Shown: piece by piece, positions 1 to 64,000 of the stretch | Layout of the letters: each line of letters starts with the position of its first letter | How positions within the stretch are numbered: the first letter of the stretch is position 1 | Source: Colwellia sp. | Lineage (GTDB): Bacteria > Pseudomonadota > Gammaproteobacteria > Enterobacterales > Alteromonadaceae | Direction: 5' to 3' | Assembly (NCBI RefSeq): GCF_013214175.1 | Contig: NZ_JABSPA010000002.1 | Span: 186,001-250,000, forward strand | Length of the DNA stretch: 64,000 nt | Made by a program: the position numbers and the translations under genes | The notes under the pieces: generated by a model | The model's input: the letters and a program-made list of their open reading frames with translations, nothing else | The model's database searches: none | What the model was told of the DNA's origin: nothing

Positions 1-934
1 CTGAGGGAATACCTCTCATTGAAATTGAGGGGGTTGCATATGGCGGCAAGATACTATCTGAATCAGCATAATTAATTTCTGCCCTCAAGGCAGTACGCCA
101 CTTTTTGGTTAAGGTAAAATAATTTAAACCGTAAAACTCTGTCAGTTGATAATCTATATCAGAGCCTAAGGCGTCTCGGTACCATAAATGTGTAAGTTCA
201 TATTTTAAGCCAGACTTTGGCGAAAAAATGTTATCTCTAGAGTCATATTCTAAGGTAAAGCCTACACCTGAGGTGGTGACTTTGTTGGTCAGTAAATCTG
301 TTAAGGGCGCTTGCAAATCTGGGGGTAAATTATCGACTAAATCGTTAATATTAGCCGGCGATATATCAGCGTTAATATATTTATGTGTAGGCCCTAAGTA
401 GAAGTCGCTATCGGCAAGTTTAAATTTTACCGTTTGCATAATTATTGTCGCTTTAGTTTTTATCGTTATCGGTTTCGGTAAACTAATATCGCCAAAACCA
501 TAAAAATCTAAATTTATATCACCGTAACCGCCAAGGCCTAAATAACGAATTTTACCTTCATTAAAAAATCCCATATGACCGCCACCAGCAAAATAGGAGT
601 CATTACCCGTATAAGCACCAAGCGCCACAGAAACGCTAGGCGGCAGAAGTGAATCTGCGGCATTTTCACCCTCTTGCATGGCGACAAGACGAGCATCTTT
701 TTCATGCTCTTCCTCATGAAAAATTAATCCCATCATGCCTAAGCCGCCACCAACCGCCGGATCTGTGATAATGATAGGCACAGGTAAAAAGCCATAAGCA
801 TTTTCTGAAAGATATTGTGAGGCATCTAATTGACCGTCTAAAAGGTCAATAAACTGACTAGAACTGGCAAAACAATTCATTGAAAACAATGACAACAGTA
901 AAAAAAAAACAATTTTTTCTATAAAAAACAACAC
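1..934 (-). CDS. Omp85/BamA-TamA-like outer-membrane beta-barrel protein (3' end cut by window)
   Basis: My reading of the minus strand is open from a GTG at 934 to the window edge, about 311 residues. AGGAG at 941-945 lies six bases before the GTG. The N-terminus is a signal peptide ending near MNCFASS. The middle has glycine-rich strands, then a YDSRDNIFSPKSG segment and a final SMRGIP. Both patterns are typical of the C-terminal barrel of the Omp85/surface-antigen family, whose RG(I/Y) motif sits in the lid loop. No POTRA repeats are visible before the barrel, so it is a short Omp85-type protein rather than BamA itself. The stop of the upstream gene (944) overlaps its ribosome site, so the two are probably co-translated. 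What it transports or inserts is unknown. Confidence 0.72.
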   Translation of the reverse strand, partial: MLFFIEKIVFFLLLSLFSMNCFASSSQFIDLLDGQLDASQYLSENAYGFLPVPIIITDPAVGGGLGMMGLIFHEEEHEKDARLVAMQEGENAADSLLPPSVSVALGAYTGNDSYFAGGGHMGFFNEGKIRYLGLGGYGDINLDFYGFGDISLPKPITIKTKATIIMQTVKFKLADSDFYLGPTHKYINADISPANINDLVDNLPPDLQAPLTDLLTNKVTTSGVGFTLEYDSRDNIFSPKSGLKYELTHLWYRDALGSDIDYQLTEFYGLNYFTLTKKWRTALRAEINYADSDSILPPYATPSISMRGIPS

Positions 935-943
935 TACTATCTC

Positions 944-1996
944 CTAAAAACGATATGTTGTTGAGGCAATAAAACTTTCTCTACTGCCACCGAAACCTGC
1001 TTCCGCATGAAAAGCCCAGCTTTTACTTACATCCCAGTTAAAGCCGATTAAGTAATTAACTTTGTCGGCATTTTCCTGATTGATAAAAAAATCTAACTCG
1101 GTGATATTTGCTTCACCGGGTATTGCCGAAGTATCAAAGGACAACTTACCGGCAACATCAAGTTCAGCGTTGAGGTAAGTTAAACCAACAAATGTTGATA
1201 TTGTGCCCCACTGGCCGGCATCGGATGAAATACCAATGCGTGGCGATGCCTGAAAAGCTTTAATATCATCCGCTAATATATTTAAATCGGTAAGCACATA
1301 AGTAACGGGTAAGGCGACGAAAAAACGATCCCAGCCCATGGCTAAAGTGAAACCGACTGATATATTTGAGCCGGTGTATTCTGGTTGGGCAAGGGCACTA
1401 AAGGTTTTTTCACAAGCCTTGGGGGCAAATGGACCGTCACAGCTATTACCAAGAAACTCCAGTAAATCTTGACCTTTAATAGTAATGGGGGCACTAGCAG
1501 AGCCGTGCATTTTTCCATATGTTGCATACAGATTTAGAAAAGGGAATAACCAAACATCGGCTTTAATTTGCAAGTTACTGTTATCAGCTCGTGCAGGGCC
1601 AAATTGCACAAAATCCATATCGACCATATCAGCGCCATTTAAGCCTACTTTGAGATTTTTCAGTACTAGGTCTTGTTTAATGGTATTGGGGATAATGGCC
1701 AGGCCAAATGTTTTCGGTAATTCAAAACCTAAATCAAGGACATTTTGTGCGAAGAATGGCAAAGCTCTTGGCCAAATAACCTTATCGCCATGTTCATCTA
1801 ATAATGGCGTACCTATGTCTCGACTTTCTAACGTGGCGAATTGTTCAGATACAGCAATACTTCTTTCATCAATACATTGGCAATCTTTTGCTGATAGGGC
1901 TATTTCAGCGGTTTTAATTTGACTCTCTTGGGCAAAGCCGACATTTAACATAAAAAATGAGCTAAACAGAAAGATGACTTGATAAAATGTATTCAT
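944..1996 (-). CDS. Putative outer-membrane beta-barrel protein, function unknown
   Basis: The 350-residue product starts with a signal peptide (hydrophobic to about residue 22, VGFAQ cleavage region). It ends in ...STTYRF, the terminal-phenylalanine signature of BAM-inserted barrels. The body alternates polar and aromatic residues in short strands (for example around LNLYATYG and VSKSWAFHAEAGFGGS). I do not recognise a named family. It sits directly upstream of the Omp85-like gene and its stop codon overlaps that gene's ribosome site, so the two form a two-gene unit and may act together at the outer membrane. The start is the only ATG before the signal peptide. Confidence 0.65.
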   Translation of the reverse strand: MNTFYQVIFLFSSFFMLNVGFAQESQIKTAEIALSAKDCQCIDERSIAVSEQFATLESRDIGTPLLDEHGDKVIWPRALPFFAQNVLDLGFELPKTFGLAIIPNTIKQDLVLKNLKVGLNGADMVDMDFVQFGPARADNSNLQIKADVWLFPFLNLYATYGKMHGSASAPITIKGQDLLEFLGNSCDGPFAPKACEKTFSALAQPEYTGSNISVGFTLAMGWDRFFVALPVTYVLTDLNILADDIKAFQASPRIGISSDAGQWGTISTFVGLTYLNAELDVAGKLSFDTSAIPGEANITELDFFINQENADKVNYLIGFNWDVSKSWAFHAEAGFGGSRESFIASTTYRF

Positions 1997-2389
1997 AATT
2001 TCAACATTGCCTTACTAAAGTTGATAATTGACTTCAATACGATGGTCATCAGCAAAGGTGATATTTGGGCATAAAGCGGCAACTTGAAGAAGACCCCCTT
2101 GACTAAATAGATGATTGTGCTGCAAGGGGTTGAACTTTGATTTTAATAGTGATGTCACTGTAGGGCTCAGTATTGTGGTCGGAGTAACTTTAATCGCTAT
2201 GATGGCTAATATACTTATTTATTGATGTGTGTACTTTTACTAAAAATGTGTGCAAATTTACTTATAAATTCAATTGCATGTCATATGGAAACAATGATTA
2301 TTCATTTAATGTATTAATCTTTATTCGACTTTAAATTAAACTAATAACCATGACATTTATGCTTGTAAAAGCTCAGATAAAAATTACTT
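1997..2389. other. Intergenic region between divergent genes
   Basis: This 393-base AT-rich spacer separates the minus-strand outer-membrane gene from the plus-strand MFS gene, so it must hold both promoters. The only structure seen is a seven-base inverted repeat (CCCCTTG at 2095-2101, CAAGGGG at 2123-2129) with a 21-base loop. No coding sequence is apparent. Confidence 0.4.
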
Positions 2390-3607
2390 ATGAACCCTAA
2401 ATCAACGTCCTCTATCGGCTATTGGCCCTTTGTCATCTTGATGGCAATGATATTTTCACTGTCACCGTTTGCCATTGATATGTATTTACCCGGCTTACCT
2501 AGCATGGCGAAGTACTTTGGCAGCTCAATTGATGCAATTGAGGCTTCAGTCGCCATCTATTTAATCTTCTTTGCTCTGGGACAGCTAATATTAGGCGCGC
2601 TGGCCGATTCAATGAATAAAGCCAAGTTACTCAGCATTGGTTTAACTGTATTTGCCATCGCCAGTGCCATGATAGCGTTTACAACGTCTATTGAAGAACT
2701 CTATTTTTGGCGGGCGGTGCAAGCCTTTGCTAGTGGTAGCTCTGTGGTGGTTTTTGCCTTGATTTATCATTTTTATGGCAGTAAAAATAGTAACCAAATT
2801 ATTAGTTACGTGATGGCTTGTGTGGTGATAGCGCCTATGGTCGCGCCTATGATTGGTAGCCAAATACTGCTCGCAGCTAATTGGCAGTGGATTTTCTTAG
2901 TGCTTGCCGGCCTGGCACTGGTCACCTTAGTCACCCAATTACGCCTTTTGCCGCCTAAGCATGTCGTCACTGAACTGCAGCCGCTTAACGTAGCAGCACT
3001 ATACAGTGGTTATCGAAAAGTCTTATCGAACAGTACTACCATGGCTTACATCTTAGCGGGCGGTAGTGCTTTTGCTGGCTTATTTGCTTTTATCTCGGGC
3101 TCTCCTTTTGTTTATATGGAATATTTTGGCTCCACGCCGGAGCAATTTAGTTGGTTAGTGGCATTAAATGCGGTCGCCATGATCAGTATGAATTTACTCA
3201 ATGCTCGGTTATTAAAAAATGTTGATACCATTAACAAGCTCATTGTCGCTGGAGTTTTACTGGCAGCAGCAGGCATTTATTTAGCCGTAGTCGCTTATCT
3301 ACATTTATCATTAGCTTATGTGGTGGTGGGGGTTATTTTATATGTTGGTTTATTAGGTTTAACAGCAGCGAATGCCATTTCAGCCGCCTTAGCTAGTGTG
3401 CAAGGTAGCACTGGCGTACTTTCTGGGGTAAATGGCGTGTTGCAGTTTGGCTTAGGCGCGCTAGCCAGTGCAGTGGTGAGCATTAGTGTGAGTGTTGATG
3501 CCACTACTATGAATTACACCATGGCATTATGTTCATTGGTAACGCTGTTTTTTGTCTCTGTCTTGTATTTCAACAAACGCATTAAGGCAGTAGCAGCATT
3601 ATCATAA
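2390..3607 (+). CDS. Bcr/CflA-type MFS drug:proton exporter
   Basis: The 405-residue product has about 12 hydrophobic segments. The first helix carries FAIDMYLPGLPSMA, a signature of the Bcr/CflA drug-resistance subfamily (DHA1 family), and a GALADSMNK loop between TM2 and TM3 matches the MFS motif A position. Length is normal for the family (about 400). Family members export drugs such as bicyclomycin, chloramphenicol or sulfonamides by proton antiport at the inner membrane. The substrate here cannot be read from the sequence. It appears monocistronic and divergent from the outer-membrane pair. Confidence 0.85.
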   Translation: MNPKSTSSIGYWPFVILMAMIFSLSPFAIDMYLPGLPSMAKYFGSSIDAIEASVAIYLIFFALGQLILGALADSMNKAKLLSIGLTVFAIASAMIAFTTSIEELYFWRAVQAFASGSSVVVFALIYHFYGSKNSNQIISYVMACVVIAPMVAPMIGSQILLAANWQWIFLVLAGLALVTLVTQLRLLPPKHVVTELQPLNVAALYSGYRKVLSNSTTMAYILAGGSAFAGLFAFISGSPFVYMEYFGSTPEQFSWLVALNAVAMISMNLLNARLLKNVDTINKLIVAGVLLAAAGIYLAVVAYLHLSLAYVVVGVILYVGLLGLTAANAISAALASVQGSTGVLSGVNGVLQFGLGALASAVVSISVSVDATTMNYTMALCSLVTLFFVSVLYFNKRIKAVAALS

Positions 3608-3765
3608 ATACCGTAGATGAAAGAGAGCAAGCCTAGCAAAACTCTTCCAAAGGATACTTTTAATGGATTGTTTAATTAGATTTATGCGGATTGGTATTCT
3701 GTTATTGATGCAGTAAAGTAAGTGGTAATAACCTTCTGTAATTTTTTTATTTTTTGGAGAACTAA

Positions 3766-5628
3766 ATGCTAGAACTTGCTGTTGTCTATTTAGCTGCTGC
3801 GATCATAGCGGTACCTGTCGCTAAGCGTTTGGGGTTAGGCTCTGTACTTGGCTATTTGTTGGCTGGTATTCTGATCGGGCCATTTTTATTAGGCTTGGTT
3901 GGTGATCAAACTGATGTTATGCACTTTGCCGAGTTTGGCGTGGTGATGATGTTGTTCTTGGTGGGCTTAGAATTACAACCATCCAGGCTGTGGAAACTCA
4001 GGCACTCAATTCTAGGTCTAGGTGGTCTGCAGGTTACGCTGACTACTCTGTTTATTTTTGTCATATGCAAGGAGGTACTTGCTTTACAGTGGCAAACTTC
4101 TATGGCAATAGGTTTAATGCTAGCGTTATCTTCAACGGCAATTGTGCTGCAAAGCTTGAGTGAAAAGGGCTGGACAAAACAAGAGGCGGGGCAAAACGCA
4201 TTTTCGGTACTACTCTTTCAAGACATTGCCGTGATCCCTATTTTGGCACTATTACCCTTATTAGCTTTTAGCGACACCATGGCTACTGTGTCAGATCACG
4301 GTAACTTAATTGCCCATTATCCAGTTTATTTGCAAGTCGCTGTTTCAATTGCTGTGATTGCAGCCATCATTCTTGCGGGAAAATATGTTTCTGCGCCTTT
4401 ATTTAGGTATATCGCTGAAACACGCTTACGAGAAGTTTTTACTTTGTTTGCTTTGTTCTTAGTGATAGCGATAGCCGTAATAATGCAAAAAATTGGTTTA
4501 TCACCAGCCCTAGGCACCTTTTTAGCTGGCGTTGTACTGGCTGAAAGTGACTTTAGACACGAATTAGAAGTAGATATAGAGCCATTCAAAGGTTTGTTGC
4601 TGGGTTTATTTTTTATCGCTGTTGGTGCTTCTATTGATTTTCCATTGTTATTCGAACAGTTTTCAACAGTGGTGCTATTAGTCGTTGGTCTAATCGCTAT
4701 TAAAGCCCTTGTTTTATATTTACTCGCGGTATTTTTTAAAATGGAGGGCAGGCAAAAGCTGCTTTTTACCTTAGCATTAGCGCAAGGCGGAGAATTTGCT
4801 TTTGTCTTGCTCTCGTTAACCTCATCGCTGCATATACTCGATCCAGAGCAAACCAAGTTAACAACCTTAGTTGTGGCTATTTCTATGTTGATGGCGCCGT
4901 TATTACTGATGATTTATGACAAAATGTTGAGTAATACCAATAACACCCAAGCTGAGTTTGATAAACCAGAAAATATAGAAGCAACCAGTAGTGTGATTAT
5001 TGCCGGTTATGGCCGTTTTGGCCAAATTATTGGTCGGTTATTAAGCGCACAAGGCTATCATTTATCTATTCTTGACCATAGCCCTAGCCAAATTGAAATG
5101 GTAAAACGTTTTGTTACTACCGTACATTATGGTGATGCGGCGCGCAAAGATTTGCTTGATGCCTCCGGTGCTGAAGAAGCTAAACTATTGGTGATAGCCA
5201 TTGATGACGCCGATAAAATTTTAGAAATAGCGGTGATGGCCAAAAAGCATTATCCCAATCTAGCCATCGTTGCCCGAGCCATAGACCGCGGACATGCTTA
5301 TGAATTAATGAAGTTAGGGGTAACGTCTTTCAAGCGTGAAACCTTTGATTCAGCATTAAACTTAGGTGTTGAAGCGTTAACCTTGCTAGGCAATAGCCAA
5401 GAAACGTCCGAGCGTGCGGGAAAGTTATTTGCCGAGCATGATGAAGAGTCGATGCAATTGTTGATTGATTTATGGGGTGATGATCATACTTATGGCATTG
5501 CGGTAAAACAACGCATGGAAGTTCTCAAACAAGTGCTAACTAATGACTTGAAAGAGCAAGATAAAATCAATACCTGTCACGAAGGTGACTGTGACGAAGA
5601 CACTAAAACTAATAAGGTTAATTTATGA
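3766..5628 (+). CDS. Kef-type K+:H+ antiporter (CPA2 family) with C-terminal RCK/TrkA-N domain
   Basis: The 620-residue inner-membrane antiporter has an N-terminal CPA2 exchanger domain of about 12 helices (residues 1-385, including LLFQDIAVIPIL) and a cytosolic TrkA-N nucleotide-binding domain (about 405-525, Rossmann loop AGYGRFGQIIG). This architecture is that of KefB/KefC, which release potassium to acidify the cytoplasm during electrophile stress and are gated by glutathione adducts in enterobacteria. TTTGGAG stands just before the ATG. The C-terminal tail carries CHEGDCDED, a Cys/His/acidic stretch I cannot assign. The next gene, a glyoxalase-fold protein, overlaps by four bases (ATGA), which fits an electrophile-protection role. 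No KefF/KefG ancillary gene is adjacent. Confidence 0.85.
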   Translation: MLELAVVYLAAAIIAVPVAKRLGLGSVLGYLLAGILIGPFLLGLVGDQTDVMHFAEFGVVMMLFLVGLELQPSRLWKLRHSILGLGGLQVTLTTLFIFVICKEVLALQWQTSMAIGLMLALSSTAIVLQSLSEKGWTKQEAGQNAFSVLLFQDIAVIPILALLPLLAFSDTMATVSDHGNLIAHYPVYLQVAVSIAVIAAIILAGKYVSAPLFRYIAETRLREVFTLFALFLVIAIAVIMQKIGLSPALGTFLAGVVLAESDFRHELEVDIEPFKGLLLGLFFIAVGASIDFPLLFEQFSTVVLLVVGLIAIKALVLYLLAVFFKMEGRQKLLFTLALAQGGEFAFVLLSLTSSLHILDPEQTKLTTLVVAISMLMAPLLLMIYDKMLSNTNNTQAEFDKPENIEATSSVIIAGYGRFGQIIGRLLSAQGYHLSILDHSPSQIEMVKRFVTTVHYGDAARKDLLDASGAEEAKLLVIAIDDADKILEIAVMAKKHYPNLAIVARAIDRGHAYELMKLGVTSFKRETFDSALNLGVEALTLLGNSQETSERAGKLFAEHDEESMQLLIDLWGDDHTYGIAVKQRMEVLKQVLTNDLKEQDKINTCHEGDCDEDTKTNKVNL

Positions 5629-6020
5629 AACAAATCACTCGAGTAAACCATCTTGGTATACGTGTACATAGCTTGGATATATCACGCGCTTTTTACGAAC
5701 AACTAGGTTTTGAGTTTCTAGTTGGGCCAGTGGGTCCTGAGCCTGTCGCTATTATGGAACATGCCAGTGGCGTGAATATTAATTTTATTTTAAATGCCGC
5801 AGCACCCACAGATACTAATGTATTGATGGATGAGCCAGTGAAAAAAGCAGGTTATACCCATGTTGCTTTGGAGGTAAATGATATGGATGGCGTTGTAGCT
5901 CAGCTTAATGCCTTGAACATAGAAATTACCGAAGGGCCAATAGTTTTTCCAACGGGGTCATCGGTTTTTATTCGCGATCCCGATCGCAACGTAATTGAGT
6001 TTCATCAACCGAAAAACTAA
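5625..6020 (+). CDS. VOC/glyoxalase-fold protein, possibly glyoxalase I-like
   Basis: This 131-residue protein consists of one vicinal-oxygen-chelate domain made of two beta-alpha-beta-beta-beta modules. Likely metal-site residues are the His of VNHLGI near residue 9, the Glu of IMEHA, the His of YTHVALEV and the Glu of VIEFHQP near the end. The family includes lactoylglutathione lyase, epimerases, dioxygenases and resistance proteins, so the reaction is uncertain. Its start overlaps the Kef antiporter stop (ATGA), implying translational coupling. Since Kef systems are tied to methylglyoxal detoxification, glyoxalase I-like activity is the leading guess, by inference only. Confidence 0.8.
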   Translation: MKQITRVNHLGIRVHSLDISRAFYEQLGFEFLVGPVGPEPVAIMEHASGVNINFILNAAAPTDTNVLMDEPVKKAGYTHVALEVNDMDGVVAQLNALNIEITEGPIVFPTGSSVFIRDPDRNVIEFHQPKN

Positions 6021-6065
6021 CCCATAGACTGTGGTATTAGCGCTAAAAGGTGATATGGAGTATTT

Positions 6066-6479
6066 ATGAAAATAGAAGTTATAGAAAAACCAGAACAAGA
6101 ATTTCTCGATTACCTTGATAAAAAAATTGCTGATTTCAACTGGGCTAATTGGGAAGTAAGTGAACGACTGCCATTAGCCGTACAATTAAAAAATGAGCAA
6201 GGAGAGGTTATTGCAGGTGCAGCCGCTCGTACATTTGGTGATTGGTTGTTAATAAATACCTTGTGGGTTTCAGAAGATTTACGTGGCCAAGATATCGGTA
6301 GTAAAATTCTAAAAGAAATTGAAGCAGCAGGTAAAAACCGAGGCTGCAGCATGTGCTTATTAGATACACTTAATTTTCAAGCTATGCCATTTTACCAAAA
6401 ATATGGTTATGAAACTCAATGGGTTCAGCAGGGCTACCCTAAAACCGGTTGCAAATATTTTATGGTTAAAAAATTATAG
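6066..6479 (+). CDS. GNAT-family N-acetyltransferase
   Basis: The 137-residue product is a single GNAT domain. It shows the central beta4 segment LLINTLWVSEDLRG, an acetyl-CoA pyrophosphate loop around RGQDIGSKIL (about residues 78-87, Q/RxxGxG/A pattern) and a C-terminal FYQKYGYE strand typical of the fold. It starts 46 bases after the VOC gene with GATATGGAG upstream, so it may be the third gene of the Kef-VOC unit. The acetyl acceptor cannot be predicted. Confidence 0.82.
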   Translation: MKIEVIEKPEQEFLDYLDKKIADFNWANWEVSERLPLAVQLKNEQGEVIAGAAARTFGDWLLINTLWVSEDLRGQDIGSKILKEIEAAGKNRGCSMCLLDTLNFQAMPFYQKYGYETQWVQQGYPKTGCKYFMVKKL

Positions 6480-6620
6480 TGAGACGATAACTTTGAGCGA
6501 CAGTAAATGCGGTGATTTAGCTATTTATTTATATTTTTCGTGCAATAACGGCTGCTCTTGCTACATCATATCTTGCCCAGTTCACCATAAAAAGTAACTA
6601 TCTGATATTTTTCTTGCATG

Positions 6621-6640
6621 AGTGCGACACTTGTCGCACT
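6621..6640. promoter_or_regulatory. Perfect 20-bp palindrome, candidate BlaI-family operator
   Basis: AGTGCGACACTTGTCGCACT reads the same on both strands except for the four-base centre (8-bp arms). It lies 33 bases before the repressor ATG. Its core GACA-N2-TGTC has the same layout as the TACA-N2-TGTA operators bound by BlaI/MecI/CopY repressors. It is most likely the autoregulatory operator of the downstream operon. Confidence 0.62.
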
Positions 6641-6672
6641 ATGTATGGGTAATCCAATTATCAAGATATAAA

Positions 6673-7062
6673 ATGCAGCCAACCGCACCCGAACTAGAAA
6701 TCTTAAAACAGTTATGGCATTCGCAGCCAAAAACTGCCCGCGAGCTTCACGATGAAGTCGAAAAAATACTCGGCTGGAGTTACTCTTCTACCCGTAAAAC
6801 CTTAGAAAGAATGGGTGACAAAGGTTTAGTGGCGATGGAGTTTTCCGGTAATAAGAAGATTTATTTCGCCAAAGTCGACAAGGTCAAGACTCTTGCGGCA
6901 TTCGCTCAGGATTTTGCCAAACGAGTCTTTGAAATAGACGGCCCTTTGCCGATTGCCATGTTTACCGATAGCCGATTAATTGATGATAGCGAAATTGCTG
7001 ATCTTGAAAAGTTACTACATGATTTAGAGCAAGACTCATCAAAAGAGCAGCAAGGTAAATAG
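6673..7062 (+). CDS. BlaI/MecI-type winged-helix repressor
   Basis: From ATG 6673 the product is 129 residues. The N-terminus (PTAPELEILKQLW) and the recognition region (SYSSTRKTLERMGDKGLV) are characteristic of the BlaI/MecI/CopY family, with the beta-wing following (FSGNKKIYFAKV). A longer reading from 6622 would start inside the upstream palindrome and adds a tail unlike the family, so 6673 is chosen. Known members dimerise on palindromes and are cleaved after a partner M56 protease senses beta-lactam. That partner follows two bases downstream. The repressor should control itself, the protease gene and probably the beta-lactamase gene further along. Confidence 0.85.
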   Translation: MQPTAPELEILKQLWHSQPKTARELHDEVEKILGWSYSSTRKTLERMGDKGLVAMEFSGNKKIYFAKVDKVKTLAAFAQDFAKRVFEIDGPLPIAMFTDSRLIDDSEIADLEKLLHDLEQDSSKEQQGK

Positions 7063-7064
7063 TC

Positions 7065-8525
7065 ATGGCTGAGCAATGGTTTACCGGTACTTTCTTATTT
7101 CAACTCACCATTTTTATTGCTTGGAGCGGTATTTTATCTGGCTTAGCGCTAGCTATCAGAAAATTCTCCCCAAAAATAATTAATTGGTCTAGATTTTGGC
7201 AAGCTTGGCTCGTTATCGCCTTGGTGCCATTATTGCCGGCGTTGTTCTCTCAAACAAACGGCATTATTCCTGAGCAATTAAAAGCAGCTTTTGGTGACTC
7301 ACAACAAAGTTTAGTGCTGCACTCAAACTCAGTGGTTAGCCAAATGGAGAGCAGCGGCGAGCTGCAAGTCTTTATATCTTTAGTCAGCTTGATGTTAGTG
7401 CTTGGTGTTTGTTTGTCACTATTACGCTTTGTACTTGGCTTATGGAAAGTTAGGCAATTTATTCAACAAGCGACTCTGGTAACTGATTTTAAAGCTTTTA
7501 GCCCAGTACAGCAAAAGACCATAACGGCTAACAGCATAAAAATATTGGTGACCGAGCAAACAGTATCACCTTTTGTTTTTGGCTTTTTTCGAGTTAGCAT
7601 GTTGTTACCAAAGTCTGTTTTTACAATGCCTGCAGCGCAACAAGGTTTATTAATTGACCATGAATTAATGCATATAAAAAGGCAGGATCCTAAGGCAGTT
7701 ATTTTATTTCGCTTATGTGCTTGTTTGTTTTGGTTCAATCCCTTTATCAGTTTTATGGAAAAGCGCTTTTTACAATGCATGGAATTGAATTGTGATACTG
7801 CGGTCATCTCAGCCGATCCCGGAGCTAAGCTTAGTTATGCTCGCGCGTTAATAGCGAGTTTAAAGTTGCATAAAAGTCCTTTTGACAGTGGCTTAACCAC
7901 TTACTTTTCTGGTCCTGGTTTTAATAAACAAGACTTTGAAAATAGAATTAAGTTAGCCATGTCTGGCCAGTCAAACAAGAAGTTTGGCTGGTGTGCTCGT
8001 TTGACGTTAGTGTTGATGTCTTGTTCTATTGGCTTTTTTGCCATGGCGGCTAAACCCTTTTTCTCACTAGATAACTTTAATCAGCTTAATACTGACGGCA
8101 TCTTACCTGTGTTAAATGGTCGGATTTCTTCTGGTTATGATGATATTAGTGATTTTCGCGGTAAGAGACCCCATCAAGGCATTGATTTCGCTGCGCCAAT
8201 TGGTAGCGAGGTAGTTGCCAGTTTCTCTGGTTGGGTAATCATTGCTGATGATGTCACTTTGCACCAAAACTATGGCAAGGTAATACTTATTGAGCACCAA
8301 GGGCAAAATCAAAGTTTATATGCTCATTTGAGTAGCTTTTCGGTCGAGTCAGGGCAATATATTTCAGCAGGAGATAAAATAGGTACCGTTGGCGCGACAG
8401 GGCGAGTGACTGGTCCACATTTGCATTTTGAGGTACTTGAAAACGGTAAACATGCCAATCCTAAGCGTTTTTTAAATTTATCCGAGCTATCAAGCTCAGC
8501 AAGGAAAGTAGGCGTTTTAAGATGA
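7065..8525 (+). CDS. BlaR1-like M56 membrane protease fused to a periplasmic M23 (LytM) domain
   Basis: The 486-residue protein has several N-terminal membrane helices, then an M56 metallopeptidase motif HELMH (residues 199-203) with a downstream ELNCD (Glu 240), as in BlaR1/MecR1. After a last helix (about 305-330), where BlaR1 carries a penicillin-binding sensor, this protein carries an M23 peptidase domain (about 350-470). Its likely ligands and catalytic residues are all present: His370 and Asp374 in HQGIDFA, His421 in YAHLS, and His454 in PHLHFE. M23 domains cut or bind peptidoglycan cross-bridges. I infer that it senses cell-wall state directly and relays the signal to the adjacent repressor by proteolysis. 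It overlaps the next gene by four bases (ATGA). Confidence 0.87.
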   Translation: MAEQWFTGTFLFQLTIFIAWSGILSGLALAIRKFSPKIINWSRFWQAWLVIALVPLLPALFSQTNGIIPEQLKAAFGDSQQSLVLHSNSVVSQMESSGELQVFISLVSLMLVLGVCLSLLRFVLGLWKVRQFIQQATLVTDFKAFSPVQQKTITANSIKILVTEQTVSPFVFGFFRVSMLLPKSVFTMPAAQQGLLIDHELMHIKRQDPKAVILFRLCACLFWFNPFISFMEKRFLQCMELNCDTAVISADPGAKLSYARALIASLKLHKSPFDSGLTTYFSGPGFNKQDFENRIKLAMSGQSNKKFGWCARLTLVLMSCSIGFFAMAAKPFFSLDNFNQLNTDGILPVLNGRISSGYDDISDFRGKRPHQGIDFAAPIGSEVVASFSGWVIIADDVTLHQNYGKVILIEHQGQNQSLYAHLSSFSVESGQYISAGDKIGTVGATGRVTGPHLHFEVLENGKHANPKRFLNLSELSSSARKVGVLR

Positions 8526-9217
8526 AGTCTGTATGTTCATTCTTAGCTTATAGCTTGGCAGCGCTCTTTATTACCTACCTTTTTATCGGAACAAAGTGCT
8601 TAGCTGGAGCGCTTTACACCAGTTTTCCTGAAAAAATTTACCCCGATGAGAAGTATGTTTTCTATTCCCATGGCTTAATTGTTGAAGGTGATAATTTGAT
8701 GCCGGTAGACAAGCGTTGGGGCGTTTATGATTTTATTGCGGTAAGAAAGGCATTAGCCGATCCGCACTATAATCTTATTGCCTATCATCGGCCGAATAAA
8801 ACTGTGGCTGATGAGTTTGCCGAAAAGCTGGCTGCTGATGTCAGAAAACTGATTGTCGCAGGGGTAAAGCCGGAAAATATCACCTTGTTAGGCTTTTCTC
8901 GAGGTGGAGAGATCACTTTACTTGCCTCGGATAAGCTTAGGTTAGATAAAATTAATACTATATTGCTAGCTGTGTGTGGCGGTTTTGTTAAAGAGCATCA
9001 AGAATACCAAGCTTATGGCAAGCTCTACTCTATTTATGAAACCTCGGATTTTGCTGGCTCTTGTCAGTTTTTAACCGACAGAAATAACAAAACCCACTCC
9101 TTTCAAGAAACCGCCATTAGTACAGGTAAAGAGCATGGCGCTTTCTACCAACCTTTACCACAGTGGCTAAAACAAGTGAAAACCTGGGTCAAACAAGTAA
9201 AGGCTTTGCCGGACTAA
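8522..9217 (+). CDS. Exported alpha/beta-hydrolase-like protein, copy 1
   Basis: The 231-residue product begins with a signal peptide or anchor (to about residue 29). The mature part has an oxyanion-side motif YSHGLIVEG (about 48-56), a nucleophile elbow GFSRGGE with Ser126, and a late EHGAFYQ that could supply the histidine. This is the serine-hydrolase alpha/beta fold, but I know no characterised relative. It overlaps the M56-M23 gene (ATGA), so it belongs to the same operon. Copy 2 lies 85 bases downstream and shares nearly all motifs, pointing to a local duplication. The operon suggests an envelope substrate. This is inference. Confidence 0.75.
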   Translation: MKSVCSFLAYSLAALFITYLFIGTKCLAGALYTSFPEKIYPDEKYVFYSHGLIVEGDNLMPVDKRWGVYDFIAVRKALADPHYNLIAYHRPNKTVADEFAEKLAADVRKLIVAGVKPENITLLGFSRGGEITLLASDKLRLDKINTILLAVCGGFVKEHQEYQAYGKLYSIYETSDFAGSCQFLTDRNNKTHSFQETAISTGKEHGAFYQPLPQWLKQVKTWVKQVKALPD

Positions 9218-9302
9218 TATTTCAGTACGGCTCGCTAAAACTCACAACACTACCAATAAAAATAACCATTAATTACCCTCAAAGAAGGGACTAGGGATCA
9301 TC

Positions 9303-9971
9303 ATGCTTAAAATATTAAAAATAGCCATATTCATCAGTTTACTTTGCTTATTAGCACCAGTGACTAATGTCTATGCAGCTGCGATATTTGAGCGCTTGCC
9401 AACAGAAATACATGCTAATGAAAAATATGTATTTTACTCACATGGGCTTATTGTTGAGGGTAGCAATCCGACACCGATAAACCCACGCTGGGGCTTATAT
9501 GACTTTCCTGAAGTAAAAGCTGCACTAGCTAGTGAACAGTATAACTTAATAGCCTATCACCGAGCAAAAAACACTAAACCGAGGGAGTTTGCGCGCAAGT
9601 TGGCTGCTGATGTTAATTTACTTATTAAACAAGGAGTAAAGCCGGGTGATATTAGCTTGGTGGGCTTTTCCCGTGGCGGTGAAATAACAATATTAGCGTC
9701 GAGTTATATCCAATCAAATGACATTAATATCATCTTACTGGCTACTTGTAATACTTTTATGAAAGGTCACGCAGAATTTATCGTTATAGGCAATTTCCAT
9801 TCAATTTACGAAACCTCAGATGGTAATGGTTCTTGCCAATTTTTAATGGCACAAAGCAATAAAGTAAACACCATGGAAGAAATCGCCATCAGTACTGGTG
9901 AGGAACATGGTGCTTTTTATCGACCTATGACTGAATGGGTAGTTCCGCTTAAAGCTTGGTTAGAAAATTAG
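9303..9971 (+). CDS. Exported alpha/beta-hydrolase-like protein, copy 2
   Basis: This 222-residue paralogue of the preceding gene has a signal peptide ending near VYAAA, then EKYVFYSHGLIVEG, a nucleophile elbow GFSRGGE with Ser123, and EEHGAFYRP near the C-terminus. The two copies match through most of their length but differ in the signal peptide and in the region between Ser and His, so specificity may have diverged. AAGAAGGGA precedes the ATG. It sits between the M56-M23 sensor and the class D beta-lactamase, and probably shares their regulation. Substrate unknown. Confidence 0.74.
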   Translation: MLKILKIAIFISLLCLLAPVTNVYAAAIFERLPTEIHANEKYVFYSHGLIVEGSNPTPINPRWGLYDFPEVKAALASEQYNLIAYHRAKNTKPREFARKLAADVNLLIKQGVKPGDISLVGFSRGGEITILASSYIQSNDINIILLATCNTFMKGHAEFIVIGNFHSIYETSDGNGSCQFLMAQSNKVNTMEEIAISTGEEHGAFYRPMTEWVVPLKAWLEN

Positions 9972-10090
9972 CTAGCATTAACAGGTGATTACTTTGTTAC
10001 ATATTAATATTTCACTCGAGATTTACCATTCAGTACTATGGCGGCTCGTACTCTTTATCCTAAATAAAACTAAGGGGTTATTAACGCTTT

Positions 10091-10924
10091 ATGAAAAATT
10101 CATCAATATTACAATCCGTTGTCATAACTACTGTGATGCTTATAGCAAGCTTAGTCATAAGTTCCACTAATCGAGCAGAAGCCGCAGGAATTCAGGGTGC
10201 ATCATGGGGTAAATATTTTAAAAAACACCAGGCTAAGGGCACCATTGTTGTGCTTGATAAACGGGCTAATCAAGAGAAAACTTGGGTATATGATCAAGCT
10301 AGAGCACAGCAACGCTATTCGCCAGCGTCTACTTATAAGATCCCGCACACGCTTTTTGCTCTTGATGCTGGGCTGGTCAAAGATGAGTTTCAAGTATTTC
10401 CTTGGGATGGCGTAAAAAGAGGTTATTCACCTCATAATCAAGATCAAAATTTACGTTCTGCCATGCGTAATTCGGCAATCTGGGTTTATGATATTTTTGC
10501 GGAGCAGCTAGGTGAACAAAAATCTGGTAACTACTTGAAGAAAATAGCCTATGGTAATGCCGACCCAACTACTGCACAGGGCAGTTATTGGATAGATGGT
10601 AAGTTGGCTATTTCAGCGCACGAACAAATTGAACTGCTGCAACGTCTTTATAAAAATCAACTGCCTTTTAAAATAGAGCACCAGTTAATAGTGAAAGATC
10701 TTATGGTGACTGAGGCAAAAAGAACGTGGATATTACGCGCTAAAACGGGTTGGCAAGGTAAACATGGTTGGTGGATAGGTTGGGTTGAATGGCCAAATGG
10801 ACCAGTATTTTTTGCCTTAAATATCGATACTCCAGATGGAATGAAAGATCTCTATAAAAGACAAGCGATAGTGCGAGATATACTCATGTCGATAGAGGCT
10901 TTACCAAGTAAAAATAGTAAATGA
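10091..10924 (+). CDS. Class D (OXA-type) beta-lactamase
   Basis: The 277-residue secreted protein (signal peptide to about residue 31) carries the class D active-site set: Ser80-Thr-Tyr-Lys83 (S-x-x-K), Ser128-Ala-Ile130 (S-x-V position, Ile instead of the usual Val), Tyr154-Gly-Asn156 (YGN), Trp167, and Lys218-Thr-Gly220 (KTG). It also has the WWIGWVEW segment typical of OXA enzymes. Class D enzymes hydrolyse beta-lactams through an acyl-serine intermediate with a carbamylated lysine. It is 119 bases after the second hydrolase. The upstream BlaI-type repressor and M56 protease suggest an inducible chromosomal gene rather than a mobile one. No integron or insertion sequence is adjacent. Confidence 0.9.
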   Translation: MKNSSILQSVVITTVMLIASLVISSTNRAEAAGIQGASWGKYFKKHQAKGTIVVLDKRANQEKTWVYDQARAQQRYSPASTYKIPHTLFALDAGLVKDEFQVFPWDGVKRGYSPHNQDQNLRSAMRNSAIWVYDIFAEQLGEQKSGNYLKKIAYGNADPTTAQGSYWIDGKLAISAHEQIELLQRLYKNQLPFKIEHQLIVKDLMVTEAKRTWILRAKTGWQGKHGWWIGWVEWPNGPVFFALNIDTPDGMKDLYKRQAIVRDILMSIEALPSKNSK

Positions 10925-11022
10925 AAATTAGTATTGGTTGTGAATAAAATAAGAAAATAAAGTCTCTGGTACAATAGCCTTAAAAGCATGTGCCATTTGT
11001 TGTAGTTGAGTTACGAATAAAA

Positions 11023-12357
11023 ATGAAAAAAATAATAATATTAACTGTTTTATTAGGCTTAACCGCTTGCCAGCAAACGCCGGAAGTAATTACCGAACCA
11101 TTAACTAAAAACCAAGAAAAAGCCTCACAGCTGACATTGGTTGAAGAGGAACAAGTCAAGTTAGCCAAGATTACACCATTAGCCAAGTTGCCCCACGAAC
11201 ATGAAGATGTATGGCAACGTATTCGCAGCCAGCTAAGCATTGAGGTACCAGATAACAAAGAAGTGGATAAGTGGCGTAAATACTATTTAAGTCACCCTAA
11301 TTTTATGGTGACTATTTCTAAGCGTGCAGAGCCTTTTTTATATTATATTGTTGAAGAAATTGAAAAGCGCAATATGCCGGTTGAATTGGCGCTGTTGCCC
11401 ATAGTTGAAAGCTCCTACCTGCCTTATGGCTTATCAAATAAAAGCGCTGCTGGGTTGTGGCAGTTTATGCCTATTTCGGCCAAGCGTTTTAATATCGAAC
11501 AAAATTGGTGGTATGACGGTCGACGAGATATTGTCGAGTCGACCCGTGGTGCCCTTGATTACTTTCAGTTTTTCCATCGTACCTTGGATGAAGATTGGCT
11601 CAATGCCATCGCCGCCTTTAATTCAGGTGAAGGAAGAGTTGGTCGAGCAATGGCAAAGAATAAAAAAGCAAACCTACCGAGTGATTTTTGGTCACTTAAC
11701 TTACCGACAGAAACCAGCAATTTTGTTCCTAAATTACTCGCTATTGCTGATATTTTAAAACGTGCCGATGAACTTAACTATGCTTTTACTCCCATTAAAA
11801 ATAGCCCCGCAGTGGCAGTTATTGAGGTAGAGGGACAACTTGATATTAGCTTGGCGGCACAGTGGGCTAACATAAACAGTAATGACATTTTTAAGCTTAA
11901 CCCCGGTTTAAATCGCTGGGCAACAGCGCCGGATAGTCGTTATCATTTGATGTTGCCAATCTCAGCGGCAGATTCCTTTAAAGCAAAGCTAACGACAACC
12001 AATAAAAAAGACTGGTTACGCTGGCATAGTTATACGGTGACATCAGGTGATAGCTTAGGCAAAATTAGTCTTCAGTATGGCATCGATGTTAGCGCGATAA
12101 AAAAACATAATCGCTTAAATTCAGATATTATTCGTATCGGTCAAAAGCTGATTGTGCCATTTAACCATAGTGATATGGACCCCTTAGGGCTGGCTAAATT
12201 TAGCCGTAATAAGATTACTCATACGGTTAAAAGTGGTGATAATTTATGGGATATCAGTCGAAAATATAAGGTAAGTGTGCGAGATATAGTGCGTTGGAAC
12301 AAATTATCAAGCAATAGCTTGTTACAGCCAAAGCAACAGTTGGCAATATTGTTATAA
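11023..12357 (+). CDS. mltD: MltD-like membrane-bound lytic transglycosylase with two LysM domains
   Basis: From ATG 11023 the 444-residue product begins with a lipoprotein signal whose lipobox is LTAC (Cys16). An in-frame ATG at 10990 would bury that signal. The catalytic SLT domain (about 105-235) shows the ELALLPIVESSY segment with the catalytic Glu, followed by SAAGLWQFMP. Two C-terminal LysM modules (SYTVTSGDSLGKIS... and THTVKSGDNLWDIS...) bind peptidoglycan. MltD cleaves the MurNAc-GlcNAc bond to give anhydro-muropeptides, the classic inducing signal for beta-lactamase systems in other bacteria. It lies 98 bases after the beta-lactamase gene, so it may be co-transcribed or have its own promoter. 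Confidence 0.9.
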   Translation: MKKIIILTVLLGLTACQQTPEVITEPLTKNQEKASQLTLVEEEQVKLAKITPLAKLPHEHEDVWQRIRSQLSIEVPDNKEVDKWRKYYLSHPNFMVTISKRAEPFLYYIVEEIEKRNMPVELALLPIVESSYLPYGLSNKSAAGLWQFMPISAKRFNIEQNWWYDGRRDIVESTRGALDYFQFFHRTLDEDWLNAIAAFNSGEGRVGRAMAKNKKANLPSDFWSLNLPTETSNFVPKLLAIADILKRADELNYAFTPIKNSPAVAVIEVEGQLDISLAAQWANINSNDIFKLNPGLNRWATAPDSRYHLMLPISAADSFKAKLTTTNKKDWLRWHSYTVTSGDSLGKISLQYGIDVSAIKKHNRLNSDIIRIGQKLIVPFNHSDMDPLGLAKFSRNKITHTVKSGDNLWDISRKYKVSVRDIVRWNKLSSNSLLQPKQQLAILL

Positions 12358-12913
12358 GAAGATTAATGAAATAGCAAAGTTCATGTTATTTTATTCATAA
12401 AAATAGCAGTTTTACCCCACAGCCCCTAAGAAATATGAATTCTCATTATTGTTTGGCATATGTGAGCGCCTACTTACTCAGTGTAAGCAGGTATTTATAT
12501 CTTAGGTGTTGATGCTTTTGTCTAAACCTTACAAAGAAAAATTTAATTTTTTCAGGTGCTAGCCGCTATCTATTTCCTCACGACCAAAGCTACTGAAAGC
12601 ACAATAGAACTGGTCTAAATAAGATCTTATTATGATGTTTTGTGGCAGATAGTTTAATTCTTTAGTGTGTACTGATTTTTGTTGAGGTAACTTTAAATAT
12701 TACTTTGAAATCAATCAATTAATTAAGCGCTAGGTGTCAGTAAAATTTACAGTTAACTATTTTTATTTTAGTCTATTTGTACTAACTCACTGGTTTTTAG
12801 TTTGTTTTGTTTTTTGGTATGTTTCTTGCTTTGTAAGTCGTAAGGCTATTATATAGCCATTTTATTACCATTACCTATCAAGATAGATGAAATGGGCTTT
12901 AAAGGAAAAATTA
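12358..12913. other. 556-base intergenic region
   Basis: The AT-rich spacer between mltD and the PEP-CTERM gene shows no convincing ORF. An imperfect inverted repeat (CCTACTTAC at 12469-12477, GTAAGCAGG at 12483-12491) may be a weak mltD terminator but lacks a T-run. The 3' half is T-rich and likely holds the promoter of the downstream gene. Confidence 0.35.
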
Positions 12914-13537
12914 ATGAAAACTAAATTTTTGAACATTGCACTTGCAAGTATGCTTCTTGTTGTTACTAACATAGCGAATGCTGGAATTATTACGCTAAAC
13001 AACTCTACTGAAATAGGTGTTTTGTCTTTAAGTGAAAGCTTTAAATCGTTTTACGATTACAGAAGATCAAGCTCTCATACTGGTTATGAACAAGAAGCGA
13101 CAGCTGTCATGTTCCTAGCAGAGCATAATGGCGCTTTAGCACTATATACTTTGCTTGATGCAAGTGGCACTAAGCATAATAAACGTACTGCTAGTTTAGC
13201 TATAAGTGATTTCGATTTATCAAAGGTACTGTTAGTCGATGATTCTAGTGAAAAAAATAAAAATGGTTTCCGTTGGAAGTGGGTTGATTGCTGTACCGAC
13301 GGCATGATCTATGAAATTGATGATATTGATAATTTTGATATAGATCTAGAGTTTAGCAATGTTTCTGGATTTTCAGATTTCAAATTCTTATCATTTTCTG
13401 ATAGTGGCAAAGGCCCAGTAGAGTTTGATATTTCAAATTCTTTCTCTATTCAAGCCGTACCAGAGCCTACAACAATAGCAATTTTTGCATTAGGCATTAT
13501 CGGTTTAGCATCTCGTCGATTTAAGAAAAAATCTTAA
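12914..13537 (+). CDS. PEP-CTERM sorting-signal exported protein
   Basis: From ATG 12914 (AAAGGA upstream) the product is 207 residues. It has an N-terminal signal peptide ending near NIANAG and a C-terminal tripartite PEP-CTERM tail: VPEPTT, a hydrophobic helix (IAIFALGIIGLA) and a basic end (SRRFKKKS). Such tails are processed by an EpsH-type exosortase and are linked to extracellular matrix or biofilm. No exosortase is in the window. The body contains WVDCCTDG and a run of Asp/Ile/Phe repeats (DDIDNFDIDLEF), without a recognised domain. The ATG at 12887 would extend past the signal peptide and is rejected. A strong terminator follows. Confidence 0.8.
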   Translation: MKTKFLNIALASMLLVVTNIANAGIITLNNSTEIGVLSLSESFKSFYDYRRSSSHTGYEQEATAVMFLAEHNGALALYTLLDASGTKHNKRTASLAISDFDLSKVLLVDDSSEKNKNGFRWKWVDCCTDGMIYEIDDIDNFDIDLEFSNVSGFSDFKFLSFSDSGKGPVEFDISNSFSIQAVPEPTTIAIFALGIIGLASRRFKKKS

Positions 13538-13561
13538 TTACTCGATAGATAGACAAAGCCT

Positions 13562-13596
13562 AAAAAAGCACCACTCGTAGAGTTTGGTGCTTTTTT
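13562..13596 (+). terminator. Rho-independent terminator after the PEP-CTERM gene
   Basis: AAAAAAGCACC (13562-13572) pairs with GGTGCTTTTTT (13586-13596), with a 13-base loop and a T-run. The A-tract on the left arm means it could work in both directions. Confidence 0.85.
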
Positions 13597-13647
13597 ATTT
13601 CTGTAAATTGGCTTTGTTGATTATTATGACTAAGCCATGTTAATTCA

Positions 13648-14067
13648 TTAAAGTTTTTGTACTATCTCATTTCTTAAGCGTTCTACTATTGTCGCATCGG
13701 GGCCTGCTACCGAGGTATAGACAAAAGTGCGCTCTTCAAGTCTGGCACAAGTAATTGATACTTGGTTGTCATTAAATTTACCATAAACATATTTAGCTTT
13801 GTCGTATGTAAGGTTTCTTCTTATCGATTTAAAGCTTAATGATTCTAAAATTCCCTTACCTTTTAAAGAGCAAAGTTCAGCATCAATATCTAATATTTTA
13901 AAGTCAGTCCATAGTTGCGGTGTATAGGTTTTAGTGAGTTCAACAACTTTCGACTCTTTTCCCTGCTCTTCTTCGGAATTAGAGAGGAGATTAATTAGGG
14001 AATAGCTAGAGCTTGAGGCGAAGTAAAGCGCAAGTAGAAAAAGGAACAAACCAACTTTTTTAGACAT
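13648..14067 (-). CDS. Small membrane-anchored or exported protein, unknown
   Basis: The 139-residue product has an N-terminal hydrophobic segment (about residues 5-28) that could be a signal peptide or anchor, followed by a polar domain with CSLKGKG and ITCARLEERTF. I recognise no family. It is convergent with the PEP-CTERM gene and lies 200 bases from the GlcG-like gene. The start is supported by AAGGGTT upstream on the minus strand. Confidence 0.5.
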   Translation of the reverse strand: MSKKVGLFLFLLALYFASSSSYSLINLLSNSEEEQGKESKVVELTKTYTPQLWTDFKILDIDAELCSLKGKGILESLSFKSIRRNLTYDKAKYVYGKFNDNQVSITCARLEERTFVYTSVAGPDATIVERLRNEIVQKL

Positions 14068-14201
14068 ATTAACCCTTATATATGAAGTATTTTAACGGTG
14101 TTTTTGCATAGTCATTTTAGGCGGGTAATATCCCATATTTTAATGAGTTTAGAAACAACATAGAGAATATATGTGTCTTATTAAACAGAACGCCAGATCA
14201 C

Positions 14202-14232
14202 AAAAACGCTAAAGCAGGGGGCTTTAGCGTTT
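14202..14232 (-). terminator. Terminator of the GlcG-like gene
   Basis: A perfect 12-bp stem, AAACGCTAAAGC (14204-14215) with GCTTTAGCGTTT (14221-14232), has a five-base loop and is followed on the minus strand by a short T-run. Confidence 0.8.
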
Positions 14233-14267
14233 AAGTATTTTAATTGTGTTAGCGTATTAACTTATGC

Positions 14268-14699
14268 CTAAGCGTAGGCCTTAGTAAAGCTATCAATGCC
14301 GGCTTGCGCACAGCTTATATCTTGCTCTGGCGAGCCTGAACTAACGCCAATGCCACCGACTACGCTACCATTGTAGCTTAGGGGTAATCCTCCACCAACA
14401 ATGCACATACGGCCACCTAAAGCGGTATGAATACCAAATAAATTATTCTTATGGCCTGGAATACAGGCTTTATTAAATTCATGCGTCCCCTTACGTGCCG
14501 ATGCGGCGGTAAAGGCTTTATCTTGCGAAATAGTAATGCTGTGTACTTTACCGCCATCCATACGTTCAAAGGCAATTAAATTACCTGATTCATCTACAAC
14601 GGCTATACACATTGGTACGCCAAGTTCAGTGGCTTTTTGCACCGCGCCATCAATTATTGTTTTTGCTTCTGCTTGGTTTAGTCTACTTATTGTCAACAT
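14268..14699 (-). CDS. GlcG/HbpS-like (DUF336) protein of the glyoxylate/BHAC block
   Basis: The 143-residue protein is a single GlcG/HbpS domain, with GVPMCIAVVDESGNLIAFERMDG near residues 28-49 and GGLPLSYNGSVVGGIGVSSGSPEQD near the C-terminus. Family members occur in glycolate-utilisation loci (glcG) and as haem-binding HbpS. Their biochemical role in glyoxylate metabolism is not firmly known. It is downstream of, and in the same direction as, the IclR regulator, divergent from bhcBCD. That ties it to glyoxylate use. A role in binding a small metabolite or haem is inference. Confidence 0.8.
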   Translation of the reverse strand: MLTISRLNQAEAKTIIDGAVQKATELGVPMCIAVVDESGNLIAFERMDGGKVHSITISQDKAFTAASARKGTHEFNKACIPGHKNNLFGIHTALGGRMCIVGGGLPLSYNGSVVGGIGVSSGSPEQDISCAQAGIDSFTKAYA

Positions 14700-14800
14700 A
14701 GTTTCTACTCTTCTAATTTTAAAACTGGTACAGCATTATTTAGGTAAGCATATTGACGATGAGTTAATACCTAGGCTGTGAAAATATTTTGTATGGCGAC

Positions 14801-15589
14801 TTAACTGGCTTTTTTAACTGTCTGTTCGGTTTTAACAAAACCCAGCTCAATGGAAATGGACTTACCGGCTTTAACTAAATCTTTAATCCACTCATCTTTA
14901 CGTCGTTCAATTGGCGCTGACACAGATAGTCCGGCGACAACTTCGCCATATCTGTCATATAAAAGTACGCCAATACAACCTACGCCCATTTCGGCTTCTT
15001 CGTTGTCGTAAGCAAAGCCTTGTTCGACACAGCGCATACATTCGCGCTCTAAGCTTTCAATCTGTGAAAATGTTTTACGGGTATAGGTTGGTAAGTTTGT
15101 CCGTTGCGCATAACCACAAATACCTTCATGACCTTCCATGCCTAACATCATTTTTCCAACACCGGTGACATGCAATGGCGCGCGGCTACCTATAATTTGT
15201 TGAACATGCATCATTCTATTGGGCACAGCTTTTTCTACGTAAATAACGACATCACCTTCACGCGCAGTAAGGTTGATGGTTTCACCAAATTTATCACGCA
15301 GCTTTTCCATGTAGGGTAGTGCTACTTTACGAAAATCAACATTTTGGTATTGATAATTACTTAGCCTAATAAGGCGGCCACTTAACTGATATTTACCTGA
15401 ATTGTCACGGTCAACAAAATGATTGTCGATAAGAGAATGTAATATACGAAAAGCTGTAGACGGCGCTAAATTAGTATCTGCACTTAATGCTTTTAATGTT
15501 ACCGGCATGGTGTAGCGTGAAATCGCATCCAATAATGTGGCTGCTCTATCGATTACTTGAATGCGAGATTCTGGTTTAGGTTTGTTCAT
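14801..15589 (-). CDS. bhcR: IclR-family regulator of the beta-hydroxyaspartate cycle (BhcR-like)
   Basis: The 262-residue regulator has an N-terminal winged helix (about residues 8-75, with LAPSTAFRILHSL as the recognition region) and a C-terminal IclR effector domain (about 80-250, GSRAPLHVTGVGKMML and GVGCIGVLLYD). It is transcribed away from bhcBCD. In Paracoccus denitrificans an IclR-type regulator, BhcR, controls the bhc genes in response to glyoxylate. Position and family suggest the same here. Three TTTCA-N5-TGAAA-type palindromes in the shared promoter are the likely binding sites. Gene symbol by context and family, not by experiment. Confidence 0.82.
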   Translation of the reverse strand: MNKPKPESRIQVIDRAATLLDAISRYTMPVTLKALSADTNLAPSTAFRILHSLIDNHFVDRDNSGKYQLSGRLIRLSNYQYQNVDFRKVALPYMEKLRDKFGETINLTAREGDVVIYVEKAVPNRMMHVQQIIGSRAPLHVTGVGKMMLGMEGHEGICGYAQRTNLPTYTRKTFSQIESLERECMRCVEQGFAYDNEEAEMGVGCIGVLLYDRYGEVVAGLSVSAPIERRKDEWIKDLVKAGKSISIELGFVKTEQTVKKAS

Positions 15590-15657
15590 AATATTACCGC
15601 TTAGTTTACAGGCTTATTTCTAAGCTCAGTTTTATAATCCATCTAACATCTCTTTTC

Positions 15658-15673
15658 TTGACTCTTGTGTCAA
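15658..15673. promoter_or_regulatory. Candidate RutR-like (TetR) operator before bhcR
   Basis: TTGACTCTTGTGTCAA has perfect TTGAC/GTCAA half-sites separated by six bases, about 70 bases before the bhcR ATG. The E. coli RutR operator is TTGACCA-N2-TGGTCAA, which shares both half-sites and spacing. A RutR-like gene is at 31216-31845. Confidence 0.5.
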
Positions 15674-15733
15674 CTTTTGATTTAAATATAGAACTAAAAG
15701 CGACATAACCCCTAGTTAATTCTAGTTTGCCCA

Positions 15734-15748
15734 TTCCACATTGTGAAA
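15734..15748. promoter_or_regulatory. Candidate IclR operator 1 in bhcR-bhcB promoter region
   Basis: TTCCACATTGTGAAA is one base away from the perfect palindrome at 15835 (TTTCACATTGTGAAA). Their centres are 101 bases apart. Confidence 0.55.
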
Positions 15749-15834
15749 TATTAAATTTAGGCTGGTTTTGTCTTTGTATAAATAGAGTTAATTCAATCGC
15801 TTGTGCTTTTTTATTCTGTGGGGTATTAGCTGCG

Positions 15835-15849
15835 TTTCACATTGTGAAA
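15835..15849. promoter_or_regulatory. Candidate IclR operator 2 (perfect palindrome)
   Basis: TTTCACATTGTGAAA is a perfect 15-mer inverted repeat in the divergent bhcR-bhcB spacer, the best match to the inferred consensus TTTCA-N5-TGAAA. Confidence 0.65.
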
Positions 15850-15877
15850 TCTGTCTTGTTTGCCTGACTTGGCTATT

Positions 15878-15892
15878 TTTCATAAGGTGAAA
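15878..15892. promoter_or_regulatory. Candidate IclR operator 3
   Basis: TTTCATAAGGTGAAA keeps both outer half-sites (TTTCA, TGAAA). It lies 43 bases, about four helical turns, from operator 2. The 503-base spacer holds no ORF and contains only these sites and the two promoters. Confidence 0.55.
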
Positions 15893-16092
15893 TCAAGGTG
15901 AATAAAACAAAATATTCTTCCAATAAAGACTCGTATTAAGACTAATTATTGAGAAAGAGCATCTAGTTAGCGCACTAAGTTGAGTAAACAACCGACCTAT
16001 ATGACAGAAAAGGCACGGCAAGCTGACGATAGAGCTTACTTATACCGCGATTAATATCACGGTTTATACAAATGAAAGATTAAGAGGAACAT

Positions 16093-17070
16093 ATGAGCAG
16101 TTCAACCAAACCGATTATGATCATTCCAAGCTACGAAGATGTACTCGTTGCCCATGAGCGCATTCAACCTTACATCCACAAAACACCAGTACTCACGTCA
16201 ACTCGCTTGAACGAGATGACCGGAGCTGAGTTATTCTTCAAGTGTGAAAACTTACAAAAAGCAGCGGCATTTAAAGTACGTGGTGCCTGTAATGCTGTCT
16301 TTGGTTTAACTGACGAAGAAGCAAAAATTGGTGTTGCCACTCACTCTTCCGGCAACCATGCTTTATCACTTTCATATGCTGCGGGACGACGTGGTATTCC
16401 CGTTACCGTAGTAATGCCTCGTACAGCACCACAAGCGAAGAAAGATGCGGTAATTGGCTACGGTGGCAAAATCGTAGAATGTGAGCCATCAACATCTTCT
16501 CGTGAAGCAGTATTTGCTGACGTTGTTGCCGAATCAGGTGCTGATTTTGTTCATCCATACAACGACCCTCGTGTTATTGCCGGTCAAGCGACTTGCTCTA
16601 AAGAATTGCTTGAGCAAGTTGAAAATCTTGATGCCGTAATTGCCCCTATTGGTGGTGGCGGTATGATTTCAGGTACTTGTTTAACAATTTCGAGTATTGC
16701 CCCTGACGTTAAAATTTACGCCGCCGAGCCTTTAAATGCTGATGATGCCGCGCGCTCTTTTAAAGCCGGTCACATTATTGCGGATGATGCGCCAGTAACC
16801 GTTGCCGACGGCCTTAAAGTGCCTTTAAAAGACCTAACTTGGCACTTTGTTAGCAACCACGTAACAGATATTTTCACCTGTACAGAAGAAGAAATAGTTG
16901 ATGCGATGAAACTTGTTTGGAAGACAATGAAAATCGTTATCGAGCCAAGCTCTGCGGTACCAGTAGCCTGTATTTTGAATAACCCCGAAGTGTTCAAAGG
17001 CAAGCGTGTTGGGGTAATTATCACCGGTGGTAACGTCGATTTAGACAAACTGCCGTGGATGAACAAATAA
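16093..17070 (+). CDS. bhcB: Beta-hydroxyaspartate dehydratase (BhcB)
   Basis: The 325-residue PLP enzyme is of the fold-type II serine/threonine dehydratase and serine racemase family. The PLP lysine is Lys61 in AAFKVRGACN, the phosphate-binding glycine loop is PIGGGGMISG, and HSSGNHALSLSYA is the family motif. In the BHAC it dehydrates erythro-beta-hydroxyaspartate to iminosuccinate. AGAGGAAC precedes the ATG. It starts the bhcBCD run, divergent from the IclR gene. By sequence alone it could be called threonine dehydratase or serine racemase. The adjoining BhcC and BhcD decide the assignment. Confidence 0.88.
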   Translation: MSSSTKPIMIIPSYEDVLVAHERIQPYIHKTPVLTSTRLNEMTGAELFFKCENLQKAAAFKVRGACNAVFGLTDEEAKIGVATHSSGNHALSLSYAAGRRGIPVTVVMPRTAPQAKKDAVIGYGGKIVECEPSTSSREAVFADVVAESGADFVHPYNDPRVIAGQATCSKELLEQVENLDAVIAPIGGGGMISGTCLTISSIAPDVKIYAAEPLNADDAARSFKAGHIIADDAPVTVADGLKVPLKDLTWHFVSNHVTDIFTCTEEEIVDAMKLVWKTMKIVIEPSSAVPVACILNNPEVFKGKRVGVIITGGNVDLDKLPWMNK

Positions 17071-17166
17071 GCTCGAATAGCTGTTTATTCGATAGCTAAA
17101 ACAAATTCAAATTAAGACTAAAGCTAAAAAATAAGTAAGTAAATAATTAAAATTTTGGAGAAAAAC

Positions 17167-18315
17167 ATGTCAAATGTAAGTGATTTAGAAGTAGGTTATG
17201 ACGTTCCAGCACTTCCCGGTATGGATGAAGCTGATATTCAAACACCATGTTTAGTAGTTGATTTAGACGCATTAGAGCGCAACATCGTTAAAATGGGTCA
17301 ATACGCTAAAGAAATGGGTGTTCGCCATCGTGTGCATGGCAAAATGCATAAATCTGTAGATATCGCGCTTTTACAAGAAAAGCTTGGTGATAGCTGTGGT
17401 GTATGTTGTCAAAAAGTTTCAGAAGCAGAAGTATTTGCTCGTGGCGGCATTAAAGACGTATTGGTATCTAACCAAGTACGTGATCCAGCAAAAATTGACC
17501 GTTTAGCACGTTTACCTTTATTAGGTGCTCGTACTATCGTTTGTGTTGATGATATTGATAACGTGGCTGAATTAGCCGCTGCCGTTGCTAAACATGATAC
17601 GCAAATTGAATGTCTAGTCGAGATTGATTGTGGTGCTGGCCGTTGTGGTGTTACTGAAGGCCAACCTGTTGTTGATATCGCTAAAGCGATTGCTGCAACC
17701 CCAGGTTTAACTTTCTCAGGTATTCAAGCTTACCAAGGTGCTATGCAGCACATGGAAAGCTACACAGCGCGTAAAGAGAAAATCGACATTGCTGTGGGTA
17801 TGGTTGCTCGTACTGTTGAAATGCTTAAAGCCGAAGGTCTTGAGTGTGACATCGTTGGTGGTGGTGGTACAGGTTCATACTACTTCGAAGGTAACTCAGG
17901 TGTTTTCAATGAATTACAGTGTGGTTCTTACGCGTTTATGGATGCGGATTACCAACGAATTCATGATGAAAAAGGCGAGAGAATTTCTGAATTCGAAAAC
18001 TCACTTTTCATCTTAACTTCTGTTATGAGTCACACGAAAGCAGACAAAGCTATTTGTGATGCCGGTCTTAAAGCGCAATCAGTAGATAGTGGCTTACCGT
18101 ACATCTTTGGTCGTGATGATGTTGAATACATCAAGTGTTCTGATGAGCATGGTGTTATTTCAGATCCTGCTGGCATATTAAAAGTTAATGAAAAATTAAA
18201 ACTTGTTCCCGGTCACTGTGATCCAACGTGTAACGTACATGATTACTATGTTGGTGTACGTAACGGTAAAGTAGAAACGTTATGGCCTGTATCTGCACGT
18301 GGTAAAGCATTTTAA
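17167..18315 (+). CDS. bhcC: Beta-hydroxyaspartate aldolase (BhcC)
   Basis: From ATG 17167 (TTTTGGAG six bases upstream) the product is 382 residues. A TTG at 17155 lies within the ribosome site and is rejected. It is a fold-type III PLP enzyme of the D-threonine aldolase/DSD1 family, with the PLP lysine in the HGKMHKS region (about residue 53) and a C-terminal metal site PGHCDPTCNVHD. Segments such as GYDVPALPGMDE and CGVCCQKVSEAE match what I recall of Paracoccus BhcC very closely. It condenses glycine and glyoxylate to (2R,3S)-beta-hydroxyaspartate in the cytoplasm. A repeat element separates it from bhcD. Confidence 0.92.
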   Translation: MSNVSDLEVGYDVPALPGMDEADIQTPCLVVDLDALERNIVKMGQYAKEMGVRHRVHGKMHKSVDIALLQEKLGDSCGVCCQKVSEAEVFARGGIKDVLVSNQVRDPAKIDRLARLPLLGARTIVCVDDIDNVAELAAAVAKHDTQIECLVEIDCGAGRCGVTEGQPVVDIAKAIAATPGLTFSGIQAYQGAMQHMESYTARKEKIDIAVGMVARTVEMLKAEGLECDIVGGGGTGSYYFEGNSGVFNELQCGSYAFMDADYQRIHDEKGERISEFENSLFILTSVMSHTKADKAICDAGLKAQSVDSGLPYIFGRDDVEYIKCSDEHGVISDPAGILKVNEKLKLVPGHCDPTCNVHDYYVGVRNGKVETLWPVSARGKAF

Positions 18316-18380
18316 TCCTAGCTATTAACTAGCTGCTTATTGAATAGCAACCACTACCCTCGGTGTTTAGTCGAGGGTTT

Positions 18381-18644
18381 ATACCCAAGCTACTTCAAGG
18401 TGCTCGTTTCAGGACGGCTGAGCGATTCATAATCAAGGCGCGTATTTTATTAATGGTTATTCCCTTAATTACCTACGCAACGATGAATATGATTTACTCA
18501 TACGTCCCACTAGGGCTGGTTTAGAAACGTTTTATCCATCGTTATTGATTTCGACAAGGGGATAACCATTCTCTTCAATCAATGCCTTGCCTAAATACGT
18601 TTCTAATCCCAGCTGAATCCTGCATCTTGAGGTTGTTTGGGTAT
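18381..18644. repeat. 264-bp palindromic repeat element (MITE/REP-like) between bhcC and bhcD
   Basis: The ends are an imperfect inverted repeat of about 23 bp: ATACCCAAGCTACTTCAAGG... at 18381-18403 against the complement of ...CTTGAGGTTGTTTGGGTAT at 18622-18644. A second inverted pair lies inside: AATGGTTATTCCCTT at 18452-18466 and AAGGGGATAACCATT at 18556-18570, with 14 of 15 pairing. It encodes no protein. The design is that of a non-autonomous mobile repeat. The transcript could fold into a long stem inside the bhcBCD operon. Confidence 0.68.
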
Positions 18645-18712
18645 CTACCAAGCGAACTATGTGAACGATTGATTAGGTCGCTTGGTATTACCATTTCTAG
18701 AGGATATAAATT

Positions 18713-19717
18713 ATGAGTGATTCACAAAATACTTCACCAGAAAACAAAGGCATATCAGTTGTTTCTGAAGAAATCTGTCAAGAAGTTATTGGCCGTTCAG
18801 ATGCCTTTACTGCGGTAGAAAATGTATTTGCTGCTATGGCAAAAAACACCGCTTACAACTTCCCAGTAATTCGTGAAGACATTGGTCACGCGGGTGCACT
18901 TTACGGTTTTAAATCTGGTTTTGACCGTGACGGTATGGTTTTAGGTCTTAAGTCTGGTGGTTACTGGCCAGATAATATGGCACAAGGTTTAACTAACCAT
19001 CAGTCTACTGTTATTTTATTTGATCCCGATACTGGTAAGTTAAAATCACTTGTTGGTGGTAACTATTTAACAGCGGTACGTACTGCGGCTTCTTCTTCGG
19101 TATCAATCGCTCATTTAGCGCGTAAAGACGCTAAAGTATTAGGTATGGTTGGTGCGGGTCACCAGTCTTCTTTCCAATTACGTGCTGCGGTTGAACAACG
19201 TGATTTTGAAAAAGTTGTCGCTTGGAACTTCCACCCTGAAATGCTGCCTAAGCTTGCTGCTGTGGCAGAAGAATTAGGTTTACCATTTGAGTCGGTAACT
19301 TGTGAGGAGTTATGTGCACAAGCTGACGTAATTATTACTATTACTTCTGCATTTGGCTCACTAATTGACAAAGACTGGATTAAGCCTGGTACTCACATCG
19401 CTTGTATGGGTACAGATACCAAAGGTAAACAAGAAGTTGATGTCGATATATTAGCACTTGCTACAGTCTTTACTGATGAAATTGCTCAGTCTATTACTAT
19501 CGGAGAAGCACAACACGCTGTTGCTTCTGGCTTGATCAAAGAGTCTGATATCACGCCAATTGGTGATGTTATCAATGGTACTAAACCAGGTCGTACTTCT
19601 GAAGAACAAATCACTTTGTTTGATGGTACTGGTGTTGGCCTGCAAGATTTAGCTGTTGCTTCGGTAGCTGTTGAATTAGCGGAAGCTAAAGGTTTAGCTA
19701 CTTACTTCAAACTTTAA
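18713..19717 (+). CDS. bhcD: Iminosuccinate reductase (BhcD)
   Basis: The 334-residue protein belongs to the ornithine cyclodeaminase/mu-crystallin family, with the Rossmann loop GMVGAGHQSSFQLRA near residues 144-158 and the substrate region YLTAVRTAASSSVS. In the BHAC this family member reduces iminosuccinate to aspartate with NADH, regenerating the amino donor. AGAGGATA precedes the ATG. Immediate co-orientation with bhcB and bhcC excludes a general ornithine cyclodeaminase reading. A strong terminator closes the unit at 19828-19861. Confidence 0.9.
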   Translation: MSDSQNTSPENKGISVVSEEICQEVIGRSDAFTAVENVFAAMAKNTAYNFPVIREDIGHAGALYGFKSGFDRDGMVLGLKSGGYWPDNMAQGLTNHQSTVILFDPDTGKLKSLVGGNYLTAVRTAASSSVSIAHLARKDAKVLGMVGAGHQSSFQLRAAVEQRDFEKVVAWNFHPEMLPKLAAVAEELGLPFESVTCEELCAQADVIITITSAFGSLIDKDWIKPGTHIACMGTDTKGKQEVDVDILALATVFTDEIAQSITIGEAQHAVASGLIKESDITPIGDVINGTKPGRTSEEQITLFDGTGVGLQDLAVASVAVELAEAKGLATYFKL

Positions 19718-19827
19718 TGTTTGAACTTTTAACTTTTTGCTTAACTCCTTACTTTAAACTAAGACTTTCCCAACCAATTAGTTAAAAGTAAGCCTCTTGG
19801 TAGGTTTCGCCTGCTAAGTTCTTGCTC

Positions 19828-19861
19828 AAGGGCTGTTTATTCATTTAAACAGCCCTTTTTT
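19828..19861 (+). terminator. Strong rho-independent terminator after bhcD
   Basis: AAGGGCTGTTTA (19828-19839) pairs perfectly with TAAACAGCCCTT (19846-19857), with a six-base loop and a T-run. Confidence 0.92.
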
Positions 19862-19990
19862 GTGCTATTAAGAAATTAAGGCAAAGCACCATACATAAAT
19901 AGTTACTATGTGCACCTTGCCGAGTCAGTTAGTAAAGGTATAGTGGTACTTTAATCGAGACATATTTGAGTATTGGAGCTCATTGAGATT

Positions 19991-20584
19991 ATGGTGATAA
20001 TTAGAGCAGCGCGTATAGACGATTTGGCGAATATTGCCGAGTTACATGCACAAAGTTGGCGTGAAAACTATAACCAAGTACTCTCTGCTGATTACCTTGA
20101 TAAAAAGGTTTTTACTGAAAGAGAAGCGGTGTGGACAGCGCGATTTAACAAACCACAGAGTAACCAGTTAGTACTCGTTGCTGAGCTAGCTGGAGTGTTC
20201 TGTGGCTTTATTTGTGTATTGGGTGCTAACCATCCTCAATATGGCACTATCATCGATAATCTTCATGTAAAAAAGGCTAGTAAAGGTCAGGGCATAGGTT
20301 CTCGTTTATTAGCTGCTGCGGCATCATGGTCAATCGTCAATTATGATAGTCATGACTTGTATCTTGAAGTGTTAGAGTGCAATAGCAGGGCTATAGGTTT
20401 CTATGAAGCGAAAGGAGCGAAAAATATAGCTACAGCTTATTGGCATACACCTTGTGGTAACAAGGTTAAAGAATTCATCTATAGCTGGGGATCTCCTGAT
20501 AACTTAACTAAAGGTGTCGAGAAGGGGTTAGCTAAGAATTTAACTAACAGCCTAACTAAGAACCTAGCTGAGAGCGTTTCATGA
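19991..20584 (+). CDS. GNAT-family acetyltransferase with repetitive C-terminal tail
   Basis: From ATG 19991 the product is 197 residues (TTGGAG stands upstream at 19973-19978). The GNAT domain spans about residues 3-160, with IIDNLHVKKASKGQGIGSRLL as strand beta4 and the acetyl-CoA loop. After the domain comes a low-complexity tail of repeated leucine/lysine/asparagine units (NLTK, GLAKNLTN, LTKNLAE). The tail codes an amphipathic helix and ends in an ATGA overlap with the next tiny gene. The acceptor is unknown. Confidence 0.78.
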   Translation: MVIIRAARIDDLANIAELHAQSWRENYNQVLSADYLDKKVFTEREAVWTARFNKPQSNQLVLVAELAGVFCGFICVLGANHPQYGTIIDNLHVKKASKGQGIGSRLLAAAASWSIVNYDSHDLYLEVLECNSRAIGFYEAKGAKNIATAYWHTPCGNKVKEFIYSWGSPDNLTKGVEKGLAKNLTNSLTKNLAESVS

Positions 20585-20781
20585 AAGCAGCAATGAAAGA
20601 ATCGATGGCAGAAGTGAAGAATGAACTGAAAAGTGAGCTGAAAGCCAAATTGTTATATTGGCATAACCTTAAAAGTAGAAAAGTAAAAGTCGCGGTCATA
20701 ATATTGGGCCTTGGAATAATAGCGTTAAAAATATTCACCACAGTTTTAACTTTTGATTGGCTTAGTGGATTATTTAGTTAA
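20581..20781 (+). CDS. 66-residue single-pass membrane protein
   Basis: A basic/acidic amphipathic N-terminal helix (MKEVKNELKSELKAK-like, residues 1-25) is followed by one hydrophobic span (about 39-57, VAVIILGLGIIALKIF). It overlaps the GNAT stop by four bases (ATGA). The N-terminal helix resembles the repetitive tail of the GNAT, so the two may interact or one may derive from the other. No family is recognised. Confidence 0.5.
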   Translation: MKAAMKESMAEVKNELKSELKAKLLYWHNLKSRKVKVAVIILGLGIIALKIFTTVLTFDWLSGLFS

Positions 20782-20852
20782 GTAATAGCAAACCTTTAAT
20801 CCTAAGGTGATGTTATCTTTAGCTAATCAAAAATATATAAAGGAATATATAT

Positions 20853-21047
20853 ATGAAAACAATGACTTGTAAGCAATTAGATGGCGCTTGTGATAAAGGA
20901 TTTCATGGCAATACTTTTGAAGAAATGGCCGAGCAGAGCAAACAACATGCTATGGAAATGCATCAGCAGCAAGATAAAGCGCATTTAAAAGCTATGGCGG
21001 ACATGAGCGAATTAATGACAAGGAGTGCTATACAAAGTGTTAGCTGA
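20853..21047 (+). CDS. DUF1059-like small protein
   Basis: The 64-residue product has the DUF1059 pattern: MKTMTCKQLDGACDKGFHGNT with two cysteines and a His, then EEMAEQSKQHAMEMH. AAAGGAATA precedes the ATG. A His/Met/Gln-rich helix makes up the second half. Function is unknown in the family. Its stop overlaps the start region of the following GNAT. Confidence 0.68.
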   Translation: MKTMTCKQLDGACDKGFHGNTFEEMAEQSKQHAMEMHQQQDKAHLKAMADMSELMTRSAIQSVS

Positions 21048-21456
21048 AAAATATAGTCTTAAATTAACCAGCCCTGCAGTTGCAGATTTTTTACAGTTAC
21101 GCAGTAAAGTCGGTTGGGGTGAGCTTGATGCCAACCTCGCTGAAGTGAGTTTAAATAATAGCTTATTTCACGTAACCATTTATCTTAATCAACAGCTTAT
21201 TGGCATGGGGCGTGTTGTTGGTGATGGCGCCATGTACTTTTACATACAAGACGTTATCGTTGAGCCAAGTCATCGAAAGTTAGGTATTGGCGCAGCATTA
21301 ATGGATAAAATCGAAAGTTACTTAAATGACGCGACTAAGCAAGGTGCTACTGTTGGCTTATTGGCTGCACAGGGAAAAGAGTCCTTTTATACTCGCTATG
21401 GGTATATGCAAAGACCTAATAGTAGCTTGGGACATGGCATGTGTAAATTTGTATAA
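21037..21456 (+). CDS. GNAT-family acetyltransferase
   Basis: The product is about 139 residues from GTG 21037, with AAGGAG at 21020-21025. A GTG at 21025 overlaps that ribosome site and is rejected. The domain shows YFYIQDVIVEPSHRKLGIGAAL (strand beta4 and acetyl-CoA loop) and FYTRYGYMQRP. It overlaps the DUF1059 gene by 11 bases, so the two are translationally coupled. The acceptor is unknown. Confidence 0.78.
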   Translation: MLAEKYSLKLTSPAVADFLQLRSKVGWGELDANLAEVSLNNSLFHVTIYLNQQLIGMGRVVGDGAMYFYIQDVIVEPSHRKLGIGAALMDKIESYLNDATKQGATVGLLAAQGKESFYTRYGYMQRPNSSLGHGMCKFV

Positions 21457-21511
21457 AACTGTAGTAAAATTACCTTGTCGTGTATTAAGTAGTATTAGGT
21501 AGTTTGTTTAA

Positions 21512-22045
21512 ATGAAAAATTCAGGATTTACCCTGATAGAGTTAGTGGTAGTTATTACCACTCTAGGTATCTTAGCTGCTGTAGCAGCACCCCGGTTTAT
21601 TGATTTGTCGAGTGATGCAAAAGCCTCAGTGATACAAAACATTTCCGGTAATTTAAAAACCGCTATTAAGTTTACTGTACTTAAAGATCAAATAGCCGGC
21701 GGCAATAGTGATTCAATAGACTATAACGGTAATACGGTTACCTTTACTGCCGGAAACCCTACCGCTAATGCCCAGCATATGCGCTACTTGCTTGAAATGG
21801 ATTTACCCTCAACAACTTTTACTTCAAATTGGTCAACTATACCCTGTAAAAACTCAGAGTTTTGCGTAGTGGGTAATCGCCCTCCTAGCGATAATCGAAT
21901 TCCTCCAATCGATGGTTTTAACAGCGGTACGGGCGTATTTTTATGGCCAAATGGTTATGTATTAGATGATTGCTTTGCTTATTACCTTAATGTAGCGGAG
22001 GATGGCAGTGAGCCTATTGTCGATTATGTTGATACTGGCTGTTAA
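21512..22045 (+). CDS. Type IV pilin-like prepilin (MSHA/GspG-like)
   Basis: The 177-residue product has a short basic leader and the prepilin cleavage motif G-FTLIELVVV, followed by the hydrophobic alpha1 helix (ITTLGILAAVAAPRFIDLSSDA), as in MSHA-type pilins. Two cysteine pairs are visible (IPCKNSEFC; DDCFAYYL...DTGC). No pilus assembly genes are near, so it is an orphan subunit likely handled by machinery elsewhere. Confidence 0.85.
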   Translation: MKNSGFTLIELVVVITTLGILAAVAAPRFIDLSSDAKASVIQNISGNLKTAIKFTVLKDQIAGGNSDSIDYNGNTVTFTAGNPTANAQHMRYLLEMDLPSTTFTSNWSTIPCKNSEFCVVGNRPPSDNRIPPIDGFNSGTGVFLWPNGYVLDDCFAYYLNVAEDGSEPIVDYVDTGC

Positions 22046-22057
22046 GCTTTTATTTAC

Positions 22058-22894
22058 ATGACTATGCCTGCGAATATGAACAAGCTGATCAATGCCATTA
22101 AAGCGACCAATAACCAAGACCGCGCGTTGCCTTTTTCGGTTTACTCCTCAATAAAAGAACAGCATTTATTAAATGTACCCGTGGTAAAACCATTATTTAT
22201 TGCAGTACTTGATGGCGATAAAAAGTTGGGTAAAGAGGGTGAAATAGTTTGTCGTGCCGGAGATTTCATTTTTTTATCGGACAACCCGGCGATAAATATG
22301 CGCAATATTCCCAAAGAAAAAGAATACTTTGCCTTGCTGATTGAGTTTGATTATCAAGATTTTGACGGTATAGGTGCTAAAACTGTCAGTGACAAGTCTT
22401 ATAGCATTGGTGAAATATCTATTGCCCTAGCAAAGTGCCTACAGCAATTTGTCGAATGGTCGCTGTACTCACCAAAAGAGCTGTGGTCCTTACGCAGAAA
22501 AGAAATCCTGCATCTACTCTATCACTTGGGTCATAAAGATATTTTAGCTATGGCAACGCCGCATAAGTTAGGTCAAAAAATACATGCCATTTTAAGTAAG
22601 CAGCCTTCAGCAGAAATATCTCTTACAGCCATTTGCCAACAAGTCGCTATGAGTGAGTCGACCCTTAGGCGAAAGTTAGCGGCAGAGAGAACCACGGTGC
22701 AAGAGATTAAAGATCAGGTGAAGCTAGGACTCGGTTTACACTTATTACAAACCACTAGTCACGCCATTGTTTATATCGCAGAGCAATGTGGTTATCAGTC
22801 ACAATCTCGATTTAGCAGTCGATTTAAGGCGCGGTTTGGCCTTACTCCTTCAGCTTTACGCAAAACTAAACAAAAAATCAAAGTGACGGAATAG
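22058..22894 (+). CDS. AraC-family transcriptional regulator
   Basis: The 278-residue protein has an N-terminal cupin-like domain (about 1-115) and a C-terminal AraC double helix-turn-helix (about 175-272: SLTAICQQVAMSESTLRRKL and AIVYIAEQCGYQSQSRFSSRFKARFGLTPSALR). It starts 12 bases after the pilin stop, so it may be co-transcribed. Its target is unknown. The PEBP gene downstream is a candidate. Confidence 0.85.
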   Translation: MTMPANMNKLINAIKATNNQDRALPFSVYSSIKEQHLLNVPVVKPLFIAVLDGDKKLGKEGEIVCRAGDFIFLSDNPAINMRNIPKEKEYFALLIEFDYQDFDGIGAKTVSDKSYSIGEISIALAKCLQQFVEWSLYSPKELWSLRRKEILHLLYHLGHKDILAMATPHKLGQKIHAILSKQPSAEISLTAICQQVAMSESTLRRKLAAERTTVQEIKDQVKLGLGLHLLQTTSHAIVYIAEQCGYQSQSRFSSRFKARFGLTPSALRKTKQKIKVTE

Positions 22895-23004
22895 GGCGAA
22901 ATCTTGACGGTTTTGCGACTATAAAAGTTGGCTGAGTACGCTAAAGTACACTCCATATTTACTCTTCTAACCAACAAATCATTCAATAAATAAGGAACAT
23001 TATT

Positions 23005-23562
23005 TTGTTTAAGCCGCTTACATTAATTACTTTATTCACCTTAAGTTTTCCATCAGCCGTTTTCGCCGACAGTTTTAGGTTATCTAGCCAAGATATCGCT
23101 GAGGGCAAGTTTATGTCTAAAGCGCAGGAGTTTACTGGCTTTGGTTGTACTGGTGGTGATTTATCACCACAACTTCAATGGTCGGGTGTACCTAAAGGTA
23201 CTAAAAGTTTCGCTATTACTGGCTATGATCCAGATGCACCGACAGGCAGTGGTTGGTGGCATTGGCAATTAGTTAATATTCCTAACACAGTGACTGAAGT
23301 AGCAGCCGGTGCAGGCAGTACTAAAAAAGACTTAGCACCAGCAGGCAGTATGCAAATACAAAATGATTACGGTAGCCGAGGTTTTGGTGGCGCTTGCCCG
23401 CCTGCAGGTCATGGTGTGCACCATTACCGTTTTACCATACATGCACTATCTGTTGAGAGGCTTGAATTACCGCTAGATGCTTCAGGTGCGTTAGCAGGCT
23501 ATATGATTAATGCTAATACTATAGCCACTAGCACAATTGAGTCGTTGTATAAGCGAGACTAA
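23005..23562 (+). CDS. Exported YbhB/YbcL-type PEBP (Raf kinase inhibitor-like) protein
   Basis: The 185-residue product starts at TTG 23005, with AAGGAAC seven bases upstream and no usable ATG. It has a signal peptide (to about residue 22) and a phosphatidylethanolamine-binding-protein fold: SPQLQWSGVPKGTKSFAITGYDPDAP and GWWHWQLVNIPNTV form the ligand pocket, and YGSRGFGGACPPAGHGVHHYRF is the second signature. Bacterial members are periplasmic or cytoplasmic with unclear ligands. Confidence 0.87.
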   Translation: MFKPLTLITLFTLSFPSAVFADSFRLSSQDIAEGKFMSKAQEFTGFGCTGGDLSPQLQWSGVPKGTKSFAITGYDPDAPTGSGWWHWQLVNIPNTVTEVAAGAGSTKKDLAPAGSMQIQNDYGSRGFGGACPPAGHGVHHYRFTIHALSVERLELPLDASGALAGYMINANTIATSTIESLYKRD

Positions 23563-23634
23563 TTTCAGTAGCTATCTTACGGTAGAGCCTTTCCCTTTAT
23601 ATATAGGACTCTACCTTTGCTCTATTAAAGATTG

Positions 23635-24774
23635 TTAGTTTGAAAAAGCAGGTAGGTTATTTTTCACTTTTCGACTGTTTCTCCAACGTCGCCAAGAGAG
23701 CATAGCGCCGGTATAAACTAACAAACAGGCTAATAGTGATGCTAAGCCAGCAATGGTTTGGCCAAAGAGACCGAAAGCCTCACCGGTATGAGTAAATCGT
23801 ATATAGCTACGTAACTGACTATAAGTAGAGAGTTGCTCAAATTTCTGCTGCTGAACCACCTCACCCGTTAAAGTACTTAACAGTACCTTGAGTTTTTTCT
23901 GTGGCTCGCCACCATTACCCTTATCTATCTTATAAACTTTACTGTCGAATGGGGCACTTTCTAAAGAAAATTGAATGTTTTGCCATTCTGGGTATAGCGC
24001 TTTTACTTTTGCTAATTGCTGTCCAACAGGAAGCTGAAAAGCGCTTTGTTTAGCGGAGATCTCTACTGGCTTAGCCAGTGCAACGGACTCTGTTGATACC
24101 AGGGTTTTAAGAGTGTTACCTGGCCATTTAAACGAAAAGAAAAACGCCGTGACCACCAAAACAAACAGTATAGGCGCCATATAAATACTAAAGACGTTAT
24201 GCCATTGAGAGTTTCTAGCGCTCTTGTTAGGGTAATTACCTGACAAGGTTAGCCTTTGTTTGAAGGCTCTGGAATTGAAGCGTTTCGGTAACCATAAATA
24301 AAGCCCTGAAAGAATCAAAACAAGAAAAATAATATTGGCAATGCCATTGACCCATCGACCCATTTCACTGAACTTTCCATCTAAGGTTAACCAGCGATGA
24401 AAAGCGCGTAATTTACCTAAAAATATTTTAGTACCTTGACCCGGAATCGCCATTTCTTCACCGGTATAAGGGTTGAGATAAGCGACTTTCTTTCTACCGT
24501 CTTTGACAATAATTGGTGCATTAGACTGGTTTTCTACCACAATTACAGCGGTTTTTTTGGTTGGATAAGTATTAGCTATCGCCAAAATTTCTGACATGGG
24601 TAAGAGCTTAGCTGAGCTTGTTGGCGCTGTTGGGTAGTCACTACGCTCGGCGGTTTTAATCATCTGACGTTCATAGGTTAATGCTACACCTGTGATAGAC
24701 ATTAAAAAAATAAAAATGGCAGCGCTACAGCCTATGATCAAATGTAACCAAAAAAAGGTTTTTCTTATATTCAT
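23635..24774 (-). CDS. PepSY-associated TM protein (iron-uptake-type ferric reductase-like)
   Basis: From ATG 24774 (AAGG upstream) the 379-residue product begins MNIRKTFFWLHLIIG, the standard start of the PepSY-TM family. A start at 24846 adds an unrelated tail. It has four helices (about 10-35, 142-165, 190-215, 335-360) and PepSY-like periplasmic domains. Histidines in the helices (WLHLIIG, FHRWLTLDG, WHNVFSIY, FTHTGEAFG) suggest haem ligation, as in siderophore-reducing FoxB/FhuF-independent systems. A Fur-like site upstream supports iron regulation. No TonB receptor gene is adjacent. Confidence 0.8.
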   Translation of the reverse strand: MNIRKTFFWLHLIIGCSAAIFIFLMSITGVALTYERQMIKTAERSDYPTAPTSSAKLLPMSEILAIANTYPTKKTAVIVVENQSNAPIIVKDGRKKVAYLNPYTGEEMAIPGQGTKIFLGKLRAFHRWLTLDGKFSEMGRWVNGIANIIFLVLILSGLYLWLPKRFNSRAFKQRLTLSGNYPNKSARNSQWHNVFSIYMAPILFVLVVTAFFFSFKWPGNTLKTLVSTESVALAKPVEISAKQSAFQLPVGQQLAKVKALYPEWQNIQFSLESAPFDSKVYKIDKGNGGEPQKKLKVLLSTLTGEVVQQQKFEQLSTYSQLRSYIRFTHTGEAFGLFGQTIAGLASLLACLLVYTGAMLSWRRWRNSRKVKNNLPAFSN

Positions 24775-24950
24775 CAATTTACCTTGAGCCAGTATTACAA
24801 AACACGGGGTATTAAACGTCCTTGAGTACAAAAACAAGGTGAGCATCTTGCTGACCTAAAGTACGCTTACTGAAATTTAGCAGGGTAATTTTGCTGAGAT
24901 TTAAGTAACGTTTTGGCGATTGTAGTACATTTGTATGGAATAAAATATAA

Positions 24951-24969
24951 CTGGATGAGAATCATTCGT
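24951..24969. promoter_or_regulatory. Possible Fur box upstream of the PepSY gene
   Basis: The stretch around GATGAGAATCATTCGTT matches about 11 of 19 positions of the Fur consensus, with the central GA-AATCATT well kept. It lies about 180 bases before the PepSY gene start. Moderate support only. Confidence 0.4.
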
Positions 24970-25021
24970 TATTGTATGTGTTTTCTGCGCTATTGGTGAT
25001 CTGGCTATAAAAAGTAGCTAT

Positions 25022-25050
25022 AAAAAAGCCGCTGAAAATAGCGGCTTTTA
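25022..25050 (-). terminator. Terminator of the malic enzyme gene
   Basis: AAAAGCCGCT (25024-25033) pairs with AGCGGCTTTT (25040-25049), with a six-base loop and T-runs on both strands. It lies 69 bases beyond the malic enzyme stop. Confidence 0.85.
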
Positions 25051-25118
25051 TTCTTAGTAGTTATTTTTACTAAACTTTATCAGTGAAACTAGTGAATAGC
25101 TTCATATAAGAAAATGGC

Positions 25119-26366
25119 TTAAGCATCATTCATATAGTTATCAGGTAACGGTAGTGCAGCAACGCCAGAGTCTACTGCGGCTTTAGCAACGGCTAAGGCA
25201 ACATCCTTACATAAGCGAGGATCCATTGGGCGAGGGATTATGTAGCCTTTACCAAAAGATAAGGCTGTTTCGCCACTGGCTTTTAACACACTTTCAGGTA
25301 CTTCTTGCTTAGCAAGTTCTCTAATGGCATGTACGGCAGCAATTTTCATTTCGTTGTTAATTTTACGAGCGCGAACATCTAAAGCACCACGGAAAATAAA
25401 CGGGAAACATAAGACATTGTTTACTTGGTTCGGGTAATCAGAGCGGCCAGTCGCCATAATTAAATCACTTCTTACACTGTGAGCAAGTTCAGGCTTAATT
25501 TCAGGATCTGGGTTAGAACAAGCGAATATAACCGGGTTATCAGCCATTTTTAAAACCTGTTCAGGGCTAAGTAAGTTAGGACCAGACAAACCTAAGAACA
25601 CATCCGCGCCTTCAATAACGTCGTCTAATGTTCTTTTGTCAGTGTTATTAGCGAAACGTGTTTTGTATTCAGATAAATCACTACGACGAGTATGAATTAC
25701 ACCTTTAGTGTCTAACATGTAGACTTTTTCACGCATTGCGCCACATTGAATTAACAATTCCATACAAGAGATAGCGGCTGCACCAGCACCTAAACAAACA
25801 ATGTTAGCGTCTTCAATTTTCTTGCCTTGAATTTCAAGTGCGTTGATCATTGCAGCAGCTGTTACGATAGCTGTACCGTGTTGGTCATCATGAAATACTG
25901 GAACCTTACAACGTTCGATTAATGCTTTTTCAATAATGAAACACTCTGGTGCTTTAATATCTTCTAAGTTGATGCCACCAAAGCTATCAGCAATACAGGC
26001 AACCGTATTGATAAACTCTTCGGTAGTTTTATGAGTTACTTCAATATCAAAAGAGTTAATGTCAGCAAACCGTTTAAATAATAACGCTTTACCTTCCATT
26101 ACTGGTTTTGAAGCCATTGGACCAAGATTACCTAAACCTAATACCGCAGTACCATTGGAGATAACGGCAACCGTATTACCTTTAGCGGTATATTTGTAAA
26201 CATCTTCTGGGTTCTTGGCGATTTCTCGACAAGGCTCGGCGACACCAGGGCTATAAGCTAGCGATAAATCGGCACTTGTTTCGGCGGGTGTAGTGATGGC
26301 TACGGCAATTTTACCTGGAGTTGGCAAGGCGTGATAATCCAGTGCTGCTTGTTTAAAATCAGACAT
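25119..26366 (-). CDS. NAD(P)-dependent malic enzyme, short form
   Basis: The 415-residue product matches the short bacterial malic enzymes. YSPGVAEPC lies near residue 38, the substrate/metal segment is [16 protein letters not shown], and the nucleotide loop is [12 protein letters not shown] (about 190-201). It converts malate to pyruvate and CO2, yielding NAD(P)H. It lacks the phosphotransacetylase-like C-terminus of MaeB. Its place beside the purine permease and the glyoxylate genes suggests it drains malate made by malate synthase G or from BHAC-derived oxaloacetate. Cofactor preference cannot be read here. Confidence 0.9.
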
Positions 26367-26523
26367 GTGTGACCTACTTTTATAGTTATAAGATTAAGGA
26401 GTTGTAATAAATAAAGGGAGGTACTCAACATGCCGGTTGGGGGTAGCATGCCGAATACCAATAAAACTTGTTGTTATGACGCTATTGTTCAGAAACTGTT
26501 GTTCAGGAACTTTATTATGAAAA

Positions 26524-28065
26524 TTACATCGTGGACTTCACTTCCGTAACTCTCGGATAAATTAGTAAAAAAGCACCTATCATCAGGTAACCTCCGACAA
26601 TACCGGTTAGGTGCGGCATATGCAGAGTTGCTGAGTGCAAGATACCAATAGATGCCATTATGGCAGCAGCGATTGAAAACCAACCGGCATGTTTGAACTG
26701 AGCATCAATAACATTAGCGACAATTGAACCCCACACTAAGCCAGTAATAATGGCTCCTTGTGATAAGGCTTGATGACCTAGCAAGTGTGCACCTTGTTGT
26801 GACATGGCGATTACCATTGCAGGGTCGGTTAAATTTGGTAAATTTTGCGCGCCAACATCACGCAGGGCATTCATCATTGAACCCCACTTGACCATAATAA
26901 AGCTGGAAACATGCGGCATCATGGCGAGTATGATGGCAATAATATGAGACTTTTTAACACTAGTAGCGCTGTGTGATATCAGTGATATGGCAACAAAAAC
27001 TAAAATAGGTGCGGCGGCAGATAACGGGATAAGGTTACTTAAAAAAGCCAATAGACCAAAAGTTGCCGCTAAGAAAAAGACGATACCGACACCAAGTACA
27101 TAACCACAACGGGCTTTCATCGCTTTATATACCGGGTGGCCAATATAAACCGTTGTTGGAAAAGGCGAGCCAAAAAGTGCGCCAATCATGGTGCCAACAC
27201 CGTCGGTAACCTGACAAACCGCTACCGGATATTCATCGCCAGCAGATTCTGCTGACTCAACGTTATTCATGGTTTCAATAAAATTATATATTTGCACAGG
27301 AATGAGTACTAAAAACAATTCCATATGATTAAATAAATGCTGTAAGCCAATAATTAAATCGCCAAAATAGGGAACAGGAGGATTAAAGGCGACTCCTTCA
27401 AAGCTAATTGACGTTTCGCCCATGATGAGAGCGATAACGGTACCTACTATCAATGCCGCTAAACCAGCGGGTAAATTGAACGGTAGTTTAAACTGTCCGA
27501 CTAAACCCCAAATGATAATCATCAGAGAAGCAAAACCTACCACAGGGCTTTCTAGAATACTGGCTAAGGAAACGCTGCCAATAAATACTAAAGCAATACC
27601 ACAGAGTGTGCCTAACATGCCAGCACGTGGAGTAACACGTTTTAGAAATGGTCCAGCAATGGCACCAAATGCGGCCACAATACCACCAATAAAACCAGCG
27701 GCGATACCAACTTGCCAAGCAAGTTCAGCATCTTGAGTTGCCCAATAAATAGGGCCAATAACACCAAATAAGTAAACAAACATTACCGGTGTACTAATAC
27801 CGTAAGGCAAAGCAGTTACGTCGTTTCGGCCAGTTTTGGCCGCTAAACGTCTTGCCATTAAGGTATAGACAACCACGCCGGCAAGAATGGCAATGGCTGC
27901 ACCGGGTACGATGCGGCCAAAGACAATCTCAGTTGGCATATTAAAAACAAACTTACAGATACCACTTAAGACAATAAGGTTGGTTAAGTTATCGGTAAAA
28001 AGCGCCCAAAAGGCACTGAGATCACTTCGATGAAAAAGTTTGTATTCGCTACTTTCTGTATTCAT
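26524..28065 (-). CDS. NCS2/AzgA-like purine permease
   Basis: The 513-residue inner-membrane protein has about 12-14 hydrophobic segments. The N-terminal region (RNDVTALPYGISTPVMFVYLFGVIGP) and the middle segment (IETMNNVESAESAGDEYPV) fit NCS2-type nucleobase transporters of the AzgA/xanthine-uracil superfamily, which are proton symporters. The length is at the upper end of the family. It is in line with the Tsx-like outer-membrane gene (108 bases upstream) and the malic enzyme gene. With purine catabolism downstream, likely substrates are (hypo)xanthine, guanine, adenine or urate. The exact substrate is unproven. Confidence 0.78.
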   Translation of the reverse strand: MNTESSEYKLFHRSDLSAFWALFTDNLTNLIVLSGICKFVFNMPTEIVFGRIVPGAAIAILAGVVVYTLMARRLAAKTGRNDVTALPYGISTPVMFVYLFGVIGPIYWATQDAELAWQVGIAAGFIGGIVAAFGAIAGPFLKRVTPRAGMLGTLCGIALVFIGSVSLASILESPVVGFASLMIIIWGLVGQFKLPFNLPAGLAALIVGTVIALIMGETSISFEGVAFNPPVPYFGDLIIGLQHLFNHMELFLVLIPVQIYNFIETMNNVESAESAGDEYPVAVCQVTDGVGTMIGALFGSPFPTTVYIGHPVYKAMKARCGYVLGVGIVFFLAATFGLLAFLSNLIPLSAAAPILVFVAISLISHSATSVKKSHIIAIILAMMPHVSSFIMVKWGSMMNALRDVGAQNLPNLTDPAMVIAMSQQGAHLLGHQALSQGAIITGLVWGSIVANVIDAQFKHAGWFSIAAAIMASIGILHSATLHMPHLTGIVGGYLMIGAFLLIYPRVTEVKSTM

Positions 28066-28172
28066 AGTTCCCCCTTGTAAGTGCGCTATTGCTACTATTA
28101 ACCGCTGTCGATAATGAGTAATAATAGCGCAGTTTGTTTTTAATTTACGCGATTAAATAGGCTATTAGCCTA

Positions 28173-29000
28173 TTAGAAACGCCATACAGCAAGAAGCTGT
28201 GCTGCATTATCATCAGTACCTTTTTCACCTAGTTTATTTTTCCAGTATTGGTATTCAATACCAACGAATAAACGTTGTGCTTTTTGTCCTAATACTTCAC
28301 CTAAATCCAAACGAATTTGCGGTTGAAATAGAATCCATGATTCTAACTCGGTAGTGCCAAAGTTATTAACTTGGGTACGGCCATCGATATACTCTAAGTG
28401 ACCTTCAATGCTCCAGCTTGTAGAACCAATTTTAAATGGATAAGCCCAAGAAAAATCAACCATAAAACTAGAGTCTTCATCAACTACGGTAAAGACCGGA
28501 GAATCTGCACTGCCACCACCTTGATGGATATAACCAGTTACATCTATTTGCGCAAAAGCAAAACCAGGTAGGTCTAGTGCAAATCTCACACCCGGTAATA
28601 CCCAAGCACTGTTTACTTCAGGAGCGAAGTTAAAACCTGCGACTATACCGATATCTTTTACCGGACCAAAACTGAGGTCATTACCCGTGATCGCGCCTAA
28701 ACTAAAGTTTGAATACCACTCACCATAAAGCTCACTTGAGTCGGATACAGGGAAGTTAGCATCGTTATTCACTGAGTAACGTGAGTAATCCATAAAGAAG
28801 AAGTTATCGCCGTATTCCCAACCGCCAGCATGTTGGAAGGTGATGATGGTAGTATCCGCGGTGCCACCGGTACCCACTCGTTCTAATTCACCTAGTGCTT
28901 GAATTTGAACTTCGGTATTGCTCCAGGTTTCTGCAGATGCCATTGGTGCAGATAATGCTGCAGTTAATGCAAGTGCGGTAAGTGATGCTTTCATATTCAT
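28173..29000 (-). CDS. Tsx-like nucleoside/purine outer-membrane channel
   Basis: The 275-residue protein has a signal peptide ending MASAET. The mature barrel has HAGGWEYGDNFFFMDYSRY, LYGEWYSNFS and GVRFALDLPGFAFAQIDVTGY, typical of the nucleoside-specific channel Tsx/OmpK family, and ends in ...LLAVWRF (terminal Phe). It lies immediately upstream of the purine permease in one direction, giving outer- and inner-membrane uptake steps for purines or nucleosides. A RutR-like site lies 95 bases before the start. Confidence 0.82.
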   Translation of the reverse strand: MNMKASLTALALTAALSAPMASAETWSNTEVQIQALGELERVGTGGTADTTIITFQHAGGWEYGDNFFFMDYSRYSVNNDANFPVSDSSELYGEWYSNFSLGAITGNDLSFGPVKDIGIVAGFNFAPEVNSAWVLPGVRFALDLPGFAFAQIDVTGYIHQGGGSADSPVFTVVDEDSSFMVDFSWAYPFKIGSTSWSIEGHLEYIDGRTQVNNFGTTELESWILFQPQIRLDLGEVLGQKAQRLFVGIEYQYWKNKLGEKGTDDNAAQLLAVWRF

Positions 29001-29093
29001 AGTGTCTCTCTTAATGTAATTTATTTTTAATAGTTATATTGATTTTTGTTTTAATTTTTTTAAAAATGTCCGTATGTCACAATTTTCCGTAAC

Positions 29094-29109
29094 TTGACAC
29101 ATGTGTCAG
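29094..29109. promoter_or_regulatory. Candidate RutR-like operator between tsx-like and aminotransferase genes
   Basis: TTGACACATGTGTCAG contains the perfect 14-bp palindrome TGACACATGTGTCA (29095-29108), midway between divergent starts at 29000 and 29188. It matches the half-sites and spacing of the xdhA site at 46397. Confidence 0.62.
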
Positions 29110-29187
29110 GTTGCGATTAACTAAGATACATCAGGTTGTTTTGTAAACACAACAAAAAATTAAAACTAAAATAGAAGGTAAAGTAAT

Positions 29188-30309
29188 ATGACGTTTAAAT
29201 CATTTAATCCGCCGCAAAGAATTTTAATGGGCCCTGGCCCTTCAGATGTAAGTGCACGAGTACTTTCTGCGCTGTCTAGACCAACTATTGGTCATCTTGA
29301 TCCCTTATTTATCAATATGATGGATGAAGTGAAAACCTTACTACAATATGCTTTCCAAACCAAAAATGAATTCACCATTGCTTTATCAGCACCGGGCTCA
29401 GCAGGTATGGAAGCATGTTTTGTAAACTTAGTCGAAGCTGGCGATAAAGTCATTGTTTGTCGCAATGGTGTGTTTGGTGAACGCATGATTGAAAACGTTA
29501 CCAGAATTGGCGCAGAGGCTATAGTTGTTGACTCTCCTTGGGGTCGAGCTGTTGAAATTGACAAGGTAGCAGCGGCATTAAATGATCATCCAGATGCTAA
29601 GTTTTTAGCCTTTGTTCATGCTGAAACGTCAACGGGTGCAGTGTCAGACGCTCAAGCCCTATGTAAATTGGCCCAAGAGCACGAGTGTTTAACAATTGTT
29701 GATGCTGTAACATCATTAGGTGGTATTGAGCTTAAAGTGGATGAATGGGGCATTGACGCTATCTATTCAGGTACTCAGAAATGTATGTCTTGTGTGCCAG
29801 GTATCTCGCCTATCTCTTTCAGCCCTAAGGCCGTAGAAGTAGTACAAAACCGTAAAACTAAAATACAAAGCTGGTTCTTAGACCAAACGTTAGTTATGGG
29901 TTATTGGTCTGGTAAAGGTAAGCGTAGCTACCATCATACTGCGCCAGTAAACTCTTTATATGCACTGCATGAAGCCTTGATAATGCTACATGATGAAGGT
30001 CTAGAAAATAGCTGGGCACGTCATAGAGAACAGCATGAAGTGTTAGCTAAAGGTCTGAAAGAATTAGGTATTGAGTTTATCGTACCTAAAGAAGAGCGCT
30101 TACCTCAGTTAAACGCTATCTACATTCCTGATGGCGCTGATGATGCTAAGGTAAGAAACTACTTACTAGAGCATTACAACCTTGAAATAGGTGCAGGTTT
30201 AGGTGCCTTTGCTGGTAAAGCATGGCGCATTGGTTTGATGGGACATGGGGCTAAAAGTGAAAATGTTGCCTTATGTTTATCAGCATTAAAAGATGCCTTG
30301 AATCAATAA
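29188..30309 (+). CDS. AGXT-like class V glyoxylate aminotransferase (candidate BHAC glycine-forming enzyme)
   Basis: The 373-residue PLP fold-type I class V aminotransferase has a PLP lysine at Lys198 in YSGTQKCMS. Flanking motifs LMGPGPSDVSARVL, HAETSTGA and KRSYHHTAPVNSLYAL closely resemble alanine/serine:glyoxylate aminotransferases (mammalian AGXT type). It should turn glyoxylate into glycine. Paracoccus BhcA uses aspartate and is, as I recall, of the serine-glyoxylate branch, so this gene may be a functional substitute. Ureidoglycine:glyoxylate transamination (PucG) is less likely, because the locus uses allantoicase, which makes no ureidoglycine. AGAAGGTAA precedes the ATG. The amino donor is uncertain. 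Confidence 0.83.
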   Translation: MTFKSFNPPQRILMGPGPSDVSARVLSALSRPTIGHLDPLFINMMDEVKTLLQYAFQTKNEFTIALSAPGSAGMEACFVNLVEAGDKVIVCRNGVFGERMIENVTRIGAEAIVVDSPWGRAVEIDKVAAALNDHPDAKFLAFVHAETSTGAVSDAQALCKLAQEHECLTIVDAVTSLGGIELKVDEWGIDAIYSGTQKCMSCVPGISPISFSPKAVEVVQNRKTKIQSWFLDQTLVMGYWSGKGKRSYHHTAPVNSLYALHEALIMLHDEGLENSWARHREQHEVLAKGLKELGIEFIVPKEERLPQLNAIYIPDGADDAKVRNYLLEHYNLEIGAGLGAFAGKAWRIGLMGHGAKSENVALCLSALKDALNQ

Positions 30310-30345
30310 AGGCACAATAAAACGCTATAAATAGTTTTATTAATG

Positions 30346-30377
30346 AAAAAAGACCACCTTTCGGTGGTCTTTTTTTT
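30346..30377 (+). terminator. Terminator of the aminotransferase gene
   Basis: AAAAAGACCACC (30346-30358 region) pairs with GGTGGTCTTTTT across a four-base loop, followed by more T. Confidence 0.92.
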
Positions 30378-30523
30378 CGCATAGTGAAATCTAAACAGCT
30401 TTTTATGACCGTTATCTTGGCGATTTATTTCATAATATGGAATAAGAATGATGGATTTGATATTGTCGCGAACTTTTTTTATATGATGAAATTCCCGGTA
30501 ACGGTTTTTTCTACATGTTGAAA
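30375..30523. promoter_or_regulatory. Cluster of three IclR-like half-palindromes before the DUF4442 gene
   Basis: TTTCGCATAGTGAAA (30375-30389), TTTCATAATATGGAA (30428-30442) and TTTCTACATGTTGAAA (30508-30523) each resemble the TTTCA-N5-TGAAA palindromes of the bhc promoter but are less perfect. The first two are 53 bases apart. The 359-base spacer otherwise holds only the terminator. Confidence 0.35.
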
Positions 30524-30668
30524 TGCTAACTAACTTCGAACGCAGCTTTAAATGAGCGTTCAATAATGATATTCACGGCGGTAATACTAAAAATAGTAGG
30601 CAATTGTTTGTGGAGTAGTTCGCCGAATGATAAGTTAATCATTACCGTTTCACCTTATAATTTCGACG

Positions 30669-31139
30669 ATGACTCAGATTAATAAAACCTTATCGACCTA
30701 CAATAAATTTGAAAAGTATCCCTTTGGCAAAAAAATATTCTCCATTATCGTCAGTCAAGTCGCGCCTTATTTTGCCACTATTAGCCCTAAAATATCAGAA
30801 TTAGTGCCTAACCAGTGCACTTGTCTTATCAAAAAGAAGAGAAAGGTTTTTAACCATATAAAAACAGTGCATGTGATAGCCATTTGTAATGGTTTAGAAA
30901 TGGCTATGGGGGTAATGGCAGAAGCTTCAATTCCCAAACATCTTCGTTGGATCCCAAAAGGCATGACGGTAGATTACACCGCCAAAGCAGGTAGCGATAT
31001 TCGCTGTGTAGCCAAGGTAAACCAAGAAGACTGGCAGCCGGGTGATATGCTGGTGCACATCACCGCTTATGATGAAAATAACATTGTGGTAGTTAAGGGG
31101 AATATTAAACTTTGGATATCTGAAAAGCCAACAGTATGA
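30669..31139 (+). CDS. DUF4442 hot-dog-fold protein (thioesterase-like)
   Basis: The 156-residue product matches the DUF4442 branch of the hot-dog superfamily. It has a central helix segment HVIAICNGLEMAMGVMAEASIP, then RWIPKGMTVDYTAKAGSDI and VVVKGNIKLWIS forming the beta-sheet. Superfamily members are often acyl-CoA thioesterases, but this branch lacks a proven substrate. It is convergent with the RutR-like gene. IclR-like palindromes lie upstream. The link to purine or glyoxylate use is only positional. Confidence 0.75.
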   Translation: MTQINKTLSTYNKFEKYPFGKKIFSIIVSQVAPYFATISPKISELVPNQCTCLIKKKRKVFNHIKTVHVIAICNGLEMAMGVMAEASIPKHLRWIPKGMTVDYTAKAGSDIRCVAKVNQEDWQPGDMLVHITAYDENNIVVVKGNIKLWISEKPTV

Positions 31140-31190
31140 CCAGTGGCCTAATTAACAAACCGCTGTTGGGCTGGCGGCTTACCCACTAAG

Positions 31191-31223
31191 CTAAGTAACT
31201 AAAAGATAATTTCAGTTACTTAG
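31191..31223. terminator. Inverted repeat between convergent genes (weak terminator)
   Basis: CTAAGTAACT (31191-31200) pairs perfectly with AGTTACTTAG (31214-31223), overlapping the stop of the TetR gene. There is no T-run, so activity is uncertain. Confidence 0.4.
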
Positions 31224-31845
31224 TTAAACCACAACCTTTCAAGATAATGCTGGTAAGTGATGCAACGACTTCATCAAAATCATCATCGTTCATCGCCTCT
31301 TTACCAAAGCCAGCCAATACTTGCACATTAAAATCTGCATAATGCTGGGTTGAACTCCAAATAAGAAATAACAAATGATATGGGTTAATGGCGTCTATTT
31401 GGCCTTGTTCAATCCAGGTCTCTATTACGGAAATCTTTTCATCTAACCATTGCTTAAATTCTGTATGTAAATAGTCTTTAAGAATAGGCGCTCCGTGAAT
31501 AACTTCACTGGCAAAGATTTTAGAGCCATCAGGATCATGTTTAGCATGCATGATTTTCTCATGAATATAAGCAGTAAGAATCGTTTTCGGGTCATCATCA
31601 ACACTTAAGGTATCAAAGCTAGTATTCCAGCTGACAATAATCTCGGTAAGCAATTGCTGATAAAGGTCAGTTTTATCATTGAAATAATAATGAATGTTTG
31701 CTCTGGGAATATTGGCTCGTTCGGCAATGCGTTTAATAGATGCGCCTTTAAAACCGTGAGTAACAAACTCTGTTTTGGCTGCAGTTAAAATAAGCGCGAC
31801 GTTCTTTTGACGAACTTGTCCGACAGACTCTTTTTTTACCGGCAC
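31216..31845 (-). CDS. RutR-like TetR-family regulator of purine catabolism
   Basis: The 209-residue regulator has a TetR helix-turn-helix (about 12-60: FKGASIKRIAERANIPRANIHYYFNDKTDLY). Its ligand domain resembles E. coli RutR: the FASEVIHGAPIL segment, the HLLFLIWSSTQHYADF segment and the length (RutR 212) all correspond. RutR senses uracil/thymine and also governs purine genes, binding TTGACCA-N2-TGGTCAA. Three similar palindromes occur here at 15658, 29094 and 46397. No rut pyrimidine genes are in the window, so the ligand may be a purine intermediate. It lies downstream of malate synthase in the same direction, behind a terminator. Confidence 0.8.
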   Translation of the reverse strand: MPVKKESVGQVRQKNVALILTAAKTEFVTHGFKGASIKRIAERANIPRANIHYYFNDKTDLYQQLLTEIIVSWNTSFDTLSVDDDPKTILTAYIHEKIMHAKHDPDGSKIFASEVIHGAPILKDYLHTEFKQWLDEKISVIETWIEQGQIDAINPYHLLFLIWSSTQHYADFNVQVLAGFGKEAMNDDDFDEVVASLTSIILKGCGLTK

Positions 31846-32020
31846 AGATACCTCATAACTTCATTTATAGTAGAGGAAATAACTTTATAACAAGTTGCAA
31901 TCGACAGCCATAGCTTTCTTGTAAATGGAATGATTAATTTTTATAAATTGCTCTAGATCATGGTTGGGGCATCGCTGTAGTAGAAAGTATGCAGTAAATG
32001 TTAGTAAAAGCTAGAAAGCC

Positions 32021-32059
32021 AAAAGCAAGATGACTTAGTGGTGAAGTCATCTTGCTTTT
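32021..32059 (-). terminator. Strong hairpin terminator after malate synthase G
   Basis: A perfect 16-bp stem: AAAAGCAAGATGACTT (32021-32036) with AAGTCATCTTGCTTTT (32044-32059), seven-base loop. The A/T ends give a short T-run on either strand. It closes the purine-glyoxylate gene run. Confidence 0.85.
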
Positions 32060-32089
32060 CATTGCTGGTCAAGTGTTGAGCTATTAATA

Positions 32090-34279
32090 TTAATGCGCTG
32101 CTTTTACTTCCAGACGTCTTTTGTGTAATAACGGCTCGGTATAACCGCTGGGTTGCTTTCTACCTTGAAAGATTAAATCAGTCGCGGCTTTAAAAGCAAT
32201 ACAGTGGTCAAAGTTAGTTGCCATTGGGCTGTAGCCAGCATCACTAGCGTTTTGCTCATCAACAATAACAGCCATGCGTTTCAGTGATTCATTTACTTGT
32301 GATTCAGTAATAATGCCATGGTGCAGCCAGTTGCAGACATGTTGACTAGAAATTCTTAAGGTAGCTCTATCTTCCATACGAGCAACGTTATCAATATCAG
32401 GTACTTTAGAACAGCCAACACCTTGGTTTACCCAACGACCAACATAACCTAGTAGACCTTGAATGTTATTGTCTAATTCTTTCTGGATCTCTTCAGCTGA
32501 TAATTGTTCACGGTTCTTTAATAAAGGAATGGTTAACAAATCAGTTAAATCATCAGTATGGCCCGGCTTGGCAAATTCAGCTTGCATAGCAAATTGTATT
32601 TCTTGAACATTGACCTTGTGATAATGCATTACATGTAAAGTAGCAGCAGTTGGCGATGGCACCCAGGCACAGTTAGCACCTGATTGTGGATGGGCGATTT
32701 TGCTCTGCACCATATTCGCCATTTCATCAGGAATAGCCCACATGCCTTTACCAATTTGCGCTTTACCTTGCAGTCCGGCTTTTAAACCAATGCGAACATT
32801 TCTGTTTTCGTAAGCTTCAATCCAAGGCTCATGTTTCATTAATTCTTTTTGTGTAACCGGACCCGCTAACATACTGGTATGTATTTCATCACCAGTACGA
32901 TCTAAAAAGCCAGTATTGATGAAAGCAAGGCGGGCTTGGGCGGCGCGGATACACTCTTTTAAGTTAGCAGAGGTACGACGTTCTTCATCCATAATACCCA
33001 TTTTAATGGTATTTTCTTCTAAACCTAATACACGTTCGACCGCGCTGAATAAATCGTGACTAAAAGCTACTTCTTCTGGGCCATGCATTTTAGGTTTTAC
33101 AATATAAATGCTGCCTGCTTTAGAGTTGGTAAACTTAGAGTTACCTTGTAGGTCGTGCAAAGATATTAAGCTGGTAATTAAACCATCAACAATACCTTCT
33201 GGAACATTCTCATCATTTTCGTTAACAATTGCATCAGTCGTCATTAAATGGCCGACGTTACGGATAAATTGTAAACTTCTGCCTGGAAGAGTAAAGGCTT
33301 CTTTAGTCGGAGATAAATAGCTACGATCGCCATTCAATGTACGGGTAATGGTTTTATCACCTTTTTGAATACTCTCTGCAAGGTCACCTTTCATTAAACC
33401 TAACCAGTTGCGATATACCAAAGTTTTATCCATTGGATCAACGGCGGCAATAGAGTCTTCACAATCTTGGATAGTACTTAACGCAGACTCTAATACCACA
33501 TCTTTAACAGAAGCAGCATCAGTTTTACCAACGATATGGTCTTTATCTATCTGAATTTCAATATGTAAACCGTTATGGCGACATAATAATGCAGTCGGGT
33601 ATAACGTAGAGCCAGTGTAGCCAACAAATTGTGTAGCATCTTTTAGTTGAACTTTTTCACCTGATAATAGGGTGACAGTAAAGGTCTTGTTCTCAATATG
33701 GTAACGAACCGCATTGATATGACTACCACTGCTTAGTGGCAGGGATTCATCAAGGAATCTACGGGCGTAAGATTGAACTCTACGGCCACGAGCAGGATTA
33801 TATTGTTTAGTTGCTTTAGCACCGTTATCGTCGCCGATAACATCAGTGCCATATAAAGCATCATACAAACTTCCCCAGCGAGCATTGGCTGCATTGAGAG
33901 AAAATCTAGCATTCATCAAGGGTACAACGAGTTGAGGGCCCGCAATGCGGGCAACCTCGTCGTCGACATTCTTGGTTGAGATAGTGAAATCAGCTTGTTC
34001 TTCTACCAAATAACCTATCTCTTTTAAAAACAACTCATAGCTCGGTTGATTAAAAGGTTGGTTGGCAGGATCCGTATGCCATGTATCAATTTGCGCTTGT
34101 AAACTCGCGCGCTTTGTCAATAACTGTTGATTACGCGGGGTAAACTCAGTTAAAACGTCGGCAACAGAATCCCAAAAGTGATCGGCAGTAATACTAATAC
34201 CCGGTAACACTTCATTATTTACTAAATTAAATAAACAGCCTGCAACTTTATAACCATGCTTGATTGTTTTTTGCTTCAT
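32090..34279 (-). CDS. glcB: Malate synthase G
   Basis: The 729-residue product has the length of the G isoform (E. coli GlcB, 723). Recognisable blocks are [38 protein letters not shown] with the catalytic Arg, and [14 protein letters not shown]. It condenses glyoxylate with acetyl-CoA to malate in the cytoplasm. It follows puuD by 63 bases in the same direction, at the end of the purine-degradation run. It is thus one of two glyoxylate sinks in the window, the other being the BHAC. Confidence 0.95.
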
Positions 34280-34342
34280 TTCTTATCCTTTTTCTTTATC
34301 TTTCATTTGGCTCAATACCAATTCAAATAATGTTCTTTAAGC

Positions 34343-35530
34343 TTATTTGATTTGGTTTAACCAAAGTGACAAGATTAAGCGCTCTTCGTCAGTCATTTTG
34401 GTTTTATTCATAAAGGGCATATCTTTGCTGTCGATTACACGCGCTTTGATTCTTGGTGCCCATTGCTCAATTGAAGCTGCATCAGTAAAGAGCACACCAC
34501 CTTGAGCTGTTTGGAAGATATCATCGGTGTTATTTTCGCTATGACAAGCACTACAACGTTGTTCAACAATTGTTTGCACATCAGCGATAGTCACTTTTTG
34601 TGCTAGTTGCTCTGGAGTTGCTTCAAGTTTTGCAGGTGCAATAGCATAAGCTAAAGCAATTGTTGCAACAATTGAACCAACTATAAGCATAGGCTTGTTT
34701 CTACCAAAGTGACGTTGTACGAAATACTCTCTGATCGCAGCACCAATTAAGATAAGTGCTATTAATACAATCCAACCAGCATTGTGGTTATATGTCATTG
34801 GGTAGTGATTAGAAATCATGATGAAAATTACCGGTAAGGTAATGTAAGTATTATGGGTAGAACGTAACTTAGCATTTAAACCATATTTTGAATCAGGCTT
34901 ACTTCCGTCTTCAACGGCTTTAACTAGTGCACGTTGTGAAGGCATGATACCGAAAAATACGTTGCCAGCCATGATTGTACCCATAACAGCACCCATATGC
35001 ATGTAAGCACCACGTGGGCTAAATACTTGCATTAAGCCGTAAGATAACGCTGTACCAAGTGCTAATAAGATAATACCTAGAATTAAACCGTGATCTTTAA
35101 GTTTAGTACGAACTAGCACTTCATAAGCACCAACACCAACAATAATAGTACCTAGACCGTATGCAATTGCTTGCATTTGAGTCATATCAGAACCCGTTGG
35201 GATCAGGTAAGTTTCAGCACCAACATAAAACATTAGTACTAATAAGAAGAAACCTGTAATCCAAGTTGTGTATGCTTCCCACTTAAACCAATGTAAAAGT
35301 GTTGGCATTTTTTCTGGAGCGAGTTTGTATTTAGCGACTTCGTAAAAACCACCTCCATGGATAGCCCAAAGGTCACCTGAAATACCTTTTTCTGCTTTCC
35401 AATCCGGTGGCGTTTCTAAATGGTTATCTAACCAAACAAAATAAAATGAAGCACCAATCCAGGCGATACCTGTAACAACATGTGCAAAGCGAATGGCTAA
35501 GTTTAGCCAATCTGTAATATACGGGTCCAT
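34343..35530 (-). CDS. puuD: Membrane urate hydroxylase PuuD with C-terminal cytochrome c
   Basis: The 395-residue protein has about eight membrane helices in its N-terminal PuuD domain (HVVTGIAWIGASFYFVWLDN, WAIHGGGFYEVAKYK). A C-terminal cytochrome c domain follows, with the haem motif CSACH near residue 331 and a late methionine (DMPFM) as axial ligand. PuuD oxidises urate to 5-hydroxyisourate and passes electrons to the respiratory chain rather than to oxygen, so it makes no H2O2. It supplies substrate to the HIU hydrolase encoded nearby. The start is 225 bases from the guanine deaminase stop, with a hairpin in the gap. Confidence 0.92.
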   Translation of the reverse strand: MDPYITDWLNLAIRFAHVVTGIAWIGASFYFVWLDNHLETPPDWKAEKGISGDLWAIHGGGFYEVAKYKLAPEKMPTLLHWFKWEAYTTWITGFFLLVLMFYVGAETYLIPTGSDMTQMQAIAYGLGTIIVGVGAYEVLVRTKLKDHGLILGIILLALGTALSYGLMQVFSPRGAYMHMGAVMGTIMAGNVFFGIMPSQRALVKAVEDGSKPDSKYGLNAKLRSTHNTYITLPVIFIMISNHYPMTYNHNAGWIVLIALILIGAAIREYFVQRHFGRNKPMLIVGSIVATIALAYAIAPAKLEATPEQLAQKVTIADVQTIVEQRCSACHSENNTDDIFQTAQGGVLFTDAASIEQWAPRIKARVIDSKDMPFMNKTKMTDEERLILSLWLNQIK

Positions 35531-35649
35531 AGTCTTTCCTTTTGTACGCCTACTCGAAGTCGACGTTTTATAATTTTATGATTAACTAAATTTTTATCTA
35601 AATAGCTTTACTCAATAGCGTGTTGAATAACTCTTTTCTCTTAAGCGAT

Positions 35650-35674
35650 GTTGCCTTAGACCCAGCTAGGCAAC
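35650..35674. repeat. Intercistronic hairpin, guaD-puuD junction
   Basis: GTTGCCTTAG pairs with CTAGGCAAC with a one-base bulge and a six-base loop. There is no T-run. Possibly an RNA-processing or partial termination element. Confidence 0.45.
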
Positions 35675-35754
35675 TTTCTGTTATATGTAGTACTGGTATT
35701 TTTATTAGCTTCTTCGCCTGTAGTAAGTGAAGCGCTTTAATTTACCTTAGTGAA

Positions 35755-37080
35755 TTAAATGCGTTCTCCCATGATATGGGTGGCTTTAACGTGCCTATCA
35801 TCACCTAATATACTTAAGGCAAATAGTTTTTCTGTTAAGGTTTTACAGCGGGCAATACGTCTTGCCATTAGCGGTGTCGCTTGGTAATCAAGTACGATAA
35901 AGTCAGCTTCAGCACCTTTAGTAAAGTTACCAATAGTACCTTCTAAATCTAAAGCAACCGCGCCACCTAAAGTCGCTAGGTAGAATGATTTAAACGGGCT
36001 TAATTTATCGCCACGTAACTGTTGAGTTTTATAAGCTTCATTTAATGTCGTTAACATTGAGAAGCTCGTACCTGCGCCGATATCAGTACCTAAACCTACA
36101 TTTACATCGAATTCCTCAGCTTGTTTTAAATTAAAACAACCGCTGCCTAAAAATAGGTTTGAAGTAGGGCAGAAGGCAATAGCTGAATTGGTATCACTTA
36201 AACGCTGACATTCATGGTCATGTAAATGTACACCGTGAGCAAAAACACTACGACGACCTAATAAGCTGCTTTTGTCGTAAACATCTAGGTAACCGTCACT
36301 GTCTGGGAATAACTCACTTACCCAAGCAATTTCGTCTTTGTTTTCTGAAAGGTGAGTGTGCAGGTAAACATCAGGGAATTCTTTTAATAATTCACCGGCT
36401 TTGTTTAATTGCTCAGTTGAACAAGTAGGTGCAAAACGAGGGGTAACCGCATAAAGTAAACGGTCGGTGTTATGCCACTTTTCAATTAATGCTTTGCTGT
36501 CTACGTAGCCTGACTCTGTGGTATCTTGTAAGTCATCAGGGCAGTTTTGGTTCATCAAAACTTTACCACAAATCATACGTAATTTTTTCTGTTGAGCAAT
36601 AGTGAAGAAGGCTTCAACAGACTCTTTATGTACTGTACCGAAAACTAAGGCCGTAGTAGTACCAGCATCTAATAGTTGTGTTAAGAAAAATTCAGCAACA
36701 CGTTTACCGTGTTCAATATCAGCGAATTGTTTTTCTTCTGGGAAGGTGTAGTTTTCTAACCACTCAAGTAATTGCGCACCGTAAGAAGCAATCATCTCAG
36801 CTTGTGGATAATGTACATGAGTATCAATAAAGCCAGGCATGATTAGGCCATTGTCATATTGAGTAACCTTAATATCTGCTGAGAGTGTTGCTAGTAATTC
36901 CTGCGCATTACCTACCGCTTCAACTAAGCCATTTTTGATGACTAAAAGTCCATCTTCAAAATATTGGTAACTATCTTCTTCAGATACTTTCGCCGGGTCG
37001 GCTAAAAAATGCAGTATCTCACCGCGGTACGCTTTGGTACCTGTGTTAGTTGAAGAACTGTTTGAAATATTATTAGACAT
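35755..37080 (-). CDS. guaD: Guanine deaminase
   Basis: The 441-residue amidohydrolase matches guanine deaminases. The zinc site begins at PGFIDTHVHYPQ (about residue 78), is continued by YLHTHLSENKDEI and FAHGVHLHDHE, and closes with GLGTDIGAG. The segment GAQLLEWLENYTFPEE is specific to this family. It converts guanine to xanthine, feeding xanthine dehydrogenase in the same gene run. Length is normal. The gap before it (37081-37196) has a small ATTCA/TGAAT inverted repeat. Confidence 0.93.
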   Translation of the reverse strand: MSNNISNSSSTNTGTKAYRGEILHFLADPAKVSEEDSYQYFEDGLLVIKNGLVEAVGNAQELLATLSADIKVTQYDNGLIMPGFIDTHVHYPQAEMIASYGAQLLEWLENYTFPEEKQFADIEHGKRVAEFFLTQLLDAGTTTALVFGTVHKESVEAFFTIAQQKKLRMICGKVLMNQNCPDDLQDTTESGYVDSKALIEKWHNTDRLLYAVTPRFAPTCSTEQLNKAGELLKEFPDVYLHTHLSENKDEIAWVSELFPDSDGYLDVYDKSSLLGRRSVFAHGVHLHDHECQRLSDTNSAIAFCPTSNLFLGSGCFNLKQAEEFDVNVGLGTDIGAGTSFSMLTTLNEAYKTQQLRGDKLSPFKSFYLATLGGAVALDLEGTIGNFTKGAEADFIVLDYQATPLMARRIARCKTLTEKLFALSILGDDRHVKATHIMGERI

Positions 37081-37196
37081 ATTGGTAAACCTATTACTTA
37101 TTTTATTGCTATCTATTTGTGCTGCTATTTATACTAGCTGCACTAAATTAATTTATTTTTTATAATCCGATTCATCAAGGTGAATCAAATTATTGA

Positions 37197-37706
37197 TTAT
37201 CCTGCTAGCGTGATAACGATTGAACCGTCGAGTTTTTCAACATCGCAGTTATCGCCTTCACCGCCACGGTCAACAACTAAAAAGTTGCTAACTTCATTCA
37301 ACGCTAAACAGAAATGGTGCCAAGTACCTTTATGGTAGTTAACGCCTTGCTCTGCTGTCGCTAGAAATACTTCAATTTTTGAAGTATCAAGCTCGCCTTT
37401 GGGGGCAACAACAACTACATAGGGTTGCTTGCCCGTAGGAATAAATGCTTGGCTGCCTAAAGGATGGCGTTCCATCATTTCGACAGGTAAAGGAAAAGCC
37501 AGCGGGGTGGAACGAAAAATATTAATCAAGGTTTTACCCTCTTGCTCAGCAACATCAACGTCAGCAAGATTATGATAACGCATGGTGTGGCCATCATTAA
37601 TGGCGAAATGTTCAGCACTTTCGGACACTGAAATAACATCCCCGTAAGCTGAGAATTTCTCTGCCGTTAGCTCTTGGGGTACAACATTAATGATTTTACT
37701 GGTCAT
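37197..37706 (-). CDS. allA: Ureidoglycolate lyase
   Basis: The 169-residue AllA-type cupin-like enzyme has YGDVISVSESAEHFAINDGHTMRYH and the late GVNYHKGTWHHFCLAL, with conserved histidines of the family. It splits ureidoglycolate to glyoxylate and urea, the last step of purine-ring carbon release, and so provides the substrate for malate synthase G, the aminotransferase and the BHAC. It lies between guaD and the HIU hydrolase gene in the same direction. Confidence 0.92.
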   Translation of the reverse strand: MTSKIINVVPQELTAEKFSAYGDVISVSESAEHFAINDGHTMRYHNLADVDVAEQEGKTLINIFRSTPLAFPLPVEMMERHPLGSQAFIPTGKQPYVVVVAPKGELDTSKIEVFLATAEQGVNYHKGTWHHFCLALNEVSNFLVVDRGGEGDNCDVEKLDGSIVITLAG

Positions 37707-37818
37707 CTTAATCTCTCTGTTAACGGTTAATATTTTTCTACTGTCTTGAAACTGTTGCTATCTACTAGTTAAGTGCTACTTAGCTATTACTAAAAAGCAG
37801 ATTATTGATACTGAGCGA

Positions 37819-38160
37819 TTAGCTACCACGGTAAGTAGAGTAGCCATATGCTGTTAGCAATAATGGAATATGGTAATGAGTACCGCTGGCATCAATTTCA
37901 AAAACGATATCAACGTATGGGTAAAACCCTTCTTCTTTGTTCGCGGCAAAATATTGTGCCGTGGCAAAATGCATACGGTAAACACCTGCTGGTAATTTTT
38001 CATCATCAGCTAATAAACCGGGTAAACGACCATCAGTATTAGTAACTCCGCCGTTTATCTCTTTCCAGCCTTCGCCGTCTTGAGCAAACAACGTAATTGG
38101 AACATTTTGCGCAGGTAAACCACGGGTTGTATCTAATATGTGAGTAGTAATTTGACTCAT
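37819..38160 (-). CDS. uraH: 5-hydroxyisourate hydrolase (transthyretin-like)
   Basis: The 113-residue product is a transthyretin-fold HIU hydrolase. It has the N-terminal HILDTTRGLPAQNVPI with the active-site His, a central Arg in the TNTDGRLPGLL region, and the C-terminal tetrapeptide YRGS. It hydrolyses 5-hydroxyisourate, made by PuuD, to OHCU. It has no signal peptide, so it is cytoplasmic. It is adjacent to uraD, the next enzyme, by 38 bases. Confidence 0.94.
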   Translation of the reverse strand: MSQITTHILDTTRGLPAQNVPITLFAQDGEGWKEINGGVTNTDGRLPGLLADDEKLPAGVYRMHFATAQYFAANKEEGFYPYVDIVFEIDASGTHYHIPLLLTAYGYSTYRGS

Positions 38161-38198
38161 ATTCTTTCCTTAAAATTTATCTTAACTGGTGTTGGGGG

Positions 38199-38711
38199 CT
38201 AGCTTTCAGCTAATGCTTTATCAATGCGCAGTTGGAAGATTTTTCTTTGCTCTTCAGCAGCATTAACAAGCTCTTGCGCTCGGCTGTTTGGTAAACGAGC
38301 TTGCAATAAATCAGACATTTGTTGAGCACTTTTACCCGTTGCACAAACAATAAAGATAAAGCCGAATTTTGCTTCGTAATCGCTGTTACCTTGAGAAAGA
38401 ACTTCCAGCACAGTGTCGTTAGCTTCTTTTACTAATCCTTGCTCGTTACCGGCTAATTCTTTGGTATTGGCATACTTAGCACGTAGGCTACTAACATCAC
38501 CAATCTTTGGATGACCTTCAAAGGCTTCAAAATAATCCTGTTCAGTTAAACCTAACCAAGCATCATCAGCAGCTTTTTTTATAGCCTGCGTATTAGCAAA
38601 TGGACGAGCTACCACCATGTTGTTTACCCAAGTACTTGAAGTACAACATTGCATAAACGTATGGTTAGCATCAGCTGCTGGTAATTGGTTTAAATCTTCT
38701 AATAACATCAT
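38199..38711 (-). CDS. uraD: OHCU decarboxylase
   Basis: The 170-residue all-helical protein carries the family motif HPKIGD (catalytic His, about residue 65) and FIFIVCATGKSA near the C-terminus. It decarboxylates 2-oxo-4-hydroxy-4-carboxy-5-ureidoimidazoline to (S)-allantoin. It is directly upstream of uraH in transcript order and downstream of allantoicase, with a strong hairpin between. Confidence 0.93.
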   Translation of the reverse strand: MMLLEDLNQLPAADANHTFMQCCTSSTWVNNMVVARPFANTQAIKKAADDAWLGLTEQDYFEAFEGHPKIGDVSSLRAKYANTKELAGNEQGLVKEANDTVLEVLSQGNSDYEAKFGFIFIVCATGKSAQQMSDLLQARLPNSRAQELVNAAEEQRKIFQLRIDKALAES

Positions 38712-38744
38712 GTTTCCTTAAATCTTTACTGCAAATTAGCAGCG

Positions 38745-38779
38745 GCATTTAGTCAATGCCGTTGCTAATCGTGTTAACT
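38745..38779 (-). repeat. Intercistronic hairpin, alc-uraD junction
   Basis: ATTAGCAGCGGCATT (38745-38759) pairs with AATGCCGTTGCTAAT (38765-38779), with one G-T-type mismatch and a five-base loop. It reaches into the allantoicase stop codon. There is no T-run. Confidence 0.55.
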
Positions 38780-39836
38780 AACCTTGGCGGTTACCAAAAA
38801 CACGCATACGAGAAATACCACCATCAGGGAAGATACTTAAACGTACATGAGTGAAAGGCTGATCTTTTTCAACAACGATTTCTTTAGTGAATAAGTGTTC
38901 ACGATGAGCATATAACTTAGTACTTGGAATAATTGTCGACCAAGTTACGCTGGCTGCGCCTTTAGTGAAGTCATCGCTATCGCTGATACAACCTTCAAGC
39001 ATAAAGGTATCAGGGAAATTACCTTTAAAGTGACAAGTATCAATGATGACTTTGTTAACACTACCGGTAGCGGCAAGTTTAATAATTGACCAATCTGGAC
39101 CTGGATCACGACGACGTTTAGTTTCCCAACCATCACCCATGTTGGCGCCACGGCCAGGCATGATTAGGTTGTTTTTGTCTGAGAAAAACATATCAGAAAC
39201 TAATAATGCTTTTGCACCGTTTTTAATCGAAGCTAGGTCGATTAGTTCACCGTCTACAAAATCATTCCAGTTTACATCTGCTTCTCCGTAAACGCGGAAA
39301 CGAGCAATACCACCGTCAGGGAACATAGTTAAACGAACATGGGTATAAGCCGTGTCGTCTGAGATTTCAAAAAGGTTTTGGCTATGAGCTTTAACGTCAG
39401 TAGCTTCAAAAATAGTTTGCCAAACAGTATCTTCATTTGGTTGAACTTCACTTACACAAGCTTCTACAGATACTTTCTCTGGCGCGTTACCACGGAAATA
39501 GTTGGTATCAATATCAAAAGCTCGGATAACACCACTGATGCCTAAACGGATAATACACCAATCAGAGTCACGACCATTGTTACGACCGTAACTTCTGCGT
39601 GATTCCCAACCGTCCATCCATTTACCACGTTCAGTAAATTTCTCTTCGATGAAAATACCACGGCCAACTTTTAATAAGTTTTCCATTTCAGAAAAGAAAT
39701 CATCACTACATGAAAGCGTTTCGCCACCAACTTTTTCGCTGGCTAAATCAACATAATGTGTTTTTAGTTTTTGCTCTAGCACTGCATCTTCGGCAGATAA
39801 TTTATTTTGTGCTAACCAATCTTCAATTATTTCCAT
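38778..39836 (-). CDS. alc: Allantoicase
   Basis: The 352-residue product shows the internal duplication of allantoicases. Each half has a jelly-roll with a GWE(S/T)(R/K)R...DW.IIRL pattern (MDGWESRRSYGR and GDGWETKRRR) and a later ...THVRL..FPDGGI.R.RV(Y/F)G. It hydrolyses allantoate to ureidoglycolate and urea. Its use rather than allantoate amidohydrolase (AllC) means nitrogen leaves as urea, and no urease is in the window. A hairpin lies on each side of the gene. Confidence 0.93.
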   Translation of the reverse strand: MEIIEDWLAQNKLSAEDAVLEQKLKTHYVDLASEKVGGETLSCSDDFFSEMENLLKVGRGIFIEEKFTERGKWMDGWESRRSYGRNNGRDSDWCIIRLGISGVIRAFDIDTNYFRGNAPEKVSVEACVSEVQPNEDTVWQTIFEATDVKAHSQNLFEISDDTAYTHVRLTMFPDGGIARFRVYGEADVNWNDFVDGELIDLASIKNGAKALLVSDMFFSDKNNLIMPGRGANMGDGWETKRRRDPGPDWSIIKLAATGSVNKVIIDTCHFKGNFPDTFMLEGCISDSDDFTKGAASVTWSTIIPSTKLYAHREHLFTKEIVVEKDQPFTHVRLSIFPDGGISRMRVFGNRQG

Positions 39837-39861
39837 TACTTCATCTCCTGTTAACGCTACG

Positions 39862-39888
39862 TTAGCTGAGCCTATTCGGCTGAGTTAA
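39862..39888 (-). repeat. Intercistronic hairpin, allB-alc junction
   Basis: TTAGCTGAGCC (39862-39872) and GGCTGAGTTAA (39878-39888) pair at 9 of 11 positions across five bases. There is no T-run. Confidence 0.45.
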
Positions 39889-39989
39889 CGTGCGTGAGTT
39901 ATCTTCTATTTTTTTGTTTTTAATGCCTGCTAATAACGCGCGGGTAAGTCTAACTATTGACCTTCGTACCTTGTGATACGAACAACCGC

Positions 39990-41345
39990 TTACAGCTGAC
40001 CTTTAAGTAGCGGTCGGCCTACTGGCGTGTTAATGAATTCATCTTGTTGATACACATGATGGCCACGGACAAACGTATGGTTTACTTGACCCTGCACCTT
40101 ACGACCCGCATAAGGGGTAATGTTGTGTTTGTGTTTGATCATTTCAGTGGTAATGGTGTATTCAACAGTTGGATCAAATACACAGAAATCAGCATGATTT
40201 CCTATTTTAATCGCGCCTTTAATACCATCTAAGCCAGCAAACTTAGCTGTTTCAGTAGACATCAAACGTGCTAGATCCACTAGGGTAAAACCACGGTCTT
40301 TGGCTTCAGTCCAAATTAACGATAAACCAAATTGCAGTGCTGAAATACCACCCCAGGCTTTTTCAATATCGCCAGTATCAATATGTTTTAATTCCGGTGT
40401 ACAAGGCGAGTGATCAGAAACGATAAAGTCTAAGCGGCCATCTTTAACGGCTTGCCATAAGTGTTCACGGTTTTTGTTTTCACGGATTGGCGGACAACAT
40501 TTGAATAGCGTTTTACCATCAGGAATATTTTCAGAGGCAATGGTTAAATAATGAGGACAAGTTTCAGCAGTAAAACGTAAACCTTCTGCTTTGGCTTGTG
40601 CAATAGTGCTCAATGCTTCATCAGAGGATAAGTGCACGATATGAACTTTACAGTTATCACCGGCAGCTTTAGATTCACGAGCCATATCAACCATTAACGA
40701 GATAGCATCGTTTTCCCAACTCTTTGGTCGTGATGCTAAGAACGAGTTGTATTCTTTGGTGATTTCAACATCATCAAAATGGCCACAATCAAGCTCTGCG
40801 TGGATCAAGTAAGGCACATCATGTTTGGCTAAAATAGGCATAGCGGCACGCATATCTTTCGCTGTAACAGGCGGAAACTCTTCGATACCTGAATCAATCA
40901 AAAAAGACTTAACGCCCAAAACACCAGCATCAAGTAAATCATCTAAATCATCAATATTGTGTGGCACGACACCACCCCAAAAACCACAATCAACCCAAAG
41001 TTTATCGTGCACAGAGTCGAGTTTTTCTTGAAAAGCGGCTTTGGTCGTTGTCACTGGAATACAGTTTAACGGCATATCAACTAAAGCAGTGATACCACCC
41101 GCAGCAGCTGCTTGGGTTGCGGTATTAAAACCTTCCCATTCAGTACGGCCTGGTTCGTTAATATGCACATGTGAATCAACTAGACCTGGCATGATAACTT
41201 GTTCGCCAAAGTCTTTAACTTCGCAGCTTAGCGCTTCGCCGTGACTATGAATGGCAATGATTACTTCATCTTTAACTTCAATACAAGCAGCTTGCATTTT
41301 TCCTGCAATCACTACTTGGGTACTTTGTAGAGCAAAATGGGTCAC
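39990..41345 (-). CDS. allB: Allantoinase
   Basis: The 451-residue amidohydrolase has the zinc motif PGLVDSHVHINEPGRTEWEG (about 51-70), a lysine for carbamylation in GVKSFLID (about 146), HIVHLSS, and DFIVSDHSPC near residue 310. The TEWEGF context separates allantoinase from dihydroorotase and hydantoinase. It opens allantoin to allantoate. It is preceded by xdhC in transcript order, with a 178-base gap containing a long hairpin. Confidence 0.94.
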   Translation of the reverse strand: MTHFALQSTQVVIAGKMQAACIEVKDEVIIAIHSHGEALSCEVKDFGEQVIMPGLVDSHVHINEPGRTEWEGFNTATQAAAAGGITALVDMPLNCIPVTTTKAAFQEKLDSVHDKLWVDCGFWGGVVPHNIDDLDDLLDAGVLGVKSFLIDSGIEEFPPVTAKDMRAAMPILAKHDVPYLIHAELDCGHFDDVEITKEYNSFLASRPKSWENDAISLMVDMARESKAAGDNCKVHIVHLSSDEALSTIAQAKAEGLRFTAETCPHYLTIASENIPDGKTLFKCCPPIRENKNREHLWQAVKDGRLDFIVSDHSPCTPELKHIDTGDIEKAWGGISALQFGLSLIWTEAKDRGFTLVDLARLMSTETAKFAGLDGIKGAIKIGNHADFCVFDPTVEYTITTEMIKHKHNITPYAGRKVQGQVNHTFVRGHHVYQQDEFINTPVGRPLLKGQL

Positions 41346-41403
41346 CTTGCTACTCCTCTAAATTGATAAACCTGAACGTTTTAAATGTGTTTTAAAAAAT
41401 GAG

Positions 41404-41460
41404 CCTGACTCGGTTTAATTAACTTTATTGGTAATAACGCTTTGTTAAACCGAGTTCAGG
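41404..41460 (-). repeat. Long intercistronic hairpin, xdhC-allB junction
   Basis: CCTGACTCGGTTTAA (41404-41418) pairs with TTAAACCGAGTTCAGG (41445-41460) with a single bulged base, across a 26-base loop. There is no T-run on the minus strand, so it may attenuate, stabilise or process the transcript rather than end it. Confidence 0.6.
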
Positions 41461-41523
41461 TCAGTAAATATGTGCGAGCATATTTTTTATTTAAACTTCT
41501 ACTTGAGCTAACTTATGAGTTTG

Positions 41524-42420
41524 TTAGCTCACTTCTTCGTTGACTAAGCTTTTTAACTCTTGCCAAGCAATACCGCGTTTTGAGCTTTTTGGCTTGGCAT
41601 TTTTTTGTTTATTGGCGCTTGGGTTGGCTATGGCATTGGCAGCCAATTGTGCTTGATAAAGCTGAATGATTTCACCAGCAACCGACACGGCAACTTCCAT
41701 CGGTAATTTGCCTTGTACTTGTGCTAAACCAATAGGGCAATTCATTTTATCAACTAAACTTTTTTCAATATCGCGGTGTTGGAACCTTTGTTGAAAACGA
41801 CGCCATTTGGTATCCGAAGCAATTAAGCCTGAATAGGCAAAATCAGCGCGCTTCAAAATATTATGACTAATTTCAAAATCAAGCTGGTGATTATGTGTCA
41901 TCACTATGTAGTAGCTGTTTGCCGGCATAGCAGCCACTTCTTCAGCAGGCTCTTCGCTAACTATCGCAGTGACATTTGAATAACTGTCGATATCATCAGG
42001 AAATTGTTCAGCGCGGTTATCAACCCAAGTTATGCTACAAGGTAAACCCGCTAGAATAGGGATTAGTGCTTTACCAACATGGCCAGCACCAAATAATATG
42101 ATGTTGGCACCACTAGCGCTAAAACACTCAAATAATACGCTGGCATCACCACCGCAACATTGACCTAATTGTGCACCTAGCTGGAAATGCTCAAGTTGTT
42201 GACAAGCTTCGCCGCTAGTTAACAACTGATGAGCACGTTTAATCACCTTATGTTCAAGATGACCACCACCAATAGTGTCAAAAATATCTTCATTGGTTAT
42301 CACCATTTTGGTACCACTATTACGTGGCGTTGAACCGGTTACACCGACAATTGTGGCAACAACATAGGCTTTGCCTTGTTTGTTTAGTTGGTGAACTGCA
42401 CCGGTCCAATTTAACTTCAT
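41524..42420 (-). CDS. xdhC: XdhC, molybdenum cofactor insertion/sulfuration factor for xanthine dehydrogenase
   Basis: From ATG 42420 (GTAGGAAT upstream) the product is 298 residues. A longer reading from 42507 would overlap xdhB and adds a non-family tail. It has VVATIVGVTGSTPRNSGTKMVI at the N-terminus, CCGGDASVLFE (Cys pair) in the middle, and a Rossmann GAGHVGKAL region (about 114-122). XdhC binds and sulfurates molybdopterin before insertion into XdhB. Its place directly after xdhB fits. Confidence 0.92.
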   Translation of the reverse strand: MKLNWTGAVHQLNKQGKAYVVATIVGVTGSTPRNSGTKMVITNEDIFDTIGGGHLEHKVIKRAHQLLTSGEACQQLEHFQLGAQLGQCCGGDASVLFECFSASGANIILFGAGHVGKALIPILAGLPCSITWVDNRAEQFPDDIDSYSNVTAIVSEEPAEEVAAMPANSYYIVMTHNHQLDFEISHNILKRADFAYSGLIASDTKWRRFQQRFQHRDIEKSLVDKMNCPIGLAQVQGKLPMEVAVSVAGEIIQLYQAQLAANAIANPSANKQKNAKPKSSKRGIAWQELKSLVNEEVS

Positions 42421-42448
42421 GATGATATTCCTACCTATTGAGGGCGAA

Positions 42449-44851
42449 TTACTTCGCCGTACCCGCTGTGGTTGATGCTTTAACTGCTTCAACAGCAAAT
42501 AACACACGTTCAGGTGTAGCAGGTGTGTCTAGCTTAGGACTAACTTTGTAGTCAGCGACACTAGCAATAGCATCTTTCAATGCAGACCAAACAGCTATAC
42601 CTAACATAAACGGAGGCTCACCAACTGCTTTCGAATTGTAAATAGTACGCTCTGGATTTGGAGCATTTGGTACTAAGGCTACGCGGAAGTCTTCAGGGGC
42701 ATCATTGATAGCTGGGATCTTGTATGTTGCTGGATTGTTTGAAAGTAAACGACCTTGTTCATTCCATACTAGCTCTTCAGTAGTTAACCAACCCATGCCC
42801 TGAACAAAAGCACCTTCGATTTGACCGATATCAATCGCTGGATTAATTGAAGCACCAACATCTTGTAAGATATCAGTACGGGTAACTTTGTACTCACCTG
42901 TTAAGGTATCTATGATTACTTCAGAAACACAAGCACCTGTGGCGAAGTAGTAGAATGGACGTCCTTTACCAGCAGCACGGTCATAGTGAATCTTAGGTGT
43001 TTTGTAGAATCCTGTAGAAGATAATGAAACACGATTCATGTAAGCAATTTGAGAGAACTCAGCAAAACTAAAGGTTTGCTCACCAACAATAACATTGTTG
43101 TTTTCAAATTGAACTTGTCCAGCTTCAACGTCATATTTCTCACAAGCAAAGTCTATTAAACGTTGTTTGATGGTTTTAGCAGCCGCTTCAGCTGCTTTAC
43201 CATTTAAGTCGGTACCTGAAGAGGCAGCTGTAGGAGATGAGTTTGGTACTTTATCAGTACGAGCAGCAGAACAAGCAACAGTATCAACATCAACTTGGAA
43301 TTCTTCAGCAACAATTTGCGCTACTTTAGTATTCAAGCCTTGACCCATCTCACTACCACCGTGGCTTAAGTGAATTGTGCCATCAGTGTAAACATGAACG
43401 AGTGCACCAGCTTGGTTTAAATGCTGAACAGTAAAAGAAATACCAAATTTAACCGGTGTTAAGGCAATACCTTTTTTCAGTATGCTGCTATTAGCATTAT
43501 ATTCAGTGATTGCTTGACGACGTGCTTGGTAATCTGAACTTTCTTCTAATGAGTCAATAATTTCGCTTAAGTTGTTATGTTCAACTGTCTGATCATAATG
43601 GGTAACGTTTCGTTCATCTTTACCGTATAAGTTAATTTTACGGATTTCTAATGGATCTTTACCTAGATGACGAGCAATTTCATCCATGATTAATTCGATA
43701 GTCATCATACCTTGAGGACCACCAAAACCACGGTAAGCGGTATGAGAAACAGTGTTTAGTTTACAACGGTTACCGGTAATAGTTGCTTGGTCTAAGTAGT
43801 AAGCATTATCTGAGTGGAACATTGCCCGATCAACAATCGCATCAGATAAATCTGGTGAGTAACCACAGTTACCATTTACTTCGATGTTGACGCCTTTGAT
43901 TTGACCTTTTTCGTCAAAACCAACGGTGTAGTTGTTTTCAAATGGGTGACGTTTACCTGTCATTACCATATCGTCTAAACGAGCTAACTTAAACTTAACA
44001 GGTCGTTTTGTTTCATTAGCAAGTAAAGCGGCAATACATGCCCACGGTGCAGCTTGGGTTTCTTTACCACCGAAACCACCACCCATACGGCGCATATCCA
44101 CTAAAACTTTGTTTAGTGGAATATCAAGTACTTCAGCTACTAACTTTTGTACTTCACTTGGATGTTGTGAAGAGGTGTAAATGTTCATGCCACCATCTTC
44201 AGTAGGCTCTGCCGTTGAAACTTGGCCTTCAAGATACATATGCTCTTGACCACCAACTTTGATTTCACCAGATAATTGATGCTCGGCAGCTGCAATAGCT
44301 GAGTCTGAATCGCCACGTTTCAAACTATGTGGAGGACGAACAAAGTTTTTCTTAGCTAAAGCGTCTTTCACTGTAAGTACAGCTTCAAGTTCTTCATACT
44401 CAATTTTTGCAAGTTTAACGGCTTTACGCGCAAGGTCGAAACTTGTTGCTGCAACGGCGAAAAGCGGTTGACCAACAAACTCTACTTTACCAATAGCTAA
44501 TACTGGGTCACCTGGGAATACCGGACCGATATCAGTATGACCTGGTACATCTTCAACGGTAATTACTTTTACAACACCTTCTGCAGCTTTAACTGCAGAT
44601 AAGTCCATTGAAATGATGTTAGCGTGTGCCATGGTTGATTGACCAACCGCTGCATGTAATTCGCCACGAAGAGAAGGACGGTCATCAACATAAATCGCTG
44701 CACCAGCAACTTGTTTGTCAGCACTTTCGTGTTTTTTAGAGCGACCAACGCCACCTAAGCCAATACCAACTTGACCGTTAATAACTGTTTTATCTGTGTT
44801 TGTTTGTACTTTATTAGTAACGGCTTTTTTTACATCAATAAGACTACGCAT
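42449..44851 (-). CDS. xdhB: Xanthine dehydrogenase, molybdenum-binding subunit
   Basis: The 800-residue large subunit has GGQEHMYLEGQ, RMGGGFGGKETQ (about 265-276), the substrate-pocket segment AYRGFGGPQGM, and GSEMGQGLNTKVAQI with the following catalytic region up to the late Glu of VGEPPFMLGIA. It oxidises hypoxanthine and xanthine to urate. The start codon shares one base with the xdhA stop (TAATG), so translation is coupled. Length agrees with bacterial XdhB. Confidence 0.94.
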   Translation of the reverse strand: MRSLIDVKKAVTNKVQTNTDKTVINGQVGIGLGGVGRSKKHESADKQVAGAAIYVDDRPSLRGELHAAVGQSTMAHANIISMDLSAVKAAEGVVKVITVEDVPGHTDIGPVFPGDPVLAIGKVEFVGQPLFAVAATSFDLARKAVKLAKIEYEELEAVLTVKDALAKKNFVRPPHSLKRGDSDSAIAAAEHQLSGEIKVGGQEHMYLEGQVSTAEPTEDGGMNIYTSSQHPSEVQKLVAEVLDIPLNKVLVDMRRMGGGFGGKETQAAPWACIAALLANETKRPVKFKLARLDDMVMTGKRHPFENNYTVGFDEKGQIKGVNIEVNGNCGYSPDLSDAIVDRAMFHSDNAYYLDQATITGNRCKLNTVSHTAYRGFGGPQGMMTIELIMDEIARHLGKDPLEIRKINLYGKDERNVTHYDQTVEHNNLSEIIDSLEESSDYQARRQAITEYNANSSILKKGIALTPVKFGISFTVQHLNQAGALVHVYTDGTIHLSHGGSEMGQGLNTKVAQIVAEEFQVDVDTVACSAARTDKVPNSSPTAASSGTDLNGKAAEAAAKTIKQRLIDFACEKYDVEAGQVQFENNNVIVGEQTFSFAEFSQIAYMNRVSLSSTGFYKTPKIHYDRAAGKGRPFYYFATGACVSEVIIDTLTGEYKVTRTDILQDVGASINPAIDIGQIEGAFVQGMGWLTTEELVWNEQGRLLSNNPATYKIPAINDAPEDFRVALVPNAPNPERTIYNSKAVGEPPFMLGIAVWSALKDAIASVADYKVSPKLDTPATPERVLFAVEAVKASTTAGTAK

Positions 44852-46320
44852 TAGTAATTCACCACTCGTGTTTCAATAACTTCTCTTGTATGGGCACTCT
44901 GTAGCTCTAAATAGCACTTTTCAATAAGGTTTTGAGCAACTGTCATACGGTACTTATCAGAAGCTCGTACATCAGTCATAGGTTGGAAGTCAGTTGCTAA
45001 CGCCGCTTTTGCTAGCGCTACGGATTCTTTTGTTAAATCTTTGCCTAATAATGCAGCTTCTGCTGCTGGACCACGTTTAGGGATTGCAGCCATGCCGCCG
45101 AATGCTAAACGTACCTTAGTAATTTTTTGACCATCTTGCTCGATGAAAAACGCTGCTAATACCGCAGAAATATCATCATCTAAACGTTTAGAGATCTTGT
45201 AAAGTTTAAGTGTTTGACCCGCAACAGGCTTAGGAATTTGAATTGATTTGATAAATTCAGAAGTTTGCAGAACAGTCTTTTTGTAATCAACAAAATAGTC
45301 TTCAACTAAAATTGTACGCTCCACGCCGTTAAGGTGTAGTGTCATTGTTGCGCCAAGAGCGATAAGTGCAGGAGGCATATCACCGATAGGTGAAGCATTA
45401 CCTACGTTACCGCCTAAAGTACCAGTGTTACGTACTTGCTTTGCACCAATACGTTCGATCATGTCACCTAAGTCAGGGTAGTAATGGTGTAAAGTATCGA
45501 TAAACTCGCTGTAAGGTACTGCTGAACCGATAACGATTTCAGTATCAGTTTCTTCAAGGGTAGTTAATTCTGCAACATTACCAATATAAACAAGCTTTTT
45601 AACAACGGCTAAGTTTTGCGTAACTGAAAGTGCTAAATCGGTACCACCAGCAAGTAACGTTGATTTAGGCTCTCTGACTAGTTCAGTCGCTAACTCATCA
45701 ATGTTTTGAGGAGCAAGATAAGTATTACCATTGCCATTTAATGTTGGTGTTGGTAATTTTGTGAATTCGTTAAGCGTAGCAAGTGTGTCTTGGTAGTGCT
45801 TAGCAAAAGAATCATCATCAGTATTTTCGCTTGAAGTGATAGCTGCATCAATAATAGAACGGTAGCCAGTACAACGACATAAGTTACCCGCTAAAGCTTC
45901 AAGAACTTCATCACGATTTGGGTTTTGATTATGTTTGTGTAAAGCAAAAGAAGACATTACAAAACCAGGGGTACAGAAACCACATTGTGTACCATGGTTG
46001 TCTACAATAGTTTGTTGAGCGTGATGTAACTTAGCGCCGTCTTTCAAATCTTCAACTGTAATTAGTTGCTTACCGTGTAAGTTACCAACAAAAGTAATAC
46101 AAGCATTAACTGCTTTGTAGTTAAGTTGTTTGCTGTTTTCAGCATCTAGCTCAGCTAGTACTACGGTACAAGCACCACAGTCACCTGAAGCACAACCTTC
46201 TTTTGTGCCAGATTTAAATTGTTGCTCACGTAAGTATTGTAAAACAGTCGTATTAGGATCTAAGTTTTCAATCTCTACAACATCGTTGTTCAACAGGAAT
46301 TTTATTGTATTTGCTACCAT
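44851..46320 (-). CDS. xdhA: Xanthine dehydrogenase, iron-sulfur/FAD subunit
   Basis: The 489-residue small subunit has an N-terminal plant-type 2Fe-2S cluster (GCASGDCGACTVV, residues about 42-54), a second 2Fe-2S domain (CGFCTPGFVM and NLCRCTGYRSI), and an FAD domain from about residue 190 (LLAGGTDLA; TLGGNVGNASPIGD). It passes electrons from the Mo centre to NAD. It is the first gene of the minus-strand purine run. TTGACAC-type and TTTCA-N5-TGAAA-type palindromes lie 77-298 bases upstream. Confidence 0.95.
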   Translation of the reverse strand: MVANTIKFLLNNDVVEIENLDPNTTVLQYLREQQFKSGTKEGCASGDCGACTVVLAELDAENSKQLNYKAVNACITFVGNLHGKQLITVEDLKDGAKLHHAQQTIVDNHGTQCGFCTPGFVMSSFALHKHNQNPNRDEVLEALAGNLCRCTGYRSIIDAAITSSENTDDDSFAKHYQDTLATLNEFTKLPTPTLNGNGNTYLAPQNIDELATELVREPKSTLLAGGTDLALSVTQNLAVVKKLVYIGNVAELTTLEETDTEIVIGSAVPYSEFIDTLHHYYPDLGDMIERIGAKQVRNTGTLGGNVGNASPIGDMPPALIALGATMTLHLNGVERTILVEDYFVDYKKTVLQTSEFIKSIQIPKPVAGQTLKLYKISKRLDDDISAVLAAFFIEQDGQKITKVRLAFGGMAAIPKRGPAAEAALLGKDLTKESVALAKAALATDFQPMTDVRASDKYRMTVAQNLIEKCYLELQSAHTREVIETRVVNY

Positions 46321-46396
46321 TATTCTTTCCGCTTTAATTTTGATTTTTTATGTCGATTTGAATATTCGTATGGATTTACTATAGCAGAATGGATAG

Positions 46397-46412
46397 TTGA
46401 CACAAGTGTCAG
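46397..46412. promoter_or_regulatory. Candidate RutR-like operator upstream of xdhA
   Basis: TTGACACAAGTGTCAG: 12 of the 14 inner bases pair. It is 77 bases before the xdhA start and nearly identical to the 29094 site. Confidence 0.62.
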
Positions 46413-46436
46413 GATTGAGTTTTTGTTACTTTAGCT

Positions 46437-46451
46437 TTTCATCAGATGAAT
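46437..46451. promoter_or_regulatory. Candidate IclR operator upstream of xdhA, site 1
   Basis: TTTCATCAGATGAAT contains the perfect 13-mer palindrome TTCATCAGATGAA and keeps the TTTCA-N5-TGAA layout of the bhc sites. Confidence 0.45.
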
Positions 46452-46603
46452 TAACGTGCGTGTTTTACTTTTGAAATAGGCCGATAAATCAGTCGTTTTA
46501 TCATAATCAATTCCTTGAAAAACAGTCGCTTCGAGTGATCTAATTAAGATGTTGTTTTTGTTTTGATAAGGTAATTATGGGGACGGCTACTTTTTGACGA
46601 AAG

Positions 46604-46618
46604 TTTCATAATGTGAAA
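46604..46618. promoter_or_regulatory. Candidate IclR operator upstream of xdhA, site 2
   Basis: TTTCATAATGTGAAA has both full half-sites. It lies in the 454-base spacer between xdhA and the divergent FGE-like gene, which otherwise shows no ORF. It could serve either gene. Confidence 0.55.
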
Positions 46619-46774
46619 TTAAGTAAGATATAACATAGCTTTATATATATTCAGTGCTACTTAATAAAAATATTTTTTCTAGGATTTTTCTATTTTGAAC
46701 AATAACTAGCTTTTTAATAGGACTTTCGCGGCTGTTTTTTTCATTGTGGTGTACTCAATAAAAAGGAAGACTAA

Positions 46775-48427
46775 ATGAAACTTAATACATGTGTAACGGC
46801 GCTCTTTTTATCAGTCACGAGCCAGACACTTTTTGCTGGTGAAAACATTAACGCCATCGAACCTATTATGGCGACCATTCCAGCAGGTAGTTTTGAAATG
46901 GGCTCAGTAGCGAGCGAAAACTCGCAACCGCTACATCAAGTTAAGGTCAGTGAATTCAGTATGGGTAAATATGAAGTGACAGTGAATGAGTTTCGTCAGT
47001 TTGTAGAAGCCACTAATTACACAGTACCACAAGAATGTCGCCATCAACTCAATGGTTGGTTTAGAGCTTATTCAAAAGGCAACTGGGAAACCAATGCTTT
47101 GAACACCAGTGAATTTCAGCCAGTGGTTTGTATTAATTGGCAAGCTGCCAATGCTTATACCAAGTGGTTGGCAAAAGAAACGGGTAAACCGTATCGCTTA
47201 CCCACCGAGGCTGAGTGGGAATACGCTGCCCGAGCTGGCACTAAAACCGATTACTTTTTTGGTGATGATACCGACCTAACTAAAGTGTGTGACTATGCCA
47301 ATACTGCCGACTTAACGGGTGAGAACGTTTTACAACGCGATAGTAATACCAGTTATTATAATTGGTCGGGTGATATGTCAAATTGTGATGACCACTCAGC
47401 CTATGCCAGCATCGTGGGTATGTACAAAGCTAATCAATTTGGTTTACATGATGTGGTCAGTAACGTCTTAGAAATGCTGGCTGATTGTCGAAGTGAAGAT
47501 TACAGTAATACTCCGACTGATGGCTCAGCTTATATCGATGAACAATGTGAAAGTCGCTCAACCCGTGGTGGCAGTTGGCACTGGAGTCACTCACCTTTAA
47601 CACAGCGCGGCAGTATTCCGGAAGATTTTTCTGGTGGTGTTGATGGCTTTAGATTGGCCCTTGATGGCAAAGCGCCTCAATTATCCAAGACCAGTAAGGC
47701 CTTTTTGGCAAACTTAACTTTTGCTCAGCAACAAGAACAAAAACGAAGGGATATACAACCTGCTTTCCCTGATGCGGTCAGTAATGTAAAAATGCAACAA
47801 GATGATAAAACAGTCACCATCAGTTGGGATAAAAGCAAACAAGAAGATGTAGAAAGCTACCGTGTATATCGCAATGAAGTTACCGGCGGTATGTTCAAAT
47901 TGTTAGCGACGAATTTAACAACCACTAGTTTTACTGAGCCGAAAATGGGGTTAATGAAGTACGACTATGCTGTGGTTTCGGTGAGTTTTCATCAACAAAG
48001 CCACTATAGCGAAGTGTCTACCCAAGCGGGATGGGTTGCTATTCCCGGTCGTGTTGAAGCTGAGTGGGCTGCTGAATCGAGTGATAGCTCGCTGACACGT
48101 ACTTCAGATGACGATGGCGGTTACAATTTCACCGGTATCGGTGGTATTGGTGCTGAAGCACAATTCACTTATCAAATTGAAGTACCTGAAGCTGGTTTAT
48201 ATAAATTGGCGTATCGGGTAGCTACGCCACGTGATACTAAAGGTTTTGAAGTGTTAGCTAATGATAAAAAAGTGGGCGTTGAGTTAGTGACTGCAACGGG
48301 CGGTTATCATGAGTGGCAGACGCAACAGGGCTTAGAAGTTCAATTGCAGAAAGGTAAAAATACAGTGACCTTGAAATCATTAGATAATAACTGGAAGCTG
48401 AATTGGTTAACGGTAACTAAGGGTTAA
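46775..48427 (+). CDS. Secreted formylglycine-generating-enzyme-like protein with Fn3 and CBM-like domains
   Basis: The 550-residue product has a signal peptide (to about residue 22) and an FGE/SUMF1-type domain (about 32-300: PAGSFEMGS, MGKYEVTVNEFRQF, RLPTEAEWEYAARAG, STRGGSWHW, GFRLAL). An Fn3-like module follows (about 335-410), then a C-terminal galactose-binding-like/CBM6-type module (about 425-550: GRVEAEWAAESS, GLYKLAYRVATP, NWKLNWLTVTKG). True FGE uses a pair of cysteines, which I cannot confirm in the active region, so it may be a non-catalytic or other SUMF1 protein. AAGGAAG precedes the ATG. It is divergent from xdhA. Confidence 0.82.
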   Translation: MKLNTCVTALFLSVTSQTLFAGENINAIEPIMATIPAGSFEMGSVASENSQPLHQVKVSEFSMGKYEVTVNEFRQFVEATNYTVPQECRHQLNGWFRAYSKGNWETNALNTSEFQPVVCINWQAANAYTKWLAKETGKPYRLPTEAEWEYAARAGTKTDYFFGDDTDLTKVCDYANTADLTGENVLQRDSNTSYYNWSGDMSNCDDHSAYASIVGMYKANQFGLHDVVSNVLEMLADCRSEDYSNTPTDGSAYIDEQCESRSTRGGSWHWSHSPLTQRGSIPEDFSGGVDGFRLALDGKAPQLSKTSKAFLANLTFAQQQEQKRRDIQPAFPDAVSNVKMQQDDKTVTISWDKSKQEDVESYRVYRNEVTGGMFKLLATNLTTTSFTEPKMGLMKYDYAVVSVSFHQQSHYSEVSTQAGWVAIPGRVEAEWAAESSDSSLTRTSDDDGGYNFTGIGGIGAEAQFTYQIEVPEAGLYKLAYRVATPRDTKGFEVLANDKKVGVELVTATGGYHEWQTQQGLEVQLQKGKNTVTLKSLDNNWKLNWLTVTKG

Positions 48428-48440
48428 TCATTTAAAATCG

Positions 48441-48481
48441 TACGTATCAAAAGTCTACGGGGAGTTAGCTTTTGGTGCGTA
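48441..48481 (+). terminator. Inverted repeat after the FGE-like gene (weak terminator)
   Basis: TACGTATCAAAAG (48441-48453) and CTTTTGGTGCGTA (48469-48481) pair at 11 of 13 positions with a 15-base loop. There is no T-run. Confidence 0.35.
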
Positions 48482-48644
48482 TAATTCAAGGTTATAATTA
48501 TTACTTAATCTAATGAAATAAGATTAAAATTTTACTGTATATTGAATAATGTTATTGTAGTGCTAACCTCAATATATTAGCGATAAAGATAATTAACTAA
48601 CATTTATCGCTACTTGCTCTCTGTAGCGAAAGACAAGGACTGTC

Positions 48645-51071
48645 ATGATATTTTATGGATTTGAAGCCTCCCACATTCTCATTTTCTTTCTAATCATTTA
48701 TACAATCTATATATCACTTATTAGTCACTCTAAGGTGCAATATGATAAGGATATACAGAAAAAATTGCGTTTAATGGGCTTTAAGTTAAATCATAAAGTA
48801 AGTAAAAACTCATTTACCTTCTTATCGACAATCGCAGCAGCTGTTTTTCAAGATCGTGGCTTAACAGCATCAAATCAGAAATTAAAAAGAGACTGCACCA
48901 TTTCATGGTTAACCTTTAAAAAGACAGAAGACTTTAGCTACATTATTTTTAATTTGTTAAGAGCTGAAGAGGGGTATTTTGATAACGCTATCGTACTGAG
49001 CTTTTATGATTTCAAGAATGATAAAAGTGAATTTAATGACATACTTGAAGCTTTGGACCTCTCAGAATTTATTGAGCTTTATGATAACGGAAAATATATC
49101 TCACTAGTGATTGAGCATAATTCAATTGCAGAACAAAGCTTAATAAATATACTTGCGGTCTTGGGTATTAATAATGCTAAATATCCGAGTAAGTCTATTA
49201 CAGCTGCAACAGAGCATGAACATACTCAAAATAGCATTAAACATTTATTATCTTCTGTTTGGGTACAGGGCTCTTTACTCTTTGTTATATGCTTTTGGTG
49301 GGGAAGTTTAGTAACTTACTCGATTCAAACGTTAAGCCTTACACTACCATATGAGGACTTCATTCCTATCTATTGGGAAAATAGCCCAATTGCTTTTAGC
49401 TTTTTTTTTACTATACAAATTATCTGCTTGTTTGTGTTTTCTAAAGGTTTGGTAAGGCTAATTAGCGGAAGTGATATAGAAGAAACATCAATTATGAGTA
49501 GTTTATACTCAGTGTTAGTCACTTTGGCATTTTTATCACTTAGTTACTTCTCTGATTTTGAGGTTGAAAATAACTTTGTAATGGAAACTGAGCGAGTATT
49601 GCTTGCTGCAGAGAAGGACATAGCAAACACTAAAGCAAGTGTTAGTGTTCCTTCAACTAAAATCCCTTTAATTTCCCCAGAAATAATTGAGCTTGCTCAT
49701 GCTGGGGAGTTTAACGAACTCTCTACTTTACTTGATGGTTATCATCATTTACTCAAGCAAGATATTTCATATGACATGTTACTTTATAAAGCTTATTCAT
49801 CATTTGCTATCGATGACCCTAATCTATTAAATCGAGTTCAAAACTGGAAAAATCAACAGCCAGAAAATGTGCAAGCCATTATTGCCAGTGCTTTTTATTA
49901 TTATGGTAAGGCATGGAGAGTAAGAGGAACTAGAAGCTCAAGTTTAACCCCAGAAGAAGATCTTGCTGCAATGAAGGTTTTGCTCTTAAAAAGTCAAAAG
50001 CTATTGGAAACTGTCAGTGGTGATGAACGTTTTGATTTGATAGTTAAAGCCAGAATGATTGATATTGCCAGAACACTGGGTGACTATCATGTTGCTAAAG
50101 AAATTTTTAAGAATACTTTGCCAAAATTTGAAGGCTCCTATTTATTAAGATATCGTTTTTTAATCGCAGCTCAACCTAGGTGGGGCGGTGATTATAGCAC
50201 CATAAAGAAGGTGGTTGATGAGGCCCAGCTACATAGTGATAAAAATACTCAGCTAGTTCTGTTAAAGGGCTATTTGTATGAAGAGGCTGGGGATATAGCT
50301 GCTATCGATGGAGATCATCAGCAGGCAGGTATCTTTTATAGTAAAGGACTTAAATTTGGCCAAAATGATAAATTATTATGGAAAAAAGGGGAAAGTGAAT
50401 ATCGACAGAAGCACTACACTTCTGCGTTACGCTATTTCAATCAAGCTATAGCTTTAAATAGCAATGATCATGAATATTACTACTGGCGCTCGATTACCCT
50501 AAAGCGATTAAAAAAATTCAATGCTGCAAAAGAAGATCAACTCTTGGCCAGTTCATTACAACCAAATAGTAAAAAATATAATGAGAAAACAACAGCCTTA
50601 ACACAAGTGGTGGGTAATGCGAACTATCGGGAGTATTATGGATTTTCATTATCCGGAGATGTAAAAGATAAAGCGTTATTGATGGGTGATAAAGATTTGA
50701 ATGAATCAGCGTCTCTTTTATATAAAGAGGCATTAGCGTCAATCAAAAAAAATGATGCTGACTGGGCAGCAGTTAAGTTGATAGAAGCCATTGAAATTGA
50801 TCCACATCAGATAGAGTTTTATTTGGCATTAGATATGGTATTAGGCCAAACCAAACAATGGAAACCAATTATTAACCACTGGCAAAAATTTATCGCGTTA
50901 TACCCTAACAATAACAGAGCTCATTTTGAAATTAGTGGGACTTATCACCATAACCAAAACTCAGGAAAATCGCTATATCATCTCGAGAGAGCGGCAGAGC
51001 TCGGACACTTGCAAGCGAAAGAAATATATCAAAGCTTAAAGGCGGTTAACGGTGATTATTTTAAAAGTTAA
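48645..51071 (+). CDS. Membrane-anchored TPR-repeat protein, unknown
   Basis: The 808-residue protein has one N-terminal helix (about 8-26), then three more hydrophobic spans (about 200-222, 248-272, 285-305), and a long TPR-like C-terminal half. Visible repeats include LLWKKGESEYRQKHYTSALRYFNQAIALNSND, which is a clear TPR, and its neighbours. AAGGACTGTC precedes the ATG. The first 190 residues form a cytoplasmic domain I do not recognise. It converges on, and overlaps by 11 bases, the wHTH-TPR regulator on the other strand. Confidence 0.65.
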   Translation: MIFYGFEASHILIFFLIIYTIYISLISHSKVQYDKDIQKKLRLMGFKLNHKVSKNSFTFLSTIAAAVFQDRGLTASNQKLKRDCTISWLTFKKTEDFSYIIFNLLRAEEGYFDNAIVLSFYDFKNDKSEFNDILEALDLSEFIELYDNGKYISLVIEHNSIAEQSLINILAVLGINNAKYPSKSITAATEHEHTQNSIKHLLSSVWVQGSLLFVICFWWGSLVTYSIQTLSLTLPYEDFIPIYWENSPIAFSFFFTIQIICLFVFSKGLVRLISGSDIEETSIMSSLYSVLVTLAFLSLSYFSDFEVENNFVMETERVLLAAEKDIANTKASVSVPSTKIPLISPEIIELAHAGEFNELSTLLDGYHHLLKQDISYDMLLYKAYSSFAIDDPNLLNRVQNWKNQQPENVQAIIASAFYYYGKAWRVRGTRSSSLTPEEDLAAMKVLLLKSQKLLETVSGDERFDLIVKARMIDIARTLGDYHVAKEIFKNTLPKFEGSYLLRYRFLIAAQPRWGGDYSTIKKVVDEAQLHSDKNTQLVLLKGYLYEEAGDIAAIDGDHQQAGIFYSKGLKFGQNDKLLWKKGESEYRQKHYTSALRYFNQAIALNSNDHEYYYWRSITLKRLKKFNAAKEDQLLASSLQPNSKKYNEKTTALTQVVGNANYREYYGFSLSGDVKDKALLMGDKDLNESASLLYKEALASIKKNDADWAAVKLIEAIEIDPHQIEFYLALDMVLGQTKQWKPIINHWQKFIALYPNNNRAHFEISGTYHHNQNSGKSLYHLERAAELGHLQAKEIYQSLKAVNGDYFKS

Positions 51072-52944
51072 GTGCCAATAACCTTTCTTTATTATCTCGT
51101 CGCCAATTGTTGTCAGCATTGTCATTGATGTACTGAGAATAAAAATCGTAATTAACTTGAACACTGGCTTCACTACATAATAGCAGGGCAATATCCAAAC
51201 TTAGTCGTGTTTCGCCCCCAAGTCGAGCTTGTTCAAAGCTACGTTGAGCATGGTGGTTAAACAGTTCTTCGTCTAACATCGCTTGGGCTAATAAGGCTCT
51301 AAGATAAGAGTTTTCGGCATTATCCGTAGTCACATTGGCAATTAACACCTTCGCTTCACTTAGCCGGTTTTGCTTAATGAAATGGCGCATGAGTGCTTTT
51401 CGACTAGACTGGGCGACCCAATGATCTGGGGTCAATTTGGTATATTCAAGTACTTGCTTCCAGTGGGGCTCTTTATCTGAAGGTGCTTTAGCATAGATAG
51501 CGTAATGAAAGGGTACCTTGGCAAAGTGATAAATAGGCAGCTGATAGCTTTTCATCTTATTTTCGGCTTGTAGCAAATAAAGGTATTTATCATCTGCTTG
51601 GTTATGCTTATGTGCCAGTACTGATAAGTAGGTCAGTGCATCTAGTTCGCGCGGGATATCATTAGCCTTGAGCGATAAACTTGCCGATTTTAGTAAACTT
51701 TCTTTAATTGCCGGATAGTTATCTTCTTGATGATCAAGCCATGAATGGGCGAACCAAGCATCAGCTTGACGTTTTAAATCACCAATTTTTTCAAAATAAC
51801 TAATAGCTGTGGTGAGCTTGTGAGAACTTAATTCATAGAGTTCTTTCTGGGTAAGTACTTTACTTTGAAAAAGCAAAGCGTTACCTAGTTGCTGCCAGTT
51901 GCCTTGTTGTGCAGAAATTTTGGCTAACTTATCGGCCATGACCATGGCCTTTTCCAGTTCATTCATCATGATATAAACATTGATTAATGCGCCTAGGATG
52001 ATGAGGTCGTCCGGTGATTTTTGATGGGCGATAGATAAGTTGGCTTGTTTCAGCTCTGGAGCTTGTGCCGTGTTAAGCAAGTCATAAATAACTTGCTGCT
52101 GTAAATGTTTTTGCAGTTTTTCAATTACTTCTTTGCTTGAAACGCCGGATAACTGTCCTTGCCAATCGCCAGATGGGCCTTTAACAAGAAAATCGATATA
52201 GCTGTGTTGATTGTGGCGACGCATCTGTGCGGTTAATATCAACGGATGTATTTTTGCTAACTCTGGATAGGTTAACTCCAGATTATTATGAAATTCATCA
52301 GTGGTAATGTTGTTTAAGGCAGTGAAATCAAAATGTTCATTATCTGCTAGGGTAAAATTATCGCCATCTTGAGCGGACGAAATAGGAATATAAGCAATTT
52401 TCTTCAGTGCAACTTTGTTTTCTATTGCAGGCTTATTTTGAAAATTGATAGCAATAATGACAATAAGCATTATTGTGGCCAAGACCGCATATGGCCAATA
52501 ATCCTTGATTTTGCTATGTGTTTTACTTGGAAAAGTGTTTGCTAAGCTAGTTGGTGATGCAGTCACAGTAGTGACTGATGGCTTTTGTGCAGTGACAGGA
52601 GTCGCGGTTGATAGCTCTTCAACGGCTAACTGCCATTGGTAGCCGCGTTTAGCAAAGGTTTTAATGGCGCCATTGCCAAATAAACTTCTTAAATGGCTGA
52701 TGTTTTGAAATACCGCTTGTTCAGAAACTACTTTATCTTGCCAAACCAGTGATAATATTTCTTCTTTACTGAATACCTTGTCTGTTTGCCCAAGTAATAG
52801 TGTGAGTACTTTGGCTTCGTTGTGGCGAATGGCCAATGATTGACCGCTTTGTCTTAGCACTAAACTGTCACTGTCAAATTCAAAGTCTTTAAAGCTATAG
52901 CGCATGGTATTAAAAAGCTGCCTAAATAATTGTTTCGTAAACAT
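51061..52944 (-). CDS. Membrane-anchored ToxR/CadC-like regulator with TPR sensor
   Basis: The 627-residue protein has an N-terminal OmpR-type winged helix (about 14-108: HNEAKVLTLLLGQTDKVFSKEEIL, VSEQAVFQNISHLRSLF), a single membrane span near 150-167 (YAVLATIMLIVIIAINF), and a large C-terminal region with TPR-like helices. This design is that of CadC/ToxR-type one-component regulators that sense in the periplasm. An in-frame ATG at 52905 (MRYSFKDF...) fits the domain start better, but neither has a strong ribosome site. The target genes are unknown. HupE-like and TPR genes flank it. Confidence 0.8.
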   Translation of the reverse strand: MFTKQLFRQLFNTMRYSFKDFEFDSDSLVLRQSGQSLAIRHNEAKVLTLLLGQTDKVFSKEEILSLVWQDKVVSEQAVFQNISHLRSLFGNGAIKTFAKRGYQWQLAVEELSTATPVTAQKPSVTTVTASPTSLANTFPSKTHSKIKDYWPYAVLATIMLIVIIAINFQNKPAIENKVALKKIAYIPISSAQDGDNFTLADNEHFDFTALNNITTDEFHNNLELTYPELAKIHPLILTAQMRRHNQHSYIDFLVKGPSGDWQGQLSGVSSKEVIEKLQKHLQQQVIYDLLNTAQAPELKQANLSIAHQKSPDDLIILGALINVYIMMNELEKAMVMADKLAKISAQQGNWQQLGNALLFQSKVLTQKELYELSSHKLTTAISYFEKIGDLKRQADAWFAHSWLDHQEDNYPAIKESLLKSASLSLKANDIPRELDALTYLSVLAHKHNQADDKYLYLLQAENKMKSYQLPIYHFAKVPFHYAIYAKAPSDKEPHWKQVLEYTKLTPDHWVAQSSRKALMRHFIKQNRLSEAKVLIANVTTDNAENSYLRALLAQAMLDEELFNHHAQRSFEQARLGGETRLSLDIALLLCSEASVQVNYDFYSQYINDNADNNWRRDNKERLLALNF

Positions 52945-53140
52945 CTTAACTCATTAGATATTAAAGCGGCAGAGTAATTTGTCTAAATATATTGCCACTT
53001 AGACTTTGACAATTTTAGCTTAAAGACTTGTCAGTATTAATTTAACTGGCATGATGTAGTCATTATTTTTACCTTGTTTGTTTTGTCGACGATATAACTT
53101 TGTTATCAGGCAAAGCAGGCTGAAGTTAGCGGAGTAATGA

Positions 53141-53839
53141 ATGTTTTCAAGTCGTAATCGCTTAGCCATAATTGTTATGGTTTTTTGCCTAGTGGGCTTA
53201 AGCGCTTTTGATGCCATGGCACACGGTGTTGATGAAAGTACCCGGTTGTTTTTACAAAATAATACCGGCGTACAGTTTTTTGCTTTTATGTATATTGGCG
53301 CTAAACATATGGTGACCGGTTATGATCATTTGTTGTTTTTAGCTGGTGTCATTTTCTTCTTATATAAGAGCAAAGATATTTTGCTTTATGTCAGTATGTT
53401 TACTTTGGGCCATAGCTTAACCTTACTCTTTGGTGTGCTGTCCGACATACAAGTAAATGCCTATATTATCGATGCAATTATTGGCTTGTCGGTTGTTTAC
53501 AAAGGTTTTGATAACTTAGGCGGCTTTCAACGCACGTTAGGCTTTAGTCCTAATGCTAAAGCAGCGGTACTAATCTTTGGGCTTTTTCATGGCTTTGGCT
53601 TAGCGACAAAATTACAAGAGTTTCAACTGCCACAAGATGGCTTATTTGCCAATTTAATTGCCTTTAATTTAGGGGTAGAGTTAGGGCAGTTTGCTGCATT
53701 AACTTTTATCTTACTTGTTATAAGTTTTTGGCGAAAACATCCTTCATTTAAGCAATTTGCAACGGCAAGTAATACCTTATTGATGAGCGCAGGCTTTATG
53801 CTCATTGGTTTTCAGTTAACCGGTTACTTTACCAGTTAA
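53141..53839 (+). CDS. HupE/UreJ-like membrane protein
   Basis: The 232-residue protein has a signal-like first helix ending DAMAHG and about six further helices. It carries conserved His/Asp segments of HupE/UreJ-type metal permeases: AKHMVTGYDHLLFL (about 55-68), TLGHSLTLLFG (about 89-99) and GLFHGFGLATKL (about 145-156). The family is linked to nickel/cobalt or urease/hydrogenase maturation, but this branch is unassigned. The neighbouring gene encodes an anchored partner. Confidence 0.78.
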   Translation: MFSSRNRLAIIVMVFCLVGLSAFDAMAHGVDESTRLFLQNNTGVQFFAFMYIGAKHMVTGYDHLLFLAGVIFFLYKSKDILLYVSMFTLGHSLTLLFGVLSDIQVNAYIIDAIIGLSVVYKGFDNLGGFQRTLGFSPNAKAAVLIFGLFHGFGLATKLQEFQLPQDGLFANLIAFNLGVELGQFAALTFILLVISFWRKHPSFKQFATASNTLLMSAGFMLIGFQLTGYFTS

Positions 53840-53908
53840 GTTAGTTAATTATTCAATGAACGCAATCAGTCATTTTAGCGTTCAGACATAAAGAGAAGAG
53901 AAATAGAT

Positions 53909-54463
53909 ATGCAAGATACCTTATCAAACAAAGCTTTGCTCAAATCGACCATTATTGCTTTACTTATTGCTGGCTTAGCGCTGATTAGCTTTATTTTACC
54001 GGCAGAATACAATATCGATCCAACAGGCATTGGTGCTAAATTGGGTTTAACGGCTTTGGCTAACCCTACGGCTAGCATTGACATTAAAGATGAGCAAATT
54101 GAAGGCCAACAAACAGCTGAGCCAAATACAGCAAGCAAAGATGCAACAGATATTATCGAGGTTATTGTGCCTGCAGGGCGTGGTGTTGAGTATAAGTTTA
54201 CTATGGCGCAATTTAAGAAAATGGAATATCAATGGCAAACGGGTGGAGACGAGCTTTTCTTTGATTTACATGGCGAACCAGAAGGTGATACCACCGGTTA
54301 TTACGAAAGTTATGCAATTGCGACGTTAGCGGAGATGAAGGGCAGTTTTACTACACCATTTGCCGGTGTTCATGGCTGGTATTGGAAAAATAAGTCAGAT
54401 AAAGCGATAACAGTGAAACTGATTGTCAGTGGTGAATATAGTTTCCATGCCCTAAAAAAATAG
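53909..54463 (+). CDS. Transmembrane anchor protein, partner of the HupE/UreJ-like gene
   Basis: The 184-residue protein has one helix (about 14-33) and a periplasmic domain. The final part (GYYESYAIATLAEMKGSF, PFAGVHGWYWKNKSD, VKLIVSGEYSF) resembles a cupredoxin-like or small jelly-roll domain, with several Trp/Tyr and one His. It lies 69 bases after the HupE-like gene in the same direction. A broken copy of its C-terminal part lies 0.9 kb downstream. Function unknown. Confidence 0.7.
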   Translation: MQDTLSNKALLKSTIIALLIAGLALISFILPAEYNIDPTGIGAKLGLTALANPTASIDIKDEQIEGQQTAEPNTASKDATDIIEVIVPAGRGVEYKFTMAQFKKMEYQWQTGGDELFFDLHGEPEGDTTGYYESYAIATLAEMKGSFTTPFAGVHGWYWKNKSDKAITVKLIVSGEYSFHALKK

Positions 54464-54486
54464 AAAGGAAGGCTTTTAGCATTCAA

Positions 54487-54509
54487 TGAGCCGTTTAAAC
54501 AACGGCTCA
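54487..54509. terminator. Hairpin between convergent genes
   Basis: TGAGCCGTT (54487-54495) pairs perfectly with AACGGCTCA (54501-54509), with a five-base loop and no T-run. A weak bidirectional terminator is likely. Confidence 0.4.
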
Positions 54510-54538
54510 CAATACTAGCTATTTTATCTAGTCATTAT

Positions 54539-55090
54539 TTAAAACAAGTAGGAAACGCTTAAATTGCCCGACATTGCTACGTAATTTCCAGATTCAAACA
54601 ATTCATCACTATACTTATCCGCTTGGCGAAGTGTTAAAACAAAATCTAACGCGACTGATCCCCAGTTATAACCCACACCACCACCCGCTTGAATACCAGA
54701 AATAGACTTACTAAATTGTGTGAATTTCCACTTGTCAGAAAAGAAACCAGCGCCACCGTAGCCTCTAAAGCCAGGTTTAGATAGACCGACACCACCGTAA
54801 GCCATCACGTCAAAGCCTGAACTTTCTAGAGAGCTAAGATCATCATTTTCTAGTGAAAAATAAGTGCCTCTTATTTGAAAGTGATTATTGAAAGCATAAC
54901 CTGCTGCTAAATTGAAACCACTGAAATCTAGATCTGAGTTGTAGCTGTTATCACTTGCTAAGGTAAAAGCGTAAGAGCCAACCCCTACACTCCAGTTTTT
55001 CTCAGCAGCTGCTTCTGAATTATTAGCACTTGCTTGAGTCCCAAGTGATAACGTAGATAAGAGTAATACTCCCTGTAATATTTTTTTCAT
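54539..55090 (-). CDS. Porin-family/OmpA-like beta-barrel outer-membrane protein
   Basis: The 183-residue product has a signal peptide (MKKILQGVLLLSTLSLGTQASA) and an eight-strand-like barrel (FSGFNLAAGYAFNNHFQIRGTYF; GIQAGGGVGYNWGSVALDF), ending in ...LSVSYLF with a terminal Phe. This is the OMP_b-brl type without an OmpA peptidoglycan domain. Ligand and role are unknown. It is convergent with the HupE-partner gene. Confidence 0.78.
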   Translation of the reverse strand: MKKILQGVLLLSTLSLGTQASANNSEAAAEKNWSVGVGSYAFTLASDNSYNSDLDFSGFNLAAGYAFNNHFQIRGTYFSLENDDLSSLESSGFDVMAYGGVGLSKPGFRGYGGAGFFSDKWKFTQFSKSISGIQAGGGVGYNWGSVALDFVLTLRQADKYSDELFESGNYVAMSGNLSVSYLF

Positions 55091-55314
55091 TATTTTCCCT
55101 GTTTGATATTTTTTAAATTAAGACTTATAAATACTCACGTTCAAATATGACAACTAAATAATTTAAAACCGTAGCGTGAGACATATTAATAGTTAGCTAT
55201 AAGTTTTTGATATAATTGTGATAGTGCATTTTAAATACGCCAAGATGATAACTCATACAGCTGATATACGTCCAATAAAAAGCTAGTTTCTTTGCTTTAG
55301 CTGCTGAAACTGGG

Positions 55315-55515
55315 GCGATACTAGAGGCCACTATGAAAGTTACGTCACTGCCAACTTAGCCGAAATGAAAGGCGGCAGCAGCACACCTTTTGCTGGTGTT
55401 TATGTTTGTATTGAAAAAATCAGATACAGCGAAAGCCATTAAACTTATTGTGAGCGGCGAATATAGCGTTCTTGGAGGAAAAAATAACGACTGTGAATTA
55501 GCTAGTTATCGGTAA
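55315..55515 (+). pseudogene. Decayed fragment of the HupE-partner anchor gene
   Basis: From 55315 the plus strand reads GDTRGHYESYVTANLAEMKG...TPFAGV, then a frameshift near 55402, then KKSDTAKAIKLIVSGEYSV. This matches the C-terminal 50 or so residues of the intact gene at 53909-54463 (GDTTGYYESYAIATLAEMKG; KSDKAITVKLIVSGEYSF). There is no start codon or N-terminal part. It is a broken copy left by a duplication or an ancestral second gene. Homology ends near 55470, and the shifted frame reaches a stop at 55515. Confidence 0.8.
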
Positions 55516-56213
55516 AAAGGCGTTAGCAACTTTATCCCGGTGAGAAAAAATTGTTTTAACGTTACCGGGATAATAACAAAAAGTGCTGTGCCTTTATCAA
55601 ATTCAGGATTGAGTTGGCAATAGAAATTGATTTCTTCTTTATCACTTTTTTTAAAGTTTGCTACTTCTTGTTCACTATAATTACTGGCTCGACCGGCAGT
55701 GACTAAACAAGGCACTTTTAAAGCCGGGCTGTCAAAACCGTCTTTATTAAACAGCTCGAATAAATGCTTCGCTTGCTCTTTGCCATTAGCGTTTGGCCAG
55801 ATAATGGCGAGTTTTTTAGCCATAGCGCGATACATAGCGGGACTTAACATGGTATCGGCGTAATAGATATTTTGTCTAGGGCTTTTCAACCAGCAGATAA
55901 ATGCTTGCTTCATCGAATACATAAAAGTGTTACCACCTTTTCTATATTGGGGGTAAAAAGCTGCGGATGCCCTGATTAATACATTCTTGCCACTTTGACT
56001 AAAATTTATTAAGCAATAACCGACCACTTCATTTTGAGCAAAGTACAGCCTTAACTTTCGAGCAAAGACATCGTTAGCAACAAAGTACTTGTTAAAGTAA
56101 TACTCAGCATCAACGTCGTTAAAGCTGGCAGAAATTAACTTAAGTAATGCCTGTTTATGTGCATCATTTAGCCAATTTTTATTTTGAGTGTAATCAATGA
56201 ATGAGGTTTTCAT
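55506..56213 (-). CDS. Possible GNAT-like acyltransferase, unknown
   Basis: The 235-residue protein has no signal peptide. Residues about 45-115 (LRLYFAQNEVVGYCLINF, AAFYPQYRKGGNTFMYSMKQAF) resemble the core strands of an N-acyltransferase fold, but the acetyl-CoA loop is unclear. The C-terminal part is unique. It faces the pseudogene, and its stop overlaps the last bases of that frame. Function unassigned. Confidence 0.45.
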   Translation of the reverse strand: MKTSFIDYTQNKNWLNDAHKQALLKLISASFNDVDAEYYFNKYFVANDVFARKLRLYFAQNEVVGYCLINFSQSGKNVLIRASAAFYPQYRKGGNTFMYSMKQAFICWLKSPRQNIYYADTMLSPAMYRAMAKKLAIIWPNANGKEQAKHLFELFNKDGFDSPALKVPCLVTAGRASNYSEQEVANFKKSDKEEINFYCQLNPEFDKGTALFVIIPVTLKQFFLTGIKLLTPFYR

Positions 56214-56483
56214 AAGTCGTTGTGAATTTCTCTTCTATTACTGCTGTTTTGATTGAGCTTAACATGACAATATATAGGCAACAACTTAGCTTACTTTTCT
56301 GCTCTTATAGCCGCTATTTGCACTTACATTCATCTTTTTAGCAACATAATTTGTTTATAGGTTTAATAAAATATTCCCATTCAGCTTATATAAACTCTAT
56401 TTTGCCTCTATTGCCCTCATTTGCTTTGACATTAACGCTTAGCATTGGCAAAGTAATTTTTTAAATGCGAAAAGATAATAATA

Positions 56484-57794
56484 ATGAATCAAATAAGCAG
56501 TAAGTCTGTTAAAAATTTACCTTTTAAATTATCACCATTAATGGCTGGTGTGGTTTTATCGTTAGGCGTAGTGGTTAGTGGTTGCCAAGATACTAATTCA
56601 GTAACTCCAACTACCAGTAAGGTCGTTGAGTCAGCTCAACAGGTAGAACAAGTTGTTGAAGTCAATCATGCAGCATTAGCCGAAGAAATCGCTAAAAAAT
56701 ACATTATTACAGATGGCCATATTGATGTGCCGTACCGTTTAGAAAGTGAATTTGAAAACGTTGCCGAGCATACAGCACATGGCGATTTTGATTTTCCAAG
56801 AGCAGTTGCTGGTGGTTTAGATGCCCCATTTATGTCTATTTATATTCCTGCAAGGCTTGAGAAGTCCGGTGGTAGTAAAGCACTTGCTGATAAATTGATC
56901 ACTATGGTTGAAGATATAGTGAAAGCAGCACCAGATAAATTTTCTTTAGCTTATTCAACGGCTGATATTAAAGCTAACTTTGCTAAGGGTATTATTTCAC
57001 TGCCTATGGGCATGGAAAACGGTAGCCCGATTGAAGGTGATTTAGCTAACCTTAAGCACTTTTATGACCGCGGTATTCGTTACATCACTTTAACGCATTC
57101 AAAAGCGAACCATATTTCAGACTCTTCTTATGATGAAAATCGTCCCGCTGGCGGCTTAACTGATTTTGGTAAAACTTTAGTAGCAGAAATGAATAATATT
57201 GGCGTCATGGTTGATGTTTCTCATATCTCAGATGAGGCTTTCTATGATGTTATGGCGATAACTAAAACACCTGTTATTGCTTCACATTCTTCAGCACGTC
57301 ATTTTACCCCAGGTTTTGAGCGTAATATGAGTGATGAGATGATTCAAGCGTTAGCGAAAAATGACGGTGTTATTCAAATCAACTTTGGCTCTAGCTTTAT
57401 TTCACAAGCGGCAATTGAATACGGTAAGTTGCGCAAAGCAGCGATAAAAGTGTTTATCGCTGAAAACAACCTTAAGAAAAATAGTGATGAGGTTAAAGCG
57501 TTTAAAGAACAATACAAAATCAACAATCCATACCCTTTTTCTAGTTTAAGCGATGTACTTGATCACTTTGACCATGTGGTGAAATTAGTCGGTATTGATT
57601 ATGTCGGTATAGGCTCTGATTATGATGGTGTTGGTGATAGCTTACCTAGTAACTTAAAAGATGTTGCTTCATATCCCAACTTGATTGCGGGCTTGTTAAA
57701 GCGTGGTTATAGCGAGCAAGATATTGCCAAAATCCTTTCAGGTAATGTTATGCGCGTTTGGAAAGCTGCAGAGGCTTATGCCGCCGAGCATTAA
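56484..57794 (+). CDS. Membrane dipeptidase (peptidase M19) lipoprotein
   Basis: The 436-residue product begins with a lipoprotein signal (LSLGVVVSGC, Cys34 as the lipidation site). The M19 dipeptidase domain has the metal motif TDGHIDVPYRLE (about 75-86), the bridging-Glu region MGMENGSP, VDVSHISDEAFY and GIGSDYDGVG. These renal-dipeptidase-type zinc enzymes cleave dipeptides, including D-containing ones, at the cell envelope. It seems monocistronic. Length fits the family. Confidence 0.9.
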   Translation: MNQISSKSVKNLPFKLSPLMAGVVLSLGVVVSGCQDTNSVTPTTSKVVESAQQVEQVVEVNHAALAEEIAKKYIITDGHIDVPYRLESEFENVAEHTAHGDFDFPRAVAGGLDAPFMSIYIPARLEKSGGSKALADKLITMVEDIVKAAPDKFSLAYSTADIKANFAKGIISLPMGMENGSPIEGDLANLKHFYDRGIRYITLTHSKANHISDSSYDENRPAGGLTDFGKTLVAEMNNIGVMVDVSHISDEAFYDVMAITKTPVIASHSSARHFTPGFERNMSDEMIQALAKNDGVIQINFGSSFISQAAIEYGKLRKAAIKVFIAENNLKKNSDEVKAFKEQYKINNPYPFSSLSDVLDHFDHVVKLVGIDYVGIGSDYDGVGDSLPSNLKDVASYPNLIAGLLKRGYSEQDIAKILSGNVMRVWKAAEAYAAEH

Positions 57795-57853
57795 TTACTT
57801 TTAATGGCCGCTTAGTCAGTTATTGAAAGTCGACAGTGTGCATTAAAACGAGT

Positions 57854-57892
57854 AATAACCGTTAAAATTCAAGTTAGCTTTTAACGGTTATT
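57854..57892. terminator. Inverted repeat between convergent dipeptidase and response-regulator genes
   Basis: AATAACCGTTAAAA (57854-57867) pairs perfectly with TTTTAACGGTTATT (57879-57892), across an 11-base loop and overlapping the stop of the minus-strand gene. The A/T ends could give weak termination both ways. Confidence 0.55.
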
Positions 57893-58269
57893 GCTGTGAT
57901 GATCTCCATAACTAGGCTGGAAAAATTTTCTGCTAAGTCACTTTTAAGGATTTGATGATCGGCGCCGTATAATTCGGAGCAATGTAAAATAGTATCTGTA
58001 CTATTATTTTCAAATGAGCTGCCGGACATGGCAAGTATTGGTGTATTGGCGACGGATTTTATATATTCAATTAAGTCATAACCAGTAACGTTGGGCATGT
58101 CGATATCAGTAATAACAACGTCAGGTGAAATGCTCAGAAACTGTGCTTTTGCTAGGCTAGCATCTTGAAAAGATAACACCTCAATATCAAGTTCTACTTC
58201 AGTTTTTATTAACCCTTCAATAAGCCTCAACATCGCTGGTGAGTCATCCACTAACATAATCTTTATCAC
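57874..58269 (-). CDS. Stand-alone response-regulator receiver protein (CheY-like)
   Basis: The 131-residue single receiver domain has acidic pocket MLVDDSPAM (Asp8/9), phospho-acceptor Asp in VVITDIDMPN (about residue 55), Ser/Thr switch in ILAMSGSS, and Lys in QILKSD. It lacks an output domain, so it acts by protein contact, as CheY-type or histidine-kinase relay proteins do. No kinase gene is adjacent. The start is well placed at the beta1 strand. Confidence 0.87.
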   Translation of the reverse strand: MIKIMLVDDSPAMLRLIEGLIKTEVELDIEVLSFQDASLAKAQFLSISPDVVITDIDMPNVTGYDLIEYIKSVANTPILAMSGSSFENNSTDTILHCSELYGADHQILKSDLAENFSSLVMEIITAITVKS

Positions 58270-58473
58270 ATTCTTGCTCCTTGCTCGATAGGCTTAGTTT
58301 TATTCTCACATAAAAAATATGGGTATTATATAAAATAGGTTACTTTATATGCTTGTGCAAATTATAAATATCGATAACAAGTTGTTTAATTTCCTGTAGT
58401 TAACAATTGAAACTTTGCCATTGTTTCAATCAGCGTACCTATCGCCATTATAATGCTCTGTTAACGCTTATTT

Positions 58474-59055
58474 TTAAGGCAATAATTCAATCGCACGAAC
58501 TTGTAAGATAGCTTCACCGCCAGCTTTATCTGTCATACTTGGCGTTAAATAAATGGCATTAATATGTTCTGGTAATAGGCCATAATCTTTCGAACTAGCC
58601 GGTGTCCAATCAGGACGGTAGAAGTCTCTTAAATCTACTTCTTGCGTCGCCCACTGTTTAGTCGCCGGTAACTTTATTTGGTAATGAGCATAACTTTTGT
58701 CGCCATTTTTACCGTATTCTTGTTGTGATAACTTAATGATAAGTGGTATATCACATTGATAAGTTAAACGTATTTTTTGCTTGCCCGCTAAAGAAGTTTT
58801 AGGTAACTTATGAATCAATTCAACCCATGAATTACGTTTGTCATCAACGCGCGGAACACGTTTGAATTTTATCCAAATACCGCCGTGCCTAATAAGTTTT
58901 TCATTAATAATAGCTTCACTACCATAAGGGTCAGTATCATAAGTCCATTGATGTTTATTCAAGGGCGGATAAGTGACATCTGCTTGGACGAACGTTGTCA
59001 CTAATAGTAGTAAACTAGCGACGCTAGCAAGCAGTGTTGATTTGATAAAATGCAT
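58474..59055 (-). CDS. Exported protein with CBM/galactose-binding-like fold, unknown
   Basis: The 193-residue protein has a signal peptide (ending VQADVTYP) and one domain with strands typical of galactose-binding-like carbohydrate modules (KIRLTYQCDIPLIIKLSQ; HYQIKLPATKQWATQEVDLRDF). No catalytic motif is seen. It is 28 bases downstream of the solute-binding protein gene in the same direction, so the two may be an envelope pair. The ligand is unknown. Confidence 0.6.
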   Translation of the reverse strand: MHFIKSTLLASVASLLLLVTTFVQADVTYPPLNKHQWTYDTDPYGSEAIINEKLIRHGGIWIKFKRVPRVDDKRNSWVELIHKLPKTSLAGKQKIRLTYQCDIPLIIKLSQQEYGKNGDKSYAHYQIKLPATKQWATQEVDLRDFYRPDWTPASSKDYGLLPEHINAIYLTPSMTDKAGGEAILQVRAIELLP

Positions 59056-59083
59056 TTTAATCCTTTAAAAGTAATGTGCGGGC

Positions 59084-59929
59084 CTAGAGAGGCGGTTGTC
59101 TATTGAGTGAAATGTTACGGCTGCTAGTCGGTGCTTGCTGTTGCCAGTCGGTAAGAGCATATTTTGCTAAAATATCGTCTAGCTTACCACTTTGTCTAAG
59201 TGTCATTAAGCCGTTATCAAATAGCTGAACTTTCTCCTTGCTGAGTAAAGATGAAAACCCTAAAAATAACGGGGTAAATTCCCCTTGGCTACCCGCATAA
59301 ATAATCGATGATTTGGGTAGTTTTGACAGTTGATATTGCACGGTAAGTCGAGAGTCTAACAAAATATCTAGTCGGCCCATTTGTAGCATTTTTAACTGCT
59401 TTTCTAAGGGCGAGTTACCACTGGCGGGAAATACATGGTCAGTATTGCTTTTAAGTAACTGATTTAGCTGTTCACCATAATGATAACCATTAATGGTACC
59501 TAAAATAACATTGTCTTTTAAGCTCGCGGATAAGTGAGCGATACTCTGAAAGCGCCAAGGGTTGATTGCTCTTACATAAAAATCATTATATAAGCCGCCA
59601 AAGCTTAACTGGCTTTGCTGCAATTGAAGTTCAGCAATATGTTGCGAGGTTAAGGCAAGTAATATATCTACTCGGCCTTTTTTAGCTAGGTTTAATGCTC
59701 GTGCTAAAGGCATTAAGGTAAACTTTACCTTTAGATCATTGTCTCTAGCTATCTCATTGACTATTTCAACCAAGAACCCAGGTAAAACACGATCATCGCA
59801 AATGTAAGGGCACCATTCATCAGAGACAACTGTTAAGGTTTTTGCTTGGGCTGGCTTAATCGCAATACTTAACCATAGTAAGAAAAATATGAGGCTAAGC
59901 TGCAATAGCTTGATAGGGACTTTTATCAT
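59084..59929 (-). CDS. Orphan periplasmic solute-binding protein (SBP_bac_3 family)
   Basis: The 281-residue product has a signal peptide (to about residue 29, KPAQA) and the family-3 solute-binding fold (LTVVSDEWCPYICDD, LPGFLVEIVNEIARDNDL, RVDILLALTS, LDILLDSRLTVQY). Such proteins bind amino acids or other small ligands. No ABC permease or ATPase is nearby, so it may serve signalling or another transporter. Upstream of the ATG are repeated heptamers and no clear ribosome site. Confidence 0.82.
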   Translation of the reverse strand: MIKVPIKLLQLSLIFFLLWLSIAIKPAQAKTLTVVSDEWCPYICDDRVLPGFLVEIVNEIARDNDLKVKFTLMPLARALNLAKKGRVDILLALTSQHIAELQLQQSQLSFGGLYNDFYVRAINPWRFQSIAHLSASLKDNVILGTINGYHYGEQLNQLLKSNTDHVFPASGNSPLEKQLKMLQMGRLDILLDSRLTVQYQLSKLPKSSIIYAGSQGEFTPLFLGFSSLLSKEKVQLFDNGLMTLRQSGKLDDILAKYALTDWQQQAPTSSRNISLNRQPPL

Positions 59930-59933
59930 GGGC

Positions 59934-59958
59934 TATATTCTATATTCTATATTCTATA
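59934..59958. repeat. Heptamer tandem repeat just before the solute-binding protein start
   Basis: Unit TATATTC (plus strand) occurs three times and a partial fourth, from 59934 to 59958. It lies only four bases beyond the start codon at 59929, in the place of the ribosome site. Slippage would change the leader length by 7-bp steps. Confidence 0.7.
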
Positions 59959-60026
59959 GCTAAAGAGCTAGTGATAATAGTAAGCGCTAGCACTAACTAC
60001 CAAGGTTGCTGATAAAGACAAGTGAC

Positions 60027-60059
60027 AGCAGTAAGTGGTCATTGGAGCCACTTACTGCT
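60027..60059 (-). terminator. Hairpin downstream of cusA
   Basis: AGCAGTAAGTGG (60027-60038) pairs perfectly with CCACTTACTGCT (60048-60059), nine-base loop. There is no T-run, but its location after the cusA stop suits termination. Confidence 0.6.
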
Positions 60060-60089
60060 AATTAACCCTGCTTTAGCTCGTTAACTAAG

Positions 60090-63000
60090 TTAGTTAGCAT
60101 TAATGTCTTTTAGACTTGAGGCACGCCATAAATAATAAAGTACAGGCAATACTAACAAGGTTAATAACATAGCACTGGCCATGCCGCCAACCATAGGCGC
60201 GGCAATACGACTCATTACTTCTGAGCCTGTACCTGTGCCATATAATATTGGTAATAAACCAATAATCACTGTGCCACCGGTCATCATAATAGGTCTAATT
60301 CTTAAACCTGCACCATGCAGTACTGCTTGTAATATTTCCGCCTTGGTTGTGGCTTTTCCTTGGGCAGCATTGTCAGCCAGTAAGGCGTGGTAGGCTTGGT
60401 TTAAATAGACCAGCATGATAACGCCTATTTCTACGGCCACGCCAGCTAGGGCAATAAAACCAACACCTACCGCAACCGAGAAATTGAAGCCTTGTAAGTA
60501 CATTAGCCAAATACTACCGACCATAGCCAGTGGTAACGTGCCTAAAATCATCGCTACTTCGATAACATTGCGGAAGTTTAAATACAGCAATACTATGATA
60601 ATGGCTAACGTTAACGGCACCACGTAGGTCAGTTTAGCTTTTGCCCGTTGCATGTATTCATACTGACCTGCCCAAGCAATTGAGTAGCCTGCTGGCAGTT
60701 TGAGCTGTTCATCAACCACTAGCTGAGCGTTTTCCACATAGGTACCAACATCGACGCCTTCGATATCGATAAAGGCCCAGCCATTTAAGCGGGCATTTTC
60801 TGATTTGATACCCGGCGGACCATCTTCAATAAAGATATGTGCAACATCGCCTAGGGAAATTCGCTGACCATTAGGGGTAACTATTGGTAATAGTGACAAC
60901 TGCTCAGGCGAATTTCGGTAGTCTTGCGGATAGCGCAAACTGACCGGATAACGCTCTAAACCTTCAACAGTTTTGGTAACATTCATGCCACCAATGGCAG
61001 TAGCGACTACTTGCTGAATATCACTAATATTCAAGCCATAACGGGCTGCCTTAGCGCGTTGTATATCCACCTTGATATAGCGACCACCAGCGACACGTTC
61101 AGAATAGACTGAAGCCGTACCAGGCACGTCAGCTAAAATAACTTCTAGCTGCTGTCCTATTTCTTGAATAACATCGAGTTTCGGCCCTGCTATCTTGATA
61201 CCAACAGGGGTTTTGATACCTGTTGCTAACATGTCTATGCGCGTTTTTATCGGCATAACCCAAGCGTTGGTTACCCCAGGGAGTTTCACTAAGGCATCCA
61301 ATTCTTTTTTCAAACTTTCGATGGTAACCCCTTCACGCCACTCACTTTTTGGCTTTAACTGGATAAAGGTTTCTATCATGGTTAAGGGCGCAGGATCGGT
61401 TGCCGTTTCAGCGCGACCCACTTTACCAAAAACAGTTTTAACTTCAGGTACGGTTTTAATAAGCTTGTCGGTTTGCTGTAACAGCTGCCTTGCTTGGCCA
61501 ATAGAAATACCCGGATAGGTGGTGGGCATATACATTAAGTCACCTTCATCAAGGGGCGGTATAAACTCACTGCCTATTTTATCTAACGGATATAAACCTA
61601 TGAGCAGCACGACAAGGGCAGCTGACAAGGTGGTTTTAGGATTATGTAATACTGCTTTTAGCGTCGGCATGTATAGTGAAGTTAAGAATTTATTTACCGG
61701 GTTTTTATGCTCCGCGAGCACTTTTCCGCGAATAAAGTAGCCCATTAATACTGGTACTAAAGTAATGGCTAAAGCTGCTGAGGCCGCCATGGCATAAGTT
61801 TTAGTGTAAGCCAGCGGCGAAAACATCCGACCTTCTTGCGCCTCAAGGGTAAATACCGGCACAAAACTAACCGTGATAATTAACAAACTAAAAAACAGTG
61901 CAGGACCTACTTCACAAGCGGCCTCGGTGACAATTCGCCAACGATTTTCATCGGTTAGTGGCGTTTTCTCCATATGTTTATGCATATTTTCTATCATGAC
62001 AATAGCGCCATCAACCATAGCGCCAATGGCAATAGCAATACCACCAAGCGACATAATGTTGGCGTTTAAGCCTTGGGCATGCATAACGATAAAGGCCGTT
62101 AAAATGCCAACAGGAATACTAATGATCACCACTAACGATGAACGTAAATGAAAGAGGAAAATTACACATACTAAGGCAACGACAGCAAACTCTTCTAACA
62201 GCTTCATCGCTAGGTTTTTGACCGCGCGCTCAATCAAGGTTGATCTGTCATAAACAGTGATAATTTCTACGCCATCGGGTAGGCCTTTTTTCAACTGCTC
62301 AAGCTTTGCTTTTACACCTTTAATAACTTCCTGGGCATTTTCACCAAAGCGCATAACGACAATACCGCCAACAACTTCACCTTCACCATTAAGTTCGGCA
62401 ATACCGCGGCGCATTTGTGGCCCTGTGCCAATTTCTGCGACATCTTTTAATAATAACGGTGTGCCATTTTCATTGACGCCAAGGGGAATGTTTTCAAGAT
62501 CCTCAACACTCTTGATATAACCGGTGGCGCGCACCATATATTCGGCTTCAGCCATTTCCACCACAGAGGCGCCAATTTCTTGGTTACCTTGTTTTATCGC
62601 TGTTTGGATTAGCGATAAAGGAATACCAAAAGCACGTAATTTATCGGGATTAATTTGTACTTGGTATTGTTTGATCATGCCGCCGAGTGCGGAAACTTCG
62701 GAAACCCCTTTGACAGTTTGTAGTTCAAATTTTAAAAACCAATCTTGTATACTACGTAGCTGGCTCAGATCATGTTGACCCGTTTTATCAACCAGTGCAT
62801 ATAGATATACCCAGCCAACACCAGTGGCATCAGGACCTAGTTGTGGTCTAGCTTCGCTAGGTAAATCGGGGGCAACTTGACTTAAATACTCTAAAACTCG
62901 TGAGCGCGCCCAATAAAGATCGGTATCTTCGTCGAAAATAACATAAACGTAAGAGTCACCAAAAAATGAGTAGCCACGTACGGTTACCGCGCCAGGCACA

Positions 63001-63224
63001 GATAACATGGCGGTGGTTAATGGGTAAGTTACTTGATCTTCAACCACCTGCGGCGCTTGCCCTGGGTAGCTAGTTTTAATAATAACCTGCACATCAGATA
63101 AATCTGGCAGGGCATCAATGGGGGTGTTTTTTACTGAATATAAACCGACCCCGACGAGTATCATGGTGGCCAATATGATAAAGAAACGGTTGCCTACCGA
63201 CCAGCGAATAATGGCAGCAATCAT
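60090..63224 (-). CDS. cusA: CusA-type Cu(I)/Ag(I) RND efflux pump
   Basis: The 1044-residue inner-membrane HME-RND pump has two halves with 12 helices in total. The start, LIRWSVGNRFFIILATMILVGVG with TPIDALPDLSDVQVI, is typical of the family. The methionines of the Cu/Ag binding path are at LMYMPTTYPG, PLTMIETFIQLKP and RIDMLATGIKTPVGIK, matching E. coli CusA Met573/623/672 contexts. The proton-relay Asp lies in the GAMVDGAIVMIENMHK segment. It shares one base with the upstream cusB-like gene. It should expel monovalent copper or silver from the periplasm with its CusB partner and an outer-membrane channel (not in the window). Confidence 0.93.
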   Translation of the reverse strand: MIAAIIRWSVGNRFFIILATMILVGVGLYSVKNTPIDALPDLSDVQVIIKTSYPGQAPQVVEDQVTYPLTTAMLSVPGAVTVRGYSFFGDSYVYVIFDEDTDLYWARSRVLEYLSQVAPDLPSEARPQLGPDATGVGWVYLYALVDKTGQHDLSQLRSIQDWFLKFELQTVKGVSEVSALGGMIKQYQVQINPDKLRAFGIPLSLIQTAIKQGNQEIGASVVEMAEAEYMVRATGYIKSVEDLENIPLGVNENGTPLLLKDVAEIGTGPQMRRGIAELNGEGEVVGGIVVMRFGENAQEVIKGVKAKLEQLKKGLPDGVEIITVYDRSTLIERAVKNLAMKLLEEFAVVALVCVIFLFHLRSSLVVIISIPVGILTAFIVMHAQGLNANIMSLGGIAIAIGAMVDGAIVMIENMHKHMEKTPLTDENRWRIVTEAACEVGPALFFSLLIITVSFVPVFTLEAQEGRMFSPLAYTKTYAMAASAALAITLVPVLMGYFIRGKVLAEHKNPVNKFLTSLYMPTLKAVLHNPKTTLSAALVVLLIGLYPLDKIGSEFIPPLDEGDLMYMPTTYPGISIGQARQLLQQTDKLIKTVPEVKTVFGKVGRAETATDPAPLTMIETFIQLKPKSEWREGVTIESLKKELDALVKLPGVTNAWVMPIKTRIDMLATGIKTPVGIKIAGPKLDVIQEIGQQLEVILADVPGTASVYSERVAGGRYIKVDIQRAKAARYGLNISDIQQVVATAIGGMNVTKTVEGLERYPVSLRYPQDYRNSPEQLSLLPIVTPNGQRISLGDVAHIFIEDGPPGIKSENARLNGWAFIDIEGVDVGTYVENAQLVVDEQLKLPAGYSIAWAGQYEYMQRAKAKLTYVVPLTLAIIIVLLYLNFRNVIEVAMILGTLPLAMVGSIWLMYLQGFNFSVAVGVGFIALAGVAVEIGVIMLVYLNQAYHALLADNAAQGKATTKAEILQAVLHGAGLRIRPIMMTGGTVIIGLLPILYGTGTGSEVMSRIAAPMVGGMASAMLLTLLVLPVLYYLWRASSLKDINAN

Positions 63225-64000
63225 TACATCTCTCCCTTCATTGGCATAGCACTAACAATAATAAACTCACCGTTTTGAATTTCGAAGGTAAACATTAAAT
63301 ACGCATTGATAGTAAAGAGTGACATGTCAACTGATTCACTGACGATGAAATCAACAGTGTCAGCGGATCGCCCCCATTTTTCTATGGCTTCACGGTCGAT
63401 AGTAACCATGCGGTGCGCTGGCATCACCGATCTTACCGTGCCATTTACCGTGGCACTACTAAGCGGTTTTTCACCATTTTGTTCGATTTTGATAATGCGG
63501 TAATCGCTATCGCTGGCTCTTTCAATTTCAACACGGATAGTCATAGCTACTTTTAATTGAGAAAAGTCGACTGAGTCTAATGCAGTGAAGTCCATGGTCA
63601 TTTCTGGCCAGTCCCATGCGGGGATAGGGTCATGAGTTAAAGTCAGCATCTTGTGATCTGCCATTAGGCTAATGATACTGGCGTCGACCCACACAGTGCT
63701 AGGCACAGTTTCAGGGCTCATACGTTTGAAATCAGAGGTTTTACTCGATTCAGAGTCGAGTAAAAATTGCGCTGAGCTAACTACTTTTTCACCGGCGCTC
63801 AGACCAGATAATATTTCCACACTATCACTATCAAAACGACCAACACTCACAGCGATAGATTTAAAGTTGCCTTCACCTAATGCTAATACCACACGGTCTT
63901 GGTTGCCGGTGCGAATTAGCGCCTCCTTCGGAATTAACAGCGCTTTTTCATTGCTGTTAGTATGAATAGTAATTTGGGCAAACATGTTGGGCTTAAATTC
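63224..64000 (-). CDS. cusB: CusB-type periplasmic adaptor with two C-terminal CusF-like domains (5' end cut by window)
   Basis: The visible 258 residues start in the adaptor beta-barrel (EFKPNMFAQITIHT, ALLIPKEALIRTGNQDRVV), so the gene continues past the window edge. After the membrane-proximal part come two CusF-like modules. The first (about 63475-63685) has HDPIPAWDWPEMTMDF, with H, W, M, M spaced as His36, Trp44, Met47, Met49 of E. coli CusF. The second (about 63238-63448) aligns along its length, but at those positions has Arg, Arg, Asp and Val, so the metal ligands are lost. The first module should hand Cu(I)/Ag(I) to CusA. A separate CusF gene is thus not needed. Confidence 0.88.
   Translation of the reverse strand, partial: EFKPNMFAQITIHTNSNEKALLIPKEALIRTGNQDRVVLALGEGNFKSIAVSVGRFDSDSVEILSGLSAGEKVVSSAQFLLDSESSKTSDFKRMSPETVPSTVWVDASIISLMADHKMLTLTHDPIPAWDWPEMTMDFTALDSVDFSQLKVAMTIRVEIERASDSDYRIIKIEQNGEKPLSSATVNGTVRSVMPAHRMVTIDREAIEKWGRSADTVDFIVSESVDMSLFTINAYLMFTFEIQNGEFIIVSAMPMKGEM

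Follow-up and report, generated by a model that had tools for sequence, protein, structure and literature searches.

A candidate purine-to-aspartate unit in Colwellia: purine degradation genes linked to a predicted hydroxyaspartate cycle without canonical BhcA

Purine degradation and hydroxyaspartate cycle genes in the window

The window, i.e., the whole stretch of DNA analysed, comprises 64,000 nt of Colwellia sp. (GCF_013214175.1, NZ_JABSPA010000002.1, positions 186,001–250,000, forward strand), and all coordinates below refer to it. A run of minus-strand genes encodes purine degradation enzymes. In a profile search of the window, NCBIfam cut-offs were exceeded by guaD (guanine deaminase, 35755..37080; TIGR02967, 633.5 bits, cut-off 375), allA (ureidoglycolate lyase, 37197..37706; NF002954, 284.7 bits, cut-off 212), uraD (OHCU decarboxylase, 38199..38711; TIGR03180, 206.5 bits), alc (allantoicase, 38778..39836; TIGR02961, 411 bits), allB (allantoinase, 39990..41345; TIGR03178, 582 bits), xdhC (xanthine dehydrogenase accessory protein, 41524..42507; TIGR02964, 308 bits), xdhB (42449..44851; TIGR02965, 1331 bits) and xdhA (44851..46320; TIGR02963, 600 bits). 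The membrane urate oxidase gene puuD (34343..35530) was recognised by Pfam PF06181 (Urate_ox_N, 406.6 bits), and uraH (hydroxyisourate hydrolase, 37819..38160) was assigned from its translation and its conserved slot in relatives rather than by a library scan. The full complement of enzymes leading from purines to glyoxylate (xdh, puuD, uraH, uraD, allB, alc and allA) is therefore found in the window. Allantoicase and AllA together convert allantoin to glyoxylate and two molecules of urea. A previous sequence-only reading of this DNA had placed an almost complete purine route near bhc genes; this was borne out, and the route is now complete from xdhABC to allA.

The same strand carries a malic enzyme gene (25119..26366; Pfam malic and Malic_M) and a gene for a Tsx-like nucleoside channel (28173..29000), whose earlier annotation agrees with a match to Pfam PF03502 (31.6 bits, cut-off 27.2). 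The adjacent “permease” of that annotation (26524..28065, 513 aa) is a multi-pass membrane protein by its hydrophobic sequence, the sole basis for calling it a possible permease; neither Pfam, searched at E 0.001, nor the PDB yielded a relative. Inside the purine run, between puuD and a TetR-family gene, lies malate synthase G (32090..34279, minus strand; NF002825, 1192 bits; TIGR01345, 1077 bits, cut-off 989). Malate synthase G, the RutR-like TetR gene, a class-V aminotransferase gene, the lack of bhcA and the shared candidate operators were all absent from the sequence-only reading.

The three bhc candidates of that reading each scored above the NCBIfam equivalog cut-off. They are located on the plus strand and encode β-hydroxyaspartate dehydratase (bhcB, 16093..17070; NF045641, 598.5 bits, cut-off 550), 3-hydroxy-D-aspartate aldolase (bhcC, 17155..18315; NF045642, 725 bits, cut-off 690) and iminosuccinate reductase (bhcD, 18713..19717; NF045643, 576.5 bits, cut-off 500). 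The top PDB relatives of BhcC and BhcD were 6qkb (640 bits, residues 7–386 aligned) and 6rqa (412 bits), respectively. A divergent gene encodes a BhcR-like IclR-family regulator (14801..15589, minus strand; Pfam IclR_C), which scored 154.8 bits with the BhcR model NF045644 and so missed its cut-off of 350; three further gammaproteobacterial IclR copies scored 152–158 bits and an alphaproteobacterial one 403. The neighbouring gene for an HbpS/GlcG-like protein (14268..14699, minus strand; Pfam PF03928, 135.7 bits) adjoins iclR in 16 of 24 gammaproteobacterial bhc loci.

An AGXT-like aminotransferase and shared candidate operators

No gene exceeded the BhcA cut-off (NF045640) in the window's own genome, which is rated 100% complete, and canonical BhcA was found in none of the 12 Colwellia/Shewanella/Thalassotalea-type genomes examined. 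The best match in the own genome reached 213.8 of 650 bits. The candidate BhcA stand-in is a class-V aminotransferase gene (29188..30309, plus strand), which scored 214.6 bits in the window. Its product is most similar in the PDB to alanine-glyoxylate aminotransferase (AGXT) 1vjo (356 bits, residues 6–371 of 373), from which it differs in its purine/bhc neighbourhood. In all 13 BhcA-less genomes (the own genome and the other 12), the gene shares a contig with bhcC, about 7–16 kb away. Identity with PucG was rejected, since PucG 3isl scored lower (248 bits) and the allantoicase route yields no ureidoglycine. The gene was also rejected as a bhc marker: matches were found in 116 of 147 genomes of the same family, and in a tree close copies also came from genomes devoid of bhc. 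Such close copies in G041, G091 and G143 count against a purine-fed cycle.

The TetR-family regulator (31216..31845, minus strand) has RutR (3loc) as its best PDB match, and its score with TIGR03613, 174.3 of 368 bits, misses the RutR equivalog cut-off. A box scan yielded three RutR-like sites in the window: TTGACTCTTGTGTCAA (15658..15673), about 69 bp before iclR, in the iclR/bhcB gap; TTGACACATGTGTCAG (29094..29109), between tsx and the aminotransferase gene; and a box at 46397..46412, 76 bp before xdhA. They have the TTGAC half-sites of E. coli RutR. The iclR/bhcB gap was devoid of a RutR-like box in 9 of the 20 gammaproteobacterial bhc genomes scanned.

BhcR-like boxes, found by pattern and matrix scans, are located at 15734..15748 (TTCCACATTGTGAAA), 15835..15849 (TTTCACATTGTGAAA) and 15878..15892 (TTTCATAAGGTGAAA), 3′ of the aminotransferase gene at 30375..30389 (15.9 bits) and 30428..30442 (19.8 bits), and at 46604..46618, 283 bp before xdhA (22.2 bits). 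With up to 3 mismatches allowed, the complete 15-base pattern matched the window 14 times (5.0 expected), a number reached in none of 100 shuffles; the looser pattern TTCACANNGTGAA with 2 mismatches was not enriched (26 matches, 22.4 expected). Some of the sites that went into the matrix came from the window itself; with an independent matrix, made from gammaproteobacterial loci with canonical bhcA, the box at 46604 still ranked third in the window.

All 25 gammaproteobacterial loci checked have a BhcR-like box at the bhc promoter, and the same palindrome type occurs at the promoter in 17 of the 56 non-gammaproteobacterial bhc loci scanned. Upstream of xdhA, the box was present in 7 of 14 stretches with bhc and in 0 of 6 without it. 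Among the seven bhc-bearing genomes with no box at xdhA, six have one in front of an NCS2 purine permease gene; G152 (locus L051) contains the permease gene with no such box. None of 13 linked alphaproteobacterial loci (Rhodobacteraceae) had a BhcR-like box of 13 bits at its ureide genes. The shared candidate operators seem to link the purine and bhc groups; which regulator binds which box, and what each regulator senses, we infer from these predictions.

Conservation of the linkage in other genomes

Among the 147 genomes of the family set, BhcC exceeded the cut-off in five, and each of the five carries a full-length puuD on the same contig, about 5–21 kb away. Since puuD is near bhcC in every BhcC genome of the set, the pairing is more than chance. 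All five also fall among the 27 genomes with a full-score allA (p = 1.5e-4, kinship ignored). More broadly, 23 gammaproteobacterial genomes with bhcC were compared, G409 being a duplicate of G101; 21 have a full-length puuD, and in 14 the two genes share a contig and lie no more than 40 kb apart.

In Rhodobacteraceae, 70 of the 105 bhc-bearing genomes could be placed among the 150 allA matches listed; 7 had no allA and 28 fell outside those matches. The distance from bhcC to allA was at most 10 kb in 29 of the 70, with another gene order, and in the other 41 bhcC was more than 10 kb from a listed allA or on another contig. Co-occurrence with allA was not enriched (98 of 105 bhc-bearing genomes and 131 of 143 others). 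Because allA is present in 229 of these 248 genomes, co-occurrence was dropped as evidence for Rhodobacteraceae and linkage alone was used. In a survey of 80 loci, positives numbered 18 of the 57 kept, and 16 of 55 when both flanks were full, after 23 loci with no ureide gene and short flanks had been set aside, which favours positives. Proximity of bhcC to purine genes in other genomes, proposed earlier as a check, is thus found in relatives and, otherwise arranged, in part of Rhodobacteraceae. At the level of sequence, this conserved linkage is established here, as are the family memberships and the common palindromes at conserved places.

A purine-fed cycle and its alternatives

We consider it likely that the region is a purine-to-aspartate unit, in which a hydroxyaspartate cycle that has no canonical BhcA is fed by purines and stands beside malate synthase. 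The fuller version of this reading, with an AGXT-type closure of the cycle, dual control by RutR-like and BhcR-like regulators with boxes at promoters for uptake, degradation and assimilation, and at least two gene arrangements across classes, is favoured by a narrower measure. Purines would enter through the Tsx channel and the putative permease and be oxidised to allantoin, from which allantoicase and AllA would release glyoxylate and two urea. Glyoxylate could then follow either of two routes: malate synthase G together with malic enzyme, likely for energy, or the β-hydroxyaspartate cycle, with a net C4 yield. In the cycle, the AGXT-like aminotransferase (29188–30309), whose substrate is predicted, would take the place of BhcA and convert glyoxylate to glycine, BhcC would condense glycine with glyoxylate, and BhcB and BhcD would form iminosuccinate and then aspartate. 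The RutR-like TetR regulator, presumably sensing a purine intermediate, and the BhcR-like IclR regulator, presumably sensing glyoxylate, would connect the promoters. Carbon flux through the purine-fed cycle is what we infer from the genes. The earlier proposal that the cycle serves purine carbon withstood its refuting condition on co-occurrence, and it has in its favour the shared candidate operators, the lack of any carboligase over the cut-off and the lack of GlcD over the cut-off in the five bhc-bearing genomes searched; it is amended in that the cycle has no canonical BhcA.

As a second, rival sink, the malate synthase G encoded within the purine run could receive all of the glyoxylate. 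Its position between puuD and the TetR gene fits an account that we find unlikely, namely that malate synthase G, with malic enzyme, deals with purine glyoxylate unaided, while the neighbouring bhcBCD process glyoxylate from another source, such as glycolate or isocitrate lyase, and only a glyoxylate-sensing regulator is common to both. Malate synthase requires acetyl-CoA and so affords no net C3 or C4 from glyoxylate alone, and glyoxylate carboligase exceeded the cut-off in none of the 147 family genomes, which led us to reject it as a sink; its sub-cut-off matches in 144 of them are presumably acetolactate synthases, and one of 14 control genomes passed. BhcR-like and RutR-like boxes, moreover, stand both at purine promoters and at bhc, and none of the five bhc-bearing genomes has GlcD over the cut-off of 567.9 bits (the best in the own genome is 141 bits). 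Against a purine-fed cycle, G003 probably has glycolate oxidase (GlcD at 536.5 bits). On the side of malate synthase, the purine runs of two bhc-less genomes, G036 and G112, contain allantoicase and malate synthase G, which counts against a purine-fed cycle, and the experimentally established role of the β-hydroxyaspartate cycle in Paracoccus is in glycolate use (PMC11323563). Since this second sink also occurs in G036 and G112, the stand-alone unit of the sequence-only reading had to be given up. That bhcBCD without BhcA serve 3-hydroxyaspartate catabolism or nitrogen salvage with no cycle, the aminotransferase merely detoxifying glyoxylate to glycine, appears very improbable: the nearest solved relatives of this enzyme are glyoxylate aminotransferases, its gene is on the contig of bhcC in 13 of 13 BhcA-less genomes and its window copy has the same RutR-like box as iclR/bhcB, against which must be set the lack of any gene over the BhcA cut-off in the own genome and 12 of 12 like genomes and the presence of the aminotransferase gene in the purine neighbourhood of bhc-less G041.

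The predicted purine-fed cycle resembles the bhcABCD/BhcR system of Paracoccus denitrificans in BhcB, BhcC and BhcD above the cut-offs, the divergent adjoining IclR gene and the type of promoter palindrome. It differs in the lack of BhcA, in a regulator below the BhcR cut-off, in purine genes instead of glycolate oxidase and in the malate synthase G alongside. In E. coli, allantoin and glyoxylate are handled by the AllR regulon with gcl, glxR and glxK. Ureide breakdown, net glyoxylate assimilation and a glyoxylate-sensing IclR-family regulator (here predicted) would be common to both, whereas in Colwellia the hydroxyaspartate cycle would replace the carbon-losing glycerate pathway, carboligase being over the cut-off in 0 of 147 genomes. 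With the RutR regulon of pyrimidine use, the window shares a TetR relative of RutR and TTGAC half-sites; the score of 174.3 of 368 bits and the predicted purine and bhc targets set it apart.

If the preferred reading is true, the hydroxyaspartate cycle, known as a glycolate route, would also be the carbon-saving end of purine breakdown. A version that dispenses with BhcA may be useful for engineering into plants or ethylene glycol-eating strains, the two-regulator circuit is open to simple promoter assays, and one can predict which marine bacteria should use allantoin as the sole carbon source. The gene neighbourhood and the seemingly shared control sites suggest that the bases of DNA and RNA serve some marine bacteria as material for biomass. 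Nucleobases would then be a net carbon source, beyond nitrogen alone, for bacteria of cold seas, and purines from dead cells would feed marine bacterial biomass beyond the demand for nitrogen.

The bhc genes and the purine run

Of the window's proteins, 30 were scanned with NCBIfam and 10 with Pfam. The genes listed in the sequence-only reading were all correctly named, while malate synthase G, a TetR gene, an aminotransferase and the absence of bhcA had been overlooked. bhcB (16093..17070), bhcC and bhcD (to 19717), all on the forward strand, pass their equivalog cut-offs. The purine run occupies a single strand from xdhA (46320) to the TetR gene (31216), in the order xdhA-xdhB-xdhC-allB-alc-uraD-uraH-allA-guaD-puuD-malate synthase G-rutR-like, with intergenic gaps of -59 to 244 bases. 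Between bhc and this run lie genes for malic enzyme, a membrane protein (no match in the Pfam scan), a Tsx channel and, on the opposite strand, a class-V, AGXT-like aminotransferase (29188-30309). An HbpS/GlcG-like gene (14268-14699 in the window) adjoins the bhc regulator gene in 16 of 24 gammaproteobacterial loci. The genome comprises 5.0 Mb in 19 contigs, and the closest named relatives of its BhcC are from Colwellia species (94% identity).

If purine-derived glyoxylate feeds the cycle, as had been proposed, bhcC can be expected beside purine genes in other genomes, and this is what was found. BhcC exceeded the cut-off in 5 of 147 genomes of the same family, all five of which carry full-length puuD on the bhcC contig, ~5 to 21 kb away, and are among the 27 family genomes with a full-score allA (hypergeometric p = 1.5e-4, a statistic that ignores kinship). 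In three relatives (G003, G052 and G101), only ~0.7-1.7 kb separate bhcD from the purine run, whose near end is TetR-malate synthase-puuD, and the other flank of bhc carries genes for a SulP transporter, an NCS2 purine permease, hypoxanthine phosphoribosyltransferase and the aminotransferase; in G003 this flank also contains tsx and malic enzyme, the G052 and G101 stretches ending before that point. In the window and in G135, an acetyltransferase/AraC gene block, which in the window also contains a pilin gene, separates bhcD from malic enzyme. Of bhcD, G048 has kept a remnant only, adjoining malate synthase and puuD; G041 retains a BhcR-like IclR gene next to puuD (L121 18788-19576), with no bhcBCD seen there. 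We read both as what is left of an older, joined unit. The remnant (L138, contig C122, 16695-16952) is short, adjoins the purine run of a genome in which no BhcC match passes the cut-off, and is likely a decayed bhc unit.

Among 23 gammaproteobacterial bhcC genomes (one of which, G409, is G101 again), 21 have full-length puuD, located on one contig with bhcC and within 40 kb of it in 14. These 14 include an Oceanospirillales bin whose BhcA is canonical (733 bits) and Amphritea, whose aminotransferase adjoining bhcB looks like BhcA (no profile score). In Rhodobacteraceae, 105 of 248 genomes have BhcC over the cut-off, and allA lies within 10 kb of bhcC in 29 of the 70 bhc-containing genomes with allA among the matches listed (chance ~0.5% per genome, ignoring kinship); co-occurrence as such is not enriched there (allA in 98/105 genomes with bhc vs 131/143 others). 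The order at locus L101, bhcABCD - GAPDH-family gene - allA - deacetylase/OHCU-decarboxylase fusion - uraH - puuD, differs from the gammaproteobacterial one. Of the 57 assessable loci, 18 have a ureide gene no more than 10 kb from bhcC. A quick BhcC tree of 80 loci and the window, with many weak forks, requires at least 11 switches between the linked and unlinked states.

In two Shewanella loci, L045 and L049, the bhc unit is accompanied by the permease and the aminotransferase, and in L045 by malate synthase G and puuD as well. Transfer of the unit as a whole is suggested by the grouping of both aminotransferases with the G052 copy. At two Oceanospirillales-type loci, a gene for a PEP-mutase-family protein (L052 12311-13204, assigned by Pfam; L048 12523-13371, by the similar start of the protein) lies directly 3′ of bhcD; the protein is perhaps an oxaloacetate decarboxylase, which would hand the cycle's product on to pyruvate.

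Excerpts of PMC11323563 state that glyoxylate is also formed from purines and allantoin; those of PMC11323563, PMC11166783 and PMC10499878 contain no mention of purine gene linkage of bhc. No report of the bhc-purine pairing was found in the open literature, by title and start of abstract, among the matches listed.

Candidate operators shared by bhc and purine genes

BhcR binding to the bhc promoter is glyoxylate-dependent, according to an excerpt of PMC11323563. The window's iclR-bhcB gap (iclR, 14801..15589, reverse strand) contains the palindrome TTTCACATTGTGAAA and two near copies, and this BhcR-like box, with up to three mismatches, is present in the same gap of all 25 gammaproteobacterial loci with a clear iclR match (in each of two pairs, both loci come from one genome). 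In non-gammaproteobacterial loci, a box of at least 13 bits precedes bhcA in 17 of 56. Five window sites score 17 bits or more, where chance would give 0.05 in 64 kb; three are at bhc, a fourth is 283 bases upstream of xdhA and the fifth just behind the aminotransferase gene. Two boxes 53 bases apart behind the latter (30375-30442) are kept in several relatives and have no clear target gene in the window; in some other genomes a box sits 17-18 bases before hpt.

A box occurs at the same distance before xdhA in 7 of 14 stretches with bhc vs 0 of 6 without; an alignment of these seven promoters shows conservation of the box and of the ~90 bases next to the gene, and divergence in between. Six of the seven bhc-containing stretches lacking the xdhA box (G003, G052, G151, G150, G156 and G408) have one ~205-235 bases before the NCS2 permease gene. 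The box before xdhA in G154 scores only 13.6 bits; L051 (G152), in which no xdhA start was seen, has no box at the permease gene and a 17.1-bit box before uraD. As for bhc-less genomes, the permease genes of G143 and G007 have no box, and G041, with its retained IclR gene, has one of 17.3 bits there, boxes at the permease gene and hpt still being present in L122. No 13-bit box was detected at the ureide genes of 13 linked alphaproteobacterial loci.

Only three sites in the window match a second palindrome, TTGACACTTGTGTCAA (6 strand matches vs 0.99 expected, a count reached in 1 of 100 shuffles). They lie 76 bases upstream of xdhA, in the gap separating tsx from the aminotransferase gene, and ~69 bases upstream of iclR. 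This palindrome resembles the RutR box. Since a RutR relative also closes the purine run, the window's RutR-like TetR protein would be its putative binding protein. RutR is described as a pyrimidine regulator in PMC5343134. With up to two mismatches allowed outside the centre, all 19 of the 19 relatives in the xdhA comparison set, bhc-less ones included, carry the xdhA site; G038, with an xdhA of just 41% identity, lacks it. Of 20 gammaproteobacterial bhc genomes scanned, window included, 11 have the iclR/bhcB site, namely the window-type Colwellia, G003 and L043.

A probable replacement for BhcA and other possible fates of glyoxylate

A BhcA-model search of the window's own genome produced no gene better than the aminotransferase, which scores 214.6 of 650 bits, and none at the 650-bit cut-off. 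Among 15 further genomes searched, canonical BhcA was found in two (Marinomonas MED121 and Rhodovulum) and was absent from 12 Colwellia/Shewanella/Thalassotalea-type genomes and a Solemya symbiont. In those 12 and in the window's genome, the aminotransferase gene is on the bhcC contig, ~7-16 kb away (in G154 the profile match crosses a stop codon, yet the open frame is 373 aa). Among PDB entries, its product matches the alanine-glyoxylate aminotransferase 1vjo best (356 bits), followed by further AGXT enzymes and then PucG. The proposed cycle here has no BhcA; the aminotransferase is the probable replacement and may supply glycine to BhcC. In a quick tree the copies from bhc clusters are not one clade: there is a supported Colwellia group, a second group of eight general copies, and a third (92%) with the remaining cluster copies, near which the general-type G019 and G047 copies fall. 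G135, G101 and G143 each have a copy of both types.

The Solemya velum gill symbiont (L076) has a bhcBCD locus, no bhcA over the cut-off and no full-length puuD in its genome, making it a further BhcA-less case with a differing glyoxylate source. In G037 (C6:1217259), G093 (C27:89398) and others, a distant aminotransferase (33-37%) is encoded on the puuD contig, ~13-15 kb off in these two; it is probably PucG, an alternative end to purine breakdown.

Glyoxylate could have other fates and origins. Glyoxylate carboligase exceeds the cut-off in 0 of 147 family genomes (1 of 14 controls passes), which makes the glycerate pathway an unlikely sink. GlcD passes in none of the five family genomes with bhc and in 2 of 14 controls; G003 comes near (536.5 of 567.9 bits, and another match to the GlcD model immediately after it), and the window's genome scores 141 bits. 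A second sink does exist in malate synthase G. Purine runs fetched from seven bhcC-less relatives with allA include both allantoicase and malate synthase G in G036, G112 and G048, and neither in the stretches from G007, G041 and G091. Allantoicase was not seen in the G143 stretch, and malate synthase could be cut off there because the stretch begins at puuD. An eighth bhcC-less relative, G038, has no allA.

The idea of a purine-fed cycle is therefore better supported, by linkage and shared candidate operators, than the sequence-only reading could know, with two corrections: BhcA is absent and probably replaced, and malate synthase G has a part in glyoxylate use. As judged from sequence, flow of purine carbon through the cycle to aspartate is a candidate route in these bacteria, one that would share its glyoxylate with malate synthase G.
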